Shown one piece after another: positions 1 to 64,000 of a stretch of DNA of 64,000 bases. The stretch spans positions 1 through 64,000 of the forward strand of contig JAFYWK010000056.1 of NCBI GenBank assembly GCA_017558065.1, read 5' to 3'. The stretch is from Paludibacteraceae bacterium. GTDB lineage: Bacteria; Bacteroidota; Bacteroidia; Bacteroidales; Paludibacteraceae. The position numbers and the translations under genes are program-made. Below the pieces are notes generated by a model. The model was not told the origin of the DNA and did not search any database. It saw nothing but the letters and a program-made list of their open reading frames with translations. The stretch's first letter is position 1. The number at the start of each line of letters is the position of its first letter.

Positions 1-495
1 AATGTCAATCAAGTATGGGTAAGTGACATCACATATATCTATACAACAGATGACAAATTCTGTTATCTACATCTTGTGACGGATGCTTTTTCGCGTATGA
101 TAATTGGTTATGTACTGTCTCCATCAATGGAAGCAAAATATACGCTATCCGCTCTTAATCAGGCGATTGTACATGCAGGAGGTGGTAATCTATGTGGCAC
201 TATACATCATTCGGATAGAGGTGTACAATATTGTTGTGATGGATATATCACACAACTCAAAGAACATCATATCCGTATCAGTATGACAGAAGATAGTAAT
301 CCTACGGATAATGCTGTGGCTGAGCGAGTTAATGGTATTATTAAGAATGAGTTTCTAGATCCATTGCCAACTCCACGGAATTGGCAAGAAGCAATACCAC
401 TAGTAGACCATGCAGTACACACCTATAATACATTGCGTCCACATTTAAGTTTGGGCATGAAGACACCTGCACAACTATACTACAGAAAACAATAA
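1..495 (+). CDS. IS3-family transposase (OrfB, rve integrase core), 5' end outside window
   Basis: This is the C-terminal part of a DDE transposase that moves an IS3-type insertion sequence. Reading frame 1 is open from base 1, so the true start lies upstream of the window; the GTG at 76 is only an internal codon. The three catalytic acidic residues are visible: Asp in SDITYIY (bases about 22-42), Asp in HHSDRGVQY (about 205-231) and Glu in DNAVAERVNG. The conserved end YNTLRPHLSLGMKTPAQ is typical of the family. No partner OrfA or left inverted repeat can be seen, and I could not define the right end of the element after the stop. Whether the element is intact cannot be judged from this window. 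Confidence 0.9.
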   Translation, partial: NVNQVWVSDITYIYTTDDKFCYLHLVTDAFSRMIIGYVLSPSMEAKYTLSALNQAIVHAGGGNLCGTIHHSDRGVQYCCDGYITQLKEHHIRISMTEDSNPTDNAVAERVNGIIKNEFLDPLPTPRNWQEAIPLVDHAVHTYNTLRPHLSLGMKTPAQLYYRKQ

Positions 496-550
496 TTTTC
501 AAAAGTTAGAGGAATAGGTTTAATGAAAAAATAGCGCCAATCTAAACGAT

Positions 551-583
551 TTTTGCGTATATCATTTTTTTGTTGTATCTTTG
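551..583 (+). promoter_or_regulatory. Bacteroidota-type promoter with no obvious downstream gene
   Basis: TTTTG at 551-555, a 20-bp spacer and TATCTTTG at 576-583 match the Bacteroidota -33/-7 consensus. It points right, into a 250-bp region with short repeats and then the 3' end of a gene on the opposite strand, so the transcript, if any, would be non-coding or a relic. Confidence 0.5.
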
Positions 584-597
584 CAGAGTCTTTCACT

Positions 598-771
598 AGT
601 AAACCTTTTTAGAATCGTAGTAAACCTTTTTAGGAAACGAGTCAAAAGTTTACGTTTTTTAAGATCATAACTCAGTAATCGAGTCAACCTTTTTCAGGTT
701 TAGTCAAGCACTTTTTGATTTTCGGAGTTCTTTGGTCGTTCCTTGGTTCTTCCTTGGTTCTTCCTTGGTCT
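598..771. repeat. Short direct repeats in the 496-836 intergenic region
   Basis: The 341-bp gap holds no credible gene. AGTAAACCTTTTTAG occurs exactly twice (598-612 and 619-633), with a weaker variant at 681-698. TTCCTTGGTTC is repeated in 11-bp units at 739-749, 750-760 and (shortened) 761-770. The 11-bp array resembles those at 18813, 24976 and 42100. Confidence 0.75.
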
Positions 772-836
772 TTAACACGAGAAAATTTGGTTAGGTACAA
801 AGGAATAGAATATTAAGAAAAGTCACAATCTACAAA

Positions 837-2147
837 TCACCTGATAACAATCCATCTCGGTTGGTTGTTTTTATCCTCTTTGGTATAAAGCAAAAGGGTG
901 GGGTCTTCTGTTGTCTTGATCTGAACACCAATCAAGTCTGCCCATTTTTGTGCTTTCTTGGCTGTTCTGCGATGGCGTTGGATACTATGGGTATCTTTCT
1001 CCCAACGGCGTTGTTTGTCTTTCTTGATCTTAGGCTCTTGAGTGAAACCCAACTCCATGGCTAATTGTAGTTCCTGTTTGGATGCAAACTCCAATGCCTC
1101 GTGGCTCTGGCGTCGGCATTTCTCTAAAAACTGATTCCATTCGCTATCCGTCTTATCCATCACGACTTGTGACCATTGTGCGTCGTTAGGCAAGTTCATC
1201 GCTTTGTTCCATAGACGCCAATTAACAGGTTCTTCGGATATATAATAGGGTTCCTGCGCATTGACATACACTAGTTTGATGCGCACATTCTTGATTTTGA
1301 TTTTCTTAACCAATTCAGGTTCCTCTTTGACCTGGATAGTGGGCTCGTTAGGAAGCGTCAATGCAAGACGCATTCCGCAATAGCTGGTTGCTTCCGTAGG
1401 AACAGCCATATATCGATGGGAGAGATAACTATTATCTTGGCAGTTGCTATAGCTGCTGCCTCGCATAATCTTTTCTTCGCCTATAGTGGGTCCCTGCGGA
1501 TTAGGTACGGTACCAAAATGATAGGGGGCATACCAATCTGAGCACCATTCGCTGACATTGCCCGTCATATCGTATAGACCCAACTCGTTGGGTTGCTTCT
1601 TCCTGACCTCATGGGTACGGAATCCCGCATTACTCAATCCCCAACTGACATTATCGACGATATTGCCTCCAGCAAAACGAAAACCTTTGCTCCGATTGCC
1701 TCCTCGTGCCGCGAATTCCCATTCCGCTTCGGTGGGCAATCGAAATGGCATACCAGTAATGCTGTCCAATCTGCGGACAAACTCTTGGCAATCGTTCCAA
1801 CTGATATAGCTAATGGGGAAATTAGGGAGATACAATTCTTCGATGAACTCCCACTCTGGCATGACGGCTTTCCACAATGCTTGTGTCACTTCGGTCGATG
1901 CGATATAATAAGCGTCCAAAGCGACGGTATGCGTAGGCAGATCGGTAGAAATACGTTCGCGATGCTGCTCGCGTGTACCGCCCATGACAAACACTCCGCC
2001 TTCTACTCTCTGCATATCAAAGGGAACACCGCTCACATCAAAGTGAAGGGCTTGTAACGAGTCAGGAATAGTTGGTTTGGGCTTGGCGTATAAGGGTGCT
2101 ATGCTCCCCAGCCACAGTACTATATATAATAAGGTGTATTTGTGCAT
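837..2147 (-). CDS. Secreted formylglycine-generating-enzyme-like (SUMF1/FGE-sulfatase domain) protein
   Basis: The 436-residue protein has an N-terminal signal peptide (about residues 1-21, ending APLYA) and an FGE-sulfatase fold at about residues 45-265. Landmarks are RVEGGVFVMGG, RLPTEAEWEFAARGG, GLYDMTGNVSEWCSDW and the final MRGSSY..GMRLAL. Members range from true formylglycine-generating enzymes to non-catalytic lectin-like and gliding-associated proteins, so catalysis is not implied. The last 170 residues look like a degenerate second copy of part of the same domain (VYVNAQEPYYISEEPVNWRLW resembles ALDAYYIASTEVTQALW). It is the last gene of the folP-cdaA-metG-MATE run, 42 bp after the MATE gene. 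Its role is unknown. Confidence 0.75.
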   Translation of the reverse strand: MHKYTLLYIVLWLGSIAPLYAKPKPTIPDSLQALHFDVSGVPFDMQRVEGGVFVMGGTREQHRERISTDLPTHTVALDAYYIASTEVTQALWKAVMPEWEFIEELYLPNFPISYISWNDCQEFVRRLDSITGMPFRLPTEAEWEFAARGGNRSKGFRFAGGNIVDNVSWGLSNAGFRTHEVRKKQPNELGLYDMTGNVSEWCSDWYAPYHFGTVPNPQGPTIGEEKIMRGSSYSNCQDNSYLSHRYMAVPTEATSYCGMRLALTLPNEPTIQVKEEPELVKKIKIKNVRIKLVYVNAQEPYYISEEPVNWRLWNKAMNLPNDAQWSQVVMDKTDSEWNQFLEKCRRQSHEALEFASKQELQLAMELGFTQEPKIKKDKQRRWEKDTHSIQRHRRTAKKAQKWADLIGVQIKTTEDPTLLLYTKEDKNNQPRWIVIR

Positions 2148-2189
2148 AAACGCTAATAAGACGAACCAAGGATGAGCTTTGTGGCGATG

Positions 2190-3554
2190 TCAATGTAGTA
2201 ATCTCAGTTTTCGATTAAAACGAATATGGAAGCAGATAGCAGCGATTGCTAAAGCAAAGATAAATCCAATCCATATACCAGAAGCACCCATGCCCAATGG
2301 GAATGCGCAGACCAATCCCACCGAAAGACCAATCAAGATATACGAGACAAAAGCAATCATCATGGGCACCTTGACATCTGTAATTCCGCGCAACATGGCT
2401 GCGCCTACTGCCTGCAAACCATCGGCATACTGTAATAGACCTGCCAACACAATCAGTTGCGATGCAATAGCGATAACCTCTGTGTCCTCTGTGAAAAGCA
2501 TTGGGATATAATTACGCAAACTGATCATCAGTGCGGCGCCAATCGTATTCATCAACAATACCAAATGCACACTGGCATTGCTTGCCATACGCACACCATG
2601 GATATTGCCCTCACCCAACTGGTGCGAAACGCGAATAGTCGTTGCCGAACCAATACCCAGCGCCAACATGAAGGTCATATCCGCAATTTGATTCGCCACT
2701 TGATGCGCTGCCAACGCCTCCTTGCTAATCCAACCAATAATCACAAATGAAGCCGTGAAAAGGAAAGTCTCCAACAATGTCTGACCACCAATAGGAAAAC
2801 CAATCTTTGCCAGTTCGCGGATACGCTGCCAAGAGAATCGTTCCCATGCCATGCGCAGGTACTGCTTCCACTCCTTGTGAAAAGCCATGACCGCCCAAAA
2901 ACACAAAGGCATACCGATGCGCGAAATCAACGAACCAAGACCTGCACCTGTGGCACCCATCGGCTCAAAACCCCAGTTGCCATAGATAAACACCCAGTTG
3001 AGAAGGATATTCAGTCCGTTCATTACCAGCGTGATGACCATAGCCACCATGGTATTGCCCAACCCCTCCAAGAACTGCTTGAAGAAAGAGAAGAATAGGA
3101 AGGGTGCCAACGAAATGACAATTAATATATAGTACGGGCGCGCGACCTCTACAACCGCTGGGTCCTGACCAAAATAGTCTAAGAAAGGAATACACCCTCC
3201 CAACAGCAGCAACATCAGTGCACTCAGCAAGACGGTGAAAAGCATGCCGTTTTGAAACAACGATGCTATATTGCGGCGAATAATGCTTTCGTTTTCAGTT
3301 ACCTGCTTCATCTCACCCACCTGAATACCCACAAGCGGAGTGATGCCCATGAGTGCGCCCATGGCAAAGACCATGACGGTGAAGAAAATAGCATTGGAGA
3401 AACTGACCGCCGCCAAGTCCACCGTGGCATAATGCCCAACCATGATGGAGTCGAAGAAACCAACCAGTGATGCTCCCAACTGAGTGAGCATCACAGGAAG
3501 CGCAACACGAAGGTTGCGCTTGTAGTAGGGGAGGTATTCGCGAAAAGAGTACAT
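2190..3554 (-). CDS. MATE-family multidrug/cation efflux transporter
   Basis: This 454-residue membrane protein has about 12 hydrophobic helices in two similar halves, the usual size and layout of NorM/DinF-type MATE exporters. These expel organic cations and drugs in exchange for Na+ or H+. Family-like segments include ALPVMLTQLGASLVGFFDSI at the N-terminus and LGIGSATTIRVSHQLGEGN at the start of the second half. The start codon lies 2 bp after the metG stop, which implies co-transcription and probably coupled translation. The substrate cannot be predicted. Confidence 0.92.
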   Translation of the reverse strand: MYSFREYLPYYKRNLRVALPVMLTQLGASLVGFFDSIMVGHYATVDLAAVSFSNAIFFTVMVFAMGALMGITPLVGIQVGEMKQVTENESIIRRNIASLFQNGMLFTVLLSALMLLLLGGCIPFLDYFGQDPAVVEVARPYYILIVISLAPFLFFSFFKQFLEGLGNTMVAMVITLVMNGLNILLNWVFIYGNWGFEPMGATGAGLGSLISRIGMPLCFWAVMAFHKEWKQYLRMAWERFSWQRIRELAKIGFPIGGQTLLETFLFTASFVIIGWISKEALAAHQVANQIADMTFMLALGIGSATTIRVSHQLGEGNIHGVRMASNASVHLVLLMNTIGAALMISLRNYIPMLFTEDTEVIAIASQLIVLAGLLQYADGLQAVGAAMLRGITDVKVPMMIAFVSYILIGLSVGLVCAFPLGMGASGIWIGFIFALAIAAICFHIRFNRKLRLLH

Positions 3555-3556
3555 TG

Positions 3557-5632
3557 TTATCCCACTTGGCTGCCGTTGCGGACAGGGGCAGTAACTGTGG
3601 TCACAACCAACTTGCCGTCTGCATCTACCGCCGAGAGAATCATACCTTGAGACTCAATACCCATCATCTTGCGAGGTGGGAAATTGGCAATAAACAGTAC
3701 TTGCTTGCCCACCAATACAGATGGATCAGGATAACTTTGTGCAATACCTGACAGAATCGTGCGACCACCCATACCGTCGTCCAAACGGAACTGCAACAGT
3801 CGGTCGGACTTCTTTACTGGTTGGCAATCAAGGACAGTAGCCACGCGGATATCCATCTTACCAAACTCATCGATATTGGTATTCTCCTTGATATCAGCAG
3901 GACGCCAGTTCTTGAGAGCTTCTTGCTTCTCAGCTTCTTCATTGGCTGCTTTGATGTTAGCAAGGCGGTCCAATTGCGCTTGGATAGTAGCGTCCTCGAT
4001 CTTCTCGAAGAGGAGGGATACTTCGCCTAATTCTTGACCCTCTTTCAGCAGATTGATATTGCCGAGTTCCTCCCATTGGAGCTCGGTCATAGAGAGCATT
4101 TGGCGGAGCTTAGCCGAAGAGAATGGCAAGAATGGCTCAAACGCAATGCTCAGGTTAGCAGCGATTTGGAGAGCAAGGTGCAGGATAGTAGCAGTACGCT
4201 CCATATCGGTCTTAGCCACCTTCCATGGCTCGGTGTCAGCAAGGTACTTGTTACCAATGCGGGCGAGGTTCATTGCCTCTTTTTGTGCATCACGGAAGCG
4301 GAAGTCACCCAGCAGTTTCTCTACCTCTGCCTTCACGTTTTGGAACTCTGCAATAGTGGATTGGTCATATTCGTTGAACTCACCCGCAGCAGGAACTTTG
4401 CCGTCGAAATACTTCTTGGTGAGCACGAGTGCGCGGTTAACGAAGTTGCCATAGATAGCCACGAGTTCGTTGTTATTGCGGGCTTGGAAGTCTGCCCAAG
4501 TGAAGTCGTTATCCTTGGTCTCAGGCGCGTTGGCTGTCAGCACATAGCGCAATACATCTTGCTTGCCAGGGAAGTCCACAAGGTACTCGTTGAGCCATAC
4601 CGCCCAGTTGCGAGAGGTGGAAATCTTGTCGCCCTCGAGGTTGAGGAACTCGTTGGAAGGCACATTATCTGGTACGATATAGCTAGCTTCTGCCTTCAAC
4701 ATGGTTGGGAAGACGATGCAGTGGAAGACGATGTTGTCCTTACCGATGAAGTGAATGAGGCGGGTAGAAGGGTCTTTCCACCAGGTCTCCCAAGAGCCAA
4801 ACTGCTCAGGTTTAGCATCGCAGAGCTCTTTGGTGTTGGAGATATAGCCGATAGGCGCATCGAACCATACATACAGCACTTTACCTTCGGCACCCTCCAC
4901 AGGTACAGGGATACCCCAATCGAGGTCGCGGGTCACAGCGCGTGGGCGAAGACCACCGTCGAGCCATGATTTGCACTGACCATAGACATTAGGACGCCAC
5001 TCTTTGTGCTCCTGCAAGATCCACTCCTCAAGCCATTGTTGGTATTGATCCAATGGGAGATACCAGTGCTTGGTCTCTTTCTTGGTGAGTGGGTTGCCGT
5101 TGATGGCGTTGTATGGGTTGATGAGTTCGTCTGGCGAGAGGGTGGCACCGCACTTCTCGCATTGGTCACCATATGCCCCTGCTGCATGGCAGCGTGGACA
5201 TTCTCCGCGGATATTGCGGTCGGTGAGGAACTCCTGCGTCTCAGGGTCGTAGAACTGTTCGGAAGTCTGCTCAACGAACTTGCCGTCGTCGTAGAGTTTG
5301 CGGAAGAAATCGGATGCCAATTGGTGATGGATCTTGCTGGTGGTACGGGAGTACACATCAAATGAGATGCCAAAACCCTCAAAGGAGTCCTTGATGATGT
5401 TGTGGTAGCGGTCCACCACTTCTTGGGTGGTGATGCCCTCTTTGCGCGCGCGGATAGTCACAGGTACACCGTGCTCATCGCTACCGCCTACAAAAAGGAC
5501 GTTCTCGCCTTTGAGGCGAAGGTAGCGGACATAGATGTCGGCTGGTACATACACGCCTGCCAAGTGTCCGATGTGTACAGGACCATTGGCATATGGAAGG
5601 GCTGTGGTTACAAGTGTTCGTTGAAATGTCAT
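3557..5632 (-). CDS. metG: Methionyl-tRNA synthetase
   Basis: This class I aminoacyl-tRNA synthetase charges tRNA-Met in the cytoplasm. The HIGH signature appears as PVHIGHL (residues 18-24) and the KMSKS loop as KISTS near residue 337. A zinc knuckle CPRC..CEKC lies at about residues 145-161. The anticodon-binding region follows, and a C-terminal tRNA-binding OB domain ([20 protein letters not shown]) takes up about residues 590-691, as in long dimeric MetG proteins. The length of 691 residues is normal for Bacteroidota. It is separated from cdaA by 4 bp and from the MATE gene by 2 bp. Confidence 0.98.
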
Positions 5633-5636
5633 AATT

Positions 5637-6431
5637 CTATTTAGTTTTATTATTATCTTTGTTGTATTCTATTCCAAAAGCAGGTGCTAAGTATTGGTGC
5701 TCTAATTCGTTGGTAGTTACGGCTTTGATGCTATCGCCTTGTGCTACAGAGATTTTGCCTGTCTCCTCTGATACGATGATGGCAATAGCATCTGTTTTTT
5801 CGGTCAAACCGAGTGCTGCTCGATGTCGAAGTCCGTATGACTTGGGTAAATCTTGACGTTTAGAAACGGGCAGAATACATGCTGCGGCGTGGATGCGCCC
5901 CGCAGCAATAACCATAGCTCCGTCATGCAAAGGGGTGTTTTTGAAAAAAATGTTTTCAATCATTTGTACCGATACGACAGCATCTACAATTTCACCTGTA
6001 TCTACATACTCTTTTAATTCTTGTTGCTGAGTGAGTACAATGAGTGCACCCGTCTTAGATGCAGACATATGAGAACATGCCAACACAATGCTATCTATTA
6101 GTCGCTGAGCCAATTCTGCATTGCGCGCTTTAGACCAGTGTTTGCGGACACGCTCCATATTAAACCGAGCACCAAGACCATAGAAAAACGAGCGAATTTC
6201 TGTTTGGAAAATGATAACCAACGCCACCGCTCCCACACTGATGAAACGCTCGAAAATAGCTCCAGTTAGTTCTAAATCAAACACATAGTTAACAACCATC
6301 CAGGTCAAAACAAAGGCCAGAATACCCCAAAATAGATTGCTGGCACCGGATTTTCGCAATAACCGATAAACCCCAAACAGAATGGTCGCAACAAGCAAAA
6401 TGTCAATAATATCTTTTATACCTATGTACAT
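5637..6431 (-). CDS. cdaA: Diadenylate cyclase CdaA (c-di-AMP synthase)
   Basis: The enzyme condenses two ATP into cyclic di-AMP, a messenger linked to osmotic and cell-wall homeostasis. The 264-residue protein has about three N-terminal membrane helices (to residue 80), a short linker, and a DisA_N catalytic domain. Active-site motifs are visible: [19 protein letters not shown] and [14 protein letters not shown]. It sits between folP (24 bp upstream) and metG (4 bp downstream). The folP-cdaA pairing is common in Bacteroidota. No CdaR-like regulator is present here. Confidence 0.95.
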
Positions 6432-6455
6432 ATGTCTGCGGATTTGAATTACAAA

Positions 6456-7265
6456 TTAGCGTTTGGTTAACTGAAATATTTGAATGGCTTGTTGAGCCGC
6501 TTGCACATCATGCACGCGCAGGATATGTGCACCCCCTTGGAGGGCGAGCATATGTGCTGCAACGGTTGCAGGTAGGACTTCCTCAGGTGTTTTGCCTAAT
6601 GGCTTGTACAACATAGATTTGCGGGAAACGCCTACCAAAATAGCGGCCTGCAATGTCTGCAATACATCCAGCTGGCGCAGGATATCATAGTTCTGTTCGA
6701 TGGTCTTACCAAAACCGAATCCTGGATCAATAATCACATCGGCAACGCCTTGAACATGCAGTTGGTGCAGTCGGTTTTGCAGAAAATCCAACACCTGTAC
6801 CATGGTGGGCTGCTCTGCTCCAATCGTTTGAGCATGTGTCAATACATATGGGATATGGTGTTGAGCCGCGAGATTCCACATTCGTGGGTCAGCCTGTGCA
6901 CCCGATACATCATTAATCATATCTGCTCCGTACGATATGGCTTGCTGAGCAATATCAAAACGAAATGTATCAACCGACAAGGGTACGTTTGGCCAATGGT
7001 GCCGCACAATAGATAGACCCTTGCAGAGAAGTTGCCATTCGGTAGTGGCATCTATTGGTTGCGAATGAGGACGTGTGGAGCATGCACCCAAATCCAATAT
7101 GTCAGCCCCCTCATTCAGCGCATTTTCCACTTGAGATAGAAAGTGCTGTTCGTTCGCAATATCGCATGATGTGTAGAAACTATCTGGGGATAGATTGACA
7201 ATTGCCATCACGCGAGGGCGCGATAGCGACATGAGTTGATTGTGTATGCGAATAGACATTTCCAT
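6456..7265 (-). CDS. folP: Dihydropteroate synthase
   Basis: The enzyme joins p-aminobenzoate to dihydropterin pyrophosphate in folate synthesis and is the target of sulfonamides. The pterin-binding TIM barrel is recognised from VMAIVNLSPDSFY, ADILDLGACSTRP, PLSVDTFR, MINDVSG, DPGFGFGKTIEQN and LVGVSRKSM. The open frame extends to 7355, but a strong promoter (7274-7304) lies inside that extension. The start is therefore probably ATG at 7265, 7259 or 7232; the last leaves the most room for a leader. It heads the run folP-cdaA-metG-MATE-FGE. Confidence 0.95.
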   Translation of the reverse strand: MEMSIRIHNQLMSLSRPRVMAIVNLSPDSFYTSCDIANEQHFLSQVENALNEGADILDLGACSTRPHSQPIDATTEWQLLCKGLSIVRHHWPNVPLSVDTFRFDIAQQAISYGADMINDVSGAQADPRMWNLAAQHHIPYVLTHAQTIGAEQPTMVQVLDFLQNRLHQLHVQGVADVIIDPGFGFGKTIEQNYDILRQLDVLQTLQAAILVGVSRKSMLYKPLGKTPEEVLPATVAAHMLALQGGAHILRVHDVQAAQQAIQIFQLTKR

Positions 7266-7273
7266 TTGACCTG

Positions 7274-7304
7274 CAAAGTTACAAAAATATTGGGAGAATA
7301 CCAA
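7274..7304 (-). promoter_or_regulatory. Promoter of the folP operon
   Basis: On the minus strand, TTG (7304-7302), a 20-bp spacer and TAACTTTG (7281-7274) match the Bacteroidota consensus. It places the transcript start close to 7268 and argues against the longer folP frame. Confidence 0.7.
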
Positions 7305-7406
7305 CGTTTTTGTCAAAAAGTATAAGAAAAAGGTGTCTTTTTTAGGAAAATGCAAGTTTTAGACAATTTTTATGCGATATTTTTAGGTTACTTGCAATTT
7401 TTTTTG

Positions 7407-7414
7407 TAACTTTG
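7407..7414 (+). promoter_or_regulatory. Promoter -7 element upstream of gldJ
   Basis: TAACTTTG lies 37 bp before the gldJ ATG. The -33 region (about 7381-7386, TTTTAG) is weak. The element is divergent from the folP promoter. Confidence 0.55.
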
Positions 7415-7451
7415 CAGGCTGAAACCAAAAATGAATATATTTTAGAAAATT

Positions 7452-9125
7452 ATGAATACGAAAACAAAGATTGTACTTTTAGGATTGGTTGTTGTACTTT
7501 CTGCTTGCCAATCACGTGAACTGACGACACAGACTTCCTTTTTGACAGGTTGGAAGAACTTTGACAGCAAAACAATCAACTTTGAGGCTCATGCTGGTAA
7601 TTTTACGAACGTTCCTGTTGGCATGTTGGAGATTCCAGGCGGTTCTTTTACTATCGGTCAGATGGATGAGTTTATCACAGCTCCTCGCAACAGCGAGCGC
7701 AGAACATTGACTGTGAGTTCTTTCTATATGGACAAATACGAGGTAACCAACTTGGGTTGGAGGGAGTATGTAGAATGGACTTCTTTTGTGTTTGGTCGCT
7801 ATAACCAAGACATCGTAAAAGCCACTCTTCCAGATAGTTCTGTTTGGCGTGAGGAGATGGCATATAATGAGCCATATGTGGCTAATTATTTCCGTCATCC
7901 AGCGTATAGTTTCTATCCTGTAGTGGGTGTTTCGTGGGATCAGGCTATGGCTTTTTGTCAATGGCGTACGGACCGTGTAAACGAGAAGAAGTTGGTTGAT
8001 AGCAAAATCATAGAGCAGTTGCCTTATGATAAAATAGGTCCTGACAGTTACATGACTGAGGAGCAAATAGACAATTTCTTGAAAAATAATGCAGCGCATC
8101 CCGAATATGCTAAATATGAGAAAGAAGCAGTGCAAATACCTGCATATATGGCCAAACGTTATGGTTATGAAGGTGCTGAAGTTGCTGCCGATAACGCAGG
8201 GACTGCTATGGTGACAATGTATCAACTGCCATATGAGTGGGTAAGAGATCAGTTTGCATTTAATACAGAGAAGTATCTAAATTCTGACACGTATAACCCT
8301 ACCAAGGGTAAAGGAGCTCGCAAGGACGCTTATGGTCAAGATCGCAAGGTGAATAGTACTGATGGTATATTTGTTATCGGCTATCGCCTTCCTACAGAGG
8401 CGGAGTGGGAGTATGCTGCCTTTGCACCTATGGCAGAAGATGATAATTACGGTAGCCCTTCTAATGGAAAAATCTATCCATGGTCAGGCGCACACCCTCG
8501 TGATTTGAGCAAGAAGAGCAAAGGTAAAATGATGGCCAACTTCGTTCGTGGTAGAGGTGACTTGATGGGAATCGCTGGCGCACCTAACGATGGCTATGTG
8601 ATTACAGCCCCAGTAGATGCTTTCGCTGCGAATGACTTTGGATTGTACAATATGTCAGGTAATGTCAACGAATGGGTATTGGACGTGTATCGCGAAACGA
8701 GCTTTAGTGTGATGACTGAGTATAACCCATATCGTGGGAATGTGTACTCGGTTCTCCAACAGGATGCGGACGGCAATCCTATCTTAACAGCTACTGGTTG
8801 CATGGCTATTACATTTGACTCTAAAGATGATAAACGTAACTTCAAGGATGGTGATATCACATCTCGCATCGATACAGATTATCCATTGGATACGGTAGGC
8901 TTGACCGAAGAGCAAATGGCTGAGGTGAAAATAGATCCTACTGATATTTTGGCTCCTCATATCACAAACACCACACGTGTGTACAAGGGCGGCTCTTGGA
9001 ACGATCGTATCTATTGGCTCAACCCAACGACACGCCGTTACTTGGATCAAAGCAAATCTTCCAATACTATTGGCTTCCGCTGTGCAATGAGTGTATTAGG
9101 AGACGATGTGCATAAACAAAATTAA
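7452..9125 (+). CDS. gldJ: GldJ-type gliding/type IX secretion-associated lipoprotein
   Basis: The 557-residue lipoprotein has the signal VVVLSACQS with Cys at residue 19. It then has an SUMF1/FGE-like domain interrupted by a long insert. The blocks FLTGW, LPDSSVWREEMAYNEPYV, NYFRHPAYSFYPVVGVSWD and FCQWRTDRVNE are those I associate with GldJ. In gliding relatives GldJ stabilises GldK and the type IX secretion (T9SS) and motility apparatus. In non-gliding Bacteroidales it marks a T9SS. RLPTEAEWEYAAF and GLYNMSGNVNEWVLD identify the FGE fold. gcvH follows 24 bp later. The presence of GldJ is relevant to the candidate sorting tails of the PUL proteins. Confidence 0.85.
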   Translation: MNTKTKIVLLGLVVVLSACQSRELTTQTSFLTGWKNFDSKTINFEAHAGNFTNVPVGMLEIPGGSFTIGQMDEFITAPRNSERRTLTVSSFYMDKYEVTNLGWREYVEWTSFVFGRYNQDIVKATLPDSSVWREEMAYNEPYVANYFRHPAYSFYPVVGVSWDQAMAFCQWRTDRVNEKKLVDSKIIEQLPYDKIGPDSYMTEEQIDNFLKNNAAHPEYAKYEKEAVQIPAYMAKRYGYEGAEVAADNAGTAMVTMYQLPYEWVRDQFAFNTEKYLNSDTYNPTKGKGARKDAYGQDRKVNSTDGIFVIGYRLPTEAEWEYAAFAPMAEDDNYGSPSNGKIYPWSGAHPRDLSKKSKGKMMANFVRGRGDLMGIAGAPNDGYVITAPVDAFAANDFGLYNMSGNVNEWVLDVYRETSFSVMTEYNPYRGNVYSVLQQDADGNPILTATGCMAITFDSKDDKRNFKDGDITSRIDTDYPLDTVGLTEEQMAEVKIDPTDILAPHITNTTRVYKGGSWNDRIYWLNPTTRRYLDQSKSSNTIGFRCAMSVLGDDVHKQN

Positions 9126-9149
9126 TAAATTTTTTAATATTACAATTGT

Positions 9150-9527
9150 ATGAATATCCCTGCTGAATTGCGTTACACCCGTGAGCACGAATGGATTCGT
9201 GTGGAAGGTGAAGTTGCTTATGTTGGTATCACGGATTATGCTCAATCCGAATTAGGTGAGATTGTCTTCCTTGATATTAATACACAAGGAGAAACATTGG
9301 CTCAGAACGAAGTGTTTGGTTCTGTAGAGGCAGTAAAAACCGTTAGCGATTTGAATATGCCTGTAGCTGGTGAAGTGTTGGAGGTCAATGAGGTGATTAA
9401 CGATCAACCCGAATTGGTGAATAACGACCCTTACGGCGAAGGTTGGATGATTAAGATTCAAATTCAAGATAGCGCTGAATTAGAAACCTTGTTGGACGCA
9501 GCTGCTTATCAAGAGATGATTGGCTAA
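9150..9527 (+). CDS. gcvH: Glycine cleavage system H protein
   Basis: This small lipoyl carrier shuttles the aminomethyl group between the P, T and L proteins of the glycine cleavage complex. The 125-residue length is standard. The lipoylated lysine lies in SVEAVKTVSDLN (near residue 63), after the typical start YTREHEWIRVEGEVAYVGIT. No gcvP or gcvT is in the window, so gcvH is genomically separate. A strong hairpin terminator follows at 9547. Confidence 0.97.
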   Translation: MNIPAELRYTREHEWIRVEGEVAYVGITDYAQSELGEIVFLDINTQGETLAQNEVFGSVEAVKTVSDLNMPVAGEVLEVNEVINDQPELVNNDPYGEGWMIKIQIQDSAELETLLDAAAYQEMIG

Positions 9528-9546
9528 TGCCTGTCAAAAATATAAA

Positions 9547-9578
9547 GAAGAAACGACCAGATAATTGGTCGTTTCTTC
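9547..9578. terminator. Bidirectional rho-independent terminator
   Basis: A 13-bp perfect stem (9547-9559 with 9566-9578) with a 6-base loop is followed by a T-run on the plus strand and preceded by an A-run. It can serve gcvH and the convergent DUF4270 gene. Confidence 0.9.
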
Positions 9579-9606
9579 TTTTTATGTGATGAATGAAATG
9601 AGGATA

Positions 9607-11046
9607 TTACTTCGATGTGGTCCACATCTTATTAAATCCCGAATATACTAATTCCAAATCCATGGGCTGACTGCTGTTGTTTGCAGAGCGAATATGGGTA
9701 GTAGAAATGGTTTGCAATGGCTTGACCGAAGTGATGGTCGAAGAGGTAGAAGAGGCCGTTCCAACAGCCACAGGAACCAACAGGAAGTCCAACTCATCCT
9801 CCTGCGCGTTAGAGCGCAATTGCTTTGTTAATAAGGCAGATAAGTCATAAGAGTAGAAATAGGATATATTACCAACGGTATCTACACTCGAACTTAATGC
9901 GCCTAAAATAGCCAATGTATCAGAGGGTAATTCGTTGCTCGCAAAAAATGATTCCATTTTTTCTTCTTGTACCAGAAGCATATAGGGGGCAGGTACATTC
10001 CATTGGTCTCGAGGACGGGAAGATGTGGAGTCATTATGTAGTACGTCAACGGTTAAGTTGGCTTTATTTACATATACACGATAATTGTCTGGATCGCCCA
10101 ATTGTTGTTTCATCTGCTCATAAATAGCATGCATACTCACAGACAAACGTGTGTATATATTAGCAGGTGAGACAATGTAATTGGTATCGGTTTTCTGCTG
10201 CAATTCCTGTAGGACTTGCTCTCTATCGGGGTAAATATAGCGATTGATTTGTCTTACTTCCGAGTTGGCATAGAATGTTTTGGTGTTGCGGATAATAGAG
10301 TCTTGTTGCTCTGGGCGTGGAGAAGGGAAGTGGTAGTAAACGGACAAGTCTATATGTTTCACATATAGTACGGTACTTCCTCCAAAATCACTAACGATAT
10401 ATAACCCTTTGAAGGCATGGTTGAAATCTTCTTGCGAGGTGAAATCTTGAACCTTGAAAAAGCGTTTGGCAAAAGCATCGCTCAACTTAATGGAAATGCA
10501 TGAAATAGGTGTATTGTCAGATGAATAAGCGGAATCCGTAGGCACACCAGCAAAGCAGATATGTGACTGCCTTGAGATATAGGTGGAATCTTCCAAGCTG
10601 CAAAAAGAGGTGATAGCTGTGTCGCTCGGATAGCGGCTGTCATAATCCAGCGTGCTTCTATCCATTTCATATACAGAAATACCCAGAGGCGCTAATCCGT
10701 CGCCATACCAATTTTTATAGTATAGACGGAGAACTACAGAATCCACTGTTGCTCTATCGGCATAAGGGTATTTGTATCCCTCTGGACATGCAAATTGTGT
10801 GAGGATATCTGCTTTTATCGTGCCAAAATGCGTGTCACATTCACCCAGCAAGAAGGAGTCGGGTGTCAAGTATATCGCAGTACATTCTTGCAGAGATGAT
10901 GAGACGGAGAATGTATCTGATTTAACCGAAATATGATCCTCTGTATCCAATGTGGATGCTCCAGCATTCAGCGCATCATTTTGGCAACTGGATACGAGCG
11001 CAATACAAATAAATAATAATGTATAAATATAATGATTCAATTTCAT
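9607..11046 (-). CDS. DUF4270-type lipoprotein
   Basis: The 479-residue protein has a lipoprotein signal (ALVSSCQND, Cys near residue 21) and an Ig-like or jelly-roll-rich body with segments such as ADRATVDSVVLRLYYKNWYGD. I recognise it as the Bacteroidota DUF4270 family, whose genes often sit next to a short GT5 'glycogen synthase' and panC, as here. The function of the family is unknown; an outer-membrane-associated role is an inference. Its start overlaps the stop of the GT5 gene by 4 bp (ATGA), so the two are probably translationally coupled. Confidence 0.8.
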   Translation of the reverse strand: MKLNHYIYTLLFICIALVSSCQNDALNAGASTLDTEDHISVKSDTFSVSSSLQECTAIYLTPDSFLLGECDTHFGTIKADILTQFACPEGYKYPYADRATVDSVVLRLYYKNWYGDGLAPLGISVYEMDRSTLDYDSRYPSDTAITSFCSLEDSTYISRQSHICFAGVPTDSAYSSDNTPISCISIKLSDAFAKRFFKVQDFTSQEDFNHAFKGLYIVSDFGGSTVLYVKHIDLSVYYHFPSPRPEQQDSIIRNTKTFYANSEVRQINRYIYPDREQVLQELQQKTDTNYIVSPANIYTRLSVSMHAIYEQMKQQLGDPDNYRVYVNKANLTVDVLHNDSTSSRPRDQWNVPAPYMLLVQEEKMESFFASNELPSDTLAILGALSSSVDTVGNISYFYSYDLSALLTKQLRSNAQEDELDFLLVPVAVGTASSTSSTITSVKPLQTISTTHIRSANNSSQPMDLELVYSGFNKMWTTSK

Positions 11047-11864
11047 TCTTCTGATATCAAACTATTACAAAATGCATAAAATGCATCTTTGTTATCCTCT
11101 TCGCTGTATGGCAGTGTGGTCTTTCCACTATTGTGCAAGTAGTTGCACAAACGAGTGTTGACAGATGGAGAATCCAGTACTACTGCATCTGAATTGTCAA
11201 TAGCCAAACGCATCAGGTCTTCGTATCCCACAGGCAATCCTGCGATACTGCGTACATCGCCTTGCAACATGCCATCTACCATCAGTTTATCTACAAACTT
11301 AGTACCAAACGGAGTAGTATATTCCTCATTATCCAATGACAATATCACTTTTGTGCCGCTGAAGAAAGGTGTGTCATGATATGCTTTCTTTACATACAGC
11401 GGAACCAATGCCGACATCCAGCCCGAACAGCAGATGATGTCTGGTGTCCAACGCAGTTTCTTGATGGTTTCCAACACACCTCTCGCAAAGAAGATACAAC
11501 GCTCATCGTTGTCTTTGTACTCATTGCCTTCAGCGTCCACTACATCCTTGCGACGATGAAAATAAACATCATTGTCGATAAAGTAAATCTGGATACGGGC
11601 AGATTGAATACTTGCCACTTTGATCAAGAGAGGATGGTCCGAATCAGAGATGATGAGATTGATACCCGACAAGCGAATCACCTCGTGTAACTGGTTGCGG
11701 CGCTCGTTAATCTCGCCGAACTTAGGCATAAAAGTTCGGGTCTCAAAACCTTTGGATTGGAAATACTCAGGCATTTGACGGTTACGCAAGCGTATAGGAC
11801 TTTCTGTATCCAAAAATGGATAGATCTGCTGCGAAACAAATAAAATACGTTTGGGCTCTTTCAT
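11043..11864 (-). CDS. Short GT5-like glycogen/starch synthase domain protein
   Basis: The 273-residue protein begins KEPKRILFVSQQIYPFL, a variant of the GT5 N-terminal nucleotide-sugar fold. It contains FFARGVLETIKKLRWTPDII and IDNSDAVVLDSPSV. It lacks the C-terminal GT-B half that carries most ADP-glucose contacts. Full GlgA is about 480 residues, so glycogen synthesis by this protein alone is doubtful. Such short versions are regular in Bacteroidota, so this is a family trait rather than a truncation. The ATG at 11864 is preferred over the frame extension to 11942 because a -7 element lies at 11900-11907. Confidence 0.75.
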   Translation of the reverse strand: MKEPKRILFVSQQIYPFLDTESPIRLRNRQMPEYFQSKGFETRTFMPKFGEINERRNQLHEVIRLSGINLIISDSDHPLLIKVASIQSARIQIYFIDNDVYFHRRKDVVDAEGNEYKDNDERCIFFARGVLETIKKLRWTPDIICCSGWMSALVPLYVKKAYHDTPFFSGTKVILSLDNEEYTTPFGTKFVDKLMVDGMLQGDVRSIAGLPVGYEDLMRLAIDNSDAVVLDSPSVNTRLCNYLHNSGKTTLPYSEEDNKDAFYAFCNSLISEE

Positions 11865-11899
11865 AATTGTATTAGTTAAATGGTAACACTTTCCCGCTA

Positions 11900-11907
11900 C
11901 AAAGGTA
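11900..11907 (-). promoter_or_regulatory. Promoter -7 element for the GT5/DUF4270 pair
   Basis: TACCTTTG on the minus strand, 36 bp before the start codon. The -33 region is poor. It is divergent from the panC promoter. Confidence 0.5.
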
Positions 11908-11970
11908 CGAAAAAAAAATGAGATGGCATAATTTTTTTGCAAAAAACTTTCTTTTTTCCCATAAATGTTG

Positions 11971-11978
11971 TACCTTTG
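11971..11978 (+). promoter_or_regulatory. Promoter -7 element for panC-pdxB
   Basis: TACCTTTG lies 42 bp before the panC ATG, with a CTTT-like -33 around 11947-11950. Confidence 0.55.
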
Positions 11979-12019
11979 CAGACTTTTTCGATAAAAATAA
12001 CAGTATATTTGAATTTTTT

Positions 12020-12874
12020 ATGCAAATTATAACCACAAAATCCGAACTAATCCGTCAGGTAAATGCTTGTACTCGTCAAGGCAAGACCATTGGTTTTGTA
12101 CCTACTATGGGTGCTCTTCATGCGGGACACGCTTCACTGATTCAACGCGCTTGTAGCGAGAACGAGGTTTGTTATGTCAGTGTATTTGTGAACCCTACCC
12201 AGTTTAATAATGCGGAGGACCTCTTGAAATATCCACGTAACTTAGAAAAAGATGCTGCGTTGTTGGAGGCGCTTGGCGTGCATTTTGTCTTCGCGCCAAC
12301 CCCAGAAGAGATGTATAGCAAAGAGGAAATGGAACAGCCATTCTCTTTTGACTTCAATGGGCTTGATCAAGTGATGGAGGGCAAAATGCGTCCTGGTCAT
12401 TTCAATGGGGTAGTGCAGGTGGTAAGTCGCCTATTTGATTTGGTGCAACCGACGCGTGCATATTTTGGCGAAAAGGACTTTCAGCAATTAGCCATCATCC
12501 GCCATATGGTAGAGCGCTCTTCCATGGCAGAGCGCTACCAGGGATTGCAAATCATAGGTTGCCCTATTGTGCGCGAAACAAATGGTTTGGCCATGAGTAG
12601 CCGCAATGAGCGTCTGTCCGAGCAAGAGAAACAAATAGCAGTTGGCATATCTCAAACGCTTCTCTCATCGTTGGAGTGGGCAAAAACAGCTTCTGTATCG
12701 CAGGTACAGCAGCAAGTGATTGATACCATTAATGCCATTGAGGGATTAGAAGTGGAATACTACGACATTGTGGATAAAACGACCCTTCAACCTACAGATT
12801 CGTTTGAGAATGCAGTGGGTTGTGTGACCGTATATTGTGGTCAAGTACGCTTAATAGATAATATACAATATTGA
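12020..12874 (+). CDS. panC: Pantothenate synthetase
   Basis: The enzyme joins pantoate and beta-alanine with ATP to make pantothenate, the coenzyme A precursor. Family motifs are TIGFVPTMGALHAGHASLI (ATP site with HxGH), SVFVNPTQF, ARAYFGEKDFQQ-like and MSSRNERLS. The 284-residue length is standard. The open frame runs from 11918, but ATG 12020 is chosen because the promoter lies within the extension and family homology starts there. Its TGA overlaps the TTG start of pdxB. Confidence 0.97.
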   Translation: MQIITTKSELIRQVNACTRQGKTIGFVPTMGALHAGHASLIQRACSENEVCYVSVFVNPTQFNNAEDLLKYPRNLEKDAALLEALGVHFVFAPTPEEMYSKEEMEQPFSFDFNGLDQVMEGKMRPGHFNGVVQVVSRLFDLVQPTRAYFGEKDFQQLAIIRHMVERSSMAERYQGLQIIGCPIVRETNGLAMSSRNERLSEQEKQIAVGISQTLLSSLEWAKTASVSQVQQQVIDTINAIEGLEVEYYDIVDKTTLQPTDSFENAVGCVTVYCGQVRLIDNIQY

Positions 12875-13842
12875 ATAATAAGGTGCGCGTAGTTATTGAC
12901 AAAGGGATTCCTTTCTTAGAGGGGGTGTTTGATCCGATTGCGGAAGCGGTCTTTCTTTCTCCGGAGGAGATAAACGCGCATACCGTTCGTGATGCAGATG
13001 CGCTCTTCGTGCGCACGCGCACGCAGATAAATAAGGAGTTGCTTGCGGGTAGTCGAGTACGTTTTGTCGCAACAGCCACTATTGGTTATGATCATATAGA
13101 CCAAGATTATTGTCGTGCAGCAGGTGTTCATTGGGTTTCGTGTCCGGGCTGCAATGCGCAGGCTGTGTGTGATTATGTGCAAGAAGTGTTGAGCACATTG
13201 TGTCCTCAAGCCTATGGCAAGACGATAGGGGTGATCGGATATGGCCACGTAGGTAAGTTGGTGGCTGCCATGGCAAGTCATATGGGCTATGAAGTAATGC
13301 TTTCAGACCCGCCATTAGGCATCGGGAAACCGCTTAGGCATATTGCTTCTCAATGTGATGTTCTCACCTTCCATACACCGCTAACCCGTGATGGAGAATA
13401 TCCCACTTTCCATTTATGCGATGCAGAGGTGTTGCGTCTTTGCAAGCAGAATGCACTGATTATTAACGCTGCTCGTGGTGGGGTTATCGACGAGCAAGCA
13501 CTATTCTCTCGCCTTTCGCCTCTCGCCTCATCGCCTCATCGCCTCACAACCGCCATCGACTGTTGGGAGGGTGAACCGCAGGTCAACAAGGCGCTACTGC
13601 AACACGTTGATTTGGCATCTTTTCACATTGCGGGTTACTCTATTTTGGGTAAAATGCGGGCCAGTGAGATGTGTTTGACAGCTTTTTGCGAATTTTTCTC
13701 GCTTCCTATTTTGTCAATCAACAAAAAATTAGTACCTTTGCACGGTGATTCGGAACCTGGTTGGTTAAAACGCATTTCTGACCAACTCAAAGCCCAACCC
13801 GAGCAATTCGAACAACTTCGAAAATCATATCCGCTACGCTAA
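12871..13842 (+). CDS. pdxB: Erythronate-4-phosphate dehydrogenase (2-hydroxyacid dehydrogenase family)
   Basis: The predicted reaction is NAD-dependent oxidation of 4-phosphoerythronate in pyridoxal phosphate synthesis. Motifs are VRTRTQIN, VATATIGYDHID, IGVIGYGHVGKLVA (NAD fold), LIINAARGGVIDEQAL, IDCWEGEPQ and SFHIAGYSILGKMRA (catalytic His). The 323-residue length is shorter than the roughly 380 of enteric PdxB, so the C-terminal dimerisation part is reduced. The likely start is TTG at 12871, overlapping the panC stop as TTGA; GTG at 12883 is an alternative. A word-repeat array (13506-13550) encodes the loop RLSPLASSPHRLTTA, which has no counterpart in typical homologues. Confidence 0.85.
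   Translation: MNNKVRVVIDKGIPFLEGVFDPIAEAVFLSPEEINAHTVRDADALFVRTRTQINKELLAGSRVRFVATATIGYDHIDQDYCRAAGVHWVSCPGCNAQAVCDYVQEVLSTLCPQAYGKTIGVIGYGHVGKLVAAMASHMGYEVMLSDPPLGIGKPLRHIASQCDVLTFHTPLTRDGEYPTFHLCDAEVLRLCKQNALIINAARGGVIDEQALFSRLSPLASSPHRLTTAIDCWEGEPQVNKALLQHVDLASFHIAGYSILGKMRASEMCLTAFCEFFSLPILSINKKLVPLHGDSEPGWLKRISDQLKAQPEQFEQLRKSYPLR
13506..13550 (+). repeat. Word-repeat array inside pdxB
   Basis: Degenerate 8-9-bp words (TCGCCTTTCGCCTC, TCGCCTCA) are repeated about five times and are in frame with pdxB. The same words occur at 33441, 50690 and 51055 in other genes. Confidence 0.75.
13709..13740 (+). promoter_or_regulatory. Promoter for proS within the 3' end of pdxB
   Basis: TTTTG (13709-13713), a 19-bp spacer and TACCTTTG (13733-13740) match the consensus well, 154 bp before the proS start. 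Confidence 0.6.
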
Positions 13843-13876
13843 ACAACTCTAAACAACACTAAACAACACTGAACTA
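13838..13876 (+). repeat. Decamer word array between pdxB and proS
   Basis: Units of the type CTAAACAACA/CTAAACAACT repeat three times. The pdxB stop codon TAA (13840-13842) is part of the first unit. Confidence 0.75.
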
Positions 13877-13893
13877 AAAATATCAATACTATA

Positions 13894-15372
13894 ATGGCAA
13901 GCTTTCAAAAACTCACCCCTCGAGCTACAGATTACTCGAAGTGGTACAACGAACTGGTAGTAAAAGCAGATTTAGCTGAGCAATCAGCAGTACGTGGCTG
14001 TATGGTTATCAAGCCATATGGTTATGCTATTTGGGAAACGATTCAAGCGGAGTTGGATCGTCGTTTCAAAGAGAAAGGCGTGAAAAATGCCTATTTCCCA
14101 TTGCTTATCCCCAAATCATTTCTTAGTCGTGAAGCAGAGCACGTAGAGGGCTTTGCTAAGGAGTGCGCTGTGGTTACGCACCACCGTCTCATGAACGATC
14201 CAGAGGGTAAGGGTGTTGTGGTGGATCCTAAAGCGCGTCTGGAGGAGGAACTCATCATTCGTCCAACTTCTGAGACTATCATCTGGTCCACCTACAAGAA
14301 CTGGATCTCTTCTTACCGCGACCTGCCTATCCTCTGCAACCAATGGTGCAACGTGATGCGTTGGGAGATGCGTACTCGTCTCTTCTTGCGTACTGCCGAG
14401 TTCCTCTGGCAAGAGGGTCACACTGCGCACGCTACCAAGGAGGAGGCAGAGAACTATGCAGCCACAATGCTGGATGTATATGCAGACTTCGCAGAAAAGG
14501 TGATGGCTATCCCTGTAGTCAAAGGTGTGAAATCGCCAAACGAACGTTTTGCAGGTGCTCTCAATACCTATTCTATCGAAGCAATGATGCAGGACGGTAA
14601 GGCATTGCAAGCAGGTACAAGCCACTTCTTGGGCCAAAACTTCGCTAAGTCATTCGACGTACAGTTCCTCACCAACGAGAATAAATACGAATATGTGTGG
14701 GCTACTTCTTGGGGTGTTTCTACTCGCCTCATGGGTGCACTCATCATGACCCACTCTGATGATAATGGTCTGGTGTTACCTCCAAACCTTGCTCCAATTC
14801 AAGTAGTTATTGTTCCTATCTTCAAGAAACAAGACCAACTGGATGCCCTCATGGAGAAACTCAATCCATTGGCAGATGAGTTGAAGAAACTCGGCATCCG
14901 CGTACAAGTGGATGCAAGCGACAAGGCTACTCCTGGCTTCAAGTTCGCTTACTACGAACTCAAGGGTGTACCTTTGCGCCTTGCTATGGGTGGTCGTGAT
15001 TTGGAGAATGGCACCATTGAGCTCGCTCGTCGCGATACTATGACCAAGGAGACAGTTTCTTTCGATAACATTGTGGAGACTATCCAAAACTTGCTCAAGG
15101 AGATTCAAGATAATATCTACCAAAAGGCATTGGATTTCCGTCTCGCTAATACACGCGAGGTAAATACTTGGGAGGAGTTCAAAGAGGAGATTAAGAAACC
15201 TGGATTCTTGCTTTGCCACTGGGATGGTACACCAGAGACCGAAGAGAAAATCAAAGCCGAAACCAAAGCCACTATCCGCTGTATTCCTTTCGAGGGCGAC
15301 AAAACTCCGGGTCAATGTATTTATACAGGCAAGCCCAGCACACAGCGCGTGATCTTCGCGATTGCATATTGA
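13894..15372 (+). CDS. proS: Prolyl-tRNA synthetase (short, archaeal/eukaryotic type)
   Basis: This class II synthetase attaches proline to tRNA-Pro. The 492-residue length and absence of the bacterial INS editing insert place it in the ProS type 3 (archaeal-like) group, common in Bacteroidota. Motif 2 is seen in [21 protein letters not shown] and the proline pocket in [14 protein letters not shown]. Anticodon-binding and C-terminal domains follow ([12 protein letters not shown] to the end [18 protein letters not shown]). A strong terminator follows. It may be transcribed from the promoter inside pdxB. Confidence 0.97.
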
Positions 15373-15389
15373 TACATGCTACCATAATA

Positions 15390-15424
15390 AATAAGGCGAC
15401 ACAGTCATCATGTGCCGCCTTATT
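15390..15424. terminator. Bidirectional rho-independent terminator
   Basis: AATAAGGCG (15390-15398) pairs with CGCCTTATT (15416-15424). CAC/GTG extend the stem and a T-run follows. It lies between the convergent proS and rfbB. Confidence 0.9.
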
Positions 15425-15444
15425 TTTTTATAGCAGATTACACC

Positions 15445-16575
15445 TTATCGTTTGCCGTACATGTCGTCATAGTATTTCTCATACTCACCAGAGGTGATAT
15501 TGTCCATCCATTCTTGATGATCAAGATACCAGCGAACAGTTTTTTCAATACCTTCTTCAAATTGCAATGATGGTTCCCAGCCCAGCTCTGCTTGCAGTTT
15601 GCGTGAGTCAATAGCATAGCGCATATCGTGTCCTGCGCGGTCGGTGACATAGGTGATGAGGTCCATATCTTCGCCCTCTGCACGACCCAACAAACGGTCC
15701 ACAGTATTGATAACCACTTTGATAATATCAATGTTCTTCCACTCGTTGAATCCACCGATATTGTATGTCTCAGCGATAGTGCCTTGATGGAAAATGAGGT
15801 CAATAGCACGTGCGTGGTCTTCTACGTACAGCCAGTCACGCACATTCTCGCCCTTACCATATACTGGCAATGGTTTGCGATGGCGGATATTGTTGATAAA
15901 CAGCGGAATCAATTTCTCAGGGAATTGATAAGGACCATAGTTATTGGAGCAGTTGGTCACGATAGTAGGCATGCCGTATGTGTCGTGGAATGCACGCACA
16001 AAGTGGTCGCTACTTGCTTTAGATGCTGAATATGGGCTGTGTGGATTATACTTGGTTGTCTCCACGAAGAAGTCTTCTCCGTAAGCCTCATGGTGCTCAG
16101 AGGATGCTTGAGTAGAGAACGGAGGAGTAATACCCTCTGGGTGAGTCATCTCCAATGCACCATACACTTCATCTGTTGAGATATGATAGAAGCGTTTGCC
16201 CTCGTACTTCTCTGGCTGTGCTTCCCAGTAGAGTTTGGCGGCTTGCAAGAGCGACAAAGTGCCCATCACATTGGTGCGGGCAAAGGTAAATGGGTCTTTG
16301 ATTGAGCGATCCACATGACTTTCTGCTGCCAAGTGAATGATGCCTGTCACTTGCTCTTCTTGCATCAGAGCATACATGGTGTCAAAGTCGCAGATGTCGG
16401 CTTTCACGAATCGATAATTAGGTTTATCCTCAATGTCCTTGAGGTTAGCCAAGTTACCAGCATACGTCAGTTTGTCCACATTGATGATGCGATATTCAGG
16501 ATACTTGTTTACGAATAATCGTACAACATGGCTGCCAATAAAACCCGCGCCGCCTGTGATAATGATTGATTTCAT
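15445..16575 (-). CDS. rfbB: dTDP-glucose 4,6-dehydratase
   Basis: The enzyme converts dTDP-glucose to dTDP-4-keto-6-deoxyglucose for rhamnose and other deoxysugars of surface polysaccharides. It is a short-chain dehydrogenase with the NAD motif TGGAGFIGSH (residues 7-16), STDEVYG in the Thr-Asp-Glu triad region, and the YSASK pair. SNNYGPYQFPEKLIPLFINN and KPLPVYGKGENVRDWLYVED are diagnostic of RfbB. The 376-residue length is normal. No rfbA, C or D neighbour is present. It is the last gene of the dacB-birA-rfbB run. Confidence 0.97.
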   Translation of the reverse strand: MKSIIITGGAGFIGSHVVRLFVNKYPEYRIINVDKLTYAGNLANLKDIEDKPNYRFVKADICDFDTMYALMQEEQVTGIIHLAAESHVDRSIKDPFTFARTNVMGTLSLLQAAKLYWEAQPEKYEGKRFYHISTDEVYGALEMTHPEGITPPFSTQASSEHHEAYGEDFFVETTKYNPHSPYSASKASSDHFVRAFHDTYGMPTIVTNCSNNYGPYQFPEKLIPLFINNIRHRKPLPVYGKGENVRDWLYVEDHARAIDLIFHQGTIAETYNIGGFNEWKNIDIIKVVINTVDRLLGRAEGEDMDLITYVTDRAGHDMRYAIDSRKLQAELGWEPSLQFEEGIEKTVRWYLDHQEWMDNITSGEYEKYYDDMYGKR

Positions 16576-16616
16576 AGGATAGATATTTTATTTAGTTATT
16601 CATTATTACTATTTTT

Positions 16617-17369
16617 TTATATCACAAATCGTATTTGCTTAAAGTGATATTTTTTTTTCTCATTGTCCTGCAATCGAAGTATGAGTTCGCCCTGTTCTGT
16701 TACTGTCACTATTTTTGCTAAAAAAGTATTTCTCGTTCCTTTTTCTGCTATGGCTGTGGGTGCTATACTCACCTCTCGCTCCACATACTCATGCCAACCT
16801 TCTCGGCGATAGAGGTGCTGTAGATAGGCCGATGATAGTTCCTCCATTTTGCTATTTTCCCACGATTTCATCGAACAAATCCACTCGTTCAGCAGTCCTT
16901 CAATCTCATATTCTCTTCCCGTAATCTCCTTCATCGAAATTGGGTTAGGCGCATTGCTTCGCCAGTCCGTCTGGTGCACATTCACGCCAATCCCTACAAT
17001 GCTATGTTCCACATACTGACCTATCAGCGCATTCTCAATCAGTATCCCCACCAGTTTCTTATCGCTATAATAGATATCGTTTGGCCATTTGATGGTTAGT
17101 TTTTCTGTGCCCAAATACTTTGCCAATACTTCCCATAAGGTGATTGCTACCCACATGGATATGCGCCATTGCTCCGTAGCATGTAGTCCCTTGTGACGCA
17201 GTAGGGTAGAGAAGAGCAGGTTTTTGCCTCTCTCACTTTCCCATGTATTGCCCGCTTGTCCTCGTCCTGCTGTTTGGTAATCCGTGCGTATGGTGTATAG
17301 ATGAGGTAAGGCGTCTGTATATTGCTCACGCAGGAGCGTCGAGGTGCTATGTGTTTCGTTGATATACAT
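16617..17369 (-). CDS. birA: Biotin--[acetyl-CoA-carboxylase] ligase, without DNA-binding domain
   Basis: The enzyme activates biotin to biotinyl-AMP and attaches it to carrier proteins. The biotin-binding loop is YQTAGRGQAGNTWESERGKN and the catalytic block is LTIKWPNDIYYSDKKLVGIL, followed by VGIGVNVHQ. At 250 residues it lacks the N-terminal helix-turn-helix of enteric BirA, so it should not act as a repressor. Its 5' end overlaps the dacB 3' end by 23 bp (17347-17369), which implies translational coupling. Confidence 0.95.
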   Translation of the reverse strand: MYINETHSTSTLLREQYTDALPHLYTIRTDYQTAGRGQAGNTWESERGKNLLFSTLLRHKGLHATEQWRISMWVAITLWEVLAKYLGTEKLTIKWPNDIYYSDKKLVGILIENALIGQYVEHSIVGIGVNVHQTDWRSNAPNPISMKEITGREYEIEGLLNEWICSMKSWENSKMEELSSAYLQHLYRREGWHEYVEREVSIAPTAIAEKGTRNTFLAKIVTVTEQGELILRLQDNEKKKYHFKQIRFVI

Positions 17370-18723
17370 CCAGTAGGTATTGCTCTATCACACGTTGTAT
17401 CTTTTTGGTTTTGCAATTGGCGCTATTCACCATGACTGCAAACACCCATATTCTTCCGTCAGGCAAAAAGATATATCCCGCATAGTTCTTTGTTCCACCG
17501 ATGGTTCCGCTTTTGGCGCACACTTTTCCGTGCAAGGGAGTGTCTCTCAAAAACGAACTGAGGGTTCCGCTCTCTCCGCTACATGGCAACGATGCCAAGA
17601 ATGCTTCTTTTTGAGTCGAACCATACATATATCGAAGCAGCTGTACGTACATGCTGGGTGAAATTGTGTTTTGTGGGGCTAATCCACATCCATCCAGTAT
17701 CTTCCCGCTACGAAAACTGACGCCCCTATTGCGCCAATACTCCCTCACAAAATCAGATGCATTGTGTATGGTGCATGGGGTGGAGTATTTGGCACCGAAA
17801 ATACGAAATAGCATTTCTGCATATAGATTATCCGACTCCTGCTGCATATGCCTCACTATCTCGCTTATCGGTTCGCTCTCGTGAGTGAAGAGAAGTGTAC
17901 GCGAACTACTTACGGGCTTTTCGCTGATATATGTCTCTTTCTCATCTACCTGAATACCACTCTGTTGTAGGATTTTTGTGAAGTCGCGTACTAATATCAA
18001 TCCGGGATTGGGCATGTCGCCTCGCACGCCAAAGGTGCGCTGATTGGATGGTACGCTACCCACCAGATAACGTTGATTGTTATAGGGCATGCCATGTACG
18101 AAGGCACCATCATACGTGATATGTGTACATCGGATATGATTTTCAAATTCTATTTCGGGTATCTCAGGCGTGGTGTATAATACTTCGGCTATACTGCCCA
18201 CAGCGCCGCTTTTCAGTACGATATTCATCGTGTTGTCTTGGTAGGACAATGCGAATATGCCAGGTGCATAGTAGTTGCCTGCATCTTCCCATAGCCAAGC
18301 GGGATTGAGTGCGTTGCCGTCAAAGAAACTCAAGTCTGCTACCACCGAACCAGTAATGTGCTGTATGCCTGCCTCGCGCAAACGACGTACCCATGTGTAC
18401 ATAAAGTTGTTTTTGCCCACATAGCGTGAACCAAAAGTGGGATCTCCTCGCCCCTCTATGTATAGATTACCATGGAGCGTGCCGTCTTGAATATAACCCG
18501 AATAGGTGATGGGTGTTTGTATTTTGTAGTCGCTACCCCACAATTCCAACGCAGTCGCTGCGGTCAGCAGTTTCATGGTAGATGCAGGGGGAATCACAGC
18601 ATTCGGACGATATGCCTCTATGGTGTCACCAGAGTGGTAATCGCAGATGAGGACACCAATATTGGCATCTTGAGTATGCGGATTCGTCGTGAGAATGGAT
18701 AGTATGAGTAGTAATTTAAGCAT
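17347..18723 (-). CDS. dacB: D-alanyl-D-alanine carboxypeptidase/endopeptidase (PBP4 family)
   Basis: This periplasmic class C penicillin-binding protein trims peptidoglycan. The signal peptide is short (residues 1 to about 17). Active-site motifs are PASTMKLLTAATAL (SxxK), ESDNLYAEMLFR (SxN) and CAKSGTIGGTKNYAG (KTG-type). The 458-residue length and the domain inserted between SxxK and SxN (residues about 75-260) are typical of S13-family enzymes. The gene starts the dacB-birA-rfbB run behind a good promoter. Confidence 0.95.
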   Translation of the reverse strand: MLKLLLILSILTTNPHTQDANIGVLICDYHSGDTIEAYRPNAVIPPASTMKLLTAATALELWGSDYKIQTPITYSGYIQDGTLHGNLYIEGRGDPTFGSRYVGKNNFMYTWVRRLREAGIQHITGSVVADLSFFDGNALNPAWLWEDAGNYYAPGIFALSYQDNTMNIVLKSGAVGSIAEVLYTTPEIPEIEFENHIRCTHITYDGAFVHGMPYNNQRYLVGSVPSNQRTFGVRGDMPNPGLILVRDFTKILQQSGIQVDEKETYISEKPVSSSRTLLFTHESEPISEIVRHMQQESDNLYAEMLFRIFGAKYSTPCTIHNASDFVREYWRNRGVSFRSGKILDGCGLAPQNTISPSMYVQLLRYMYGSTQKEAFLASLPCSGESGTLSSFLRDTPLHGKVCAKSGTIGGTKNYAGYIFLPDGRIWVFAVMVNSANCKTKKIQRVIEQYLLDVYQRNT

Positions 18724-18742
18724 CTGTTGAGTATATATGGTG

Positions 18743-18773
18743 CAAAGGTACGCTTTTTTTTTTGATTACACAA
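18743..18773 (-). promoter_or_regulatory. Promoter of dacB-birA-rfbB
   Basis: On the minus strand, TTG (18773-18771), a 20-bp spacer and TACCTTTG (18750-18743), 20 bp before the dacB start codon. Confidence 0.65.
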
Positions 18774-18812
18774 GTTTTTGTGTAAAATTATATCTACTTA
18801 CACTCATCTTTT

Positions 18813-18886
18813 CCGTTACCACTCCGTTACCACTCGCTTACCATCCTGCACATTCCTACTCCTTTCCTACTCCATTCCTGCCTGTT
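18813..18886. repeat. 11-bp word array in the dacB-susC intergenic region
   Basis: CCGTTACCACT occurs at 18813-18823 and 18824-18834, and a variant at 18835-18845. Decayed CCTACTCC words run to about 18886. The rest of the 448-bp gap (18724-19171) is AT-rich and holds only the two flanking promoters; I see no convincing gene. Confidence 0.7.
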
Positions 18887-19113
18887 TTTTGCAACTGTGA
18901 CACTGGTTTTTTATTGTTTTTCGAGCAATTATCTGTATTTTTGTTGAAAATCACTACTACGAAAACTCACTCTTTCCAAATAAAATGCAAATGTTATGTA
19001 GTATTTTTACGAATATATAAATATCAGAAATACAATAATATAACATATAATTGTAGTATAAAAATAGTTTATATATACGTAAAAAATATGTTGTAAAACA
19101 TGTTCGTTGTTTC

Positions 19114-19144
19114 TTGCGCGTGTGCGAATATTATTGTATCTTTG
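19114..19144 (+). promoter_or_regulatory. Promoter of the PUL (upstream of susC)
   Basis: TTG (19114-19116), a 20-bp spacer and TATCTTTG (19137-19144), 27 bp before the susC ATG. This is the clearest promoter of the whole + strand PUL. Confidence 0.75.
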
Positions 19145-19171
19145 CAACGTGTTTAATCAAAATCAACGACA

Positions 19172-22100
19172 ATGAAACGCTTAAATCTCACGTGCTTGCT
19201 TCTGCTTTTGCCAATTTTTCTTTTGGCGCAGACCACTATCTCTGGTGTAGTGATGGCAGAGGGCGAACCCGATCCTGTAATCGGTGCAAATGTTATGGTG
19301 AAAGGCACTTCTAATGGTACAATCACCGACTTTGATGGTAATTTCCTGCTTGACGCCAATGTAGGCGATGTGTTGGTAATCTCCTACATGGGTTATGTTA
19401 CCCAAGAAGTCAAGGCCACTGCTGCTCCAATGAACATCACCCTCAAGTCTGACAATGTGATGCTCGATGAAGTGGTCGCTGTAGGTTATGGTACCATGAA
19501 GCGCTCCGACCTTACTGGTGCTATCACATCAGTGAGTGCTGAAGACCTCAACAAAGCTCCTGTCGCAGGTCTTGACCAAGCTCTCCAAGGTCGTGCTGCA
19601 GGTGTGACAGTTACCACCAACTCGGGTCAACCTGGCGAAGGTGCTACCATTCGTATCCGCGGTATTGGTTCTGCCATCGGAGGTAACGACCCACTCTATG
19701 TGGTAGATGGTGTTATCACGGGCGATATCCGCTTCCTTGCTCCTGCTGACATTCAATCCATGGAGATCCTGAAGGATGCATCTGCAACAGCTATCTACGG
19801 TTCTCGTGGTGCTAATGGTGTGATCCTTGTCACTACCAAGTCAGGTGGAAAAGGCAAAGCCAACATCTCATTCGATGCGTATTGGGGTATCCAAAACCGT
19901 TGGAAGAAACTCGACCTCATGGATTCGCGCTCACAAGTCGATACAGAGCTCCGTATAGGCGCTATGCGTAATGGTGCCGAGGAGATTGCCTTCTATAACC
20001 AGCGCGGATTCTCCGAATGGTTAAGCATGTACAAGTTAGGCAAATCGCCTTTCTACCCTATGAATTTTGATTATTCCCATCAGGAAACCGATTGGCAAGA
20101 CGAGGTCTTCAATGCCAATGCTTTCATGCATAATTATACCCTTAGTATCGATGGTGGTAGCGATAAAGGTCATTATGCTTTCTCTACCTCTTATTTTGGT
20201 CAAGAAGGTACGATTATCGGCTCCAACTACAATCGTTTCACTCTCCGCCTCAATACCGATTACGAGGTACGCAAGTGGCTGACTATTGGTGAGCACCTCT
20301 CGTTTGTTACCACATCAGGTCGCAATGCGATGCACAACTCTTCTTCAGCGGGTGCTTCGGTTATCTCTGCCGCTATGGCCATGTCACAATGGGATCCTGT
20401 GTATTACCCAGAGGGTAGGGTCAATGCTGAAGGCAAGGATATGTCGGGCGACTACTCTGCGGGTTCCAACTTCAAGAATGTCACCAACCCTTACCAAATG
20501 GCATTCAATACCGAGCCTTCCAGCAAGAACGAACGCGTAGTAGGCGACTTCTATCTCGAAATCAAACCTATCGAAGGCCTCGTTATCCGTCCAAGTATTT
20601 CGTTGGACTACTCGCTCAATCGCAATCGCAATTTCACATATCCTAATACTTATACATCCTATAATTATTCTGAAAAGAATTTCCTTTCCTCTTCTATGGA
20701 TCGCCATTGCACCCTCCTCGAAGAGGTGACTGCCACCTATGCCAAGAAGATTGGCAAGCACAATTTCTCTATCATGGTGGGTCAGACATGGGAAGAGTAC
20801 AACTACTATAGCATCGGTGGTTCAGGTGCACAAATCCTCAATCCTGTGGAGAGCAACTGGTACCTAAATAATACAACCGAAGATCGCCTGCCAGCTTCCG
20901 ATGGAGTTGGTCGTAGCCGTCGTTTGTCTTTCTTTGGTCGCGCATTCTATTCCAAAGCAGACCGCTAAATGATTACATCTAACTTCCGTGCGGATGCCTC
21001 TTCTCGTTATACGAAGGAACCATGGGGCTGCTTCCCTTCTGTTGCATTGGCATGGCGTATGAGCGAGGAGGAGTGGTTGAAAAATGTAGAATGGATTGAC
21101 AACTTGAAACTGCGTTTAGGTTTTGGTCAAGCAGGTAATGACGGTATTCCTTCCGGATCATTCATTCCTACTATGGGCTCAAGTCTAGATGTATTCTATG
21201 GTTATCCTTTGGGTAACCCACAAGTGATGGTAGGCGGCGCAGCTGTGCTCACCCAAGTCAATACTTCAGGTAAATGGGAAACCAATGAGCAATGGGATGC
21301 TGGTATTGATTTTTCATTCTGGAATGGCAAATTGAGTGGTACAGTAGACTACTTCCTGCGTAATACTTTAGATGCGTTGCTGTACGTAAACGCACCTGCG
21401 CACGTGGGCAACCTCTATCCGCTCATCAAGAATGTGGGTAATATCCGCAATACGGGTGTCGAACTTTCATTGGATCACAAACACCATATAGGTGCTTTCC
21501 ACTACAATATCGGTGGTAACATCTCTTTCCTCCACAACGAACTCACGGCTGTCAATGGTGGCTCACCTCTTTGGGGCGACCGCACCAAGACCGACCTTGG
21601 CATGGCACTCAACTCTTTCTGGGGATATGAGTACGAGGGCATCTACCAAACCGACGAAGAGGCACTCACGCAACTTTACACCTACAAAGAAAGACCTGAA
21701 GAATTGGGTGTGCACGCAGGTGATGCACGCTACAAAGACCAAAATGGCGATGGAATCCTCGATGAATCCGACAAAAAGTGTATCGGAAATCCGTTCCCAA
21801 AACTGACCTATGGCTTCAACCTCGGCGCAGATTTCTATGGTGTGGATATCCAACTCTTCTTCCAAGGTGTCAGCGGCAATAAGATCTACAATGCTATGCG
21901 CGAACGCCTCGAAGGCGATGGTACCAGCCATGCGCTTGCTACCTATATGGCGGACGAAGTATGGGTTGGCTACACCGATGTCGTACGCGATGCGCTGTTG
22001 GCGAAAGGTGTCAACTGGATGGAACTCGAGAACCGCAATGGTACTATCCCTAACCCTCTTGGCTCTCCTACCAACACCGAGAACTCCACACGTTTCCTCG

Positions 22101-22327
22101 AAGATGGCAGCTATCTCCGCCTCAAGAACCTCCAAATCGGCTACACCTTGCCTAAGAACATCACCGAGAAATTCCACTGCTCTCGCCTGCGCTTCTACAT
22201 CACGGCAAGCAACCTCTTCACCATCACCAACTATTCTGGTTATGACCCAGAGGTGGGCTCAGGTGTGGACTACGGCAACTATCCACAAAGCCGCACATTC
22301 ACATTCGGTCTCAATGCTACATTCTAA
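19172..22327 (+). pseudogene. SusC-like TonB-dependent outer-membrane transporter, split by an in-frame TAA
   Basis: SusC proteins form the outer-membrane pore that imports oligosaccharides together with a SusD lid. The N-terminal part (19172-20968) has a signal peptide, a carboxypeptidase-regulatory-like domain (ISGVVMAEGEPDPVIGANV), the motif LDEVVAVGYGTMKRSDLTGA and the plug (LYVVDGVI, SATAIYGSRGANGVILVTT). The rest of the barrel (20969-22327) continues in the same frame and ends FTFGLNATF with terminal Phe. Between them, codon 599 (20966-20968) is TAA where family members have DRY followed by Met/Leu-Thr (here ADR-stop-MITSNFRADASSRY). A single base change from TAT or TAC explains it. The next codon is ATG, so reinitiation is conceivable, but two half-barrels are unlikely to work. 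Without the stop the protein would be 1,051 residues, a normal length. It may be a genuine mutation, a variable site, or a sequencing error. Confidence 0.9.
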
Positions 22328-22358
22328 ACAACTCTAACAACTCTAAACAATACACAAT
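22321..22358 (+). repeat. Decamer word array between susC and susD
   Basis: CTAAACAACT-type words, repeated three times, span the susC stop codon (22325-22327) and run to the susD ATG. Confidence 0.7.
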
Positions 22359-23957
22359 ATGAAACGCAATCTATTATGGCTCGCATGCTTGGTAATCGCT
22401 CTTACCGGCTGCCGCGACTATCTCACCGAGATAGAGCCAGGAACCACTTTGCTGAACGACTTCTTCACTTCTACCGCTGCGGCAGAGCAAAATGTCACGG
22501 GTTGCTATGTACCACTCATGTGGGAATACAACAATACTTACCTCTCTGAATGGTTTATCGGTGACATCGTTAGCGATGATGCGCTCAAGGGCGGTGGCAG
22601 CACCACCGATATGGCAGACGCCTATGATATGGAGAACTGGCGTACCACGTCCCGAAACACCCTATTGCTCGATTTCTATCGTGCACAATATATGGGTATT
22701 GCGCGTTGTAACTTGGCTATAAAGTATATTTCCCAAATGGAGATAAGTACAGATTCCATCTTCACCCCTACCATGAAGGATCGCCTTTTGGGTGAAGCGC
22801 ACTTCCTGCGTGCTTACTACTACTTCCGCCTCGTTCGCGTGTATGCAGGCGTACCTATTACTACCGATGTCATCGACGACTCCGAGCGTTGGGGTATCGA
22901 TCGCAGCAGCGTAGAGCAAGTCTATACCCTCATCCTTGATGACCTCACCAAGGCCAACAGCATGCTCCAACTCCGCAGCACGATGAAAGCCGAAGATCTT
23001 GGTCGCGCTACCAAGGGTGCGGCTCAAGCCATGCTCCTCAAGGTGAACCTATACATGGCTTCACCTTATTGGAACAAACAGCTCACCCAAGACCCTGCCA
23101 CCTATTACGCAGCAGCTAAGCAGTGGGGCGACTCTATCATCGCTTCAGGCGAATATACGCTCTGCTCTAACTACGAGGATAACTTCTCCCTCGCTGGCGA
23201 GAACGGTCAAGAGTCTGTCTTCGAAATCCAATACATGGAAGTGCCTTGGGGCGACTATGGCGAGGGCTTCGGCTTCACGGCTGGCTCTTATTCGCAGATC
23301 CTCATGCGCTCACGTTCTTCCCTTATCGGTGGCGGTTGGGGCTTCAATCACCCTACCCAAAACCTCTACGATGAGTTCGAACCTACCGATATCCGTCGCG
23401 ATGTGACTATCCTCAATCCTGCGGATTCGCTCATCGAGACACCTTCTGTGGAGATCTATCTCGGCTCACGCTACCTCAACAATAAGTACGGCATGTACCG
23501 CGACCCTGCTGACCAAGGTGGTGGTTTTGGCAAATGGTCACTCCACGCTACCCGTGGTCCACTCAACAACCGCCAGATCCGCTATGCCGATGTGCTCCTC
23601 ATGTACGCCGAAGCAGCGCTGGGCGCAGGCGATGAAGCCACCGCACGCTCGTATATTAATAAGGTACGCACACGCGTGGGACTCTCCGAAATCGCACTTG
23701 CAGACGATGCTGCTCTTCGCCACGAACGCCGCGTCGAGTTGGCTATGGAGGGTCACCGCTGGTTCGACCTCGTGCGCTGGGAAGGTGTGGACGGCAAGGG
23801 ACTCAAAGCACACATGGATGCCTACAAAGCTACCGAAACACCTGATGCACAATCCCACATGCAGGAGTTCGTAGCTGGCAAGCACGAGATATTCCCTATC
23901 CCACAAGAGGAAATCCAACTCAACCCAACACAAATGAAACAAAACAATGGTTATTGA
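22359..23957 (+). CDS. SusD/RagB-family nutrient-binding outer-membrane lipoprotein
   Basis: This is the surface lipoprotein that caps the SusC pore and binds the glycan. The 532-residue protein has a lipoprotein signal (ALTGCRDYL, Cys near residue 18). The N-terminal SusD domain includes AEQNVTGCYVPLMWEYNN, then LLGEAHFLRAYYYFRLVRVY. The C-terminal RagB/SusD block includes IRYADVLLMYAEAALGAGDE, HERRVELAMEGHRWFDLVRW and IFPIPQEEIQLNP. It follows susC by 31 bp, in the usual order. The enzymes encoded downstream suggest a beta-1,3-glucan ligand. Confidence 0.95.
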   Translation: MKRNLLWLACLVIALTGCRDYLTEIEPGTTLLNDFFTSTAAAEQNVTGCYVPLMWEYNNTYLSEWFIGDIVSDDALKGGGSTTDMADAYDMENWRTTSRNTLLLDFYRAQYMGIARCNLAIKYISQMEISTDSIFTPTMKDRLLGEAHFLRAYYYFRLVRVYAGVPITTDVIDDSERWGIDRSSVEQVYTLILDDLTKANSMLQLRSTMKAEDLGRATKGAAQAMLLKVNLYMASPYWNKQLTQDPATYYAAAKQWGDSIIASGEYTLCSNYEDNFSLAGENGQESVFEIQYMEVPWGDYGEGFGFTAGSYSQILMRSRSSLIGGGWGFNHPTQNLYDEFEPTDIRRDVTILNPADSLIETPSVEIYLGSRYLNNKYGMYRDPADQGGGFGKWSLHATRGPLNNRQIRYADVLLMYAEAALGAGDEATARSYINKVRTRVGLSEIALADDAALRHERRVELAMEGHRWFDLVRWEGVDGKGLKAHMDAYKATETPDAQSHMQEFVAGKHEIFPIPQEEIQLNPTQMKQNNGY

Positions 23958-24007
23958 TCAACCATTCTAATCAACATAATTTACTAACCACTTAATTTTT
24001 AAGTATT

Positions 24008-24937
24008 ATGAAAACAAACAAATTTTTCGCTACTGCTCTTGCAGTACTCGCATTGGTTGGTTTGACCGCATGCGAACAAAAGAATCAACCCACTGAGCCT
24101 TTGACGCTCACTGAGACTTCTGTTACCCTCAAAGTAGGTGAGACTCACCAACTCGTAGCTAATGTAGCTGTTGAGTCATGGACATCTTCTAACGAAGCTG
24201 TTGCTACTGTTGCTAATGGTCTTGTTACCGCTGTTTCTGCTGGTAATGCTATCATCTCTGCTACTGCTGCAGGTGTTACCAAAACTTGCGTTGTACTCGT
24301 AGAGGCTGCTGGTTCTACAGGTGGCAACACTACTGCTGCTAAAGTAAAAGGTACCAAGATTTGGCCTGTTATTCTTGACGCTGTTACAGCAGATGCTAAC
24401 TCAGCTAAGATTGCAGGTGACCTTCGAGTAGATGACACCAATAACTTCTTGTATGTATGGCCTGATGGTACATCTTATAATGCAGGCGAAGGTACAGGTC
24501 TTAACTTCCATGGCAACAACGAGGGTTATGTAGCACTCACAGTTGCCAACATCGGTTGGTCTAGTCTTGGTTTCTGCTTGGGTGATGCAAGTGCAGCTGC
24601 CGCTGAGCAACTCCGTCAAGCTATTGTGGCTAATCCTGACAAATACTTCTTGCACATTGCTATGAAGGCTACTACTCCAGGTAACCACCAATTCTACACC
24701 TTCAACGATGCTGTTACTTCTTTCGCTGTAGGTACTGCTACTATCGAAGCTGGTGCTGTAATTGGCGATTTCACTCGTGATGGTTCTTGGGCTGAGTTTG
24801 ATGTTCCTATGGCTAACTTTGCTGCTGCTATGGCTAACCTTACTTTCCCAACAGGTGGTAACATCTTCTGCGCACTCTCTGGTAACGCTACTGGTTCACA
24901 ATTGAACCTTGATGCTGTTTACTTCTACGAGAAATAA
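24008..24937 (+). CDS. Lipoprotein with Big_2 domain, candidate surface glycan-binding protein
   Basis: The 309-residue protein has a lipoprotein signal (LVGLTACEQK, Cys near residue 22). A bacterial Ig-like Big_2 domain spans about residues 35-98 (VTLKVGETHQLVANV, WTSSNEAVATVANGLVTAVS). A beta-rich C-terminal domain follows (about residues 115-309), ending QLNLDAVYFYEK, which resembles galactose-binding-like carbohydrate modules. The position right after susD is where SusE/SusF-type or SGBP lipoproteins are usually encoded. Direct recognition of a named binding family was not possible. The coding sequence has many GCT/ACT/GTT codons, suggesting high expression. Confidence 0.7.
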   Translation: MKTNKFFATALAVLALVGLTACEQKNQPTEPLTLTETSVTLKVGETHQLVANVAVESWTSSNEAVATVANGLVTAVSAGNAIISATAAGVTKTCVVLVEAAGSTGGNTTAAKVKGTKIWPVILDAVTADANSAKIAGDLRVDDTNNFLYVWPDGTSYNAGEGTGLNFHGNNEGYVALTVANIGWSSLGFCLGDASAAAAEQLRQAIVANPDKYFLHIAMKATTPGNHQFYTFNDAVTSFAVGTATIEAGAVIGDFTRDGSWAEFDVPMANFAAAMANLTFPTGGNIFCALSGNATGSQLNLDAVYFYEK

Positions 24938-24956
24938 ACATCCCCTAATTCTTCGC

Positions 24957-24964
24957 TATCTTTG
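24957..24964 (+). promoter_or_regulatory. Possible internal promoter (-7 only) before the GH16 lipoprotein gene
   Basis: TATCTTTG is a perfect -7 element, but no TTTG-like -33 is seen 19-20 bp upstream. If active, the transcript leader would begin with the 11-bp repeat array. Confidence 0.3.
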
Positions 24965-24975
24965 CGCTATCAAAT

Positions 24976-25030
24976 ACGTTAGATATACGTTAGATACACG
25001 ATAGATATACGTTAGATACACGTTAGATAA
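24976..25030 (+). repeat. Five tandem 11-bp repeats (ACGTTAGATAY)
   Basis: ACGTTAGATAT, ACGTTAGATAC, ACGATAGATAT, ACGTTAGATAC and ACGTTAGATAA follow each other without gaps (24976-24986, then every 11 bp to 25030). They lie between the candidate SGBP and the GH16 lipoprotein genes. Confidence 0.9.
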
Positions 25031-25085
25031 ACGGTATATTAGTATAGGCGTACCGTAGCAATAAGCGATGAATACCCCCCGCTTT

Positions 25086-25106
25086 GAGGAGGCTGATTAC
25101 CTCCTC
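25086..25106 (+). other. Hairpin upstream of the GH16 lipoprotein gene
   Basis: GAGGAGG (25086-25092) pairs with CCTCCTC (25100-25106). There is no T-run, so it may be an attenuating or mRNA-processing structure rather than a terminator. Confidence 0.45.
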
Positions 25107-25135
25107 TTAGCCCTAAAAACAAATAACAAACGAAT

Positions 25136-26413
25136 ATGAAAAAACTCTTGCATAGTATTTCCTGCCTTTGCGCAGTTCTGTTGATGACGGCATGCGAAAT
25201 GGTTCCTTCGGTCAGTTTCTCGCTGAATCCCAACTCATTGCAAATGAAGGTGGGCGACATCGCCAATATCGACGTAGTCGGTAGTGCAACCAACATCGAG
25301 TGGACTTCTTCCAACGAGTCTGTGGCTACCGTTTTCCACGGAGTAATCACCGCCAACGCCATTGGTTCTGCTACCATCACGGCTAAATCTGGCAATACTA
25401 CAGCCCAAGCACAAGTCTTTGTCACAGGCACCGATGGAGCCACGCTGCGCATCACGCCTGCACTCATCTCACTCAAGAAGGGCGAGACACACCAATTCCA
25501 ATACGGCAATGCCTACGGCTTACCTCTCACATGGACATCTTCCGACGAGTCTATTGTTTCTGTCACTGCCGATGGTCTGGTCACTGCACTCAAACCTGGT
25601 AACGCAACCATCACACTATCCACCAACTTAGAGTCTGTGACGGCTCTCGTGGCTGTTGCACACCAATGGGGCGAGTATTCGCTCGTGTGGTCCGACGAGT
25701 TCAATGCTAGCAAGCTCGATGAATCCGTATGGAACTACAATACGGGTGGCAACGGTTGGGGCAACAACGAGTTGCAATACTACACCACTCGCCCTGAAAA
25801 CATCCGTCTCGCCAATGGCTGCCTTGAGATCGAAGCACGCAAAGAGAAATACGAAAACCGCGAATACACCTCTGCTCGTATCTACTCCAAAGGCAAAAAA
25901 TCTTTCCTCTATGGCAAGATGGAAGCCCGCATCAAATTCTCTGGTGGTAAAGGTACATGGCCTGCATTTTGGATGATGGGCGAGACAGGCAACTGGCCTA
26001 AGTGCGGCGAAATCGACATCATGGAGCATGTGGGCTCTATGGATAACAGAGCTTCGTTTGCGCTCCATACCCAAGAGAAGAATGGTATGAATGGTCGCAA
26101 TTGGCACGGTACACATTTCTTCGATTATCCGCTATCCAATGACTTCCATGTCTATGGAGTAGAGTGGTGCCAAGAAGAGGAGAACGGCAAGGATTGCATC
26201 CGCTTCTTTGTGGACGGAGTGGAATATGCTACCGTATGGGAGAATAATATCGGCGACCACGATTCATGGCCATTCTACAAACCTCACTATTTCATCCTCA
26301 ACTTCGCTATCGGTGGCAACATGGGTGGCAAAGTGGATGATGCCATCTTTAACCAAAAACGTATCATGTACGTGGACTGGGTACGCGTGTACCAACGCCA
26401 AGAACAACCCTAA
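25136..26413 (+). CDS. GH16 beta-1,3-glucanase lipoprotein with two Big_2 domains
   Basis: This predicted surface endo-beta-1,3(4)-glucanase has a lipoprotein signal (LLMTACEMV, Cys near residue 20). Two Big_2 Ig-like domains follow (about residues 30-98 and 102-178; WTSSNESVATVFHGVI and WTSSDESIVSVTADGLV). The GH16 jelly roll spans about residues 183-425 (YSLVWSDEFNASKLDESVWN, GWGNNELQYYT, then WPKCGEIDIMEHVG). The catalytic ExDxxE motif is intact in GEIDIMEHV, and the domain ends MYVDWVRVYQR. The Ig-like spacers probably hold the enzyme away from the membrane. GH128 follows 20 bp later. Confidence 0.92.
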   Translation: MKKLLHSISCLCAVLLMTACEMVPSVSFSLNPNSLQMKVGDIANIDVVGSATNIEWTSSNESVATVFHGVITANAIGSATITAKSGNTTAQAQVFVTGTDGATLRITPALISLKKGETHQFQYGNAYGLPLTWTSSDESIVSVTADGLVTALKPGNATITLSTNLESVTALVAVAHQWGEYSLVWSDEFNASKLDESVWNYNTGGNGWGNNELQYYTTRPENIRLANGCLEIEARKEKYENREYTSARIYSKGKKSFLYGKMEARIKFSGGKGTWPAFWMMGETGNWPKCGEIDIMEHVGSMDNRASFALHTQEKNGMNGRNWHGTHFFDYPLSNDFHVYGVEWCQEEENGKDCIRFFVDGVEYATVWENNIGDHDSWPFYKPHYFILNFAIGGNMGGKVDDAIFNQKRIMYVDWVRVYQRQEQP

Positions 26414-26433
26414 GTAATTTTGATAATGTCACT

Positions 26434-27678
26434 ATGAAACAACTAAGTAGTATAATATTTGTTGTAATAAGTGCTCTCTTCCTAATCTCTTGCGAAGGCA
26501 ACACCCCTACGCTTGACCAGCCCTCTGCCATGCAGAAGAGTGCCAAGCGCGGTGTGTCATTCGACTTCAAGAAGATCGACGACCTGCCCATCCTGTCCCC
26601 TTCTGTTTCATGGTCTTACAACTGGGGCAACTCCCAAAACGCTACCGCAGCCCTTTGGTTCGACACCAACAACATGGATTTCTGCCCAATGTGCTGGAAT
26701 AACTCATACAGCGCAGACAAGATTCGCCAGTATGTGCAGGAGCACCCCAACACCAAATACCTACTGGGCTTCAACGAACCCAACCTCACCGACCAATGCA
26801 ACATGACCCCCGCGCAAGCGGCGGAGCATTGGCCACAAGTGGTAGCATTGGCGAAAGAGCTGAACCTCCAGCTCATCTCTCCTGCCATGAACTATGGCAC
26901 GCTCGCGGGTTATCACGACCCTATCAAATGGCTCGATGAGTTCTTTGCACTGCCTAATGTGTCGCTGGGCGATATCCATGCGATTGCTATCCACTGCTAT
27001 ATGGCATCGCCTTCTGCTGTCAAAGATTATATCAAGAAATTCGAGAAATACGGCAAACCCATCTGGATGACCGAGTTCTGTGCTTGGGACCCCGTACCAA
27101 GCAATGTCGAGAAGCAAATGGATTATATGTGCGCTGTCCTCAACCACATGGAGCAGAACCCTCATGTAGAACGCTACGCATGGTTCATGCCTCGCACCAG
27201 TGGCAAGGTGGACTCTGCCCCCTATATGCAACTGCTCACCCACGGCTCGCCTGTCGCCCTCACACCGCTCGGACAAATCTTCACCCAGTTCTCCTCTTTC
27301 GATAAGAACGCCTACCTCGCCCTCAACAAAGGCATAGGTGCACACCAATACATCGCCCTGAAAGATGAGAGTATCTCCCTGCGTGTCACGGACAACAACC
27401 AACTCTATATCCAATCCTTTATGCAAGGACAATGGATTGATTATCAAATCAATGTACAAAGCAAACAACCGCTGCAAATCCAATATGCCACCATCGTCAA
27501 TAGTCAGATCTGTATCTATATCGACGGCGTAGCCCAAGCGATAGTGGACGTACCCAAAACCGCTGATATACAATCGGTTACTACGCTCACAACCACCGTT
27601 ATCCCACCACTCGGCAACCACACCCTTCGCATTGAAGCACTAAAAGGAACCTTTAATTGCTACCAACTTTTACAATAA
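26434..27678 (+). CDS. GH128-like glycoside hydrolase lipoprotein (probable beta-1,3-glucanase)
   Basis: The 414-residue protein has a lipoprotein signal (ALFLISCEGN). A TIM-barrel 'glycosyl hydrolase catalytic core' spans about residues 40-275 (SWSYNWGNS, KYLLGFNEPNLTDQCNMTPA, LISPAMNYG, IHCYMA, PIWMTEFCAWD). The two likely catalytic glutamates are in GFNEPN and WMTEFC, as in GH128 (Asl1-like) beta-1,3-glucanases. The C-terminal 120 residues form a beta-rich domain with YIDGVAQAIVDVPKTA, possibly a carbohydrate-binding module. It sits between two GH16 genes. The family call rests on the motifs and context. Confidence 0.8.
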   Translation: MKQLSSIIFVVISALFLISCEGNTPTLDQPSAMQKSAKRGVSFDFKKIDDLPILSPSVSWSYNWGNSQNATAALWFDTNNMDFCPMCWNNSYSADKIRQYVQEHPNTKYLLGFNEPNLTDQCNMTPAQAAEHWPQVVALAKELNLQLISPAMNYGTLAGYHDPIKWLDEFFALPNVSLGDIHAIAIHCYMASPSAVKDYIKKFEKYGKPIWMTEFCAWDPVPSNVEKQMDYMCAVLNHMEQNPHVERYAWFMPRTSGKVDSAPYMQLLTHGSPVALTPLGQIFTQFSSFDKNAYLALNKGIGAHQYIALKDESISLRVTDNNQLYIQSFMQGQWIDYQINVQSKQPLQIQYATIVNSQICIYIDGVAQAIVDVPKTADIQSVTTLTTTVIPPLGNHTLRIEALKGTFNCYQLLQ

Positions 27679-27735
27679 ACCACTCTAAACAACTCTACAC
27701 TATGCTACACCACGCTAAACAACTCTACACCATGC
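27676..27735 (+). repeat. Decamer word array spanning the GH128 stop and GH16 start
   Basis: CTCTAAACAA/CTCTACACTA/TGCTACACCA/CGCTAAACAA/CTCTACACCA words repeat with a period of exactly 10. They include the GH128 stop (27676-27678) and the start codon and first ten codons of the next gene. Confidence 0.85.
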
Positions 27736-28736
27736 TTCTGCTAATGCTTGCCCTGCCTTTGGCTGCGCAGGACTACACCCTCGTTTGGAACGAAGATTTC
27801 ACCGACGCAACCCTCGACCGCAATGTATGGAATATCGAGGTCAATGGCGACGGCGGTGGCAACAATGAGCTGCAATACTATTGCGAGAAAGGTGTCACCC
27901 TCGACATCGAACCCACCACGGGCAAACGCTGCCTTGTCCTCACTGCCACCAAAGAGGATTACAAAGGCAAGAAATGCACCTCTGGTCGTGTCAATACCAA
28001 GAATAATCTCTACTACACCTTCGGCAAGATCGAAGCGCGTATCAAGTTCCCCAACACGGCCAATGGTCTTTGGCCTGCGTTCTGGCAGATGGGCAACGAC
28101 TTCGATAAAGTAGGTTGGCCACGCTGCGGCGAGACCGACATCATCGAGTTGGGCAATGCCAATGGTATCAAACATGGTACCCAAGACCGATTCTTCAATG
28201 GTGCTCTACACCTCGGCTCGGCATGGAACACTGTTTGGTGCGATGCACAAGACATCACCTATCCTTATTCGGTAGAGGATACTTTCCATATCGTCACCAT
28301 GATCTGGACACCTACCTCTATCGACATGTATATGGATCGCGATGCCAACCCAGGTGTGAAACCTTATTTCAGTGCAAAGCTCGAGCACAACGATGACCCT
28401 TACTACAACCGCAGTCTCGTCTTCGCCAAACCCAACTTCATCATTGCTAACCTCGCTGTGGGTGGCAACTTCCCTCAAATCTGGGACATCAAGCAAATCT
28501 CTGCCCTCGCCAATGGACCACGCTCTGTCTATATCGACTGGATTCGCATCTACCAACAAGGCACCGACAAGGAGACCTTCATCTCTCCTTCACCCTCCGA
28601 TGCCATCGAACCCGAACGTGGTACAGCAGTGGATAATATCACCCTCACCCAACCAGCACAAAAAGTCATCCTCAACGGCAAGTTATATATCCGCAAAAAC
28701 GGACAACTATACAACATCGTAGGACAACCACTCTAA
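27702..28736 (+). CDS. Secreted GH16 beta-glucanase with C-terminal tail
   Basis: The predicted laminarinase-type GH16 domain spans about residues 25-290 (YTLVWNEDFTDATLDRNVWN, GGGNNELQYYCEKG, RCGETDIIELGNANG). The catalytic ExDxxE is present in GETDIIELG. The domain ends VYIDWIRIYQQ. A linker leads to a C-terminal tail (KVILNGKLYIRKNGQLYNI..) of the type found in six PUL proteins, a candidate T9SS sorting signal. The start is ATG 27702 or 27732; the first ten codons come from the word-repeat array and are nearly identical to those of the next GH16 gene. The signal peptide core is MLLLMLALPLAAQ. It is secreted, not a lipoprotein. Confidence 0.9.
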   Translation: MLHHAKQLYTMLLLMLALPLAAQDYTLVWNEDFTDATLDRNVWNIEVNGDGGGNNELQYYCEKGVTLDIEPTTGKRCLVLTATKEDYKGKKCTSGRVNTKNNLYYTFGKIEARIKFPNTANGLWPAFWQMGNDFDKVGWPRCGETDIIELGNANGIKHGTQDRFFNGALHLGSAWNTVWCDAQDITYPYSVEDTFHIVTMIWTPTSIDMYMDRDANPGVKPYFSAKLEHNDDPYYNRSLVFAKPNFIIANLAVGGNFPQIWDIKQISALANGPRSVYIDWIRIYQQGTDKETFISPSPSDAIEPERGTAVDNITLTQPAQKVILNGKLYIRKNGQLYNIVGQPL

Positions 28737-28835
28737 ACAACTCTACACAACTCTAAACAACTCTACACAACTCTAAACAATTCTACACAACTCTACACCA
28801 TGCTACACCACGCTAAACAACTCTACACCATGCTA
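28727..28835 (+). repeat. Long decamer word array between two GH16 genes
   Basis: About eleven consecutive 10-bp units (CTCTAAACAA, CTCTACACAA, CTCTACACCA and variants) contain the first gene's stop codon (28734-28736) and run in frame through the start and first residues of the second gene. Confidence 0.9.
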
Positions 28836-29771
28836 CTGCTAATACTTGCCCTGCCTCTGGCAGCGCGGGATTACACCCTCGTATGGGAAGACGACTTCAA
28901 CGCCCCTACCTTGGACACCGCCTATTGGAATGTGGACGATAACGCCCGCGGCGGAGGCAATGCCGAGATGCAGTACTACACCCCTCGCAATGTCACTATC
29001 GAACGTCATCCTGTATCGGGCGAGTCATGCCTCGTACTCAATGCCAAGCGCGAGGACTACCGCAATCGTCCTGCCACATCGGGTCGTGTCAATACCCAGG
29101 ACAAAGTCACCGTTTGCTATGGCAAGATAGAGGCGCGTATCGCTTTCCCTTACACAGGCAATGGCCTGTGGCCTGCGTTTTGGATGTTGGGCAACAACCT
29201 TGCTACCAACCTTGGCAATGACGATTCCATTGATCAGAAAAAGAAGCAGTTAGAAGCACAAGGGCGTGTTGTATGGCCTAAATGTGGCGAGATTGACATC
29301 GTAGAGATGGGACACAAAGATGGTATCGACAAGGGTGTATCCGACCGCTATTTCAATGGTGCAGCGCACTGGGGTGAGAGCTTCAACAATGGTAAGTACC
29401 CCAACGAAGCAGGCATGTGCGAAGCCCCTTATCCTGTACAAGGCGACTTCCACCTCTTCACTGTCATCTGGACAGAAGATAGTCTGGCTATGTACCTCGA
29501 CCAAGATCAATACCCAGAGGTGGCACCATATTTCGCCCTCTCATTGCGCGATAAGTCCATCAACAAAGCGGGTCATTACTTCAACCACCCCTTCTATATC
29601 GTACTCAACCTCGCAGTAGGCGGTTTCTTCCCTGGCTTACCGATGCACGAGAAGTACCCCGAGGTATATACTGCCGACCACGAGAACTTCCAACGCGTCA
29701 CTGCCCTCCCCGCCGATGGCACCCCCGCTAAAATGTACATTGATTATATACGAATTTATCAACAAAAATAA
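28800..29771 (+). CDS. Secreted GH16 beta-glucanase (second copy)
   Basis: The 323-residue GH16 enzyme is related to the preceding gene. YTLVWEDDFNAPTLDTAYWN and GGGNAEMQYYTPRN lead to the active-site motif CGEIDIVEMGHKDG with an intact ExDxxE. A 17-residue insert after WMLGNN (residues about 120-137) distinguishes it. It ends KMYIDYIRIYQQK without the C-terminal tail. The first 26 residues are almost the same as those of the 27702 gene because both come from the word array. The signal peptide is LLLILALPLAA. The start could also be ATG 28830. It is probably secreted and acts on beta-1,3-glucan. Confidence 0.9.
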   Translation: MLHHAKQLYTMLLLILALPLAARDYTLVWEDDFNAPTLDTAYWNVDDNARGGGNAEMQYYTPRNVTIERHPVSGESCLVLNAKREDYRNRPATSGRVNTQDKVTVCYGKIEARIAFPYTGNGLWPAFWMLGNNLATNLGNDDSIDQKKKQLEAQGRVVWPKCGEIDIVEMGHKDGIDKGVSDRYFNGAAHWGESFNNGKYPNEAGMCEAPYPVQGDFHLFTVIWTEDSLAMYLDQDQYPEVAPYFALSLRDKSINKAGHYFNHPFYIVLNLAVGGFFPGLPMHEKYPEVYTADHENFQRVTALPADGTPAKMYIDYIRIYQQK

Positions 29772-29772
29772 T

Positions 29773-29860
29773 AACGCGAAGCCACTCACGCAAAGCCACT
29801 TTACGCGTTAGCCATTTTCGCGAACAAAGTGAGCCACCAACGTGAGCGAAGCGAACAGAA
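29773..29860 (+). repeat. Degenerate words upstream of the symporter gene
   Basis: ACGCGAAGCCACTCACGCAA followed by related words (AGCCACTTTACGCGTTAGCC, GCGAACAAAGTGAGCCACC) fills the gap before the ATG at 29865. Confidence 0.5.
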
Positions 29861-29864
29861 GATT

Positions 29865-31301
29865 ATGAAACTCTCTATCAAAGAAAAACTCGGCTACAGC
29901 CTTGGTGATACCGCCTCACACTTTGTGTGGGACATGGTCAATTTCTGGTTAATATTCTACTATACCGATGTGCTCGGTATCAGTCCTGCATGGTCCACAG
30001 CCATCGCTATCCTCGGCACCATCATGGATGCCGTCATGGACCCTATCGTAGGTATTTGGGCAGACCGCACCAACACCCGCTGGGGCAAGTTCCGTCCGTT
30101 CTTGCTCTATGGTTGCATACCATTCGCACTATTTGTCTTCTTAGCATTCCTCGGTCCTGACCTCCAAGGCAATGCGCTCATTGCATATATTCTGCCAATG
30201 TTCATTGGCTTACGCATCATCTATGCGGTAGTCAATATCCCTTATTCTTCCTTGGGTGCAGTGATGACCAACGACTCCATCGAGCGTGCAGGACTCAACT
30301 CCTACCGCTTTGTGGCAGCCAACATCGGTCAGTTGCTTGTGTCGGGCTTCGCGCTCTATATCGTCTATTACCTCGGCTCACAAGCTACTGGCATGGACTA
30401 TTCCATCATGTCCGATGACAGTGCACGCAAACTCTTCATGGAAAACGGCGCAGGCAACACCGACCTCGTGCGCTCATCCTATATCATTGGTTTCAGATAC
30501 CTTGTGGCTATCTTTGGTGCAATAGGTGTGGTGCTCTTCCTCATCACTTTTGCCACCACCAAAGAGCGTATCGCTCCACCTAAGCGCCAAGAGACCGACC
30601 TCAAGCACGACTTCAAATACCTCTTCAAGAACCGCCCATGGGTAGTGTTGATGCTTGTTGGTATCGTGTCGTTCATCATGTTTGCTATTCAGAACATCTC
30701 GGCTACCTACTACTTCAAGTATTTCCTTGACGCTGAGTCCAAGAGCCAGATCTTCAATATCCTGGGTACGGTAGCCCTCATCATCGCTATTCCTACCACC
30801 AAACCATTGGTCAAGAAGTTCGGCGCTAAGCAGCTCTATATCGTCTGCTCACTGCTCTCTGGCCTCTTCTTCTGCTTGCTCTATTTCGCAGGCACCAATT
30901 TCGTACTCATCAATGTCTTCAACTGCTTAGGTAAGATTGCCTATGCGCCTGCTATCTCATTGCTCTGGACAATGCTTGCCGATGCAGCTGACTACGGCGA
31001 GTGGAAGTTCCAACGCCGTACCACAGGCCTCTGCCTCTCCGCAGCAGTCTTTGCACAGAAGATAGGCTGGTCCATCGGTGCTGCCCTCTTTGGTGCTATC
31101 ATGACAGCGGTTCATTTCGATGCTACCATGGGCTTGCAACAGATTCAGAACGACCCTACCATTATGACCAGTATCCACTGGCTCTTCGGTATCCTGCCGG
31201 GTGTACTCTATGCCTCATGTGCTATCCTGCTGGCATTCTACAACCTCGATACCCCAACCCTACAACAAATGAAATCCGATCTTGAAAATAGAAAAGAATA
31301 A
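29865..31301 (+). CDS. GPH-family (glycoside-pentoside-hexuronide:cation) sugar symporter
   Basis: This inner-membrane transporter of the MelB-type group in the MFS superfamily has about 12 helices. The hallmark N-terminus is KEKLGYSLGDTASHFVWDMV, followed by MDAVMDPIVGIWADRTNTRWGKFRP, which contains the cation-site aspartate. GEWKFQRRTTGLCLSAAVFAQ is the typical motif in the second half. The length is about 478 residues from ATG 29865; the GTG at 29829 is a less likely start. It lies between surface glucanases and a cytoplasmic phosphorylase, so it probably imports beta-1,3-gluco-oligosaccharides. Confidence 0.92.
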   Translation: MKLSIKEKLGYSLGDTASHFVWDMVNFWLIFYYTDVLGISPAWSTAIAILGTIMDAVMDPIVGIWADRTNTRWGKFRPFLLYGCIPFALFVFLAFLGPDLQGNALIAYILPMFIGLRIIYAVVNIPYSSLGAVMTNDSIERAGLNSYRFVAANIGQLLVSGFALYIVYYLGSQATGMDYSIMSDDSARKLFMENGAGNTDLVRSSYIIGFRYLVAIFGAIGVVLFLITFATTKERIAPPKRQETDLKHDFKYLFKNRPWVVLMLVGIVSFIMFAIQNISATYYFKYFLDAESKSQIFNILGTVALIIAIPTTKPLVKKFGAKQLYIVCSLLSGLFFCLLYFAGTNFVLINVFNCLGKIAYAPAISLLWTMLADAADYGEWKFQRRTTGLCLSAAVFAQKIGWSIGAALFGAIMTAVHFDATMGLQQIQNDPTIMTSIHWLFGILPGVLYASCAILLAFYNLDTPTLQQMKSDLENRKE

Positions 31302-31379
31302 TCCTCGGCAAGCGCAATGTTGGCGCGCGCAGTAAGTTGTTTAAGTTGTCTTTAAATAAAAAATAGATACACGTTGTTT

Positions 31380-34300
31380 ATGATGGTTAAAGGTCAATAC
31401 ATAGAAATAGATGGCGAACGCTTCTACTGCATTGAGAACTACAATCACATGCAGCCATTCTTCATATCGCTCGCCAGCGATACCGACCTTTGGATGTACA
31501 TCTCATCCACAGGCGGACTCACATGCGGTCGCCGCAACCCCGAGCAAGTGCTCTTCCCTTACTACACCGATGATAAGATCACCGAGAACTACGAGCAGAC
31601 GGGTCCTAAGACTATCCTCCGCGTACACACTGCCCAAGGTACCAGACTCTGGGAACCCTTCTCATCGCGTCAGATGGGTACCTACCACATCATTCGCTCC
31701 ATAGCTAAGTCGGTGACGGGCAACCGCCTCATCTTCATTGAGAAGAATATAGATTTGGGCTTCACCTTCTCCTATGAGTGGGCACCTGCTACGCATCTCG
31801 GTTGGGTACGCACTGCGCGCCTCTCCAACGAGACCGCCGCTCCTATCACCGTAGAAGTGCTGGACGGCTTGCAAAATGTCATGCCTTCGGGTGTAGAGCG
31901 TATCACGCAAAACACCTTCTCGACTTTGGTGGATGGCTATAAGCGTACCGAACATGTAGGCAATGGCATGGTGCTCTTCCGCATGGAAGCTATCCTCGTG
32001 GACCGCGCCGAACCCAGCGAATCCCTCCGCTGCAACTCCGTTTATACATTATTCCCGCCTTTAGCCTCTAACCTTTCGCCTTTAACCTATCTCACCTCCT
32101 CCGCTCAACTCGACACTTTCCGCCAAGGTGGTGATATCCAACTCGAACCCGAGTCCAAAGGTGTCCGCGGAGCCATCTTCGCCCATTTTACAACTACATT
32201 ACCTAGTAAAAACAACTCTACACAACGCTACACTACACTACACAACTCTACACCATGCACTTGGCACTTCATCTGCGATGTCATGCAAGACGCCGTCTCC
32301 GTGCGTCGCAACATGGCTTTCATGCAGCAAGCTAACGCTATTGAGCAACTGCAAACAGCCCTGCAAACCACCACCGCTAACCTACGCCAAATCGTAGCGC
32401 AGAACGATGGTGTTCAACACACAGCCGACGAGGCCAACGACGCGCGCCACTTTGCCAACACGCTCTTCAATACCATGCGCGGTGGCTTCTATTGCGATAG
32501 CTACCAGATATCTGGTCCCGCTTTCGCAGCGCATGTGGCGCTTTTCAACCGTGCGTTGGCAGACAAACATCATACTTTCCTCAGCGACCTGCCTGAGTCG
32601 ATCTCCTATGCCGAACTCGACCAAGCCGTGCAGGACCGTCAGGACCACCAACTCCATCGCCTATTCATGGAGTACCTACCGCTCACATTCTCGCGCCGTC
32701 ATGGCGACCCAAGCCGTCCATGGAACCTCTTCGATATCCGTGTGAAGGACGAGCAAGACCGCCATATCATCTCCTATCAAGGCAACTGGCGCGACATCTT
32801 CCAGAACTGGGAAGCCCTATCGCTCTCCTATCCAGATTTCACCAATAGCATCATCGCCAAGTTCCTCAATGCAACGACGGCCGATGGCTATAACCCATAC
32901 AAAGTGACCTCCGAAGGCATCGACTGGGAGGTCATCGAACCCGAGAACCCATGGTCGAATATCGGCTATTGGGGCGACCACCAGATCATCTATCTCTGTC
33001 GCCTACTCGAACTCAGTTACGCACACAACCCCGCAGCGCTTCGCCAGTTATTGGGCATGCGCGAGTTCGCGTTTGCCAATGTGCCTTATCGCTTCAAGTC
33101 CTATAGCGACATCGTACGCGATCCAAAGAATTCTATTCTTTTCGATCAAGCGGCTCACGAACATATTTTGTCGCAGTTATCCACCTACGGACAAGATGCT
33201 CGTTTGTTGATGGGTTATGACCAACAACCACTCTTGGTAACTTTCACCGAGAAGATTTTGGTTACACTGCTCACCAAACTCAGCAATTTCATTCCAGAGG
33301 CAGGTATATGGATGAATACCCTTCGCCCAGAGTGGAACGATGCGAATAATGCTTTGGTAGGTAATGGCGCATCTATGGTGACACTCTACTACATGCGTCG
33401 CTTTGTGTCATTCCTCATTCAACTCTATGATGGCGAAGCCCATTCTTCCTCGCCTCTCGCCTCATCGCCTATATCCAACACCTACGCCCTCTCCGAAGAG
33501 GTCGTACTCTTCCTCCGCAATATACTGACTGCTATGGTCAATCACTTGCCAGAGCAAGCAGACCAACCTATCTCCTTCACTGACCATACTCGCCGAACTT
33601 TCACCGACCAGATGGGTCGAGCAGGCGAGGCATACCGCAACGCGATCTATGCAGGTCACTCGGGCAAGAAAGTGGAGATGGACGCATCGCTCATCTGCCA
33701 GTTCCTCAATATGACACTCGATTTCATCGACCAGTCGATTGATGTCAACCAGCGCGAAGATGGTCTATATCATGCATATAATCTCGTGAAGTTCGACCGT
33801 GGCACCATCACCATCAGCCATCTCTACGAGATGCTCGAGGGTCAAGTGGCAGTCCTCTCTTCTCGCCGTTTGAATGCCGAGCAAGCAGCCGACTTGTTGG
33901 ACGCCATGCGCCAGTCCGCACTTTACCGCGAGGACCAACGCAGCTACATGCTCTATCCCGCACGCAAGCGCGCGTCCTTCTTAGATATGAACAATCTGCC
34001 TGCTGAAGCATTGTCTTTGCCAATCGTACAACGCCTCTTGGCAAATCACGCCACCGACATCCTCACGCAGGATTGTCAGGGTGGGGTACACTTCTCAGCA
34101 GACTTCAACAATGCCGACTTCCTCTTGCGCGCTATTCAGCGCTCGGCGTTGCAGATCACGGAAGAAGAAACCCAACAACTCCTTGACCTCTATGAGCAAC
34201 TATTTAATCATCATGCTTTCACAGGTCGCTCAGGCACTTTCTACAAGTACGAAGGTCTGGGCTGTATCTACTGGCACATGGTCAGCAAACTCCTCCTCGC

Positions 34301-34766
34301 CGTTGGTGAGTGTATTCAAGCCTATAACCAATATCCAATAGGCGGAACGCCGTCCCATAGCAGCAAAGCTGCGTCCGATCTAATCGCCCACTATAAGGCG
34401 ATTAGAGAAGGCATCGGCTCTCACAAGTCCCCTGCTGAATATGGTTCTTTCCCATTCGATGCGTATTCACATACGCCTTCCATGGCAGGTGTACAACAAC
34501 CAGGTATGACAGGACAAGTGAAAGAAGATATCATTTCACGTTTCATAGAATTGGGTGTACACGTGCAAGATGGGCAAATTCATTTCAATCCGATAATGCT
34601 TACGGATGCTGATTTTACGGATGGTGAATTGCGTTTCACATATTGTGGTACAGAGATTATTTATCGTAAGACTACCAATGGTGCTGGCCTTACGCTGACC
34701 GAAGAACAAAGTAAACATGTTTTTGCCCGCGATGGCGAAATCCAACAAATAGTAGTAGAATTATGA
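31380..34766 (+). CDS. Cytoplasmic GH94/GH149-clan phosphorylase (candidate beta-1,3-oligoglucan phosphorylase)
   Basis: The protein of about 1,128 residues has no signal peptide. The N-terminal beta-sandwich is recognised by FISLASDTDLWMYISSTGGLTCG and FTFSYEWAPATHLGWVRTARLSNET. The (alpha/alpha)6 barrel contains WSNIGYWGDHQIIYLCRLLEL and PEWNDANNALVGNG (about residues 650-663), whose Asp matches the catalytic Asp of GH94-type phosphorylases. The size and the laminarin-type context fit GH149 (beta-1,3-oligoglucan phosphorylase) better than classical GH94 of about 800 residues. Family membership and specificity remain inferred. Phosphorolysis would yield glucose 1-phosphate. Start candidates are ATG 31380 and 31383; the TTG at 31374 is less likely. 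Three stretches look inserted: word repeats at 32053-32100, 32208-32258 and 33441-33480, and a hairpin cluster at 34341-34404. The stop overlaps the GH30 start (ATGA). Confidence 0.75.
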   Translation: MMVKGQYIEIDGERFYCIENYNHMQPFFISLASDTDLWMYISSTGGLTCGRRNPEQVLFPYYTDDKITENYEQTGPKTILRVHTAQGTRLWEPFSSRQMGTYHIIRSIAKSVTGNRLIFIEKNIDLGFTFSYEWAPATHLGWVRTARLSNETAAPITVEVLDGLQNVMPSGVERITQNTFSTLVDGYKRTEHVGNGMVLFRMEAILVDRAEPSESLRCNSVYTLFPPLASNLSPLTYLTSSAQLDTFRQGGDIQLEPESKGVRGAIFAHFTTTLPSKNNSTQRYTTLHNSTPCTWHFICDVMQDAVSVRRNMAFMQQANAIEQLQTALQTTTANLRQIVAQNDGVQHTADEANDARHFANTLFNTMRGGFYCDSYQISGPAFAAHVALFNRALADKHHTFLSDLPESISYAELDQAVQDRQDHQLHRLFMEYLPLTFSRRHGDPSRPWNLFDIRVKDEQDRHIISYQGNWRDIFQNWEALSLSYPDFTNSIIAKFLNATTADGYNPYKVTSEGIDWEVIEPENPWSNIGYWGDHQIIYLCRLLELSYAHNPAALRQLLGMREFAFANVPYRFKSYSDIVRDPKNSILFDQAAHEHILSQLSTYGQDARLLMGYDQQPLLVTFTEKILVTLLTKLSNFIPEAGIWMNTLRPEWNDANNALVGNGASMVTLYYMRRFVSFLIQLYDGEAHSSSPLASSPISNTYALSEEVVLFLRNILTAMVNHLPEQADQPISFTDHTRRTFTDQMGRAGEAYRNAIYAGHSGKKVEMDASLICQFLNMTLDFIDQSIDVNQREDGLYHAYNLVKFDRGTITISHLYEMLEGQVAVLSSRRLNAEQAADLLDAMRQSALYREDQRSYMLYPARKRASFLDMNNLPAEALSLPIVQRLLANHATDILTQDCQGGVHFSADFNNADFLLRAIQRSALQITEEETQQLLDLYEQLFNHHAFTGRSGTFYKYEGLGCIYWHMVSKLLLAVGECIQAYNQYPIGGTPSHSSKAASDLIAHYKAIREGIGSHKSPAEYGSFPFDAYSHTPSMAGVQQPGMTGQVKEDIISRFIELGVHVQDGQIHFNPIMLTDADFTDGELRFTYCGTEIIYRKTTNGAGLTLTEEQSKHVFARDGEIQQIVVEL
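32053..32100 (+). repeat. Word-repeat array inside the phosphorylase gene
   Basis: CGCCTTTAGCCTCTAACC and CGCCTTTAACC words are in frame and encode PPLASNLSPLTYLTSS. The same words encode SNLSPLTS in GH3 (37618) and SNLSPFAS in GH81 (52083). Confidence 0.8.
32208..32258 (+). repeat. Decamer word array inside the phosphorylase gene
   Basis: ACAACTCTACACAACGCTAC, ACTACACTAC and ACAACTCTACACC are in frame and encode NNSTQRYTTLHNSTPCT. The words are the same as those of the intergenic arrays at 28727 and 49125. Confidence 0.85.
33441..33480 (+). repeat. Short word array inside the phosphorylase gene
   Basis: CCTCGCCTCTCGCCTCATCG followed by CCTATATCC encodes SSPLASSPISN, matching the pdxB array. 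Confidence 0.65.
34341..34404 (+). repeat. Cluster of three small hairpins within the phosphorylase coding sequence
   Basis: GGCG/CGCC (34341-34351), GCAGC/GCTGC (34360-34372) and TAATCGCC/GGCGATTA (34381-34404) follow one another and encode GGTPSHSSKAASDLIAHYKA. The pattern resembles the GC hairpins of the intergenic cassettes. Confidence 0.6.
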
Positions 34767-36400
34767 AAAGAACATTTTTATATGTAGCATGCGCAATATG
34801 CATGTCTTCTTGTGCAAAAGACATATCTTCCACACAAGTGTGGCTTACTTCTGCTGCGGGTGATAAGTTCGCAGAGCAGGAAAGTGTTATTTTCCATAAA
34901 GGAGAGGTGGATAACGCAGTTACCATTGATATCAATGAGAAGAAACAAACGATTGATGGCTATGGTGGTTCATTGACCGAATCTTCTGCTTTTGTATTGG
35001 CGTGTCTTACGGATGAGCAACGACAGAGCGTGTTGCATGAGTTGTTCTCAGAAGAGGGTGCTAATTTCTCCGTGGTGCGCACACAAATTGGTTCTTCGGA
35101 CTTCTCGGTTGAGGGCAAGTATGCGCTTACTGAGGTTGATGGTGATACTGCCATGCAGTTCTTCTCTCTTGATAGAGATAAGGAAGGGTTTAGCGTGGCT
35201 CAGTACCCACAGGTGAAGGATGAGCAATACGATCTCTACCATCTCATGAAGGATGTTTGGAATATTAAACAAACTCAATCGGACAAGACCTATCGCATTA
35301 TGGCAAGTCCATGGACAGCACCTGCGTGGATGAAGGACAACAAGAAGTACTACGAGCGTGAGAATGGTGTAGCAAGAGGTGGTGCGCTGTTGCCTCAATA
35401 CTACCAAGCATATGCTAATTACATTACTGAATATGTCAAGGCATGGCAGCAGGAGGGTGTGAATATATGGTCTGTTACACCAGTCAACGAACCTATGGGT
35501 AACGATGGTGGTTGGGAGAGTATGGATTTCTCTCCACAAGTGGAGACAGAGTTTATCAAAAACTATTTGGCGCCAACTCTCGCGCGTAATGGTTTGCAAG
35601 ATGTAGCCATCTATGGCTTTGATCAGAACATTTTCGAGATGCAACCTTATGCAGATGCCATTTATCAAGACTCGCTCGCTTGCCAATACACCACGGGTAT
35701 GGCAGTGCATTGGTATGGCAGCACCATTGGTTGCTTCCCAGAGACACTCGAAGAGGTACATGCTCAATATCCTAATAAGTCGATTTTCCATTCTGAGGGA
35801 TGTATTGATAACTTGGGCTGCCCACCATGGGATGGTGTGACAGAACCTGTTGGATTCCAAGAATCAGGATGGTTTAATAACGATGCTTTCTGGTGGAATA
35901 AGATTGCCACGGATTGGGCATATTCCACTCGTTGGGCGGGTGGTACGCACCCTAAGTATTCGCCAGTATTCCGATATGCGCAATATATTATTGATGGTAC
36001 CAACCACTGGTTGACGGGTTATTGCGATTGGAATATTGTTCTCGATTCTATTGGCGGACCTAACCATGTGAACAATTTTGCGGGAGCGCAGGTGATGATT
36101 GATAATGCAAATAATGTTGTTTATTACACGCCTTATTACTATGTGCTCAAACAGTTCTCTCGTTCGATGCGTCCTGGTGATGTCGCATTGCAGGTGCATT
36201 ATCCAAGCACGATGAAGACGGGTGTGGATTGTGAGACGCAAGACATTTTCCTCTGTGCAGTAGAGAAGACCGATGATTCATATGCTATTAATATCCTCAA
36301 CATGGGTCCTGCCACTACTTTGCCTATCCAGTTAGGCGATTACTATGCGCAGATCGAACTTCCAGCATCTTCTGTTAAAACCATTATTGTCACCCTCTAA
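34763..36400 (+). CDS. GH30 glycoside hydrolase lipoprotein (beta-glucosidase or beta-1,6-glucanase)
   Basis: The 545-residue protein has a lipoprotein signal (AICMSSCAKD). The GH30 TIM barrel has IDGYGGSLTESSAFVLACL, MASPWTAPAWMKDN, the acid/base glutamate in WSVTPVNEPMGNDGG and the nucleophile glutamate in IFHSEGCIDNLG. A C-terminal beta domain follows (AVEKTDDSYAINILNMGPA). This arrangement fits GH30 subfamilies 1-3, which include beta-1,6-glucanases used on branched beta-1,3-glucans. Its start overlaps the phosphorylase stop. No C-terminal sorting tail is present. Confidence 0.88.
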   Translation: MKRTFLYVACAICMSSCAKDISSTQVWLTSAAGDKFAEQESVIFHKGEVDNAVTIDINEKKQTIDGYGGSLTESSAFVLACLTDEQRQSVLHELFSEEGANFSVVRTQIGSSDFSVEGKYALTEVDGDTAMQFFSLDRDKEGFSVAQYPQVKDEQYDLYHLMKDVWNIKQTQSDKTYRIMASPWTAPAWMKDNKKYYERENGVARGGALLPQYYQAYANYITEYVKAWQQEGVNIWSVTPVNEPMGNDGGWESMDFSPQVETEFIKNYLAPTLARNGLQDVAIYGFDQNIFEMQPYADAIYQDSLACQYTTGMAVHWYGSTIGCFPETLEEVHAQYPNKSIFHSEGCIDNLGCPPWDGVTEPVGFQESGWFNNDAFWWNKIATDWAYSTRWAGGTHPKYSPVFRYAQYIIDGTNHWLTGYCDWNIVLDSIGGPNHVNNFAGAQVMIDNANNVVYYTPYYYVLKQFSRSMRPGDVALQVHYPSTMKTGVDCETQDIFLCAVEKTDDSYAINILNMGPATTLPIQLGDYYAQIELPASSVKTIIVTL

Positions 36401-36475
36401 ACAACACTCCACCACTCTAAACAACTCTACACCACTCTAAACAACACTCCACCACTCTAAACAACACTAAACAAT
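36393..36475 (+). repeat. Decamer word array between GH30 and GH3
   Basis: CTCTAAACAA, CACTCCACCA and CTCTACACCA alternate in 10-bp units over about 80 bp. They include the GH30 stop (36398-36400) and end at the GH3 ATG. Confidence 0.9.
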
Positions 36476-38749
36476 ATGAAACGTCTCATCCCACTAATAG
36501 CCCTTTTCGTTCTCGTTTCTTGCCAACCCAAGGACCCGATAGAGCAGCGCATTGACGATCTCCTTGCACAAATGACACTTGAGGAGAAGATTGGTCAGAT
36601 GAATCAACTCGATCCTTCTTGGAGTGCCGAGGAGAAGGAGCCTTTGATTGCTCAAGGATTGATGGGCTCTATTTTCAATATCGTTGATCCGCAAGAGGTC
36701 AATCGTCTGCAACGCATGGCGGTGGAGGAATCTCGTTTGGGTATTCCATTGCTTGTGGCGCGCGATGTGATTCATGGTTTCCGCACTATTTATCCTATTC
36801 CATTGGGTCAGGCAGCCACTTTTGACCTTGCATTGGTAGAAGAGGCAGCGCGTTTGACAGCTGAGGAAGCGGTGCAAGCAGGCGTACGTTGGACTTTCTC
36901 GCCTATGGTAGATGTTGCGCGTGATCCTCGTTGGGGTCGTGTAGCAGAAGGTTATGGCGAAGACACTTATCTCACTTCTCAGATGGGTGCAGCTGCGGTG
37001 CGTGGTTATCAAGGAAGCGATTCTATTGTTAAGTTAGCTGCTTGTGTGAAGCACTTTGCGGGTTATGCTGTTTCTGAGAGCGGACGTGATTATAACTCCA
37101 CATGGATTCCTGAGATACAACTCCGCGAAACATATCTTCCTCCGTTCAAGGCGGCATTGGATGCGGGTTCGTTGTCTATTATGTGTGCTTTCAATGATAT
37201 CAATGGTGTGCCTGCTTCGGCTAATAAGCATTTGAATGTGAATATCCTCCGTGATGAGTGGCAGTATGATGGTCTGCTCGTGTCTGATTGGGGCTCTATT
37301 ATGAATATGGTATCTCATGGTATTGCTACCGATCGTCGAGAAACAGCTATTCAGAGTCTAGAGGCACAAGTGGAGATGGATATGCAGAGTAATGCGTATT
37401 TGTGGTATCTCAAGGATCTTGTAGAGCAAGGTGTGGTTAGTGAACAACAGATAGATGCTTGTGTGCGTGACATTTTGCGTATGAAGTTCCGTTTGGGTTT
37501 GTTTGATAATCCGTATTGCGAAGTGGAAACACCTCAGTATTTCCAACCAGAGGCATTGGCAGCAGCGCAACGCGCAGCCGAAGAGTCTGCAGTATTGTTG
37601 AAGAACAACAATGCCTTGCCTTTAACCTCTAACCTTTCACCTTTAACCTCCAAACCAACGGTTTTAGTCTGCGGTCCTCTCGCCCACAACCAACACGACC
37701 AGAATGGCACATGGTGCTTTGATAAGGTGGATTCGATGACTATTACTCCTTTGATGGCATTCCGCCAGTTGGCTAAGGAGAGCAAGATTCGCCTCATTGA
37801 GCAGAAGGGTAAGCACTGGTCGCGCGAGGTAAGCCAAAGCAATATTGCTCAGCTCACTCGCTTGGCGAAGCAAGCTGATGTGGTGTTGTATTTCGGTGGT
37901 GAGGAGAGTATATTGTCGGGCGAGGCGCGTTGTCGTGCTCACTTGAATTTGCCGGGTGACCAATCGGAGCAACTCCGTGCGCTCAAAGCCACGGGCAAAC
38001 CAGTCGTATTGACTGTGATGGCAGGTCGTCCATTGTGTATAGGTGATGATATTGCTGCGGTGGATGCGGTGTTGTATGCTTTTCATGGTGGCACGATGCA
38101 AGGTCCTGCTTTGGCTAATCTGATTATGGGTGAGGTGGCACCTTCTGGACGTTTGCCGATTACTTTCCCACAGGCAGAGGGACAAATTCCTTTGTATTAT
38201 AATAAGAAGAACACGGGTCGTCCTACCGACCACCCTGTGTTGATTGATGATATACCAGTAGGAGCGGGTCAGTTCTCTATTGGCGAATCCAGCTATTGGT
38301 TAGAGTATGGCGATCAACCGCTCTATCCTTTTGGTTACGGATTGACTTATACTACCTTCGAGTACGGTCCCGTTGTCCTCTCCGACACAATTCTTGACTT
38401 TACACCTTACACCCTACACCCTACACTGCAGGTTTCCTGCATTATCAAAAACACAGGCAACCGCGAGGCTGTTGCAGTACCACAGTTGTACATCCGTGAC
38501 CTTGTTGGCTCGCTGACACGCCCAGTGCGCGAACTCAAAGGTTTCCAACGCGTGAGTATTCCTGCTGGTGAGTCGCGTACAGTGACCTTCACGCTTACTA
38601 AAGAAGATTTAGCATATTGGCATTTGGCAGAGGGAGTTGATTTAGGGGCGGATGGCAAGTACGAGTTCTCAGCCGAACAAGGTGCTTTCCATGTATGGAT
38701 AGCTCCAAACGCTGCGGAGGGAGAACCTGCTACATTTACACTGAAATAA
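36476..38749 (+). CDS. GH3 beta-glucosidase lipoprotein
   Basis: The 757-residue exo-acting beta-glucosidase is predicted to release glucose from oligosaccharide ends. The lipoprotein signal is FVLVSCQPK (Cys near residue 16). The N-terminal TIM barrel includes IGQMNQLDPSW, ARDVIHGFRTIYPIPLGQAA and CVKHFAGYAV. The nucleophile Asp is in YDGLLVSDWGSIMN (near residue 283). The alpha/beta sandwich domain has QADVVLYFGGEESILSGEAR and the C-terminal FnIII-like domain has QVSCIIKNTGNREAVAVPQLYI. Two in-frame word arrays interrupt it: one encodes LPLTSNLSPLTSK between domains (37615-37655), the other DFTPYTLHPTLQ before the FnIII domain (38399-38431). Confidence 0.93.
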   Translation: MKRLIPLIALFVLVSCQPKDPIEQRIDDLLAQMTLEEKIGQMNQLDPSWSAEEKEPLIAQGLMGSIFNIVDPQEVNRLQRMAVEESRLGIPLLVARDVIHGFRTIYPIPLGQAATFDLALVEEAARLTAEEAVQAGVRWTFSPMVDVARDPRWGRVAEGYGEDTYLTSQMGAAAVRGYQGSDSIVKLAACVKHFAGYAVSESGRDYNSTWIPEIQLRETYLPPFKAALDAGSLSIMCAFNDINGVPASANKHLNVNILRDEWQYDGLLVSDWGSIMNMVSHGIATDRRETAIQSLEAQVEMDMQSNAYLWYLKDLVEQGVVSEQQIDACVRDILRMKFRLGLFDNPYCEVETPQYFQPEALAAAQRAAEESAVLLKNNNALPLTSNLSPLTSKPTVLVCGPLAHNQHDQNGTWCFDKVDSMTITPLMAFRQLAKESKIRLIEQKGKHWSREVSQSNIAQLTRLAKQADVVLYFGGEESILSGEARCRAHLNLPGDQSEQLRALKATGKPVVLTVMAGRPLCIGDDIAAVDAVLYAFHGGTMQGPALANLIMGEVAPSGRLPITFPQAEGQIPLYYNKKNTGRPTDHPVLIDDIPVGAGQFSIGESSYWLEYGDQPLYPFGYGLTYTTFEYGPVVLSDTILDFTPYTLHPTLQVSCIIKNTGNREAVAVPQLYIRDLVGSLTRPVRELKGFQRVSIPAGESRTVTFTLTKEDLAYWHLAEGVDLGADGKYEFSAEQGAFHVWIAPNAAEGEPATFTLK
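37615..37655 (+). repeat. Word array inside the GH3 gene (first)
   Basis: CCTTTAACCTCTAACCTTTC followed by ACCTTTAACC is in frame at the junction of the two main GH3 domains. Confidence 0.8.
38399..38431 (+). repeat. Word array inside the GH3 gene (second)
   Basis: TTTACACCTTACACC followed by CTACACCCTACACTG is in frame. It encodes the peptide TPYTLHPT, also found (TPYTLHST) in GH81 at 53688. Confidence 0.8.
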
Positions 38750-38776
38750 TTAACGCACATAATATACACATACATC

Positions 38777-40834
38777 ATGAACCGCACATTACACATCATC
38801 ACTATCGCTATCGTTGCCTTGCTTTCAGCAACGACAGCTACTGCCGTCACGCAGTATTGCGAGAAGGCAGTTATTTCTACCGTTGGACAAACTGGAGAGA
38901 AACTTATTTTTACTGCTACTAAGACAGGCGATATGGAAACAACTTTTATATTGTATTCGGAAACGAGTGTGTTTAAGGATATTTTTGATGTGGCGTTGCA
39001 ACTTCAACCGCTGTCTATCTCATCAACTACATGGAAGGAAGATTGGACGCTAGTTGACAATAAATTTACGAAGGTTGTAACATGGAATACAATGCCCGAA
39101 TTTATACAATTGTATATTGTGGCAAGGCGTGATAATTCAAAAGGAGGAAGTGACTTGATTGGTGCTACATTTACGGATATAGACATTGCTCATTCTTGTT
39201 CTGGCAATTCGGATGATGATTCTGGTGATGACTCTGGCGATTCGGGAACTACTACTCCCACAGGACCCTCAAATATAGATTGGAATACTATCCCTACTTG
39301 GGTAAATGAGAACGGCAAGACTGAACATAAAGAGCAGTTTAAGGCGCAAGCGGGATGTGGCACTGTACATTATATTCAAGACTATCAGCAAGAATTGTGT
39401 ATTTATGTTGCCTTTGGTAAAAATATTATGGATTGCAATGTCGCACATCATAAAGTAGGTGGTCAATTATTCCTTTGTCTATCTGCCCTCACTGCCCGTG
39501 AGACACAAGTGACTGTTACTTTCGCCGACGACTCAACCTGTTCTTTTTGGATTTACAACGCTCATGCAGAAGTTCCAGAGGAACCAACTGCTGATGGTGT
39601 CTGCACCTACGAAGGTTTTACGAACGATGGTTTGACAGCCCAACCTGGTAAGGACCTCTTTGCAACGGGTTATGAAGTGACATTGCAATTGGATAATACA
39701 TTGGAAAACATTATCGTAAAAGCAACTACCAATGATGGACCTGCTACGCATGCTATCTTCCAAAATTACTACACCTTTATTGAGAAGGAAGCCAACAACG
39801 AGCAGTACATGGATGGCGACAACACATCCACTTTCACCAAAACCATTCCTGTTTCTTGGATAAAAAACAGCACCGACGGCATCATCCGTTTTGCTATCAA
39901 GTTTGAATACCCCAATGGTGTCGTTAAAGTCACCACTCCCGAGTTCTTCTACCTCGATGGTTCGGGCTGTGCGCAACGCGTGTTCGCTATCTACCACCAC
40001 GACGACCTGCCTGCTACGCCTCTTGAGGGCGAAGACCAGTTCACCGAGTTCGCAGGCGGCAGAATCCTTCAGTCTATCCAATACAAACGCCGTATGCCAT
40101 CCGAGGTTTGGGAGACGCTCTCCGTGCCTTTCGAAGTGGACAGTGTGACGGCTTTTGACCCCGCAACGGGTGAGCATGTGCGCCTCTATGCGCAGTACAA
40201 CAATGGCTCTACGCAAGCGGGGCATTATTGGTTGCGCTATTTCAAAACGCCACCAGTCACGCGCACGGAATTCCAATCCAACAGGTACGATATTGAGGCG
40301 ACCTCCCGAGAGGCGGCCAAGCCCGCGAAGGGCAATGCTTATATCATTCGCCTGCCTAATGGCGGTGGTTACTACAACGACAAATACATTGTCTTCCACG
40401 GCCGTGGCTACCAAACCATTGCGGACACCTACAATGCTCCAGACTCGCCTCAGGATGACTACTATACCTATTCGGGCAACAACACCATGATGCCGCAGTA
40501 CCTCTCTTCAGCGTATGTACTCGACAATGCGGGTTATTACTTCACCTCATCTTCCACCGTTACGCTTCCGCCTTTCGAGTGTTCGGTCAATGCCACTGCG
40601 GCTACTATTGCCAAGATGCCACGCATCGCGCTCAATGGCAGAAACAATACCACCACCGACCTCACCCTACTGCCAACCACCGATTTGCAGGGCGGTGTTA
40701 TCTACTCCATTTTCGGTGCCGCAGTAGCGCGTTTCAATACGATAGACGAGTACGACCAAGCATGTCAAACCCTCGCTACGGGTGTTTATGTTATAGTCAC
40801 CCCATCTGCCACCACCAAAATCCAAATCCCATAA
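38777..40834 (+). CDS. Secreted multi-domain protein with shared modules and type A-like sorting end
   Basis: The 685-residue protein has an N-terminal signal peptide. A module beginning YCEKAVI with WKEDWTL and SDLIGATF recurs in the 42280 protein (about residues 25-140). After an Asp/Ser linker, a module of about 95 residues starting IDWNTIPTW and ending FWIYNAHA recurs in the 42280 and 47587 proteins. A central domain of unknown type follows (to about residue 400), then a beta-rich region with WETLSVPFEV. The end (GVIYSIFGAAVARFNT..LATGVYVIVT) resembles a T9SS type A sorting domain. No catalytic motif was recognised. A glycan-binding surface role is inferred from the PUL context. Confidence 0.65.
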   Translation: MNRTLHIITIAIVALLSATTATAVTQYCEKAVISTVGQTGEKLIFTATKTGDMETTFILYSETSVFKDIFDVALQLQPLSISSTTWKEDWTLVDNKFTKVVTWNTMPEFIQLYIVARRDNSKGGSDLIGATFTDIDIAHSCSGNSDDDSGDDSGDSGTTTPTGPSNIDWNTIPTWVNENGKTEHKEQFKAQAGCGTVHYIQDYQQELCIYVAFGKNIMDCNVAHHKVGGQLFLCLSALTARETQVTVTFADDSTCSFWIYNAHAEVPEEPTADGVCTYEGFTNDGLTAQPGKDLFATGYEVTLQLDNTLENIIVKATTNDGPATHAIFQNYYTFIEKEANNEQYMDGDNTSTFTKTIPVSWIKNSTDGIIRFAIKFEYPNGVVKVTTPEFFYLDGSGCAQRVFAIYHHDDLPATPLEGEDQFTEFAGGRILQSIQYKRRMPSEVWETLSVPFEVDSVTAFDPATGEHVRLYAQYNNGSTQAGHYWLRYFKTPPVTRTEFQSNRYDIEATSREAAKPAKGNAYIIRLPNGGGYYNDKYIVFHGRGYQTIADTYNAPDSPQDDYYTYSGNNTMMPQYLSSAYVLDNAGYYFTSSSTVTLPPFECSVNATAATIAKMPRIALNGRNNTTTDLTLLPTTDLQGGVIYSIFGAAVARFNTIDEYDQACQTLATGVYVIVTPSATTKIQIP

Positions 40835-40906
40835 CCCCTAATAATCATTCCCCATTTCTCCTATTAGACCCATATGACTTATAATAATATTAAATATTCA
40901 ACGCCT

Positions 40907-41902
40907 ATGAAACGATTATTCATCTTCTCTTTCGCATTAGTAGCCATGTGCATTAGCGCTTCGGCTGCTACGTATTGCGATGCGCCTATCACCAGCACAC
41001 AGGCGGTGCACACAGCGCACATCACCTGTTCTTCGCTCGGTGGCAACCAGTATCAATTCGTGTTCGAATCTGCAGACGCTTTCAAGAAGTACAACGGCGG
41101 TTCCAACTTCTTCATGAACGTCAATGGAGCAGGTGGCTTCCATGTCTCGAAGAACCTCACACAAGATGGCAATACCCTTTCTGTTATCATCGAGTCCAAC
41201 GTAGCACCTACCATCTATGCAGGTGATTTCTTCGTGCAATACGAGGACGGCGAAGCGTGGTTCAAACTGCCTATTGATGCCGACTTCTCTCAGGTATGCG
41301 ATGGCACAGACACTCCAGATACCCCTGACACCCCCGACACACCAGATACTCCCGACACACCTGACACACCTGATACCCCCGACACTCCTGGCGACCTTCA
41401 AACGGGCTTCTGCTCTGGTACCAGCACAGGTGTGGACCCATTCTATACCAATGCCGACCCACAGCATGCCGTGCAATCGCTGACTCAGGGCTTCAACTGG
41501 AAGGCAGAGACCACTACCACGGGCGTGAATATCACGGTGCAGTTCCTCGACAACCTATCAGGCATGGCATCGCCTTATCTCTTCACGTTCGATGCACAAG
41601 GCATATTGCTGGGCGATCCTATCAAGATGTCGGGTTGGGACAATGCTACTCGCACAGCTACGCACACACTCACAGGTCTGGCTAATGGTTCCGACCTCGT
41701 CTTTCTCGTGCAAGTAGCTTTGGCAGAGGGTAAGATTCTCTTCACCGAACGCGTGCAGTATATTGTTGGTGAGGATTGCAGTGACACAGCGTTGGAGCAA
41801 CCTACTGTCACCACTACTGCCCGCAAGGTCATTGAGAACGGACAGATATACATTATCCACAACGGTATCCGCTATAATGCCCTTGGTGTACAAATTAAAT
41901 AA
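40907..41902 (+). CDS. Secreted protein with (DTP)9 linker and C-terminal tail
   Basis: The 331-residue protein has a signal peptide (to ISASA). A module starting ATYCDAPITSTQAV (about residues 22-133) resembles the third module of the 42280 protein; they share the APTIY segment. A spacer of nine perfect DTP triplets (41309-41389) follows, then an Ig- or FnIII-like domain (FNWKAETTTTGVNITVQFLD). The C-terminal tail is KVIENGQIYIIHNGIRYN. The start is ATG 40907, because the frame extension to 40874 precedes the signal peptide. It is probably a surface glycan-binding or spacer protein. I do not recognise a named family. Confidence 0.65.
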   Translation: MKRLFIFSFALVAMCISASAATYCDAPITSTQAVHTAHITCSSLGGNQYQFVFESADAFKKYNGGSNFFMNVNGAGGFHVSKNLTQDGNTLSVIIESNVAPTIYAGDFFVQYEDGEAWFKLPIDADFSQVCDGTDTPDTPDTPDTPDTPDTPDTPDTPDTPGDLQTGFCSGTSTGVDPFYTNADPQHAVQSLTQGFNWKAETTTTGVNITVQFLDNLSGMASPYLFTFDAQGILLGDPIKMSGWDNATRTATHTLTGLANGSDLVFLVQVALAEGKILFTERVQYIVGEDCSDTALEQPTVTTTARKVIENGQIYIIHNGIRYNALGVQIK

Positions 41903-41929
41903 AGGATTTAGATACCTATTGACACCTAT

Positions 41930-42175
41930 CGTAGCAAACAAAAGAAAACCTTGAATTGACGATAATTGACGAAGTACATTGACAATAATTGTCTTAAAAA
42001 ACGTTCGGTGTTAACATGTATATATTGATTAATGTTATATTACTATACTATAGTTTCGGTAGGAGTTCCTTTGAATTGCCACTGACTTGCCACTGATCTC
42101 CATCGTGACCTCATCGTGACTTCATCGTGACTTCATCGTGACCTCATCGAGAGATCACCGAGTGACAACCGAGAG
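41930..42175 (+). repeat. Word arrays in the 41903-42279 intergenic region
   Basis: The 377-bp gap holds ATTGAC words (about 41955-41990), two TTGCCACTGA words (42075-42095) and five 11-bp units of TCATCGTGACY (42100-42154). No gene or clear promoter was seen. Confidence 0.8.
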
Positions 42176-42279
42176 AAGAGTAGGGGATAAGCAAATAAAA
42201 AAAATGTCCTATTTGACCCATTAGTCCTATTGAACTTATTATAAAAAACGGATAATACTAACTTAAAAATTTATATAAT

Positions 42280-45200
42280 ATGAAAAAACATTTCTTAAAA
42301 TCATTCGCACTACTCGCGATGCTATTTAGTGCGCTGACCCTCTCCGCACAGTCAGGTGTGGATTGGGAAACAATCGGTTGGATTGGCTCAACAGATGCCA
42401 ACTACAACAACAAGTTTAAATGTTCTACGACCGAAGGGTTGGTAAACATTCAACATCCAGGATTTGCAAGTGAAATAGGAATTTACATGACCTTCCCTGC
42501 GGCTGGTATTGATTGCAATCTTACAGGCATTTCAGTACAAGGTGCAGGTATTATCATGCACTTGTCCTCTTTTACCGCAAAAGAAACAGAGGTAGTTGTT
42601 AATTATGCTGGTGGTTCACGCACTTTCTGGGTATATTATGCTGATGGCGCCGAAGGTGGTAGTGACGAAGGCGGCGAAGAACTTCCTGACACTGAAGCTC
42701 CAACTTTAATAAGTGTAGAATTGTTTGGTGCTGCACAAAACTTTGTATTGCTAAGCCCCAATGCTACTGATAATAAGGGTGTAACTTCATATCTAATTAC
42801 TCCTAATGGTGGAGCTGAGAAAGAAGTAACATTGGATAATGCAGGTAAAATAAAGATAGAAGGTCTAACTCTTGATAAGTCATACACCTATTCAGTAAAA
42901 GCAAAAGATGCGGCGGGTAATGTATCTGCAGCTAAAGAGATTACTTTTTCCACACTAGATCGTATATTCTGTGAAGAGGAAATATTACCCAATGTACAGT
43001 TTACAACTAACCAAAAACTTACTTTTACAGCGAAAAAAGTTTCTAATACAGAGACATTATTTACTTTAACATCTTCTACAAGTACTTTGACAAAGATGTT
43101 TAATGTAAACTTGACTAATGCTGGTAGTGGTGTTTTACCCGCTGGTTATGTATGGAAGGATGATTGGACTTTGACAGATAATACATTATCTAAAACTGTT
43201 ACATGGGAAACATATCCTACAAATCCTATTACTATTGCGATTACAGCAAATCGTACTCCTGGTGCAGGTGAAAGTAATTTAATAGGCTTGTCTTACTCGA
43301 TGGATATTTCTAACACCTGTGGCGAAGAACCTGATCCTACTCCAGAACCAGAGCCAGAAGTAGTAGAATCCAACTATTGCCAAAAGTTGTTAACAAATGG
43401 AGACAAAGAGATATATGTAACTGCAATAAAAACCGCTGAAAACGTATATCAACTCATTGTAGAAGGAGAAAAAGTAAGTCAAATAACTGGCACCCACTAC
43501 AATCCAGGTGGTATTCATATTGGAGGTTTAACACCAAAAGAAAAAACAACAGGTGATTATGGAAACAAAGTAGTATATGAATTTGAATTAGAGTCAGCTC
43601 CTACTATATATAATCCCTTATATGTATTATTTGAAGGTAGCGGTGATTTAAACTTTGGCAACATCAATGACATCGTTTGGGGCACTTGCCCAGAGAAAGA
43701 AACTTCTATTTTGACTTCGTTAAATGCAACTGCTGCAAATACATTGTGCAAAGTAAATGAAAGTGTTGCGATTACCGTTGTTGCTAAAGATCAGTACGGA
43801 GCAAATATGAATGCTGGCACTGTAGAATACACCATTTCTCCTGCTGACGCAGGTACTATTGTAGATAATGTATTTACTCCTACTAAAGCTGGTCTTGTTA
43901 CCATTACTGCTTCTGTAGGTACTGTACAAGCAGAACCAGTAGAAGTTTATGCATACGCTGGCGACAACCTCGCATTAAGTACAAACATTGTTACTGACAA
44001 CAAAATTATAGCTCAATCAGATGTTAATCCCACAATTGGCGCAACGAATGCTTTCTATGCGGTTGATGGTAATGATAGCCAATGGCAAGGCTCCTATACA
44101 AATGGTACTGCGGATAATGATGTGGCTCGTACTTACGATGCTTGGTTCGTAGTGGATTTAGGCGCATACTATGATTTAGATTTAGTTTCAATCCATTTTG
44201 AGGGGGCTTGCTCACAAGCATACACCATAGCAGTTTCAAAAGACTTTGTTAATTGGGTAACAGCATACACATACAATGGTAGTGCTGGTGTACAACAAAA
44301 CCGTATAGATGCATTGTATGGTACCAATTTACAGAATGCTACAGACATACGTTTTGTTCGTTTTTGGAGTACAAAAGCAGCTACTGGATATGGTATGAAA
44401 ATATATGATATGCAAGTATATGGTTCAAATAGACAAGAAGTTACAAAAACAGCTACTAAACCAGTTATTAATTCTGCTACCGTAACTTCAAAAACTATTG
44501 AGCAAGCTATTCTTTCCATCAATACAACTTCTTCCGTTGCTATTGCAAAGTATCGTGTTGTTGATAATGCAAATGGTATAGATTGGTTCGTTTCTTCTCT
44601 CAATCCTACTGAATATGTGATAGCTCATCTCAAAGATAATACATCTTATACACTTTCTTTATATGCTTATGATATTGATGGTAATATATCTGATGTATTC
44701 ACAATGGAAGAGTTTAAGACATTAGCAGACAATACCAAACCCACCACTGCATCTCCAACTCCAACTCGAGATGAAGAAGATGTATTAGCATTCTACTCTG
44801 ATACATATACTCCAGTTATTAATTGGGGAAGTAAAAAAGATTGGAATGGCGCAGGTACAGTAACTGAAAATGCAATCTCTGCAAATAATTATCTTATGTA
44901 TAAAGATGTTACATGGTGGGGCTGGACTTATGGCGTTAAAGATGGTTATACAAATGGAACACTTACTGGCGTTGATTGCTCAAATATGGAGTATCTGCAT
45001 ATTGATGTATGGGGCCCAATAGATGGCAAGATCCGCGTAATTCCTATTTATGGCGGAGGAGTACCAAATAATGAGAATTATTATGCTGAGGTCACAATTA
45101 AAGCAGGTCAATGGAACTCCGTAGATGTTGCTTTGGCTGATTTTGTAGGTGCTGGTGATAAGCATGATTTCTCTTCTATTTATCAAATTAAGTTTGCAGA

Positions 45201-47127
45201 ACTAAATATTGAAACAGTATCTATCGACAATGTATATTTCTGGAAATCTGCTGGCACCGCTCCTGTAGAGTCTGTTACATTGGACAAAACTACTGCTACC
45301 ATTGAGGTAGATGAAGCATTGCAATTGAAAGCAACCGTGCTTCCTGCGGAAGCTGCTAACAAGAATGTGGTTTGGACATCTTCCAACACTTCTGTTGCTA
45401 CCGTATCTGCAGAAGGTATCGTTACGGGATTGACCGTAGGAACCACTACCATCACGGCTACTTCTGAAGATGATAATACTAAAGCTACTTGTGCTATTAC
45501 CGTAGAACCTATCACCGTTAAAACATGGTGGGGCGGTCCAGTTACACTTACTTTAGCTGGACAAGAGCACTATGTATTATATTCATTCACTCGTAATGAG
45601 AATAAGACCATTACTTATACCGCTATTTTTGACCAAGGTAATATTGATGTTGTTAAACAAGTTAGTCTTTCTGATGGATGGCACGAATTACAGTGGGCAG
45701 ATGCAGGAAATACAACAGTATCTTGGACTAGTACATCAACTCACAATGCTGGTGAAAAAATATTAGGCTTCTTCTATTTTGGTGGACCACGTATTGATTT
45801 TAATACAGAAGCGATAGCATATATTGTTGGATCCTCTAACGAGCGCCCTATTCTTTCTGTTGAATCTGTAACACTTGACAAAACCTCTTGCGAATTGATG
45901 CCTACTGAAACGGCTCAATTGATAGCTACAGTTAACCCTGGTTATGTTGCTAATAAGAATGTTACTTGGACTTCTTCCAATACGGCTGTTGCAACCGTTG
46001 ATGCCAATGGTCTTGTTACTGCCGTAGCAGCTGGCTCTGCAACCATTACTGCAACTTCTGTTGCCGATAATACTAAGACTGCTACTTGTACCGTCAATGT
46101 CATGGCAGAGTTGACAGATGCCACATATTATGCTAATGCATTCTTTATTGAAAATGGAAGATTTGTAGGATTTAATTACTCTATTACTCGTACTGCAGAA
46201 CGCAAATTGCATTATGAAGCAACAGTTAATGGAAATGTGGTAGGATTAGTAGTAGAGATTAATGATGGAAATTGGCATGGTATGGTATATGATGCAGATT
46301 CTAAATCATATAGTTATACAACAGACAATACCTACGCAGACGGAATAACTACTATTAATCATTTCTTCTATGTTAAATTTGCTGGAGGTGCACAGGAAGT
46401 AGATGCTGACTACACCGTCGGTTCTACCAACTCTCCAGTTCGTACAATGGTAGGTATCAACGACCAAGAGGCTGACCAAACTACTCGCTTGGCTCAATAC
46501 ACCTCTCCAGTAGATGTAGTAGTAGCTCGCTCGTTCAGTCCTGATTATTGGCAAACTATCACATTGCCTTTCACACTCAATGCTGCACAAATCACCGAGA
46601 TCTTTGGTGCTGGCACTCAAGTATTGAAATTGGCAAAAGCAGGTGTTGCTCCAGATCAAGCAATGGAACTTGGCTTTACTACCGTTACAGGTATTCAAGC
46701 ATCTACACCATACTTGATTATGCCAGCACAAACTGTAGGAGCAGGAACTATTGTTCGCAATGTAACACTCAACACAAATGCTCAAACCGTTAAAGTAAGT
46801 AACGTAACTATGCACCCATTGTTGGATAAAGTAACTTACGACTATACAACAGATGATGTTTTGTTCTTCGTAGGTAGCGATAATTATTTGCACTACAAAG
46901 CAAATAATAATGAAATTTTAGGTTTGCGTGCATACTTCACATTTGATGGTATTACAACATATGCTCAAGCCGCTAATGTGCGCGCACGCATAGCACTAAG
47001 AGAGGATGCAGCAACTGGTTTGGACAATCTCATCAACGAAAATGCTCCAGTTAAAGTGATTGAGAACGGTCAACTCATCATCATTCGTGATGGAGTGAAA
47101 TACAACATACAAGGACAAAAACTTTAA
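42280..47127 (+). CDS. Giant secreted modular carbohydrate-binding protein
   Basis: The 1,615-residue protein has, in order: a signal peptide; module A (SGVDWETIGWIG to FWVYYADG); an FnIII-like domain with AKDAAGNVSAAKEITF; module B (FCEEEILPN, WKDDWTLTDN); a Pro/Glu linker; module C (NYCQKLLTNG); an Ig-like domain (SLNATAANTLCKVNESVAIT); an F5/8 type C (CBM32-like) domain (about residues 563-707, AWFVVDLGAYYDLDLVSIHF, VRFWSTKAATGYGMKIYDMQ); another FnIII-like domain; module D (about 825-993, ending SIDNVYFWKS); a Big_2 domain (about 996-1075); module E (WWGGPVTLTLAG); a second Big_2 (from about 1194); module E'; a beta-rich region (WQTITLPFTLNAAQ); and the C-terminal tail KVIENGQLIIIRDGVKYN. 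No catalytic motif was seen. It is probably a surface scaffold or binding protein for the glucan. Confidence 0.75.
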   Translation: MKKHFLKSFALLAMLFSALTLSAQSGVDWETIGWIGSTDANYNNKFKCSTTEGLVNIQHPGFASEIGIYMTFPAAGIDCNLTGISVQGAGIIMHLSSFTAKETEVVVNYAGGSRTFWVYYADGAEGGSDEGGEELPDTEAPTLISVELFGAAQNFVLLSPNATDNKGVTSYLITPNGGAEKEVTLDNAGKIKIEGLTLDKSYTYSVKAKDAAGNVSAAKEITFSTLDRIFCEEEILPNVQFTTNQKLTFTAKKVSNTETLFTLTSSTSTLTKMFNVNLTNAGSGVLPAGYVWKDDWTLTDNTLSKTVTWETYPTNPITIAITANRTPGAGESNLIGLSYSMDISNTCGEEPDPTPEPEPEVVESNYCQKLLTNGDKEIYVTAIKTAENVYQLIVEGEKVSQITGTHYNPGGIHIGGLTPKEKTTGDYGNKVVYEFELESAPTIYNPLYVLFEGSGDLNFGNINDIVWGTCPEKETSILTSLNATAANTLCKVNESVAITVVAKDQYGANMNAGTVEYTISPADAGTIVDNVFTPTKAGLVTITASVGTVQAEPVEVYAYAGDNLALSTNIVTDNKIIAQSDVNPTIGATNAFYAVDGNDSQWQGSYTNGTADNDVARTYDAWFVVDLGAYYDLDLVSIHFEGACSQAYTIAVSKDFVNWVTAYTYNGSAGVQQNRIDALYGTNLQNATDIRFVRFWSTKAATGYGMKIYDMQVYGSNRQEVTKTATKPVINSATVTSKTIEQAILSINTTSSVAIAKYRVVDNANGIDWFVSSLNPTEYVIAHLKDNTSYTLSLYAYDIDGNISDVFTMEEFKTLADNTKPTTASPTPTRDEEDVLAFYSDTYTPVINWGSKKDWNGAGTVTENAISANNYLMYKDVTWWGWTYGVKDGYTNGTLTGVDCSNMEYLHIDVWGPIDGKIRVIPIYGGGVPNNENYYAEVTIKAGQWNSVDVALADFVGAGDKHDFSSIYQIKFAELNIETVSIDNVYFWKSAGTAPVESVTLDKTTATIEVDEALQLKATVLPAEAANKNVVWTSSNTSVATVSAEGIVTGLTVGTTTITATSEDDNTKATCAITVEPITVKTWWGGPVTLTLAGQEHYVLYSFTRNENKTITYTAIFDQGNIDVVKQVSLSDGWHELQWADAGNTTVSWTSTSTHNAGEKILGFFYFGGPRIDFNTEAIAYIVGSSNERPILSVESVTLDKTSCELMPTETAQLIATVNPGYVANKNVTWTSSNTAVATVDANGLVTAVAAGSATITATSVADNTKTATCTVNVMAELTDATYYANAFFIENGRFVGFNYSITRTAERKLHYEATVNGNVVGLVVEINDGNWHGMVYDADSKSYSYTTDNTYADGITTINHFFYVKFAGGAQEVDADYTVGSTNSPVRTMVGINDQEADQTTRLAQYTSPVDVVVARSFSPDYWQTITLPFTLNAAQITEIFGAGTQVLKLAKAGVAPDQAMELGFTTVTGIQASTPYLIMPAQTVGAGTIVRNVTLNTNAQTVKVSNVTMHPLLDKVTYDYTTDDVLFFVGSDNYLHYKANNNEILGLRAYFTFDGITTYAQAANVRARIALREDAATGLDNLINENAPVKVIENGQLIIIRDGVKYNIQGQKL

Positions 47128-47146
47128 TCAGAGGTAAATGGTTATA

Positions 47147-47213
47147 GGAAGAATAGCGGCAAACGCCGCATCTTCCTCACCTTTACACCTTACACTTTAC
47201 ACAATAAACTAAA
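47147..47213 (+). repeat. Hairpin plus word-repeat cassette
   Basis: GGAAGA/TCTTCC and GCGGC/GCCGC form a stem at 47147-47176 around an AAAC loop. CTTTACACC-type words follow (about 47179-47203), just before a small gene. It has the same architecture as 50575-50640, 55459-55550 and 56526-56617. Confidence 0.7.
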
Positions 47214-47226
47214 TTAAAAGAACGAT

Positions 47227-47352
47227 ATGAAAAAAGTATATTTAGCGCCTCAAACAGAGGCAATCAAACTCTTAGCTGAAAACGCAATCATGGCTGGTAG
47301 TTACAAAAATCCTCTAAACGGTACAGATGGTAGTTCCGATTATCCAGTTTAG
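47227..47352 (+). CDS. Small conserved-looking 41-residue peptide
   Basis: The frame ATG 47227 to TAG 47350-47352 encodes a peptide starting MKKVYLAPQTEAIKLLAENA, followed by IMAGS and a polar end GTDGSSDYPV. From general knowledge, Bacteroidota genomes carry many small proteins of this style (MKK-Y-P-E-..-A-MAGS). They have no known function and could be exported peptides. It lies between the giant modular protein and its paralogue, preceded by a hairpin/word cassette and followed by another hairpin. No membrane segment is evident. Confidence 0.6.
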   Translation: MKKVYLAPQTEAIKLLAENAIMAGSYKNPLNGTDGSSDYPV

Positions 47353-47371
47353 TATTGTATTACTCCTCCTC

Positions 47372-47393
47372 TCCGCAGGGCATACCCTGCGGA
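47372..47393 (+). terminator. Hairpin after the small peptide gene
   Basis: TCCGCAGGG (47372-47380) pairs perfectly with CCCTGCGGA (47385-47393). The following bases are G/A-rich rather than T-rich, so termination is uncertain. The remaining sequence to 47580 shows nothing recognisable. Confidence 0.45.
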
Positions 47394-47586
47394 AGGGGGA
47401 AATTAAACAGTTTTGCCATCCACATTTACTGAAGATAGCGGATGTGCGAAGCGATTGTTAGTGTATGGTAATTTATTACGGAGTACGCTGCAAAATAAGA
47501 TTAGTTTAGATTTCTCGCGCTCTGCGCGTAGGAGTTTTACACTAATACTATATAATAATTATTAACCTTTTAAAATCATCATGTGT

Positions 47587-49074
47587 ATGAAAAAAATCTT
47601 TTCTCTTTTCGTAGCAGCACTATTTAGTGCAACTATGTTCGGCGCTTCAGGCGTAGATTGGAGTGCTTATGAATTCATTGGCGATGGCGCTGGTGGTGGT
47701 GCGTACACCAACAAGTACAAAGCATCGGCTGCCGAAGGATTGACTGTTATTAATATTCAGCATCCAGGTTTTGCTACAGCTGATGGTATCTATGTTACTG
47801 TTCCTTCTGGCATCTCTGCTTGTTCTGTTTCTTCTGATATTCAAGGTGCAGGCGCGCTTCTACACCTCTCTGCTTTCGTAGCACAAGAAACCAAAGTCAC
47901 CATCACCCATGCGGATGGCAATTGCACTTTCTGGGTATATTACGCAGATGGAACGGGTGTGGATGAGGGTGGTAACACCGAGGATCCAACTCCAGAACCA
48001 ACACCAGACCCAGAACAACCAGAAGGAGCTAATCTCTTTAACCCTGCTACTGCTTCTGTTGTAGAAACCTATTTTGCTCCTAACTGGGCACAAGAGACCA
48101 ACAGCTCTGCTACCTACGATGCAGCTACTGGTACCATCACCGTTGACCTCAAGAGCCAATTCTATGGCCAATGGCAAGCACAAGTAAAACTCCAACACAA
48201 TGTAGTATTTAGTGCTGACAAACAATACACCATCTCTTGCAAGTTCCACGCTAATACTGCTATCGGTGGTATCACCTTGAAGATGGACGACAATGCGGAA
48301 GTGGTAATGGAGAACCAAACTATCAACCTCGTTGCTAACGAGACTCTCAACTACGCTTCTAAGCCAGGTAATGGTGTTCCAGGCAACAACCAAATCATCG
48401 TCTTCGACTTCGGTTGGGCTGTTCCAGCACAAGTGACTATCTCTGATATTACTATCCAAGAGGTAGGCGGCGCTGTGGCTCCTCCTACAGTTGAGCACCC
48501 TGCTGCTGCACCTGCTCCTACTCACGATGCTGCACAAGTGTTCTCTATCTACTCCGACGCTTACACCACCACCGTTACTCGCGGCATGGGCGGTTGGGGA
48601 CAAACTACCCGTGAGGAAGAAGTCGTGCTCGCTGAGGGCGACCATGCATTATACTACAGCACTTGCAACTACCTTGGCTGGGAACTCAATGGCAACACCT
48701 CTATCGGTGACCTCAACGCTTACCCAATGCTTCACATGGATGTATATGTAGCCGAAGCTGGTTCTATTGGCTTTACTCCTATCTGGGGTGGCGAAGCAGA
48801 GAAAGCATACGCTTTGCAACCAGGTTGGAACGCCCTCGATATCAACCTCGCTACTGACTTCGTAGGTATCAACCTCGCCAATATCTTCCAACTCAAATGG
48901 GCGAATATGCCTGCTACCTGCTACATCGACAATGTATATTTCTACAACCCTAACGGTACCGCTGTGGACAATATCACTGTTCAGAAACATGCAGCTAAGC
49001 GCATCGAGAACGGCCAACTCATCATCATCCGCGATGGCGTAAAATACGACATCACAGGCAAAATGATGAAATAA
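47587..49074 (+). CDS. Secreted carbohydrate-binding modular protein with C-terminal tail
   Basis: The protein of about 495 residues starts MKKIFSLFVAALFSA (ATG 47587; ATG 47581 is the alternative). Module A (SGVDWSAYEFIG to FWVYYADG) is followed by a Pro/Glu linker. A CBM4/9-like beta domain follows (FNPATASVVETYFAPNWAQE to VTISDITIQEVGG). Then comes module D (VFSIYSDAYTTTVTRGMGGW to CYIDNVYFYNPNG), also found in the 42280 protein. It ends with the tail KRIENGQLIIIRDGVKYD. No catalytic residues were recognised. A strong terminator-like hairpin follows at 49094. Confidence 0.7.
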   Translation: MKKIFSLFVAALFSATMFGASGVDWSAYEFIGDGAGGGAYTNKYKASAAEGLTVINIQHPGFATADGIYVTVPSGISACSVSSDIQGAGALLHLSAFVAQETKVTITHADGNCTFWVYYADGTGVDEGGNTEDPTPEPTPDPEQPEGANLFNPATASVVETYFAPNWAQETNSSATYDAATGTITVDLKSQFYGQWQAQVKLQHNVVFSADKQYTISCKFHANTAIGGITLKMDDNAEVVMENQTINLVANETLNYASKPGNGVPGNNQIIVFDFGWAVPAQVTISDITIQEVGGAVAPPTVEHPAAAPAPTHDAAQVFSIYSDAYTTTVTRGMGGWGQTTREEEVVLAEGDHALYYSTCNYLGWELNGNTSIGDLNAYPMLHMDVYVAEAGSIGFTPIWGGEAEKAYALQPGWNALDINLATDFVGINLANIFQLKWANMPATCYIDNVYFYNPNGTAVDNITVQKHAAKRIENGQLIIIRDGVKYDITGKMMK

Positions 49075-49093
49075 CCCATCATTCCACCCTCTT

Positions 49094-49123
49094 AAGTTAG
49101 GGAGGCAACCGCCTCCCTAACTT
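49094..49123 (+). terminator. Strong hairpin after the 47587 gene
   Basis: A perfect 13-bp stem (49094-49106 with 49111-49123), loop AACC, followed by TCTAAC. It may cause partial termination within the PUL. Confidence 0.7.
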
Positions 49124-49124
49124 T

Positions 49125-49236
49125 CTAACAACTCTAACAACTCTAAACCACTCTACACCACTCTACACAATTCTACACAACTCTACACCATTCTACACAA
49201 CTCTACACCATCCTACACAACCCTACACAACACACC
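49125..49236 (+). repeat. Decamer word array (about 11 units) before the 49240 gene
   Basis: CTCTAAACCA, CTCTACACCA, CTCTACACAA and TTCTACACAA units continue for 110 bp with a period of 10, directly after a hairpin and up to the start codon. Confidence 0.92.
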
Positions 49237-49239
49237 ATC

Positions 49240-50544
49240 ATGAAACATTTATTCTTCTCTCTCCTCCTCTCCTGCTTGACTCTGTCCACCTTCGCACAAG
49301 AACTGGACGTCAATTATGCACTCTCCTCCAATGGAGCTACAGCCGTTGCTACCTCAGGCGACGCCCTCGCCGCTATTGACGGCAACCCTGGCACACGTTG
49401 GGAGTCTGCGCAAGAAGATCCACAAATCTGGACACTCGACCTTGGACAAACACGCACCTTCAATACTATCAAAATCCTCTGGGAAGGTGCCTATGCCAAG
49501 AAGTTTACTATCTCCGCCAGCACCGATAGTGTGGCATGGACACCCATTGTCACCATCGCTGACCAACAATTAACTGGCTTCCCTTACTCCCAAATCCACA
49601 CCATCGCTTCTACCACCGCTCGCTACATTCAGTTCTACGGCGAGGAGCGTGGCACAATATATGGCTATTCATTCTGGGAGTTTGAAGTATATACTGCGGG
49701 CGAAAGTATCCTCACAACGCTGGAGGCTACTGCCGATGCCCACCTCGTTAAGGTAGGCGAGAGCACAGCTATCCAACTCATCGCCAAAGACCAACACGGC
49801 AAGATTATCACCCCTGCCGAAGAAGTCATCTATACCATCATTCCTGCTGATGCTGGTACTGTGGTTAATCATGTTTATACCCCTGCTCGCATAGGCTCTG
49901 CCTCTATCACAGCTTCTATTGGCAATGTACAAGGAGCTGCCATTGAGGTCGTGGCATATGATGGCGCAAACTTGGCACTCAGCACTGAGGACAACAAGAA
50001 ACTCATTGCCGAGTCCACTCCTTTCCTTGGCTATGATGCTTTCCGCGCTGTGGACGGCAACCTCACCACTGAGTGGCAAGGTTGCCCGGATAATGGCACT
50101 GAGGACACCGACTCTGCTCGCACCTACGATGCTTGGTTCGTACTGGACTTAGGCACACTGTGCAATATCAACATGCTGGCTATCGTCTTCGAGGGTGCCT
50201 GCGCACAAGACTATCATGTGGACTTCTCTGCCGATAATGCAACATGGCATACTGCCTATAATCATGTGGGCAATCCTGGAGTTCATCACCATACCCAAGC
50301 ACTCTATGGCGACAACCTCCAGCACAGCAACTCCGTTCGCTATGTACGTTTCTGGAGCACTAAGGCCGCTACACAATGGGGTATGAAGATATTCGAGTTC
50401 GAGGTCTATGGCTTCGCTACGGATAACACCGCTACCCCCGAAGTGGCACTCCCCGCGACGGCTCCCACCAAAATAATCTCCAATGGCCAACTCATCATCA
50501 TCCGCGATGGTGAGATGTACAACGTTCAAGGCGTGCGCCTTTGA
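49240..50544 (+). CDS. Secreted protein with two F5/8 type C (CBM32-like) domains
   Basis: The 434-residue protein has a signal peptide (to TFAQ). An F5/8C domain follows (residues about 25-150: AAIDGNPGTRWESAQEDPQI, WTLDLGQTRTFNTIKILWEG). An Ig-like domain follows (VKVGESTAIQLIAKDQHGK, about 160-240), then a second F5/8C domain (NLALSTEDNKKLIAES to MKIFEFEVYG, about 242-395). The tail is KIISNGQLIIIRDGEMYN. The Ig-F5/8C pair resembles the corresponding pair in the 42280 protein, including the segment VRFWSTKAATQWGMKIFEFE. No enzymatic motif was seen. It is a likely extracellular glycan-binding protein. Confidence 0.8.
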   Translation: MKHLFFSLLLSCLTLSTFAQELDVNYALSSNGATAVATSGDALAAIDGNPGTRWESAQEDPQIWTLDLGQTRTFNTIKILWEGAYAKKFTISASTDSVAWTPIVTIADQQLTGFPYSQIHTIASTTARYIQFYGEERGTIYGYSFWEFEVYTAGESILTTLEATADAHLVKVGESTAIQLIAKDQHGKIITPAEEVIYTIIPADAGTVVNHVYTPARIGSASITASIGNVQGAAIEVVAYDGANLALSTEDNKKLIAESTPFLGYDAFRAVDGNLTTEWQGCPDNGTEDTDSARTYDAWFVLDLGTLCNINMLAIVFEGACAQDYHVDFSADNATWHTAYNHVGNPGVHHHTQALYGDNLQHSNSVRYVRFWSTKAATQWGMKIFEFEVYGFATDNTATPEVALPATAPTKIISNGQLIIIRDGEMYNVQGVRL

Positions 50545-50554
50545 TAGTTATGAA

Positions 50555-50652
50555 CTATGAGTGATAAGTGATGAGGCGAGAATTGCGGCGTAAGCCGCAT
50601 TCTCCTCGCCTTTACACTATACACTTTACACCATACACTGCGCCTCTGGCGC
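50555..50652 (+). repeat. Hairpin plus word-repeat cassette before GH81
   Basis: GGCGAG/CTCGCC (50575-50580 with 50605-50610) encloses TGCGGC/GCCGCA around GTAA. CTTTACACTATACACTTTAC-type words follow (50609-50640), and then a hairpin GCGCC-TCT-GGCGC (50640-50652), 10 bp before the ATG. Confidence 0.8.
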
Positions 50653-50662
50653 CTCCACTACT

Positions 50663-53600
50663 ATGCGTAAATCCCTCTTTCTTATCCTTGCCTTTCACCT
50701 CCTCGCCTTATCGCCTCATCACCTCCTCGCCCAATCGCCCATAGCGATTGGCAGCGGCTCCTATGCCTCTTTTCCTCCACTCGAAGAGAGCCGCTCGTCC
50801 CTCCACGGCGGTTGCCAGGCCTACCAGATGGAGCACCGTCCTATCTACATCGTGGACTCCTTACAGGGGCGTCCTCTGCCTTCCAACGATTGGTGGACCT
50901 ACGCCCTTGTCAATCCTTGGACAGGCAAACTTTGGGCATACCCCGCACTCGTATGGGCAGATGCCACAGGCATATCCATTGCCAAACCCTCCTACTGGGA
51001 ACCCACTGGCTGTGAGATGAAGTGGAACGACCCACTCACTATCACTACTCTCGCTTTCTCGCCTGATATCCTTATCGCCTCATCGCCTCATCGCCCCTTC
51101 TCACCTCAATCTGCTCTTATCTCCCACTGGAGCGATTATATGATTGCCTTCGTACTTCAAGATGGCAGTGCCGAAGTACGCGTCACCCTTATGCAGGGCT
51201 CACCCCTCGTATGGCTGGAGTTCACCAATGCCGAACCCACCATCACCAACCCCGACCCTAATGCCTTAACCGTATTCCAGCACACTGCTGGCAATACTAC
51301 CACCCTCGCTGTGGCTGTCCTCACCGACAACCTCACCACCGAAGACCTACAACCCTATGCCTTCCGTATTCCACGCAATACACAAATCACCTACGATTAC
51401 TTATCCAATCAATCACTCCTTCGCACGCAATTTCATATCTCCTACCAAGATATAGTCCCCACCAACGCCAATGGCATATGGCAAGGTTTCCTTCCTCATC
51501 ACTACTACAACACCCACACCGACATCGCTTTTGCTCCTGCCACCTACGCTACACCTCGAGGCGAGATGCGCCTCGCGCAAGGCAATGACTTCACCATCGA
51601 CTATCCCGTACATGGTATGTTGCCTTTCTTCCCCGTGCCATACGATTCGCTACAGGGCTATGACCCCGCGCTCATGCGTACCCTCTGTGCAGAATACGCC
51701 TTGGCGGGTTCCTTCGGTGCCGACACCTATTGGGGAGGCAAAGGCCTCACACAGATGGCACACTATATGACCACCGCCTACCAGTTGGGCGATACTGCCA
51801 CCTTCGAACTTGCCAAATCCCGTCTCCGCGCCACACTCATCGACTGGTACACCTACACCGTTGGCGAAGACCAATACTATTTCGCCTATTACGACCGCTG
51901 GGGTGCCCTCGTAGGCTTCGACCCATCGTATGACTCCGACACCTTCAACGACCACCATTTCCACTATGGCTACTTCGTCTATGCCTCTGCGCTGCTTTGC
52001 ATGTTCGACGATGACTTCCGCCAGCAATACGGACCCATGGCACACCTTGTCGCCCTCGACTACGCCAATCCTTATAAATCCGAACCTTTAACCTCTAACC
52101 TATCGCCTTTCGCCTCATACTTCCCCTCCTTCCGCACCTTCAACCCCTACCTCGGTCACTCCTTTGCAGGCGGTATGGGCAACGAAGGCAATGGCAACGG
52201 ACAAGAGTCCAGCTCTGAATCCATGCAGGGCTGGGGTGGTGTATGGATGCTCGGCGCAGCCCTTGGCGATGAAGACCTCATGGAAGCAGGTATCTATGGC
52301 TATACCCTCGAAGCACGCGGTACTGCTGAATATTGGTTCGACCGCGGACGACGCAATATCGACTACAGCAAATACCTCCACCCTTACTGCTGCAACCTCA
52401 CCATGCAAGGCGTGGGCTGGTGGACATGGTTCTCAGGCGACCCCGTTTGGATGCACTCCATCCAGTGGCTACCTATCTCACCTATCCTCCAGAACTACCT
52501 CACCGAGGACCGCGCTTTCGCGCGTTGGGACTACACCCAGATGTATGATAGCAAAGAGGTAGGTAACTACGAAGCGCCTACAGGCGGCTTGGGCGATGAG
52601 TCCGGTTTGGGCAATGTATGCCTCTCCTATCTCGCACTTTTCGACCCCGACTCCGCAGCTCATGTCTGGACACGCATGCGCCAGATGGGCAAAGCCCTCG
52701 CCAAGAACCCAGACACAGGGGGTATCACCTACCTGCTCGCACACTCGCTCCGCGCCTATGGTCACCAAGACCACTCAATCCAAGCCAATTACCCCCTCGC
52801 TGCGGCATATACCGACTCTCTGACTGGCAAGACTACCTATGCCGTCTATAACGCCACCAACGAGGAGCTAACCGTTACTTTCTCCTCCTCTACAGGCGCA
52901 GCCAATCTTCCATCTTCAGCGCAGCGATCTTCCATCTTCAAGCGCAGCGATCTTCCATCTTCAGCACAGCGATCTATCTCCTTCACCGCTCCCGCTCACC
53001 GCATAACCCTCTTCACCGATTCTCCAACATTGACCGAGATTCGTCTCGAAGGACCATCCGTAGTACTCCCTAACTCCACCAACGAATATCTACTCCGTTT
53101 CCTCGACCAGTACGGTGCTACCTTCCGCGCTGATAGTATCATCCATTATACTGCACCTGCCACTGCCCAACTCACCGAGATACGCGCCACCTACCAATCG
53201 CTGGCAACGGCTCTCTCTATCCGCGTAGGTGCATTACCCTACATGGCTACTGCCACTATTCAACCTGCTATTGACTATCTCGCATTGGGCAATACAGTGG
53301 ACTTTACCATCGCAGCCACCGACCAATATGGTGAGGCATATCCTGTGGATTGGACATACCACTTCGCACCTGCTACCCCAGGACAATACATCATCGCCTA
53401 CGAAGGCGAACGCACTATTCTCGACACCGTAGTGGTACTCCCTCCATATCCTAATATCGCACTGGGCAAACCCGTCACTGCCAGCAGCCACGAGAATGCT
53501 GGCACACTGCCCAAGGGTATCAACGATGGCGACCTATCCACTCGCTGGGGCTCCGCGCACAAGGACAACGAGTATATCACTATCGACCTCCTCCAACCCA

Positions 53601-54835
53601 GCTTCATCGACCACATCACTCTCCGCTGGGAAGCTGCCTATGCCAACTCCTTCGCTCTCCTAATCACAGATACTATACCTCTCGCCTTTACACCCTACAC
53701 CCTACACTCTACACCTTTCACCTCCTCAGGCGGCACTCAAACCATCACTCTCTCCCAAACGGGACGCTACATCACATTGGTGGGACTCACCCGCGCTACG
53801 CAGTACGGTACATCGCTCTACGAACTGGAAGCATACGGTATGCCTATCGCAGGGGATAACGACGCTCTCTTTGGTCTCGCCATTTATGCTGACCGAGATG
53901 CACTCACACAGAACGAAGAACTGCTCTTCGAAGTAAAAGGCTACAACCGCTTAGGCGAGGAAGTCAGTTGCCAACCTACGCTTACTGCCGAAGGAGCAAT
54001 CCTCAAGGGCAATCGTCTCCAACCGACCACCACAGGCACTATTCGCCTCACGGCCACTATCGGCAGTATCACTGCCTCACGCACATTCATCGTCATGGAG
54101 TCAGAGCAAATCACCGCCACCACCGTATCGCCTAAGTATATCACCCTACCATTAGGCGACACCCAACGCTTCACCGTGTCTGCTATCAATCAGTTTGGTA
54201 TCACCGAAATCGAATCATCCGAATACTACGAAGCTACTGCCTTGGGCGATCATCAATTTATCGTCTCCTTAGGAGGCTTTACCGACACGGCCTATATCCA
54301 TGTAGTGGACTTTGCCGACCTCAACCTGGCACTGGGTAAACCCACTACCTGCTCGGGTAGCGAGAACGGCGGTACTAGCAGCGACAAGGCCACCGACGGA
54401 CTATTAGACACCCGCTGGTCATCCCGCTTCCAAGATGGCGAATGGCTGGTCATTGACCTACAAAACACCTATGCTGTCAATCGTGTCAAACTCTATTGGG
54501 AAGCCGCCTACGCTACACACTTTGATATTCAACTCTCCAACGATGGCGTCCAATATACTACGGCTTATACCGCCACCAATGCCAAAGGTGGCACACAGGA
54601 TATTCTTCTGCCCGCAGGCGCTACCGAAGCACGCTATGTGCGTATCCTATGCCATAAGCGCAATACAGGTTATGGATCGTCGCTCTACGAAGTAGAAGTA
54701 TATGGCGTTCGCCCACCCGTCACCAATCTGCAAGACCCTACCATCAGTACCGAGGTTATAAAAAGAATGGAGAACAACCGTCTGGTTATTCTCCATCATG
54801 GAATCAAGTATAATGTGTTGGGGTATCGGTTATAG
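50663..54835 (+). CDS. Secreted GH81 endo-beta-1,3-glucanase with two F5/8C domains
   Basis: The 1,390-residue protein has a signal peptide (residues 1 to about 24) built largely from word repeats (HLLALSPHHLLAQ). The GH81 catalytic region spans about residues 30-740: RPLPSNDWWTYALVNP, TYWGGKGLTQMAHY, DHHFHYGYFVYASAL, GNGQESSSESMQGWGGVWML with the catalytic glutamates, and YCCNLTMQGVGWWTWFSGD. Ig-like regions alternate with two F5/8C domains (NIALGKPVTASSHENA near 933 and NLALGKPTTCSGSENG near 1218). The tail is KRMENNRLVILHHGIKYN. Four inserted-looking repeat stretches are noted separately. GH81 cuts long internal beta-1,3-glucan chains, so this is probably the lead endo-enzyme of the PUL. 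The stop is 8 bp from the convergent maf stop. Confidence 0.92.
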   Translation: MRKSLFLILAFHLLALSPHHLLAQSPIAIGSGSYASFPPLEESRSSLHGGCQAYQMEHRPIYIVDSLQGRPLPSNDWWTYALVNPWTGKLWAYPALVWADATGISIAKPSYWEPTGCEMKWNDPLTITTLAFSPDILIASSPHRPFSPQSALISHWSDYMIAFVLQDGSAEVRVTLMQGSPLVWLEFTNAEPTITNPDPNALTVFQHTAGNTTTLAVAVLTDNLTTEDLQPYAFRIPRNTQITYDYLSNQSLLRTQFHISYQDIVPTNANGIWQGFLPHHYYNTHTDIAFAPATYATPRGEMRLAQGNDFTIDYPVHGMLPFFPVPYDSLQGYDPALMRTLCAEYALAGSFGADTYWGGKGLTQMAHYMTTAYQLGDTATFELAKSRLRATLIDWYTYTVGEDQYYFAYYDRWGALVGFDPSYDSDTFNDHHFHYGYFVYASALLCMFDDDFRQQYGPMAHLVALDYANPYKSEPLTSNLSPFASYFPSFRTFNPYLGHSFAGGMGNEGNGNGQESSSESMQGWGGVWMLGAALGDEDLMEAGIYGYTLEARGTAEYWFDRGRRNIDYSKYLHPYCCNLTMQGVGWWTWFSGDPVWMHSIQWLPISPILQNYLTEDRAFARWDYTQMYDSKEVGNYEAPTGGLGDESGLGNVCLSYLALFDPDSAAHVWTRMRQMGKALAKNPDTGGITYLLAHSLRAYGHQDHSIQANYPLAAAYTDSLTGKTTYAVYNATNEELTVTFSSSTGAANLPSSAQRSSIFKRSDLPSSAQRSISFTAPAHRITLFTDSPTLTEIRLEGPSVVLPNSTNEYLLRFLDQYGATFRADSIIHYTAPATAQLTEIRATYQSLATALSIRVGALPYMATATIQPAIDYLALGNTVDFTIAATDQYGEAYPVDWTYHFAPATPGQYIIAYEGERTILDTVVVLPPYPNIALGKPVTASSHENAGTLPKGINDGDLSTRWGSAHKDNEYITIDLLQPSFIDHITLRWEAAYANSFALLITDTIPLAFTPYTLHSTPFTSSGGTQTITLSQTGRYITLVGLTRATQYGTSLYELEAYGMPIAGDNDALFGLAIYADRDALTQNEELLFEVKGYNRLGEEVSCQPTLTAEGAILKGNRLQPTTTGTIRLTATIGSITASRTFIVMESEQITATTVSPKYITLPLGDTQRFTVSAINQFGITEIESSEYYEATALGDHQFIVSLGGFTDTAYIHVVDFADLNLALGKPTTCSGSENGGTSSDKATDGLLDTRWSSRFQDGEWLVIDLQNTYAVNRVKLYWEAAYATHFDIQLSNDGVQYTTAYTATNAKGGTQDILLPAGATEARYVRILCHKRNTGYGSSLYEVEVYGVRPPVTNLQDPTISTEVIKRMENNRLVILHHGIKYNVLGYRL
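50690..50745 (+). repeat. Word array forming the GH81 signal peptide
   Basis: CCTTTCACCTCCTCGCC, TTATCGCCTCATCACC and TCCTCGCCCAATCGCCC words supply codons of the hydrophobic core and the following residues. Confidence 0.75.
51055..51105 (+). repeat. Word array inside GH81
   Basis: TCGCCTGATATCC, TTATCGCCTCATCGCCTCA and TCGCCCCTTCTCACCTC encode SPDILIASSPHRPFSP, matching the pdxB peptide ASSPHR. Confidence 0.75.
52083..52118 (+). repeat. Word array inside GH81 (SNLSPFAS)
   Basis: CCTTTAACCTCTAACC followed by TATCGCCTTTCGCCTCA is in frame and encodes PLTSNLSPFASY. Confidence 0.75.
52908..52977 (+). repeat. Three tandem ~24-bp repeats in the GH81 linker
   Basis: TCTTCCATCTTCAGCGCAGC and two close copies (the second one base longer) lie between the catalytic region and the first Ig-like domain. 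They encode LPSSAQRS, IFKRSD, LPSSAQRS. Confidence 0.85.
53688..53725 (+). repeat. Word array inside the first F5/8C domain of GH81
   Basis: CGCCTTTACACCCTACACC followed by CTACACTCTACACCTTTCAC encodes AFTPYTLHSTPFTSS. In the second F5/8C domain of the same protein the corresponding loop is DGVQYTTAYTATNAKGG. Confidence 0.8.
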
Positions 54836-54857
54836 GGTATGGGCTATCGGTTATGGG
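54818..54857. repeat. Words spanning the convergent GH81 and maf stops
   Basis: GGGTATCGGTTATAGGGTAT and GGGCTATCGGTTATGGG repeat across the 8-bp gap and both gene ends, including the GH81 stop codon. Confidence 0.6.
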
Positions 54858-55449
54858 ATTTTAGCCACTCATATACTCTGCCAATAGGGAAACCCATGAC
54901 ATTGAAATACGAGCCCTCCATGCGTGTAACACCTACATAGCCAATCCACTCTTGTACGCCATATGCCCCTGCTTTGTCAAGGGGCATATATTTCTCTACA
55001 TAATAGTCTATCTCCTCTGCCGTAAGCGTGCGGAAGGTGACATCAGTACAGTCCACGAATGAGTCGTGTAGCGTGGTGTAGTGTGGGGTAGAAGCGGTTA
55101 GTGGTGTCGTGTGGTCTAACCAAGTGAAGCATACTGCCGTATATACCTGATGAGTCTGACCGCTCAATTGTATAAGCATCTGCTTGGCCTCCTCTTTGGA
55201 TTGGGGCTTACCGAGCATCTGTCCGTTGAGCCATACTATCGTATCCGAAGTGATGAGCAAGTCCTCCACTTGCAACTGCTCCGCGTATGCGCGCGCCTTG
55301 GCGCGCGATATATACAGAGGTATATCGCCTGCTTGCAAGTGAGCAGGATACGACTCATCTGCATCAATCGTGATACAGCTAAAAGGAATATCTAAACCCG
55401 CCATCAATTCGCGACGGCGAGGACTTTGACTACCGAGGATGAGGTTCAT
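54844..55449 (-). CDS. maf: Maf-like nucleoside triphosphate pyrophosphatase
   Basis: The enzyme removes modified nucleoside triphosphates; it was historically linked to septum inhibition. Motifs are LILGSQSPRRRELMAGL, ITSDTIVWLNGQMLGKPQSK, LSGQTHQVYTAVC and KAGAYGVQEWIGYVGVTRME. The 201-residue length is normal, apart from a loop of about 20 residues around TPLTASTPHYTTLHD. Its DNA (about 55062-55115) reads, on the coding strand, as word repeats of the CTACACCACGCTACAC type. It is the last gene of the pta-ackA-GH13-ubiA-maf run. Confidence 0.92.
   Translation of the reverse strand: MNLILGSQSPRRRELMAGLDIPFSCITIDADESYPAHLQAGDIPLYISRAKARAYAEQLQVEDLLITSDTIVWLNGQMLGKPQSKEEAKQMLIQLSGQTHQVYTAVCFTWLDHTTPLTASTPHYTTLHDSFVDCTDVTFRTLTAEEIDYYVEKYMPLDKAGAYGVQEWIGYVGVTRMEGSYFNVMGFPIGRVYEWLKSHNR
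55062..55115 (-). repeat. Word array inside maf
   Basis: On the coding strand, ACCACTAACCGCTTCTACC, CCACACTACACC and ACGCTACACGACTC words encode the loop TPLTASTPHYTTLHD. Confidence 0.7.
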
Positions 55450-55458
55450 GTTGTGTTT

Positions 55459-55550
55459 AGTGTAGGGTGTTTAGTGTAAAGTGTAAAGGCAGGACGGCGT
55501 AGCCGTATATTCCGTGCCTTTAAACTATAAACTTTACACTTTCAACTATA
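55459..55550 (-). repeat. 92-bp hairpin/word element, copy 1
   Basis: It matches 56526-56617 with one mismatch. An outer stem (AGTGTAAAGT with ACTTTACACT), a middle stem (AAAGGCA with TGCCTTT) and an inner stem (ACGGC-GTA-GCCGT) are nested. The prenyltransferase stop codon lies within it. Confidence 0.92.
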
Positions 55551-56520
55551 TAATATTTTGTTGAATAACAAAGCTATACATGATGCCCATAAACATGGCA
55601 AACTTGATGATGAGTTGCGTGCGGCGGTATTCCAGAGGCGTCTTGGCTGCCCAAAGCAGTGCTACAGCACACAAGATAGGCACCGTCAGCCCGAAGAGGG
55701 CATAGCGCGTAGAGAAACTCTTCCAATCGCTTGGGAAGGGCAATACCGCCCAAACCAGATAAGCGATAAGCGCCATGGTGATGATTAGAAGAACAGAAAC
55801 AACTGCCTTAGTGCCCCTCTCTCCCCACACGATAGCAGCTGTGCGGCACTCCATCTCTCTATCGCCCGTAATATCCTCAATATCCTTGACCATCTCACGG
55901 GCAAGTGTGATAAGAAATGCAAAGAGTGAGAAACCGCTAATCCATACGTACAACTGCCCCACAATAGGTGTGTATTGCAGCGCTTCGCCATATAGGTGAC
56001 GCAGGTAATCGGCATTAGCTATTGCTACCAATAGCGGAACGAGCGCCGACACAAAAGAGACCACAATATTGCCCACCAGCAACTGGCGTTTATAACTTGC
56101 AGAATAAAACCATAGCAGTCCTGGAATGACAATGTATATCATCGCCAATGTCCAACTCTTTGCCCACCAAGCAACAACCAACCCTGCGGCTATGCCCACA
56201 GCAGTCAACACTTGGAATATGCGCATGGCACCATCGCGTGAGATATGGCGAGTCACAACCATCTCATCTGGTCGATTGATGCGATCAATCTTCACATCAA
56301 AATAGTCGTTGATTACATATCCGCCTGCAGCGATAAGCACAGTACTCAGTATTAGCAATGTGAGCACCCACCAAGGCATCTGTTCGCTGAACTGAGCCAA
56401 TCGTAGCAACGGAGTAGCTACCCATTTCTCCATAACGAATAATAGGATAGCCAAGAAAGCCAAATTACCCACGCGCAATAGCCGCAAGTAAGGTTTGATA
56501 ATTTCTGCCAGTCGTTTCAT
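55546..56520 (-). CDS. UbiA-family prenyltransferase
   Basis: This integral membrane enzyme transfers a prenyl chain to an acceptor. The 324-residue protein has about nine hydrophobic helices. The two Asp-rich motifs are NDYFDVKIDRINRPDE and DIEDITGDREMECRT, which bind prenyl diphosphate through Mg2+. The start VISFVSA-containing middle and the sequence style resemble Bacteroidota proteins annotated as geranylgeranylglycerol-phosphate geranylgeranyltransferase. The actual acceptor (menaquinone precursor, lipid or other) cannot be assigned. It is flanked exactly by the two 92-bp elements. Confidence 0.88.
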   Translation of the reverse strand: MKRLAEIIKPYLRLLRVGNLAFLAILLFVMEKWVATPLLRLAQFSEQMPWWVLTLLILSTVLIAAGGYVINDYFDVKIDRINRPDEMVVTRHISRDGAMRIFQVLTAVGIAAGLVVAWWAKSWTLAMIYIVIPGLLWFYSASYKRQLLVGNIVVSFVSALVPLLVAIANADYLRHLYGEALQYTPIVGQLYVWISGFSLFAFLITLAREMVKDIEDITGDREMECRTAAIVWGERGTKAVVSVLLIITMALIAYLVWAVLPFPSDWKSFSTRYALFGLTVPILCAVALLWAAKTPLEYRRTQLIIKFAMFMGIMYSFVIQQNII

Positions 56521-56525
56521 ATATG

Positions 56526-56617
56526 AGTGTAGGGTGTTTAGTGTAAAGTGTAAAGGCAGGACGGCGTAGCCGTATATTCCGTGCCTTTAAACTATAAACT
56601 TTACACTTTAAACTATA
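56526..56617 (-). repeat. 92-bp hairpin/word element, copy 2
   Basis: This is a direct copy of 55459-55550, 1,067 bp away, with a single mismatch. It fills the gap between the GH13 stop and the prenyltransferase start. Confidence 0.92.
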
Positions 56618-56618
56618 A

Positions 56619-58253
56619 TTAGCCTCTAATCTTCAGCACCACTCCCTTCCATGCTGGCAACGTGAGGCATATAGGTGTATGCGGAGAGAGTGGGAAGGTA
56701 TATACTGTGTCGGTGAGCAAATCCACTGCTTCTACCAGGGAGTATTCGGGTTGTTGCAAATGCTCGAATGCCTCCTGCGGAATGCGCACTTGTATATCCG
56801 TTTGGTGGTCGTCAAAATTAAGCACTACCAGTAGGGTATGCTGTTTGTATTTGCGGATATAAGCATAGTGCTCGTGCTTGTTAAATCCCTCGCCTTGTGC
56901 GTACACCAGGTCATACATCTCGCCCTGCGTGATGGCTTTCTCTGTGCGTGATAGGCGTAGCAACTGGCGGTAGAAGGAGCGCAGCGTTTGTTGCTCTTCA
57001 CTCAGTCCTGCACCGTCAAACTTACCATGGTTAGTCCATGCTTGCAGCGATTTGATGCCCCAATAGTCAAAGATAGTAGTCTTGCCGTCTATGCCAGAGA
57101 AGCCCTCAGCATCCATACCCTTCTCACCCAGCTCTTGTCCTGCATAGACCATCACAGGGTTGGTGCCCAGTGTGGCTGCCACAATCATAGCTGGCTCAGC
57201 ACACATACCTCGTCCACAGAAGAATCCACTGGCGATACGCTGCTCGTCATGATTCTCCAAGAAATAGAGCATATGCTCGCGTATGTCGTCCACGGCTTGC
57301 CATTGCTGAGTGATACCCTCCGCAGGCCAGTTCTTGCTGGTCACGCCGCGCAGGTAGTCGTACATGCCCACCTTATCGTATAGGTAGTCAAAGCCAGCAG
57401 CCAGATAGTCGCGATAGAGCGATGGATTATACACCTCAGCGATAAAGAGCAGTTCGGGATATTGCTCTTTGACTTGTGCGATAGCCCATGTCCAAAAGGC
57501 CTGTGGCACCATCTCTGCCATATCGCAGCGGAAACCATCAATGCCTTTACCTGCCCAGAAAAGCAAGATATGTAGCATCTTATGCCATGTGTCAGGGATA
57601 GGGTCAAACTGCTGTTCGCCACCATTGAGGTAGAAGACACCATAGTTGAGTTTGACTGTCTCATACCAATCGTCTTTGGATGGATGGGCTGTAAAGCAGT
57701 CATTGCCTGTCGCACGGGCAGGATTCTCTTGATAGCCCTCTACATCAAAATGCGGTGCAAATGGCTCGCCCATATAATAGAAATTGTTGAGCGGTGAGAA
57801 TGCCCAATTAGGATTATCGTTAGCACCCAAGTCCACAACTCCCTTGGGCTTGCAACTGGAGTGATACTCGCGTGCCACATGGTTAGGCACAAAGTCAATA
57901 ATCACTTTCAGATTTGCATGGTGACTACGTTCTACCAATTGGGTGAACTCTTGCATACGACGACGTTTGTCTTCGCATAGGTCGGGGTTAATGTCGTAGT
58001 AATCGGTGATGGCATATGGGCTGCCAGCCTTGCCTTTGACAATAGCAGGGGTGTTGTATTGCGCAGTGGCATGGCGAATAACGCCTGTGTACCACACATG
58101 CGTTGCGCCCAAGTCGCGGATAGCGCGCAGGGCTTTGGGCGTAATGGCGTTCAGCGTACCTGAGCCATTCTCTTGGAGCGTACCATTATGACGGCGTGTC
58201 TCGTTGTAGTTGGTGAAGGTACGCGGTAATAATTGATAAATAATTGGTTTCAA
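56619..58253 (-). CDS. Cytoplasmic GH13 alpha-amylase-family enzyme
   Basis: The 544-residue protein has no signal peptide and starts MKPIIYQLLPRTF. The TIM-barrel conserved regions are VIIDFVPNHVAREYHS, GFRCDMAEMVP (nucleophile Asp), LLFIAEVYNPS (acid/base Glu) and FLENHDEQRIASGFF. A C-terminal beta domain follows (HTLLVVLNFDDHQTDIQVRI). Substrate specificity within GH13 cannot be assigned; intracellular maltodextrin or glycogen breakdown is plausible. It lies between ackA and the prenyltransferase gene. Confidence 0.92.
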   Translation of the reverse strand: MKPIIYQLLPRTFTNYNETRRHNGTLQENGSGTLNAITPKALRAIRDLGATHVWYTGVIRHATAQYNTPAIVKGKAGSPYAITDYYDINPDLCEDKRRRMQEFTQLVERSHHANLKVIIDFVPNHVAREYHSSCKPKGVVDLGANDNPNWAFSPLNNFYYMGEPFAPHFDVEGYQENPARATGNDCFTAHPSKDDWYETVKLNYGVFYLNGGEQQFDPIPDTWHKMLHILLFWAGKGIDGFRCDMAEMVPQAFWTWAIAQVKEQYPELLFIAEVYNPSLYRDYLAAGFDYLYDKVGMYDYLRGVTSKNWPAEGITQQWQAVDDIREHMLYFLENHDEQRIASGFFCGRGMCAEPAMIVAATLGTNPVMVYAGQELGEKGMDAEGFSGIDGKTTIFDYWGIKSLQAWTNHGKFDGAGLSEEQQTLRSFYRQLLRLSRTEKAITQGEMYDLVYAQGEGFNKHEHYAYIRKYKQHTLLVVLNFDDHQTDIQVRIPQEAFEHLQQPEYSLVEAVDLLTDTVYTFPLSPHTPICLTLPAWKGVVLKIRG

Positions 58254-58271
58254 GGTTCAGTGCGTATTTGC

Positions 58272-58327
58272 ATGGGGAAGCCACTTGCGTGGCTTTCCCA
58301 TCTTAATTCATAATTCAAAATTCCTAA
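58272..58327 (-). repeat. Hairpin plus AATTC words between ackA and GH13
   Basis: ATGGGGAAGCCAC pairs with GTGGCTTTCCCAT (58272-58301), next to AATTCATAATTCAAAATTC-type words (58305-58322). This again is a hairpin next to short words. Confidence 0.7.
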
Positions 58328-59518
58328 TTAGCACAGCGTCATAGTGTCAGACGCAATCATCCATTCTTCGTCGGTTGGGATGACGCATACTGCCACTTTG
58401 CTGTCTGGCGTAGTGAGCAATGCTTCTTCACCACGAACGCCATTCTTGCTCTCATCAAAGTCTATGCCCAGATAGGTCAGACCCTTGGTTACTTCAGCGC
58501 GGATATAAGCATCGTTCTCGCCGATACCGCCTGTGAAGACGATAATATCTACACCATTGAGTGCAGCGGCATATGCACCAATATATTTCTTCACACGGTA
58601 AATGAACATGCGGCGAGCGAGGTCAGCGCGCTCGTTGCCCGCTTGAACGGCGTTCTCAATATCGCGTGCATCGCTGGATACACCACTCACGCCCATCAAA
58701 CCTGATTTCTTATTCACAAGGTTAGAGAACTCAGCGGTGTTGAGGTTCTCTTTGTCCATGATATAGGTGGCAGCACCCAGGTCCAGGTCTCCCGAGCGAG
58801 TACCCATCATCAAGCCCTCTACAGGAGTCAGACCCATAGAGGTGTCCATAGACTTACCATCACAGATTGCGGTACAACTACCGCCATTGCCAATGTGCGC
58901 AGTGATGATCTTTTTGCCCGCAGGATCTACACCCAAGTACTCGCACACACGTGCGGATACATAGCGGTGAGAGGTACCGTGGAAACCGTAGCGGCGGATA
59001 GCATACTTCTCATACAACTCGTATGGAAGAGCATACATATATGCCTCATCAGGCATGGTTTGGTGAAAAGCGGTGTCGAAGACAGCCACTTGTGGCACGC
59101 TTGGCAAAGTCTGCTCGATGGCCTCAATACCCTTGAGGTTAGCAGGGTTGTGCAGCGGAGCGAGCTCAATGCATTTGACAATCATCTCTTTCACCTCAGG
59201 GGTAATGATTACAGATTGGTTGAATTTCTCACCACCATGTACTACGCGGTGACCTACAGCATTGATTTCCTCCAACGATTTCAGGCAACCAATCTTCTCG
59301 TCAATCAAGCTATTAAGAATAAGTTGAATACCCACAGTGTGTTCTGGCATCGCTTGCTCAATCTTCACTTTCTCGCCGTTAGGCAATTTCACTTGCAAGA
59401 ACGAGTCTGGCAAGCCGATTTTCTCTACTCCACCTTGTGCCAAAACGGCGCGGGTGTCCATATCAAAAAGTTTGTACTTGATACTGCTACTTCCGCAGTT
59501 AAGAACTAAAATCTTCAT
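58328..59518 (-). CDS. ackA: Acetate kinase
   Basis: The enzyme interconverts acetyl phosphate plus ADP and acetate plus ATP, the last energy-yielding step of acetate fermentation. The ATG at 59518 gives 396 residues beginning MKILVLNCGSSSIKYK, the usual AckA start; the frame extension to 59575 has no homology. Motifs are VGHRVVHGGE, RYGFHGTSHRYVS, ITAHIGNGGSC, MDTSMGLTPVEGLMMGTRSG and IVFTGGIGEN. It is 84 bp downstream of pta. Confidence 0.98.
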   Translation of the reverse strand: MKILVLNCGSSSIKYKLFDMDTRAVLAQGGVEKIGLPDSFLQVKLPNGEKVKIEQAMPEHTVGIQLILNSLIDEKIGCLKSLEEINAVGHRVVHGGEKFNQSVIITPEVKEMIVKCIELAPLHNPANLKGIEAIEQTLPSVPQVAVFDTAFHQTMPDEAYMYALPYELYEKYAIRRYGFHGTSHRYVSARVCEYLGVDPAGKKIITAHIGNGGSCTAICDGKSMDTSMGLTPVEGLMMGTRSGDLDLGAATYIMDKENLNTAEFSNLVNKKSGLMGVSGVSSDARDIENAVQAGNERADLARRMFIYRVKKYIGAYAAALNGVDIIVFTGGIGENDAYIRAEVTKGLTYLGIDFDESKNGVRGEEALLTTPDSKVAVCVIPTDEEWMIASDTMTLC

Positions 59519-59558
59519 ATCTATATATGTGTTTCTATGGTTAATATTCGTTGTTTTT

Positions 59559-59592
59559 CTACCCCCTCCCCTCAAGGGAGGTGTTGGGGTAG
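59559..59592 (-). other. Hairpin between pta and ackA
   Basis: CTACCCC (59559-59565) pairs with GGGGTAG (59586-59592), and CTCCC with GGGAG inside. It may tune the relative expression of the two genes. Confidence 0.6.
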
Positions 59593-59602
59593 GCTCGTTT
59601 TA

Positions 59603-60616
59603 TCATTTCATTCCAATGGCTTGGTTAGCGGTGATGATGACCATCTGCACAATGTCTTGTACCTTGCAGCCGCGGCTCAGGTCATTGACTGGTGCTGCTA
59701 TACCTTGCAGAATTGGACCTACTGCATCAGCACCCGAGAAACGCTCTACCAGTTTGTAACCGATATTACCCGCTTGCAAATCTGGGAAAACAAGCACATT
59801 GGCTTTGCCTGCTACAGCAGAACCTGGGGCTTTCTGTTTGCCTACGCTCTCCACGAGTGCAGCATCCAATTGCAACTCGCCATCGAGTGCTAGTTCGGGT
59901 GCCATCTCGTGCGCCAGGCGTGTTGCCTCCACCACTTTGTCCACGAGTTCGTGTTTTGCACTACCTTTGCTTGAGAAACTGAGCATCGCTACGCGTGGCT
60001 CAATGCCGCCCAATGCTTTGGCGGTCTCAGCAGTCGTTACCGCAATCTCTGCCAACTCTTGTGCATTAGGACATGGGTTCACGGCGCAGTCTGCAAACAC
60101 AAGGAAACCTCCTTCGCCCAAGTGGGTGGCAGGGGTGAACATAAGGAACGCACCTGATACGATATGCACACCAGGACGGGTCTTCAATATCTGGAAGGCA
60201 GGACGGATAGTGTCGGCAGTAGTGCCACGAGCACCTGCCAATTCGCCGTCGGCATCGCCATTCTTAATCATGAGGCAACCCAAATAGAGTGGGTCTTTCA
60301 CTTTCTCTGTAGCTTGCTCCAATGTCATGCCCTTAGCTTTGCGCAACTCGAAGAGCAGGTTAGCATATTCAGGCATCTTAGGATCGGTGAGCGGATCGAC
60401 AATAGTCAGATTCTCACCACGGAGTATATATTCATATCCTTTCTCCTCTGCCATCTCACGGATAACAGCAGGATCGCCGATAAGGATAAGGTTAGCCACT
60501 TTGTCTTTCAAAAGCAAATTAGCAGCCTCCAAAGTGCGAGGTTCATCGCCTTCGGGAAGCACGATGCGCTGCGGATTCTCTTGCGCACGTTTGAGCATTT
60601 GTTGTAGAATTTCCAT
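59603..60616 (-). CDS. pta: Phosphate acetyltransferase
   Basis: The enzyme makes acetyl phosphate from acetyl-CoA. The 337-residue protein is the short single-domain PTA_PTB form, beginning MEILQQMLKRAQENPQRIVL. Motifs are IVLPEGDEPRTLEAA, GCLMIKNGDADGELAGA, FADCAVNPCPNAQELAEIA, ANVLVFPDLQAGNIGYKLVE and GPILQGIAAPVNDLSRG. It is paired with ackA behind a good promoter. Confidence 0.98.
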   Translation of the reverse strand: MEILQQMLKRAQENPQRIVLPEGDEPRTLEAANLLLKDKVANLILIGDPAVIREMAEEKGYEYILRGENLTIVDPLTDPKMPEYANLLFELRKAKGMTLEQATEKVKDPLYLGCLMIKNGDADGELAGARGTTADTIRPAFQILKTRPGVHIVSGAFLMFTPATHLGEGGFLVFADCAVNPCPNAQELAEIAVTTAETAKALGGIEPRVAMLSFSSKGSAKHELVDKVVEATRLAHEMAPELALDGELQLDAALVESVGKQKAPGSAVAGKANVLVFPDLQAGNIGYKLVERFSGADAVGPILQGIAAPVNDLSRGCKVQDIVQMVIITANQAIGMK

Positions 60617-60657
60617 ATGTTTGTTCTATTTATTTACTTCACTTATCAAATAGCGTG

Positions 60658-60688
60658 CAAAGATACGAAAATAAAAGCACATTTGCAA
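60658..60688 (-). promoter_or_regulatory. Promoter of pta-ackA
   Basis: On the minus strand, TTG (60688-60686), a 20-bp spacer and TATCTTTG (60665-60658), about 42 bp before the pta ATG. Confidence 0.7.
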
Positions 60689-60779
60689 GTAAAATTGCCA
60701 AAACTTTCTTTTAAGGAGAGGAAAGTAGGCAAAAATATCCCTAATATATACAAAAAATTCATACTTTTTGCGTTTTTTC

Positions 60780-60810
60780 TTGGTCAATCCAATTTTTTGT
60801 AGTACCTTTG
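60780..60810 (+). promoter_or_regulatory. Promoter of the tRNA gene
   Basis: TTG (60780-60782), a 20-bp spacer and TACCTTTG (60803-60810), 22 bp before the mature tRNA 5' end. Confidence 0.7.
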
Positions 60811-60831
60811 CAGTCGCATTCGAGAATTGCA

Positions 60832-60906
60832 GGTCCTATAGCTCAGTTGGTTAGTAGCACCTGACTCATAATCAGGGGGTCCTTGGTTCAAGCCCAAGTG
60901 GGACCA
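60832..60906 (+). tRNA. tRNA with anticodon CAU (elongator Met or, more likely, Ile2)
   Basis: The acceptor stem GGTCCTA pairs with TGGGACC, with discriminator A at 60906. The anticodon arm is CCTGA-CTCATAA-TCAGG, giving CAU. The T arm is CTTGG-TTCAAGC-CCAAG. CCA is not encoded. The acceptor pairs C4-G69 and C5-G68 are those recognised by TilS on tRNA-Ile2 in E. coli, so a lysidine-modified AUA-reading tRNA is plausible. The D arm (GCTC..TAGC) has one base more than usual and a C-T mismatch where GCTC/GAGC is expected. Confidence 0.9.
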
Positions 60907-60907
60907 C

Positions 60908-60940
60908 AAAAAGAGTTGCCTAATTTAGGCAACTCTTTTT
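60908..60940. terminator. Bidirectional rho-independent terminator
   Basis: A 15-bp perfect stem (60908-60922 with 60926-60940) has A-run and T-run ends. It serves the tRNA and the convergent barrel gene. Confidence 0.93.
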
Positions 60941-60972
60941 GCTTTATATCCTATGAAATAAGAATAATATGC

Positions 60973-62670
60973 TTAGAACTTCCACTTGATACCTGCCAAG
61001 AAATGGATACCTTGTGATTGGTAGCCATAGAAGATATCGTGCTTGCGGTTGAGGTAGTTGTTGAGTTGTAGATAGGCTATCAACCAGCGGTTGATGGCAT
61101 ATTGTCCTCCCAGATTGAGTGTGATAGTGGGCTTGAGTAGTTTGTCTCCCTGTGTGGTGCATGCCAAACGGCTACCTGCGAAGTGGTTGTCGGAGTAGAG
61201 ACTCCATTTGGAGTCAATATGTATATCTACGCGTGCGTGCGCGTCCCAGTTAGGGCGATCATAAACGGGTAAGGAGTCAGAGAAATGGAAATAGTAATTG
61301 CCTTGCATGTTGAGTTCCACTATATCGCGGTAATGATAGTGCAAAGATGCTCCCACCTTGCAGGTATGATACTCTGCCTGATCTAAATGATACGCTTGTA
61401 CGGCAAGAGATTGGGCGGTATCAGTTTGTGCCACCATCACATTGCCTTGCTTGGTATAGGCGTATCCGCCGTAGATGTCCAGAAGCAATGTTTTGATAGG
61501 GCGAAGCTTGAATCCGAGCTGTGCATCCACAGGCATGTAGTCGCGAGGCGAGCGTTCATTAAGCCCCTCTACGATATTGAGGTAACGGTTGTATCCTAAG
61601 TATTCTTCCACAGACCCTATGCCAAATCTACCTTTAGCACGGGTATAGACATGAAAGAGGTCATCCATCATACGCCACTCCAAGTTCACATTGGGCGAGG
61701 GGGCGAAACTCAGGTTCTTGATCGTACTTAACATCTCTCCACGACCAATATGCATATCCAAATTGATTCCCGCGTGCAGGCGTATATGCTTGGTAGTAAG
61801 CGTATAGAATGGTTCCAAACAAATCGCATGATGTGCAGAGAGTGCTTGTGTGAGCGATAGTTGGTCACTCAGAGGGGTGTACATGTGGTTTTGCACATAT
61901 GCCTTGACACCAGCGCCATGAAGGTCGTTGCTCCATCCTATGTCCAGATGGGATTGGATAAGGTGCTCCACCATGTAGTTGGTGGCGATGAAGGCAGCAT
62001 AACCCGTTTGCACTCGGTATTGCACGGGCGACTTGGCTGTAGATTCGACACCTATTTTAGCGTTGGCTTGCCATAGTGTTTGCCAATCGGATGCACGCAA
62101 CTGAGATATAGATGTGCATGACAATGCGTGGTTGCCATCAAAATAGCGACCGTAATAGGAGTAGAAATCATTGTTGCCTTCAATGCCTACATAAAGGTCT
62201 GCCCCCGATAGATGAGTAGTCACCAGCATGCCCAATTGGGATTGCGAATAGGAATCTATACCCCAATACGCATCGTGGTTGGCATAGAGAGCGAGCGACA
62301 TCTTCTTCTTATGGTGAATGTCGTATCCGAAGTGAAGGTGCGTGTTGCGGTAGCCAGCAGCGCCGTCTAAGATACCCTGTAATGGTGATTGAGGTATGAA
62401 ACGCGTCTCCGCAGGTGGCAGTTGGTTAACATTGTAACCAATAGCCAAGGAGTCGGAGTAGGTGGAGTAAATAACGGGGTTGAGTTGCAAATCGGGGGTG
62501 ATGATTGCAGGGCGCGAGTTGATCTTGCCCGCACTTTGTATGACAGGTTGGAAGTCGCGTTCTACTGTCACTACTCTGCTCAGGGTAGTGTCGTTCTGAG
62601 CAGATGATAGTTGGTAGTTTCCTGTTGATAATAGACAGATTGCAATGAATAGTATGATAGACTTTCTCAT
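60973..62670 (-). CDS. Outer-membrane beta-barrel protein (TonB receptor-like, no plug)
   Basis: The 565-residue protein has a signal peptide (to LSSAQ). The N-terminal segment TLSRVVTVERDFQPVIQSAG is followed by alternating amphipathic beta-strands. It ends GIHFLAGIKWKF with a terminal Phe, typical of outer-membrane barrels. No plug domain is visible, so it is not a complete TonB-dependent transporter. It overlaps the stop of the upstream TPR gene by 4 bp (ATGA), so the two are probably translated together and may act together. I recall such TPR-barrel pairs in Bacteroidales, without a known function. Confidence 0.7.
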   Translation of the reverse strand: MRKSIILFIAICLLSTGNYQLSSAQNDTTLSRVVTVERDFQPVIQSAGKINSRPAIITPDLQLNPVIYSTYSDSLAIGYNVNQLPPAETRFIPQSPLQGILDGAAGYRNTHLHFGYDIHHKKKMSLALYANHDAYWGIDSYSQSQLGMLVTTHLSGADLYVGIEGNNDFYSYYGRYFDGNHALSCTSISQLRASDWQTLWQANAKIGVESTAKSPVQYRVQTGYAAFIATNYMVEHLIQSHLDIGWSNDLHGAGVKAYVQNHMYTPLSDQLSLTQALSAHHAICLEPFYTLTTKHIRLHAGINLDMHIGRGEMLSTIKNLSFAPSPNVNLEWRMMDDLFHVYTRAKGRFGIGSVEEYLGYNRYLNIVEGLNERSPRDYMPVDAQLGFKLRPIKTLLLDIYGGYAYTKQGNVMVAQTDTAQSLAVQAYHLDQAEYHTCKVGASLHYHYRDIVELNMQGNYYFHFSDSLPVYDRPNWDAHARVDIHIDSKWSLYSDNHFAGSRLACTTQGDKLLKPTITLNLGGQYAINRWLIAYLQLNNYLNRKHDIFYGYQSQGIHFLAGIKWKF

Positions 62671-64000
62671 AGTGATTCCTCCTCTGTTTCGTAATTTTCT
62701 TCCTCTACTACCGCGTTCTCTGCCTCTTCAATGGCAGCTAGCTTCTCGGCGATAATTGTTTGTATATCATCTTCTTGGCGATAATTGCTCTGCAGTGCAA
62801 GGAGATATTGTTTGGCTTGGAAAAGGTCATCGCGCTGCATATTGATGTCGGCTAAGAGTATCATACTTTTGGCCAACCAATACTGCTGTGAGGTCTGCAT
62901 CTGGGTGAAGGACATGATTTCTTGTTCCGCCAAATCGGTAGAACCGAGTTGCAGATAGGCATAAGCCAATTGATATTTAGCTTCTGCTCCAATAGCGGTG
63001 CGCACCTCTTTGGCAAGTGGCGTAAGGTCCACAACGGCTAATCCAAATTGCTGGTCATGCAGGTGGGCTTTCGCGCGGAAATAGAGTGCTTCTTGGCGGA
63101 TTGGTTCAGAGAGCGCTTCTTGCTCGAGCAACTGAGTCGCCACTTCTATCACCGATGCGGTGTTCTTCTCTTCTTGGCTGCATCGTAACATGCCCAATAG
63201 GGCTGTGATACGATTGGCAGATGATGAGGCGAATTGCAGCATGCGTTGGAAATAGGTATGTGCAGTCTGATAGTCGGCCTTGTCATAGGTGAGTTCGGCT
63301 ACGCGCATACATGCTTCTTCCAGATGCGGATTGCCGTCCATGTCAGCCAAGATGCGATACTGCTCAATCGCCGCATCATACTGGTGCAGTTGGTAGTAAC
63401 TATTGGCTGCATAGTAGCGTGCCGCTACGCAATAGCGACCTTGTGGGCAGAAGGTTGCCAGATAGGTGGTCAGACCTGCTGCTGCCTGTTCATAATGACC
63501 CATGATGTATTGCAATTCGGCAGTAACATAGACCAATGAGTCCTCTTGAGTAGTGGTTTGCATATTGATTTTACCCAAGGTCTTGGTATATGCCAAGTAA
63601 TCATTGATATTATTCGTCTCAACGTACACTTGTTCCAAGTTTTCGAGGGCAGTATATGCCTCTTCGCTACCAGCATACTTCTCGATGGTGCTCTTAAATG
63701 CAGGAATAGCATTATCGTATTGATGCAATGTGCGATACACCATACCCAACTCCAGAGAGGACTTGGGTGCCTTGTCGCTATTGGGGTACTGCTGGATGAT
63801 GCGTTGATACACTTCGACTGTTGTTTGAGGTTGGTCTAATTGCAGGTATGCACGAGCCGTTTCGTAGAGAGCATCATCAGCATAGTCCGAACGAGGATAA
63901 CTGGTCGAGAGTTTCTTCATTGTTTGAATTTTCTCGGGGTAGCGATGCAGGAATCCCAAGGCATATCCCTTTTGGAAGAGTGCATAATCGACCCCATATT
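62667..64000 (-). CDS. Tetratricopeptide-repeat protein, 5' end outside window
   Basis: The frame is open to the window edge (codons above 63959 read VDYALFQKGYALGFLHRYPE), so the true start is beyond 64000; the TTG at 63959 is internal. At least ten TPR-like helical pairs are seen, for example YPRSDYADDALYETARAYLQ, YPNSDKAPKSSLELGMVYRT and YYAANSYYQLHQYDAAIEQY. These are of the kind found in YbgF/BamD-like periplasmic proteins. The C-terminus is very acidic (EEAENAVVEEENYETEEE). It is coupled to the barrel gene. Confidence 0.85.
   Translation of the reverse strand, partial: YGVDYALFQKGYALGFLHRYPEKIQTMKKLSTSYPRSDYADDALYETARAYLQLDQPQTTVEVYQRIIQQYPNSDKAPKSSLELGMVYRTLHQYDNAIPAFKSTIEKYAGSEEAYTALENLEQVYVETNNINDYLAYTKTLGKINMQTTTQEDSLVYVTAELQYIMGHYEQAAAGLTTYLATFCPQGRYCVAARYYAANSYYQLHQYDAAIEQYRILADMDGNPHLEEACMRVAELTYDKADYQTAHTYFQRMLQFASSSANRITALLGMLRCSQEEKNTASVIEVATQLLEQEALSEPIRQEALYFRAKAHLHDQQFGLAVVDLTPLAKEVRTAIGAEAKYQLAYAYLQLGSTDLAEQEIMSFTQMQTSQQYWLAKSMILLADINMQRDDLFQAKQYLLALQSNYRQEDDIQTIIAEKLAAIEEAENAVVEEENYETEEESL

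Follow-up and report, generated by a model that had tools for sequence, protein, structure and literature searches.

Degenerate short-word repeats fill small intergenic gaps and some in-protein stretches in a Paludibacteraceae gut bacterium

In the genome of a Paludibacteraceae gut bacterium, small intergenic gaps and some stretches within proteins are filled by repeats of short degenerate words. These belong to two families: a decamer, YNCTAMACMA, with six near-fixed and four variable positions, and a heptamer, YNTACAC. Even close relatives differ in the word found at a given place, and the arrays therefore look like a fast-changing filler tolerated by translation. With roughly even confidence, we favour the view that these dispersed arrays proliferate within and between loci, turn over, and are filtered by what translation tolerates.

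In the grammar of the decamer, six of the ten positions are 95–100% fixed (83 sandwiched intergenic units of this genome), and the core is likewise retained in 25 units lying in sense within ORFs. The word is spread over the genome, recurring at many unrelated sites: using CTCTAMACMACTCTAMACMA as query, with at most 2 mismatches, 192 matches were found, against 1 for the reversed pattern. In a sample of 449,565 bp, consisting of stretches taken by contig, from contigs picked among those with matches, 19 decamer arrays with three units or more were counted; the reversed sequence gave 0, and three Markov-1 simulations gave 0, 0 and 0. Runs of YNTACAC number 10 in 473 kb, a heptamer count which, like the k-mer count, takes in two stretches fetched for their arrays. 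No description of either word was found in the literature, among the matches listed. A known structured cis-regulatory RNA was rejected, the only match of an Rfam scan at gathering score over the window (the whole stretch of DNA analysed, 64 kb) being a tRNA at 60832-60906.

An earlier note on the window had described a single family of word repeats at ten places. Repeats are present at all ten, far above chance, but two families are mixed: decamers at 13838, 22321 (irregular), 27676, 28727, 36393 and 49125, and YNTACAC heptamers at 47179, 50609, 55459 and 56526. On the plus strand, the decamer array at 13837..13876 lies between the stop of the upstream ORF (the TAA of its first word, 13840-13842) and the proS ATG at 13894; a short, irregular one (22323..22350) precedes a SusD-like gene at 22359; that at 27673..27732, between the gene 26434-27678 and a GH16 gene, shares the reading frame of an ATG at 27702, and its 3' half may therefore be translated; and the one at 28731..28830, which has fewer units in the relatives G082 and G152, spans the start (ATG 28800) of a second GH16 paralogue. 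The stop-start gap 5' of a GH3 gene (36476) is filled by the array at 36395..36474, and about ten units (49124..49231) precede the gene of an F5/8 type C protein at 49240, both again on the plus strand. Two decamer arrays are in frame within ORFs, one on the plus strand at 32206..32255 (ORF 31380-34766), the other on the minus strand at 55064..55093 (Maf-like ORF, maf). Plus-strand heptamer arrays are located within the ORF 36476-38749 (38399..38426), before a 41-aa ORF at 47227 (47182..47209, three exact units and a variant), 24 nt 5' of the ATG 50663 of GH81 (50611..50638), and within the GH81 ORF (53687..53721). On the minus strand, two 92-bp elements, identical at 91 of 92 bases, contain inverted heptads, a central hairpin and a YNTACAC array: one (55459..55550) lies 5' of maf, and the second copy (56526..56617) fills the gap 5' of a UbiA-family gene. 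Inspected by eye, a hairpin precedes each of the YNTACAC arrays at 47179, 50609, 55459 and 56526, and inverted heptads precede the last two.

Gene positions were defined by a purpose-built Markov ORF caller, supplemented by a length rule for low-bias genes, and some called starts are uncertain. In the contig-based sample, 8 of the 19 arrays have most of their length in the 100 bp preceding a same-strand start, a location covering 3.8% of strand positions (p=2e-7). Orientation was evaluated on a wider sample of 47 arrays of this genome, partly chosen for containing arrays, in a survey where one array is counted twice owing to overlap of some loci of the relative G088: of the 29 arrays flanked by co-directional genes, 24 are sense and 5 antisense, by which strict strand fixity is rejected. 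Most sense arrays (20 out of 24) end at most 11 nt from the called start or run past it, and the word's TAA is the upstream stop codon in 10 of the 20 arrays having a sense ORF that ends near their 5' end. The enrichment upstream of starts, the strand bias and the frequent presence of a stop codon within the word, all anticipated by the earlier note, were thus confirmed. Its statement that every array immediately precedes a start codon reflects, in contrast, a selection effect: 16 of the 47 arrays are called inside ORFs, as are 32206-32255 and 55064-55093 in the window. The arrays at 47179 and 50609 stop about 17 and 24 nt short of the next ATG. In-ORF arrays, which had not been foreseen, are sense in 13 cases and antisense in 3; among the 13 sense ones, L149:3972 probably represents a leader whose start was called at the wrong place. 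In-frame inserts occur, for example, in Queuosine_synth, LpxB and Mur-ligase family proteins.

The sense RNA of the arrays is largely unstructured: mean MFE is -0.75 kcal/mol in 22 array leaders, compared with -5.03 in 266 non-array leaders (p about 1e-9). G content is 0.9% in the former and 13% in the latter, in agreement with the G-free mRNA strand noticed at the outset, and false start codons per 40 nt are 0.05 as opposed to 1.39. Genes downstream of arrays have a slightly higher coding score (22 vs 413 genes, p=0.017). According to passages of PMC6847099, initiation in Flavobacterium johnsoniae depends on low mRNA structure, and AUG is under-represented near starts in Bacteroidetes. These features are what would be expected if arrays were positively selected translation enhancers, providing unstructured A/C/U leaders that would raise initiation in a bacterium lacking Shine-Dalgarno pairing, as the earlier note proposed. 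The near absence of G and of folding stands; a dedicated translation aid, however, appears unlikely, since about a third of the arrays are called inside ORFs, an A/C/U leader requires no fixed core in a 10-bp register, and in five relatives proS has no leader at all. Moreover, decamer-free leaders of three array genes in relatives fold like ordinary ones (mean -5.04, 12 leaders, a set leaving out two proS leaders located within the upstream gene, at -1.3 and -3.1). As relatives carry other sequence or nothing at these junctions, and their leaders fold ordinarily, the genes do not demand an array leader.

Presence and absence in relatives could be followed site by site. A G088 site was found for 16 of the 47 arrays, with decamers in both genomes in 10 cases and only in the present one in 6, a comparison which may share the double count. 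Examples of the latter group are proS, empty in G088, folA, where TTTGAAT heptads are found, and C66:23387, with TTTACAC heptads. Among the 33 G088 arrays, 10 are shared, 3 are specific to G088 and 20 are without a fetched site in the present genome. The proS array has three units here and five in G082, the closest relative compared (flanks about 90-93% identical; G088 is close, but less so); in G077, G078, G088, G152 and G159 the stop and start codons overlap (TAATG) and no array is found. The folA decamer is absent in 7 of 8 relatives, being present in G014, and that at L145:8749 is absent in 4 of 6. Since orthologous junctions may be empty or differently filled, conserved gene-specific elements are unlikely; this candidate was rejected, because the proS, folA and other junctions hold other sequence or nothing in most relatives.

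As counted on repeat alignments, which are biased by being based on the core and in which unit replacement could mimic substitution, the present genome and G088 differ at 12 of 322 core and 35 of 213 free sites; the figures are 8/210 and 28/140 for intergenic units (p=2.5e-6; flanks 14.6%), and 4/112 and 7/73 for in-ORF units, where the contrast is not significant (p=0.12). Such a contrast is predicted more directly by a binding-site model than by copying. Less probably, arrays might be clustered sites for a putative sequence-specific RNA- or DNA-binding regulator, in line with the post-transcriptional one proposed for TAACTGA repeats, reading CTAMACMA every 10 bases, with the number of units setting the strength. 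The fixation of six decamer positions in intergenic units, the absence of mutual information among free positions in G064, and a spelling that differs between species, position 6 being always A in G064 (114 units) and A or C in the present genome (G000), point in the same direction. The bias of core-based alignment weakens this argument, however, and a regulator would not easily account for the same core being found in sense units within ORFs, nor for the loss or swap of the word at orthologous junctions. In addition, some linkage between free positions is seen in G014, G009 and G078, and between positions 6 and 9 in G000.

The order of units bears on how arrays grow. Adjacent identical units are 8/108 in G000 (11.1±2.3 expected) and 21/114 in G064 (20.6±3.6 expected); G009 features local runs of identical units (26/50 adjacent identical, 18.2±2.8 expected). 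Such runs, and the variation of unit number between relatives at one site with neighbouring units kept in the same order, seen at C33:48751 and, for proS, in G082, are compatible with ordinary minisatellites produced by independent replication slippage at each site. This origin is very improbable and was rejected, as one word is found at many unrelated sites, variation is almost limited to four decamer positions, and adjacent units in G000 and G064 are no more alike than chance.

In the reading we prefer, arrays would arise and grow by copying of short unit blocks from the same or other arrays, possibly by template switching or ectopic exchange. Two-unit strings common to different arrays of the present genome are 52, against 30.8±7.5; in G064 those repeated within arrays are 29, against 15.3±3.4, and a 59-bp string is common to two loci. 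Arrays would survive where harmless, either in sense between a stop and the next start, where their G-free, unfolded RNA, containing few false starts, would suit start selection without Shine-Dalgarno pairing, or within proteins, when the frame is kept. What keeps the core fixed may be recurrent copying out of a common pool, or else selection for a binding motif; we lean towards copying combined with selection at the RNA level. Some observations run against copying: in G000 and G064 adjoining units resemble one another no more than shuffled ones do, unlike what fresh tandem duplication produces, two-unit strings common to different G064 arrays show no enrichment (50 vs 43.6±6.6), and no copying enzyme or intermediate was found, the PF01797 search of the genome being blank. 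The independence of the free positions, most evident in G064, and the absence of likeness between neighbours are as predicted by a different possibility, which we consider rather doubtful: in this lineage, an active enzyme adding or copying units on a common template that leaves some positions free, or else a protein reading one decamer per helical turn or RNA register. Such a system would hold CTA-AC-A in each unit, the other positions being drawn independently.

Within the genus, decamers were detected in 18 of 151 genomes, with control searches giving 0 except in G125 (2) and G159 (1). Kinship was judged by proS identity, two genomes having no proS match: decamers occur in all 12 genomes whose proS reaches 94% identity or more across 460 residues or more, and in 6 of the other 139. 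A 7-mer search allowing 3 mismatches matched 119 of 151 genomes; since the reversed control also matches many, no distribution of the 7-mer was drawn. The search for candidate proteins covered PF01797, the Y1 transposase domain, only. No match at E<=0.001 was found in G000, by which the need for a Y1/RAYT transposase, as in RAYT/REP elements, is rejected; matches were found in 52 of the 151 genomes, four of which (G009, G041, G064, G125) have decamers.

Tandem heptamer words scattered between genes, and species-specific, are known in cyanobacteria as STRR. The YNTACAC runs are heptamers too, though any descent from the cyanobacterial words would be conjectural; the decamer family, the coupling to start codons and sense strand, and the in-frame inserts set the present repeats apart. 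Rickettsia palindromic elements, small repeats found both in frame within genes and between genes, are palindromes of about 100-150 bp; the arrays described here are tandem 7- and 10-mers, with no obligatory palindrome. Closer than the cyanobacterial repeats, which the earlier note regarded as the nearest analogue, are the start-proximal TAACTGA direct repeats of marine Beggiatoaceae, Cyanobacteria and some Bacteroidetes, described in passages of MacGregor 2015 (PMC4679880) as tandem short words in forward orientation just upstream of starts, the largest single class ending 1 nt before the start. As here, some overlap the upstream stop, a minority lie in ORFs and their distribution is uneven; the same passages report no pattern in downstream function and no predicted RNA structure, again as here. 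TAACTGA itself is not the unit of the present arrays, whose logos are YNCTAMACMA and YNTACAC: in contrast with the single 7-mer of those passages, the words found here are 10 and 7 bp long and combine a fixed core with free positions. Arrays within ORFs are mostly in sense orientation, whereas interior TAACTGA repeats are reverse-oriented, and replacement of the word at the same junction in relatives is a further difference from what these parts of PMC4679880 describe, where a post-transcriptional regulator is proposed. The tandem repeats of archaeal Borgs, in the sections of PMC9879509 concerned, are similarly fast evolving and found both between genes and in ORFs with frame-keeping unit lengths; their units are, however, perfect copies, virtually all unique within each genome, whereas here one degenerate word is used genome-wide.

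Start-proximal repeats of short words have already been reported as a puzzle; here the process is visible in motion. Among close relatives, one and the same stop-start junction may be empty, filled or occupied by a different word, and enzymes carry in-frame inserts, which makes it testable whether the arrays form a regulatory network or are selfish filler that translation has shaped. Junctions do not conserve the identity of their word, which cautions against reading such repeats as regulons.

The genome under study comprises 2.44 Mb in 83 contigs; the window opens one of these, 133 kb long, and spans its initial 64 kb. Two Paludibacteraceae MAGs, obtained from roe deer and yak colon, are the nearest named kin of this genome by proS. 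Repeats were present at all ten places where the earlier note had reported a single word family, which resolves into two: the decamer YNCTAMACMA at six places and the heptamer YNTACAC at four, each of the latter preceded by a hairpin, as judged by eye. Two of the heptamer places are copies of a 92-bp element (55459-55550 and 56526-56617, both on the minus strand, 91 of 92 bases identical), with inverted heptads and a central hairpin, which occupy two neighbouring stop-start gaps; the element is possibly a small mobile, MITE-like unit. Further word families exist in the window: different words (ATACGTTAGAT, CATCGTGACCT) form tandem arrays with an 11-bp period at 24974-25033 and 42101-42149, before the genes at 25136 and 42280. 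Two tandem GH16 paralogues (27702-29771) have part of an array and the signal-peptide start in common, and the 3' array units there, in frame with an ATG, may be translated. The gene cluster at 27657-54835, encoding two GH16, GH3, GH81 and F5/8 type C proteins, is likely a beta-glucan utilisation locus.

Allowing up to two mismatches, the 20-mer CTCTAMACMACTCTAMACMA has 192 matches in this genome, against one for the reversed pattern. In 449,565 bp, sampled contig by contig among contigs with matches, 19 decamer arrays of at least three units were found; none occurred in the reversed sequence, nor in any of three Markov-1 simulations. Twelve lie mostly outside ORFs, in the 11% of the sequence that is non-ORF, and eight lie on the same strand as a start and mostly within 100 bp upstream of it, compared with 3.8% of strand positions (p=2e-7), the stranded enrichment that the earlier note had anticipated. 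Ranking 12-mers by number of loci (473 kb, including two stretches fetched for arrays), only words resembling the Bacteroidota promoter motif, TAnnTTTG, exceed the decamer words (17 vs 12 loci). Further words repeated at six or more loci in these 473 kb are AGAGGTTAAAGG, GATGAGGC-type octamers, and the hairpin words CAATATCCAATA and GGCGGAACGCC.

Placement was analyzed in 639,294 bases, partly fetched because of arrays, containing 47 arrays of at least three units. Between co-directional genes 24 are sense and 5 antisense, inside ORFs 13 are sense (one of which, L149:3972, is probably a leader) and 3 antisense, and one each is divergent and convergent. The mRNA strand is thus usual rather than fixed, and the position directly before a start, proposed as general, holds for 20 of the 24 sense intergenic arrays, which stop at most 11 nt short of the called start or run past it, but not for the 16 arrays called in ORFs. 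The upstream stop is the word's own TAA in 10 of 20 arrays, as had been suggested, although any ORF entering an array would tend to stop there too. The claim of a G-free mRNA strand was borne out, array leaders containing 0.9% G vs 13%; their MFE is -0.75 vs -5.03 kcal/mol in non-array leaders (22 vs 266 leaders), and false start codons number 0.05 vs 1.39 per 40 nt. Since the reverse complement of these leaders would carry 6.3 false starts per 40 nt, the strand bias near starts may reflect selection against the opposite orientation.

To limit detection bias, word composition was tabulated only for units sandwiched between two detected units. In 83 intergenic units, six core positions (C3, T4, A5, A7, C8 and A10) are fixed at 95-100%; the others vary, with C or T at position 1, mostly T at 2, and A or C at 6 and 9, plus a few T at 9. 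The same six core positions are 92-100% fixed in 25 sense in-ORF units. The heptamer is laid out in parallel, with a two-base spacer (C/T, then A/C/T) and a nearly fixed TACAC (14 units). In 114 units of G064, a more distant genus member with arrays of up to 19 units at several junctions (C1:91665-110889), position 6 is invariably A, with A, C or T at position 2. No mutual information was found among free positions in G064; in our genome only positions 6 and 9 are linked, and some links occur in three other members (G014, G009 and G078). Neighbouring units are no more alike than in within-array shuffles in our genome and G064, but are so in G009. Multi-unit strings are shared somewhat above expectation: two-unit strings common to different arrays of our genome number 52 vs 30.8±7.5 expected, and those recurring within G064 arrays 29 vs 15.3±3.4, the exception being strings common to different G064 arrays (50 vs 43.6±6.6).

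In-frame arrays were found in a Queuosine_synth protein (twice), LpxB, three Mur-ligase family proteins (by our reading, one MurF-like and one FolC-like), a DHODB iron-sulfur domain protein, a U32 peptidase, a TRCF (Mfd-like) protein, a DUF4922 protein, Maf, and a window ORF with no Pfam match. Some combine steps of 10 and 11 bp and so encode peptides like the QPLHHST repeats. The Queuosine_synth gene (L132:3739-5052) carries its two arrays separately and encodes 437 aa, vs 322 positions in the Pfam model. At the MurF-like site, relatives have a short loop (G159 and G009), other repeats (G074 and G070) or inserts of other kinds (G041 and G014).

Three-unit decamers occur in 18 of 151 genomes of the genus, two of these with one match each. 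All 12 genomes whose proS shows 94% identity or more across 460 residues or more bear them, as do 6 of the other 139; in 16 other families of the order, represented by one genome each, at most one two-unit match per genome was found, and the control pattern likewise gave at most one. A close relative, G088, 79-94% identical across the long matches listed, has 117 matches of the 20-mer. Its corresponding site was found for 16 of our 47 arrays, with decamers in both genomes at 10 and in ours only at 6; from the G088 side, 10 arrays are shared, 3 are specific to G088 and 20 have no fetched counterpart. The proS junction measures 51 bases from stop to start in our genome, with three whole units; the closest relative compared, G082 (flanks about 90-93% identical), has five units and an identical tail, and stop and start overlap (TAATG) in G077, G078, G088, G152 and G159. 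Unit number before the ATG at 28800 is lower in G082 and G152. Decamers are missing from the folA junction in 7 of 8 relatives, G088 having TTTGAAT heptads there, and from the L145:8749 junction in 4 of 6, two of them with AATTCAT heptads. Longer repeats of the GATCTACAGCGCAGC / GATCTACAGCGAATATAATGAGCG type replace decamers at a G088 junction (L328) and at the G070 MurF-like site (L269).

Arrays most likely spread and alter through copying of short unit runs. Across the 10 arrays shared with G088, the two genomes differ at 12 of 322 core and 35 of 213 free sites. For intergenic arrays the figures are 8/210 and 28/140 (p=2.5e-6; flanks 14.6%), for in-ORF arrays 4/112 and 7/73 (p=0.12; flanks 12.5%). 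The fixed core is the feature that copying handles least well, and a binding protein is therefore a serious rival. On the copying explanation, arrays would persist where harmless, and a sense array before a start would provide a leader devoid of G, structure or false starts, properties which agree with Bacteroidetes initiation as reported in PMC6847099. The arrays are not needed before such starts: for three of the same genes, 12 leaders that lack decamers show ordinary folding.

The TAACTGA repeats of PMC4679880 match our arrays in where they lie, how they are oriented, their overlap with stops and their patchy distribution; to these traits our arrays add their own word, the fixed-core grammar, the sense in-frame inserts and the swapping of words between relatives.
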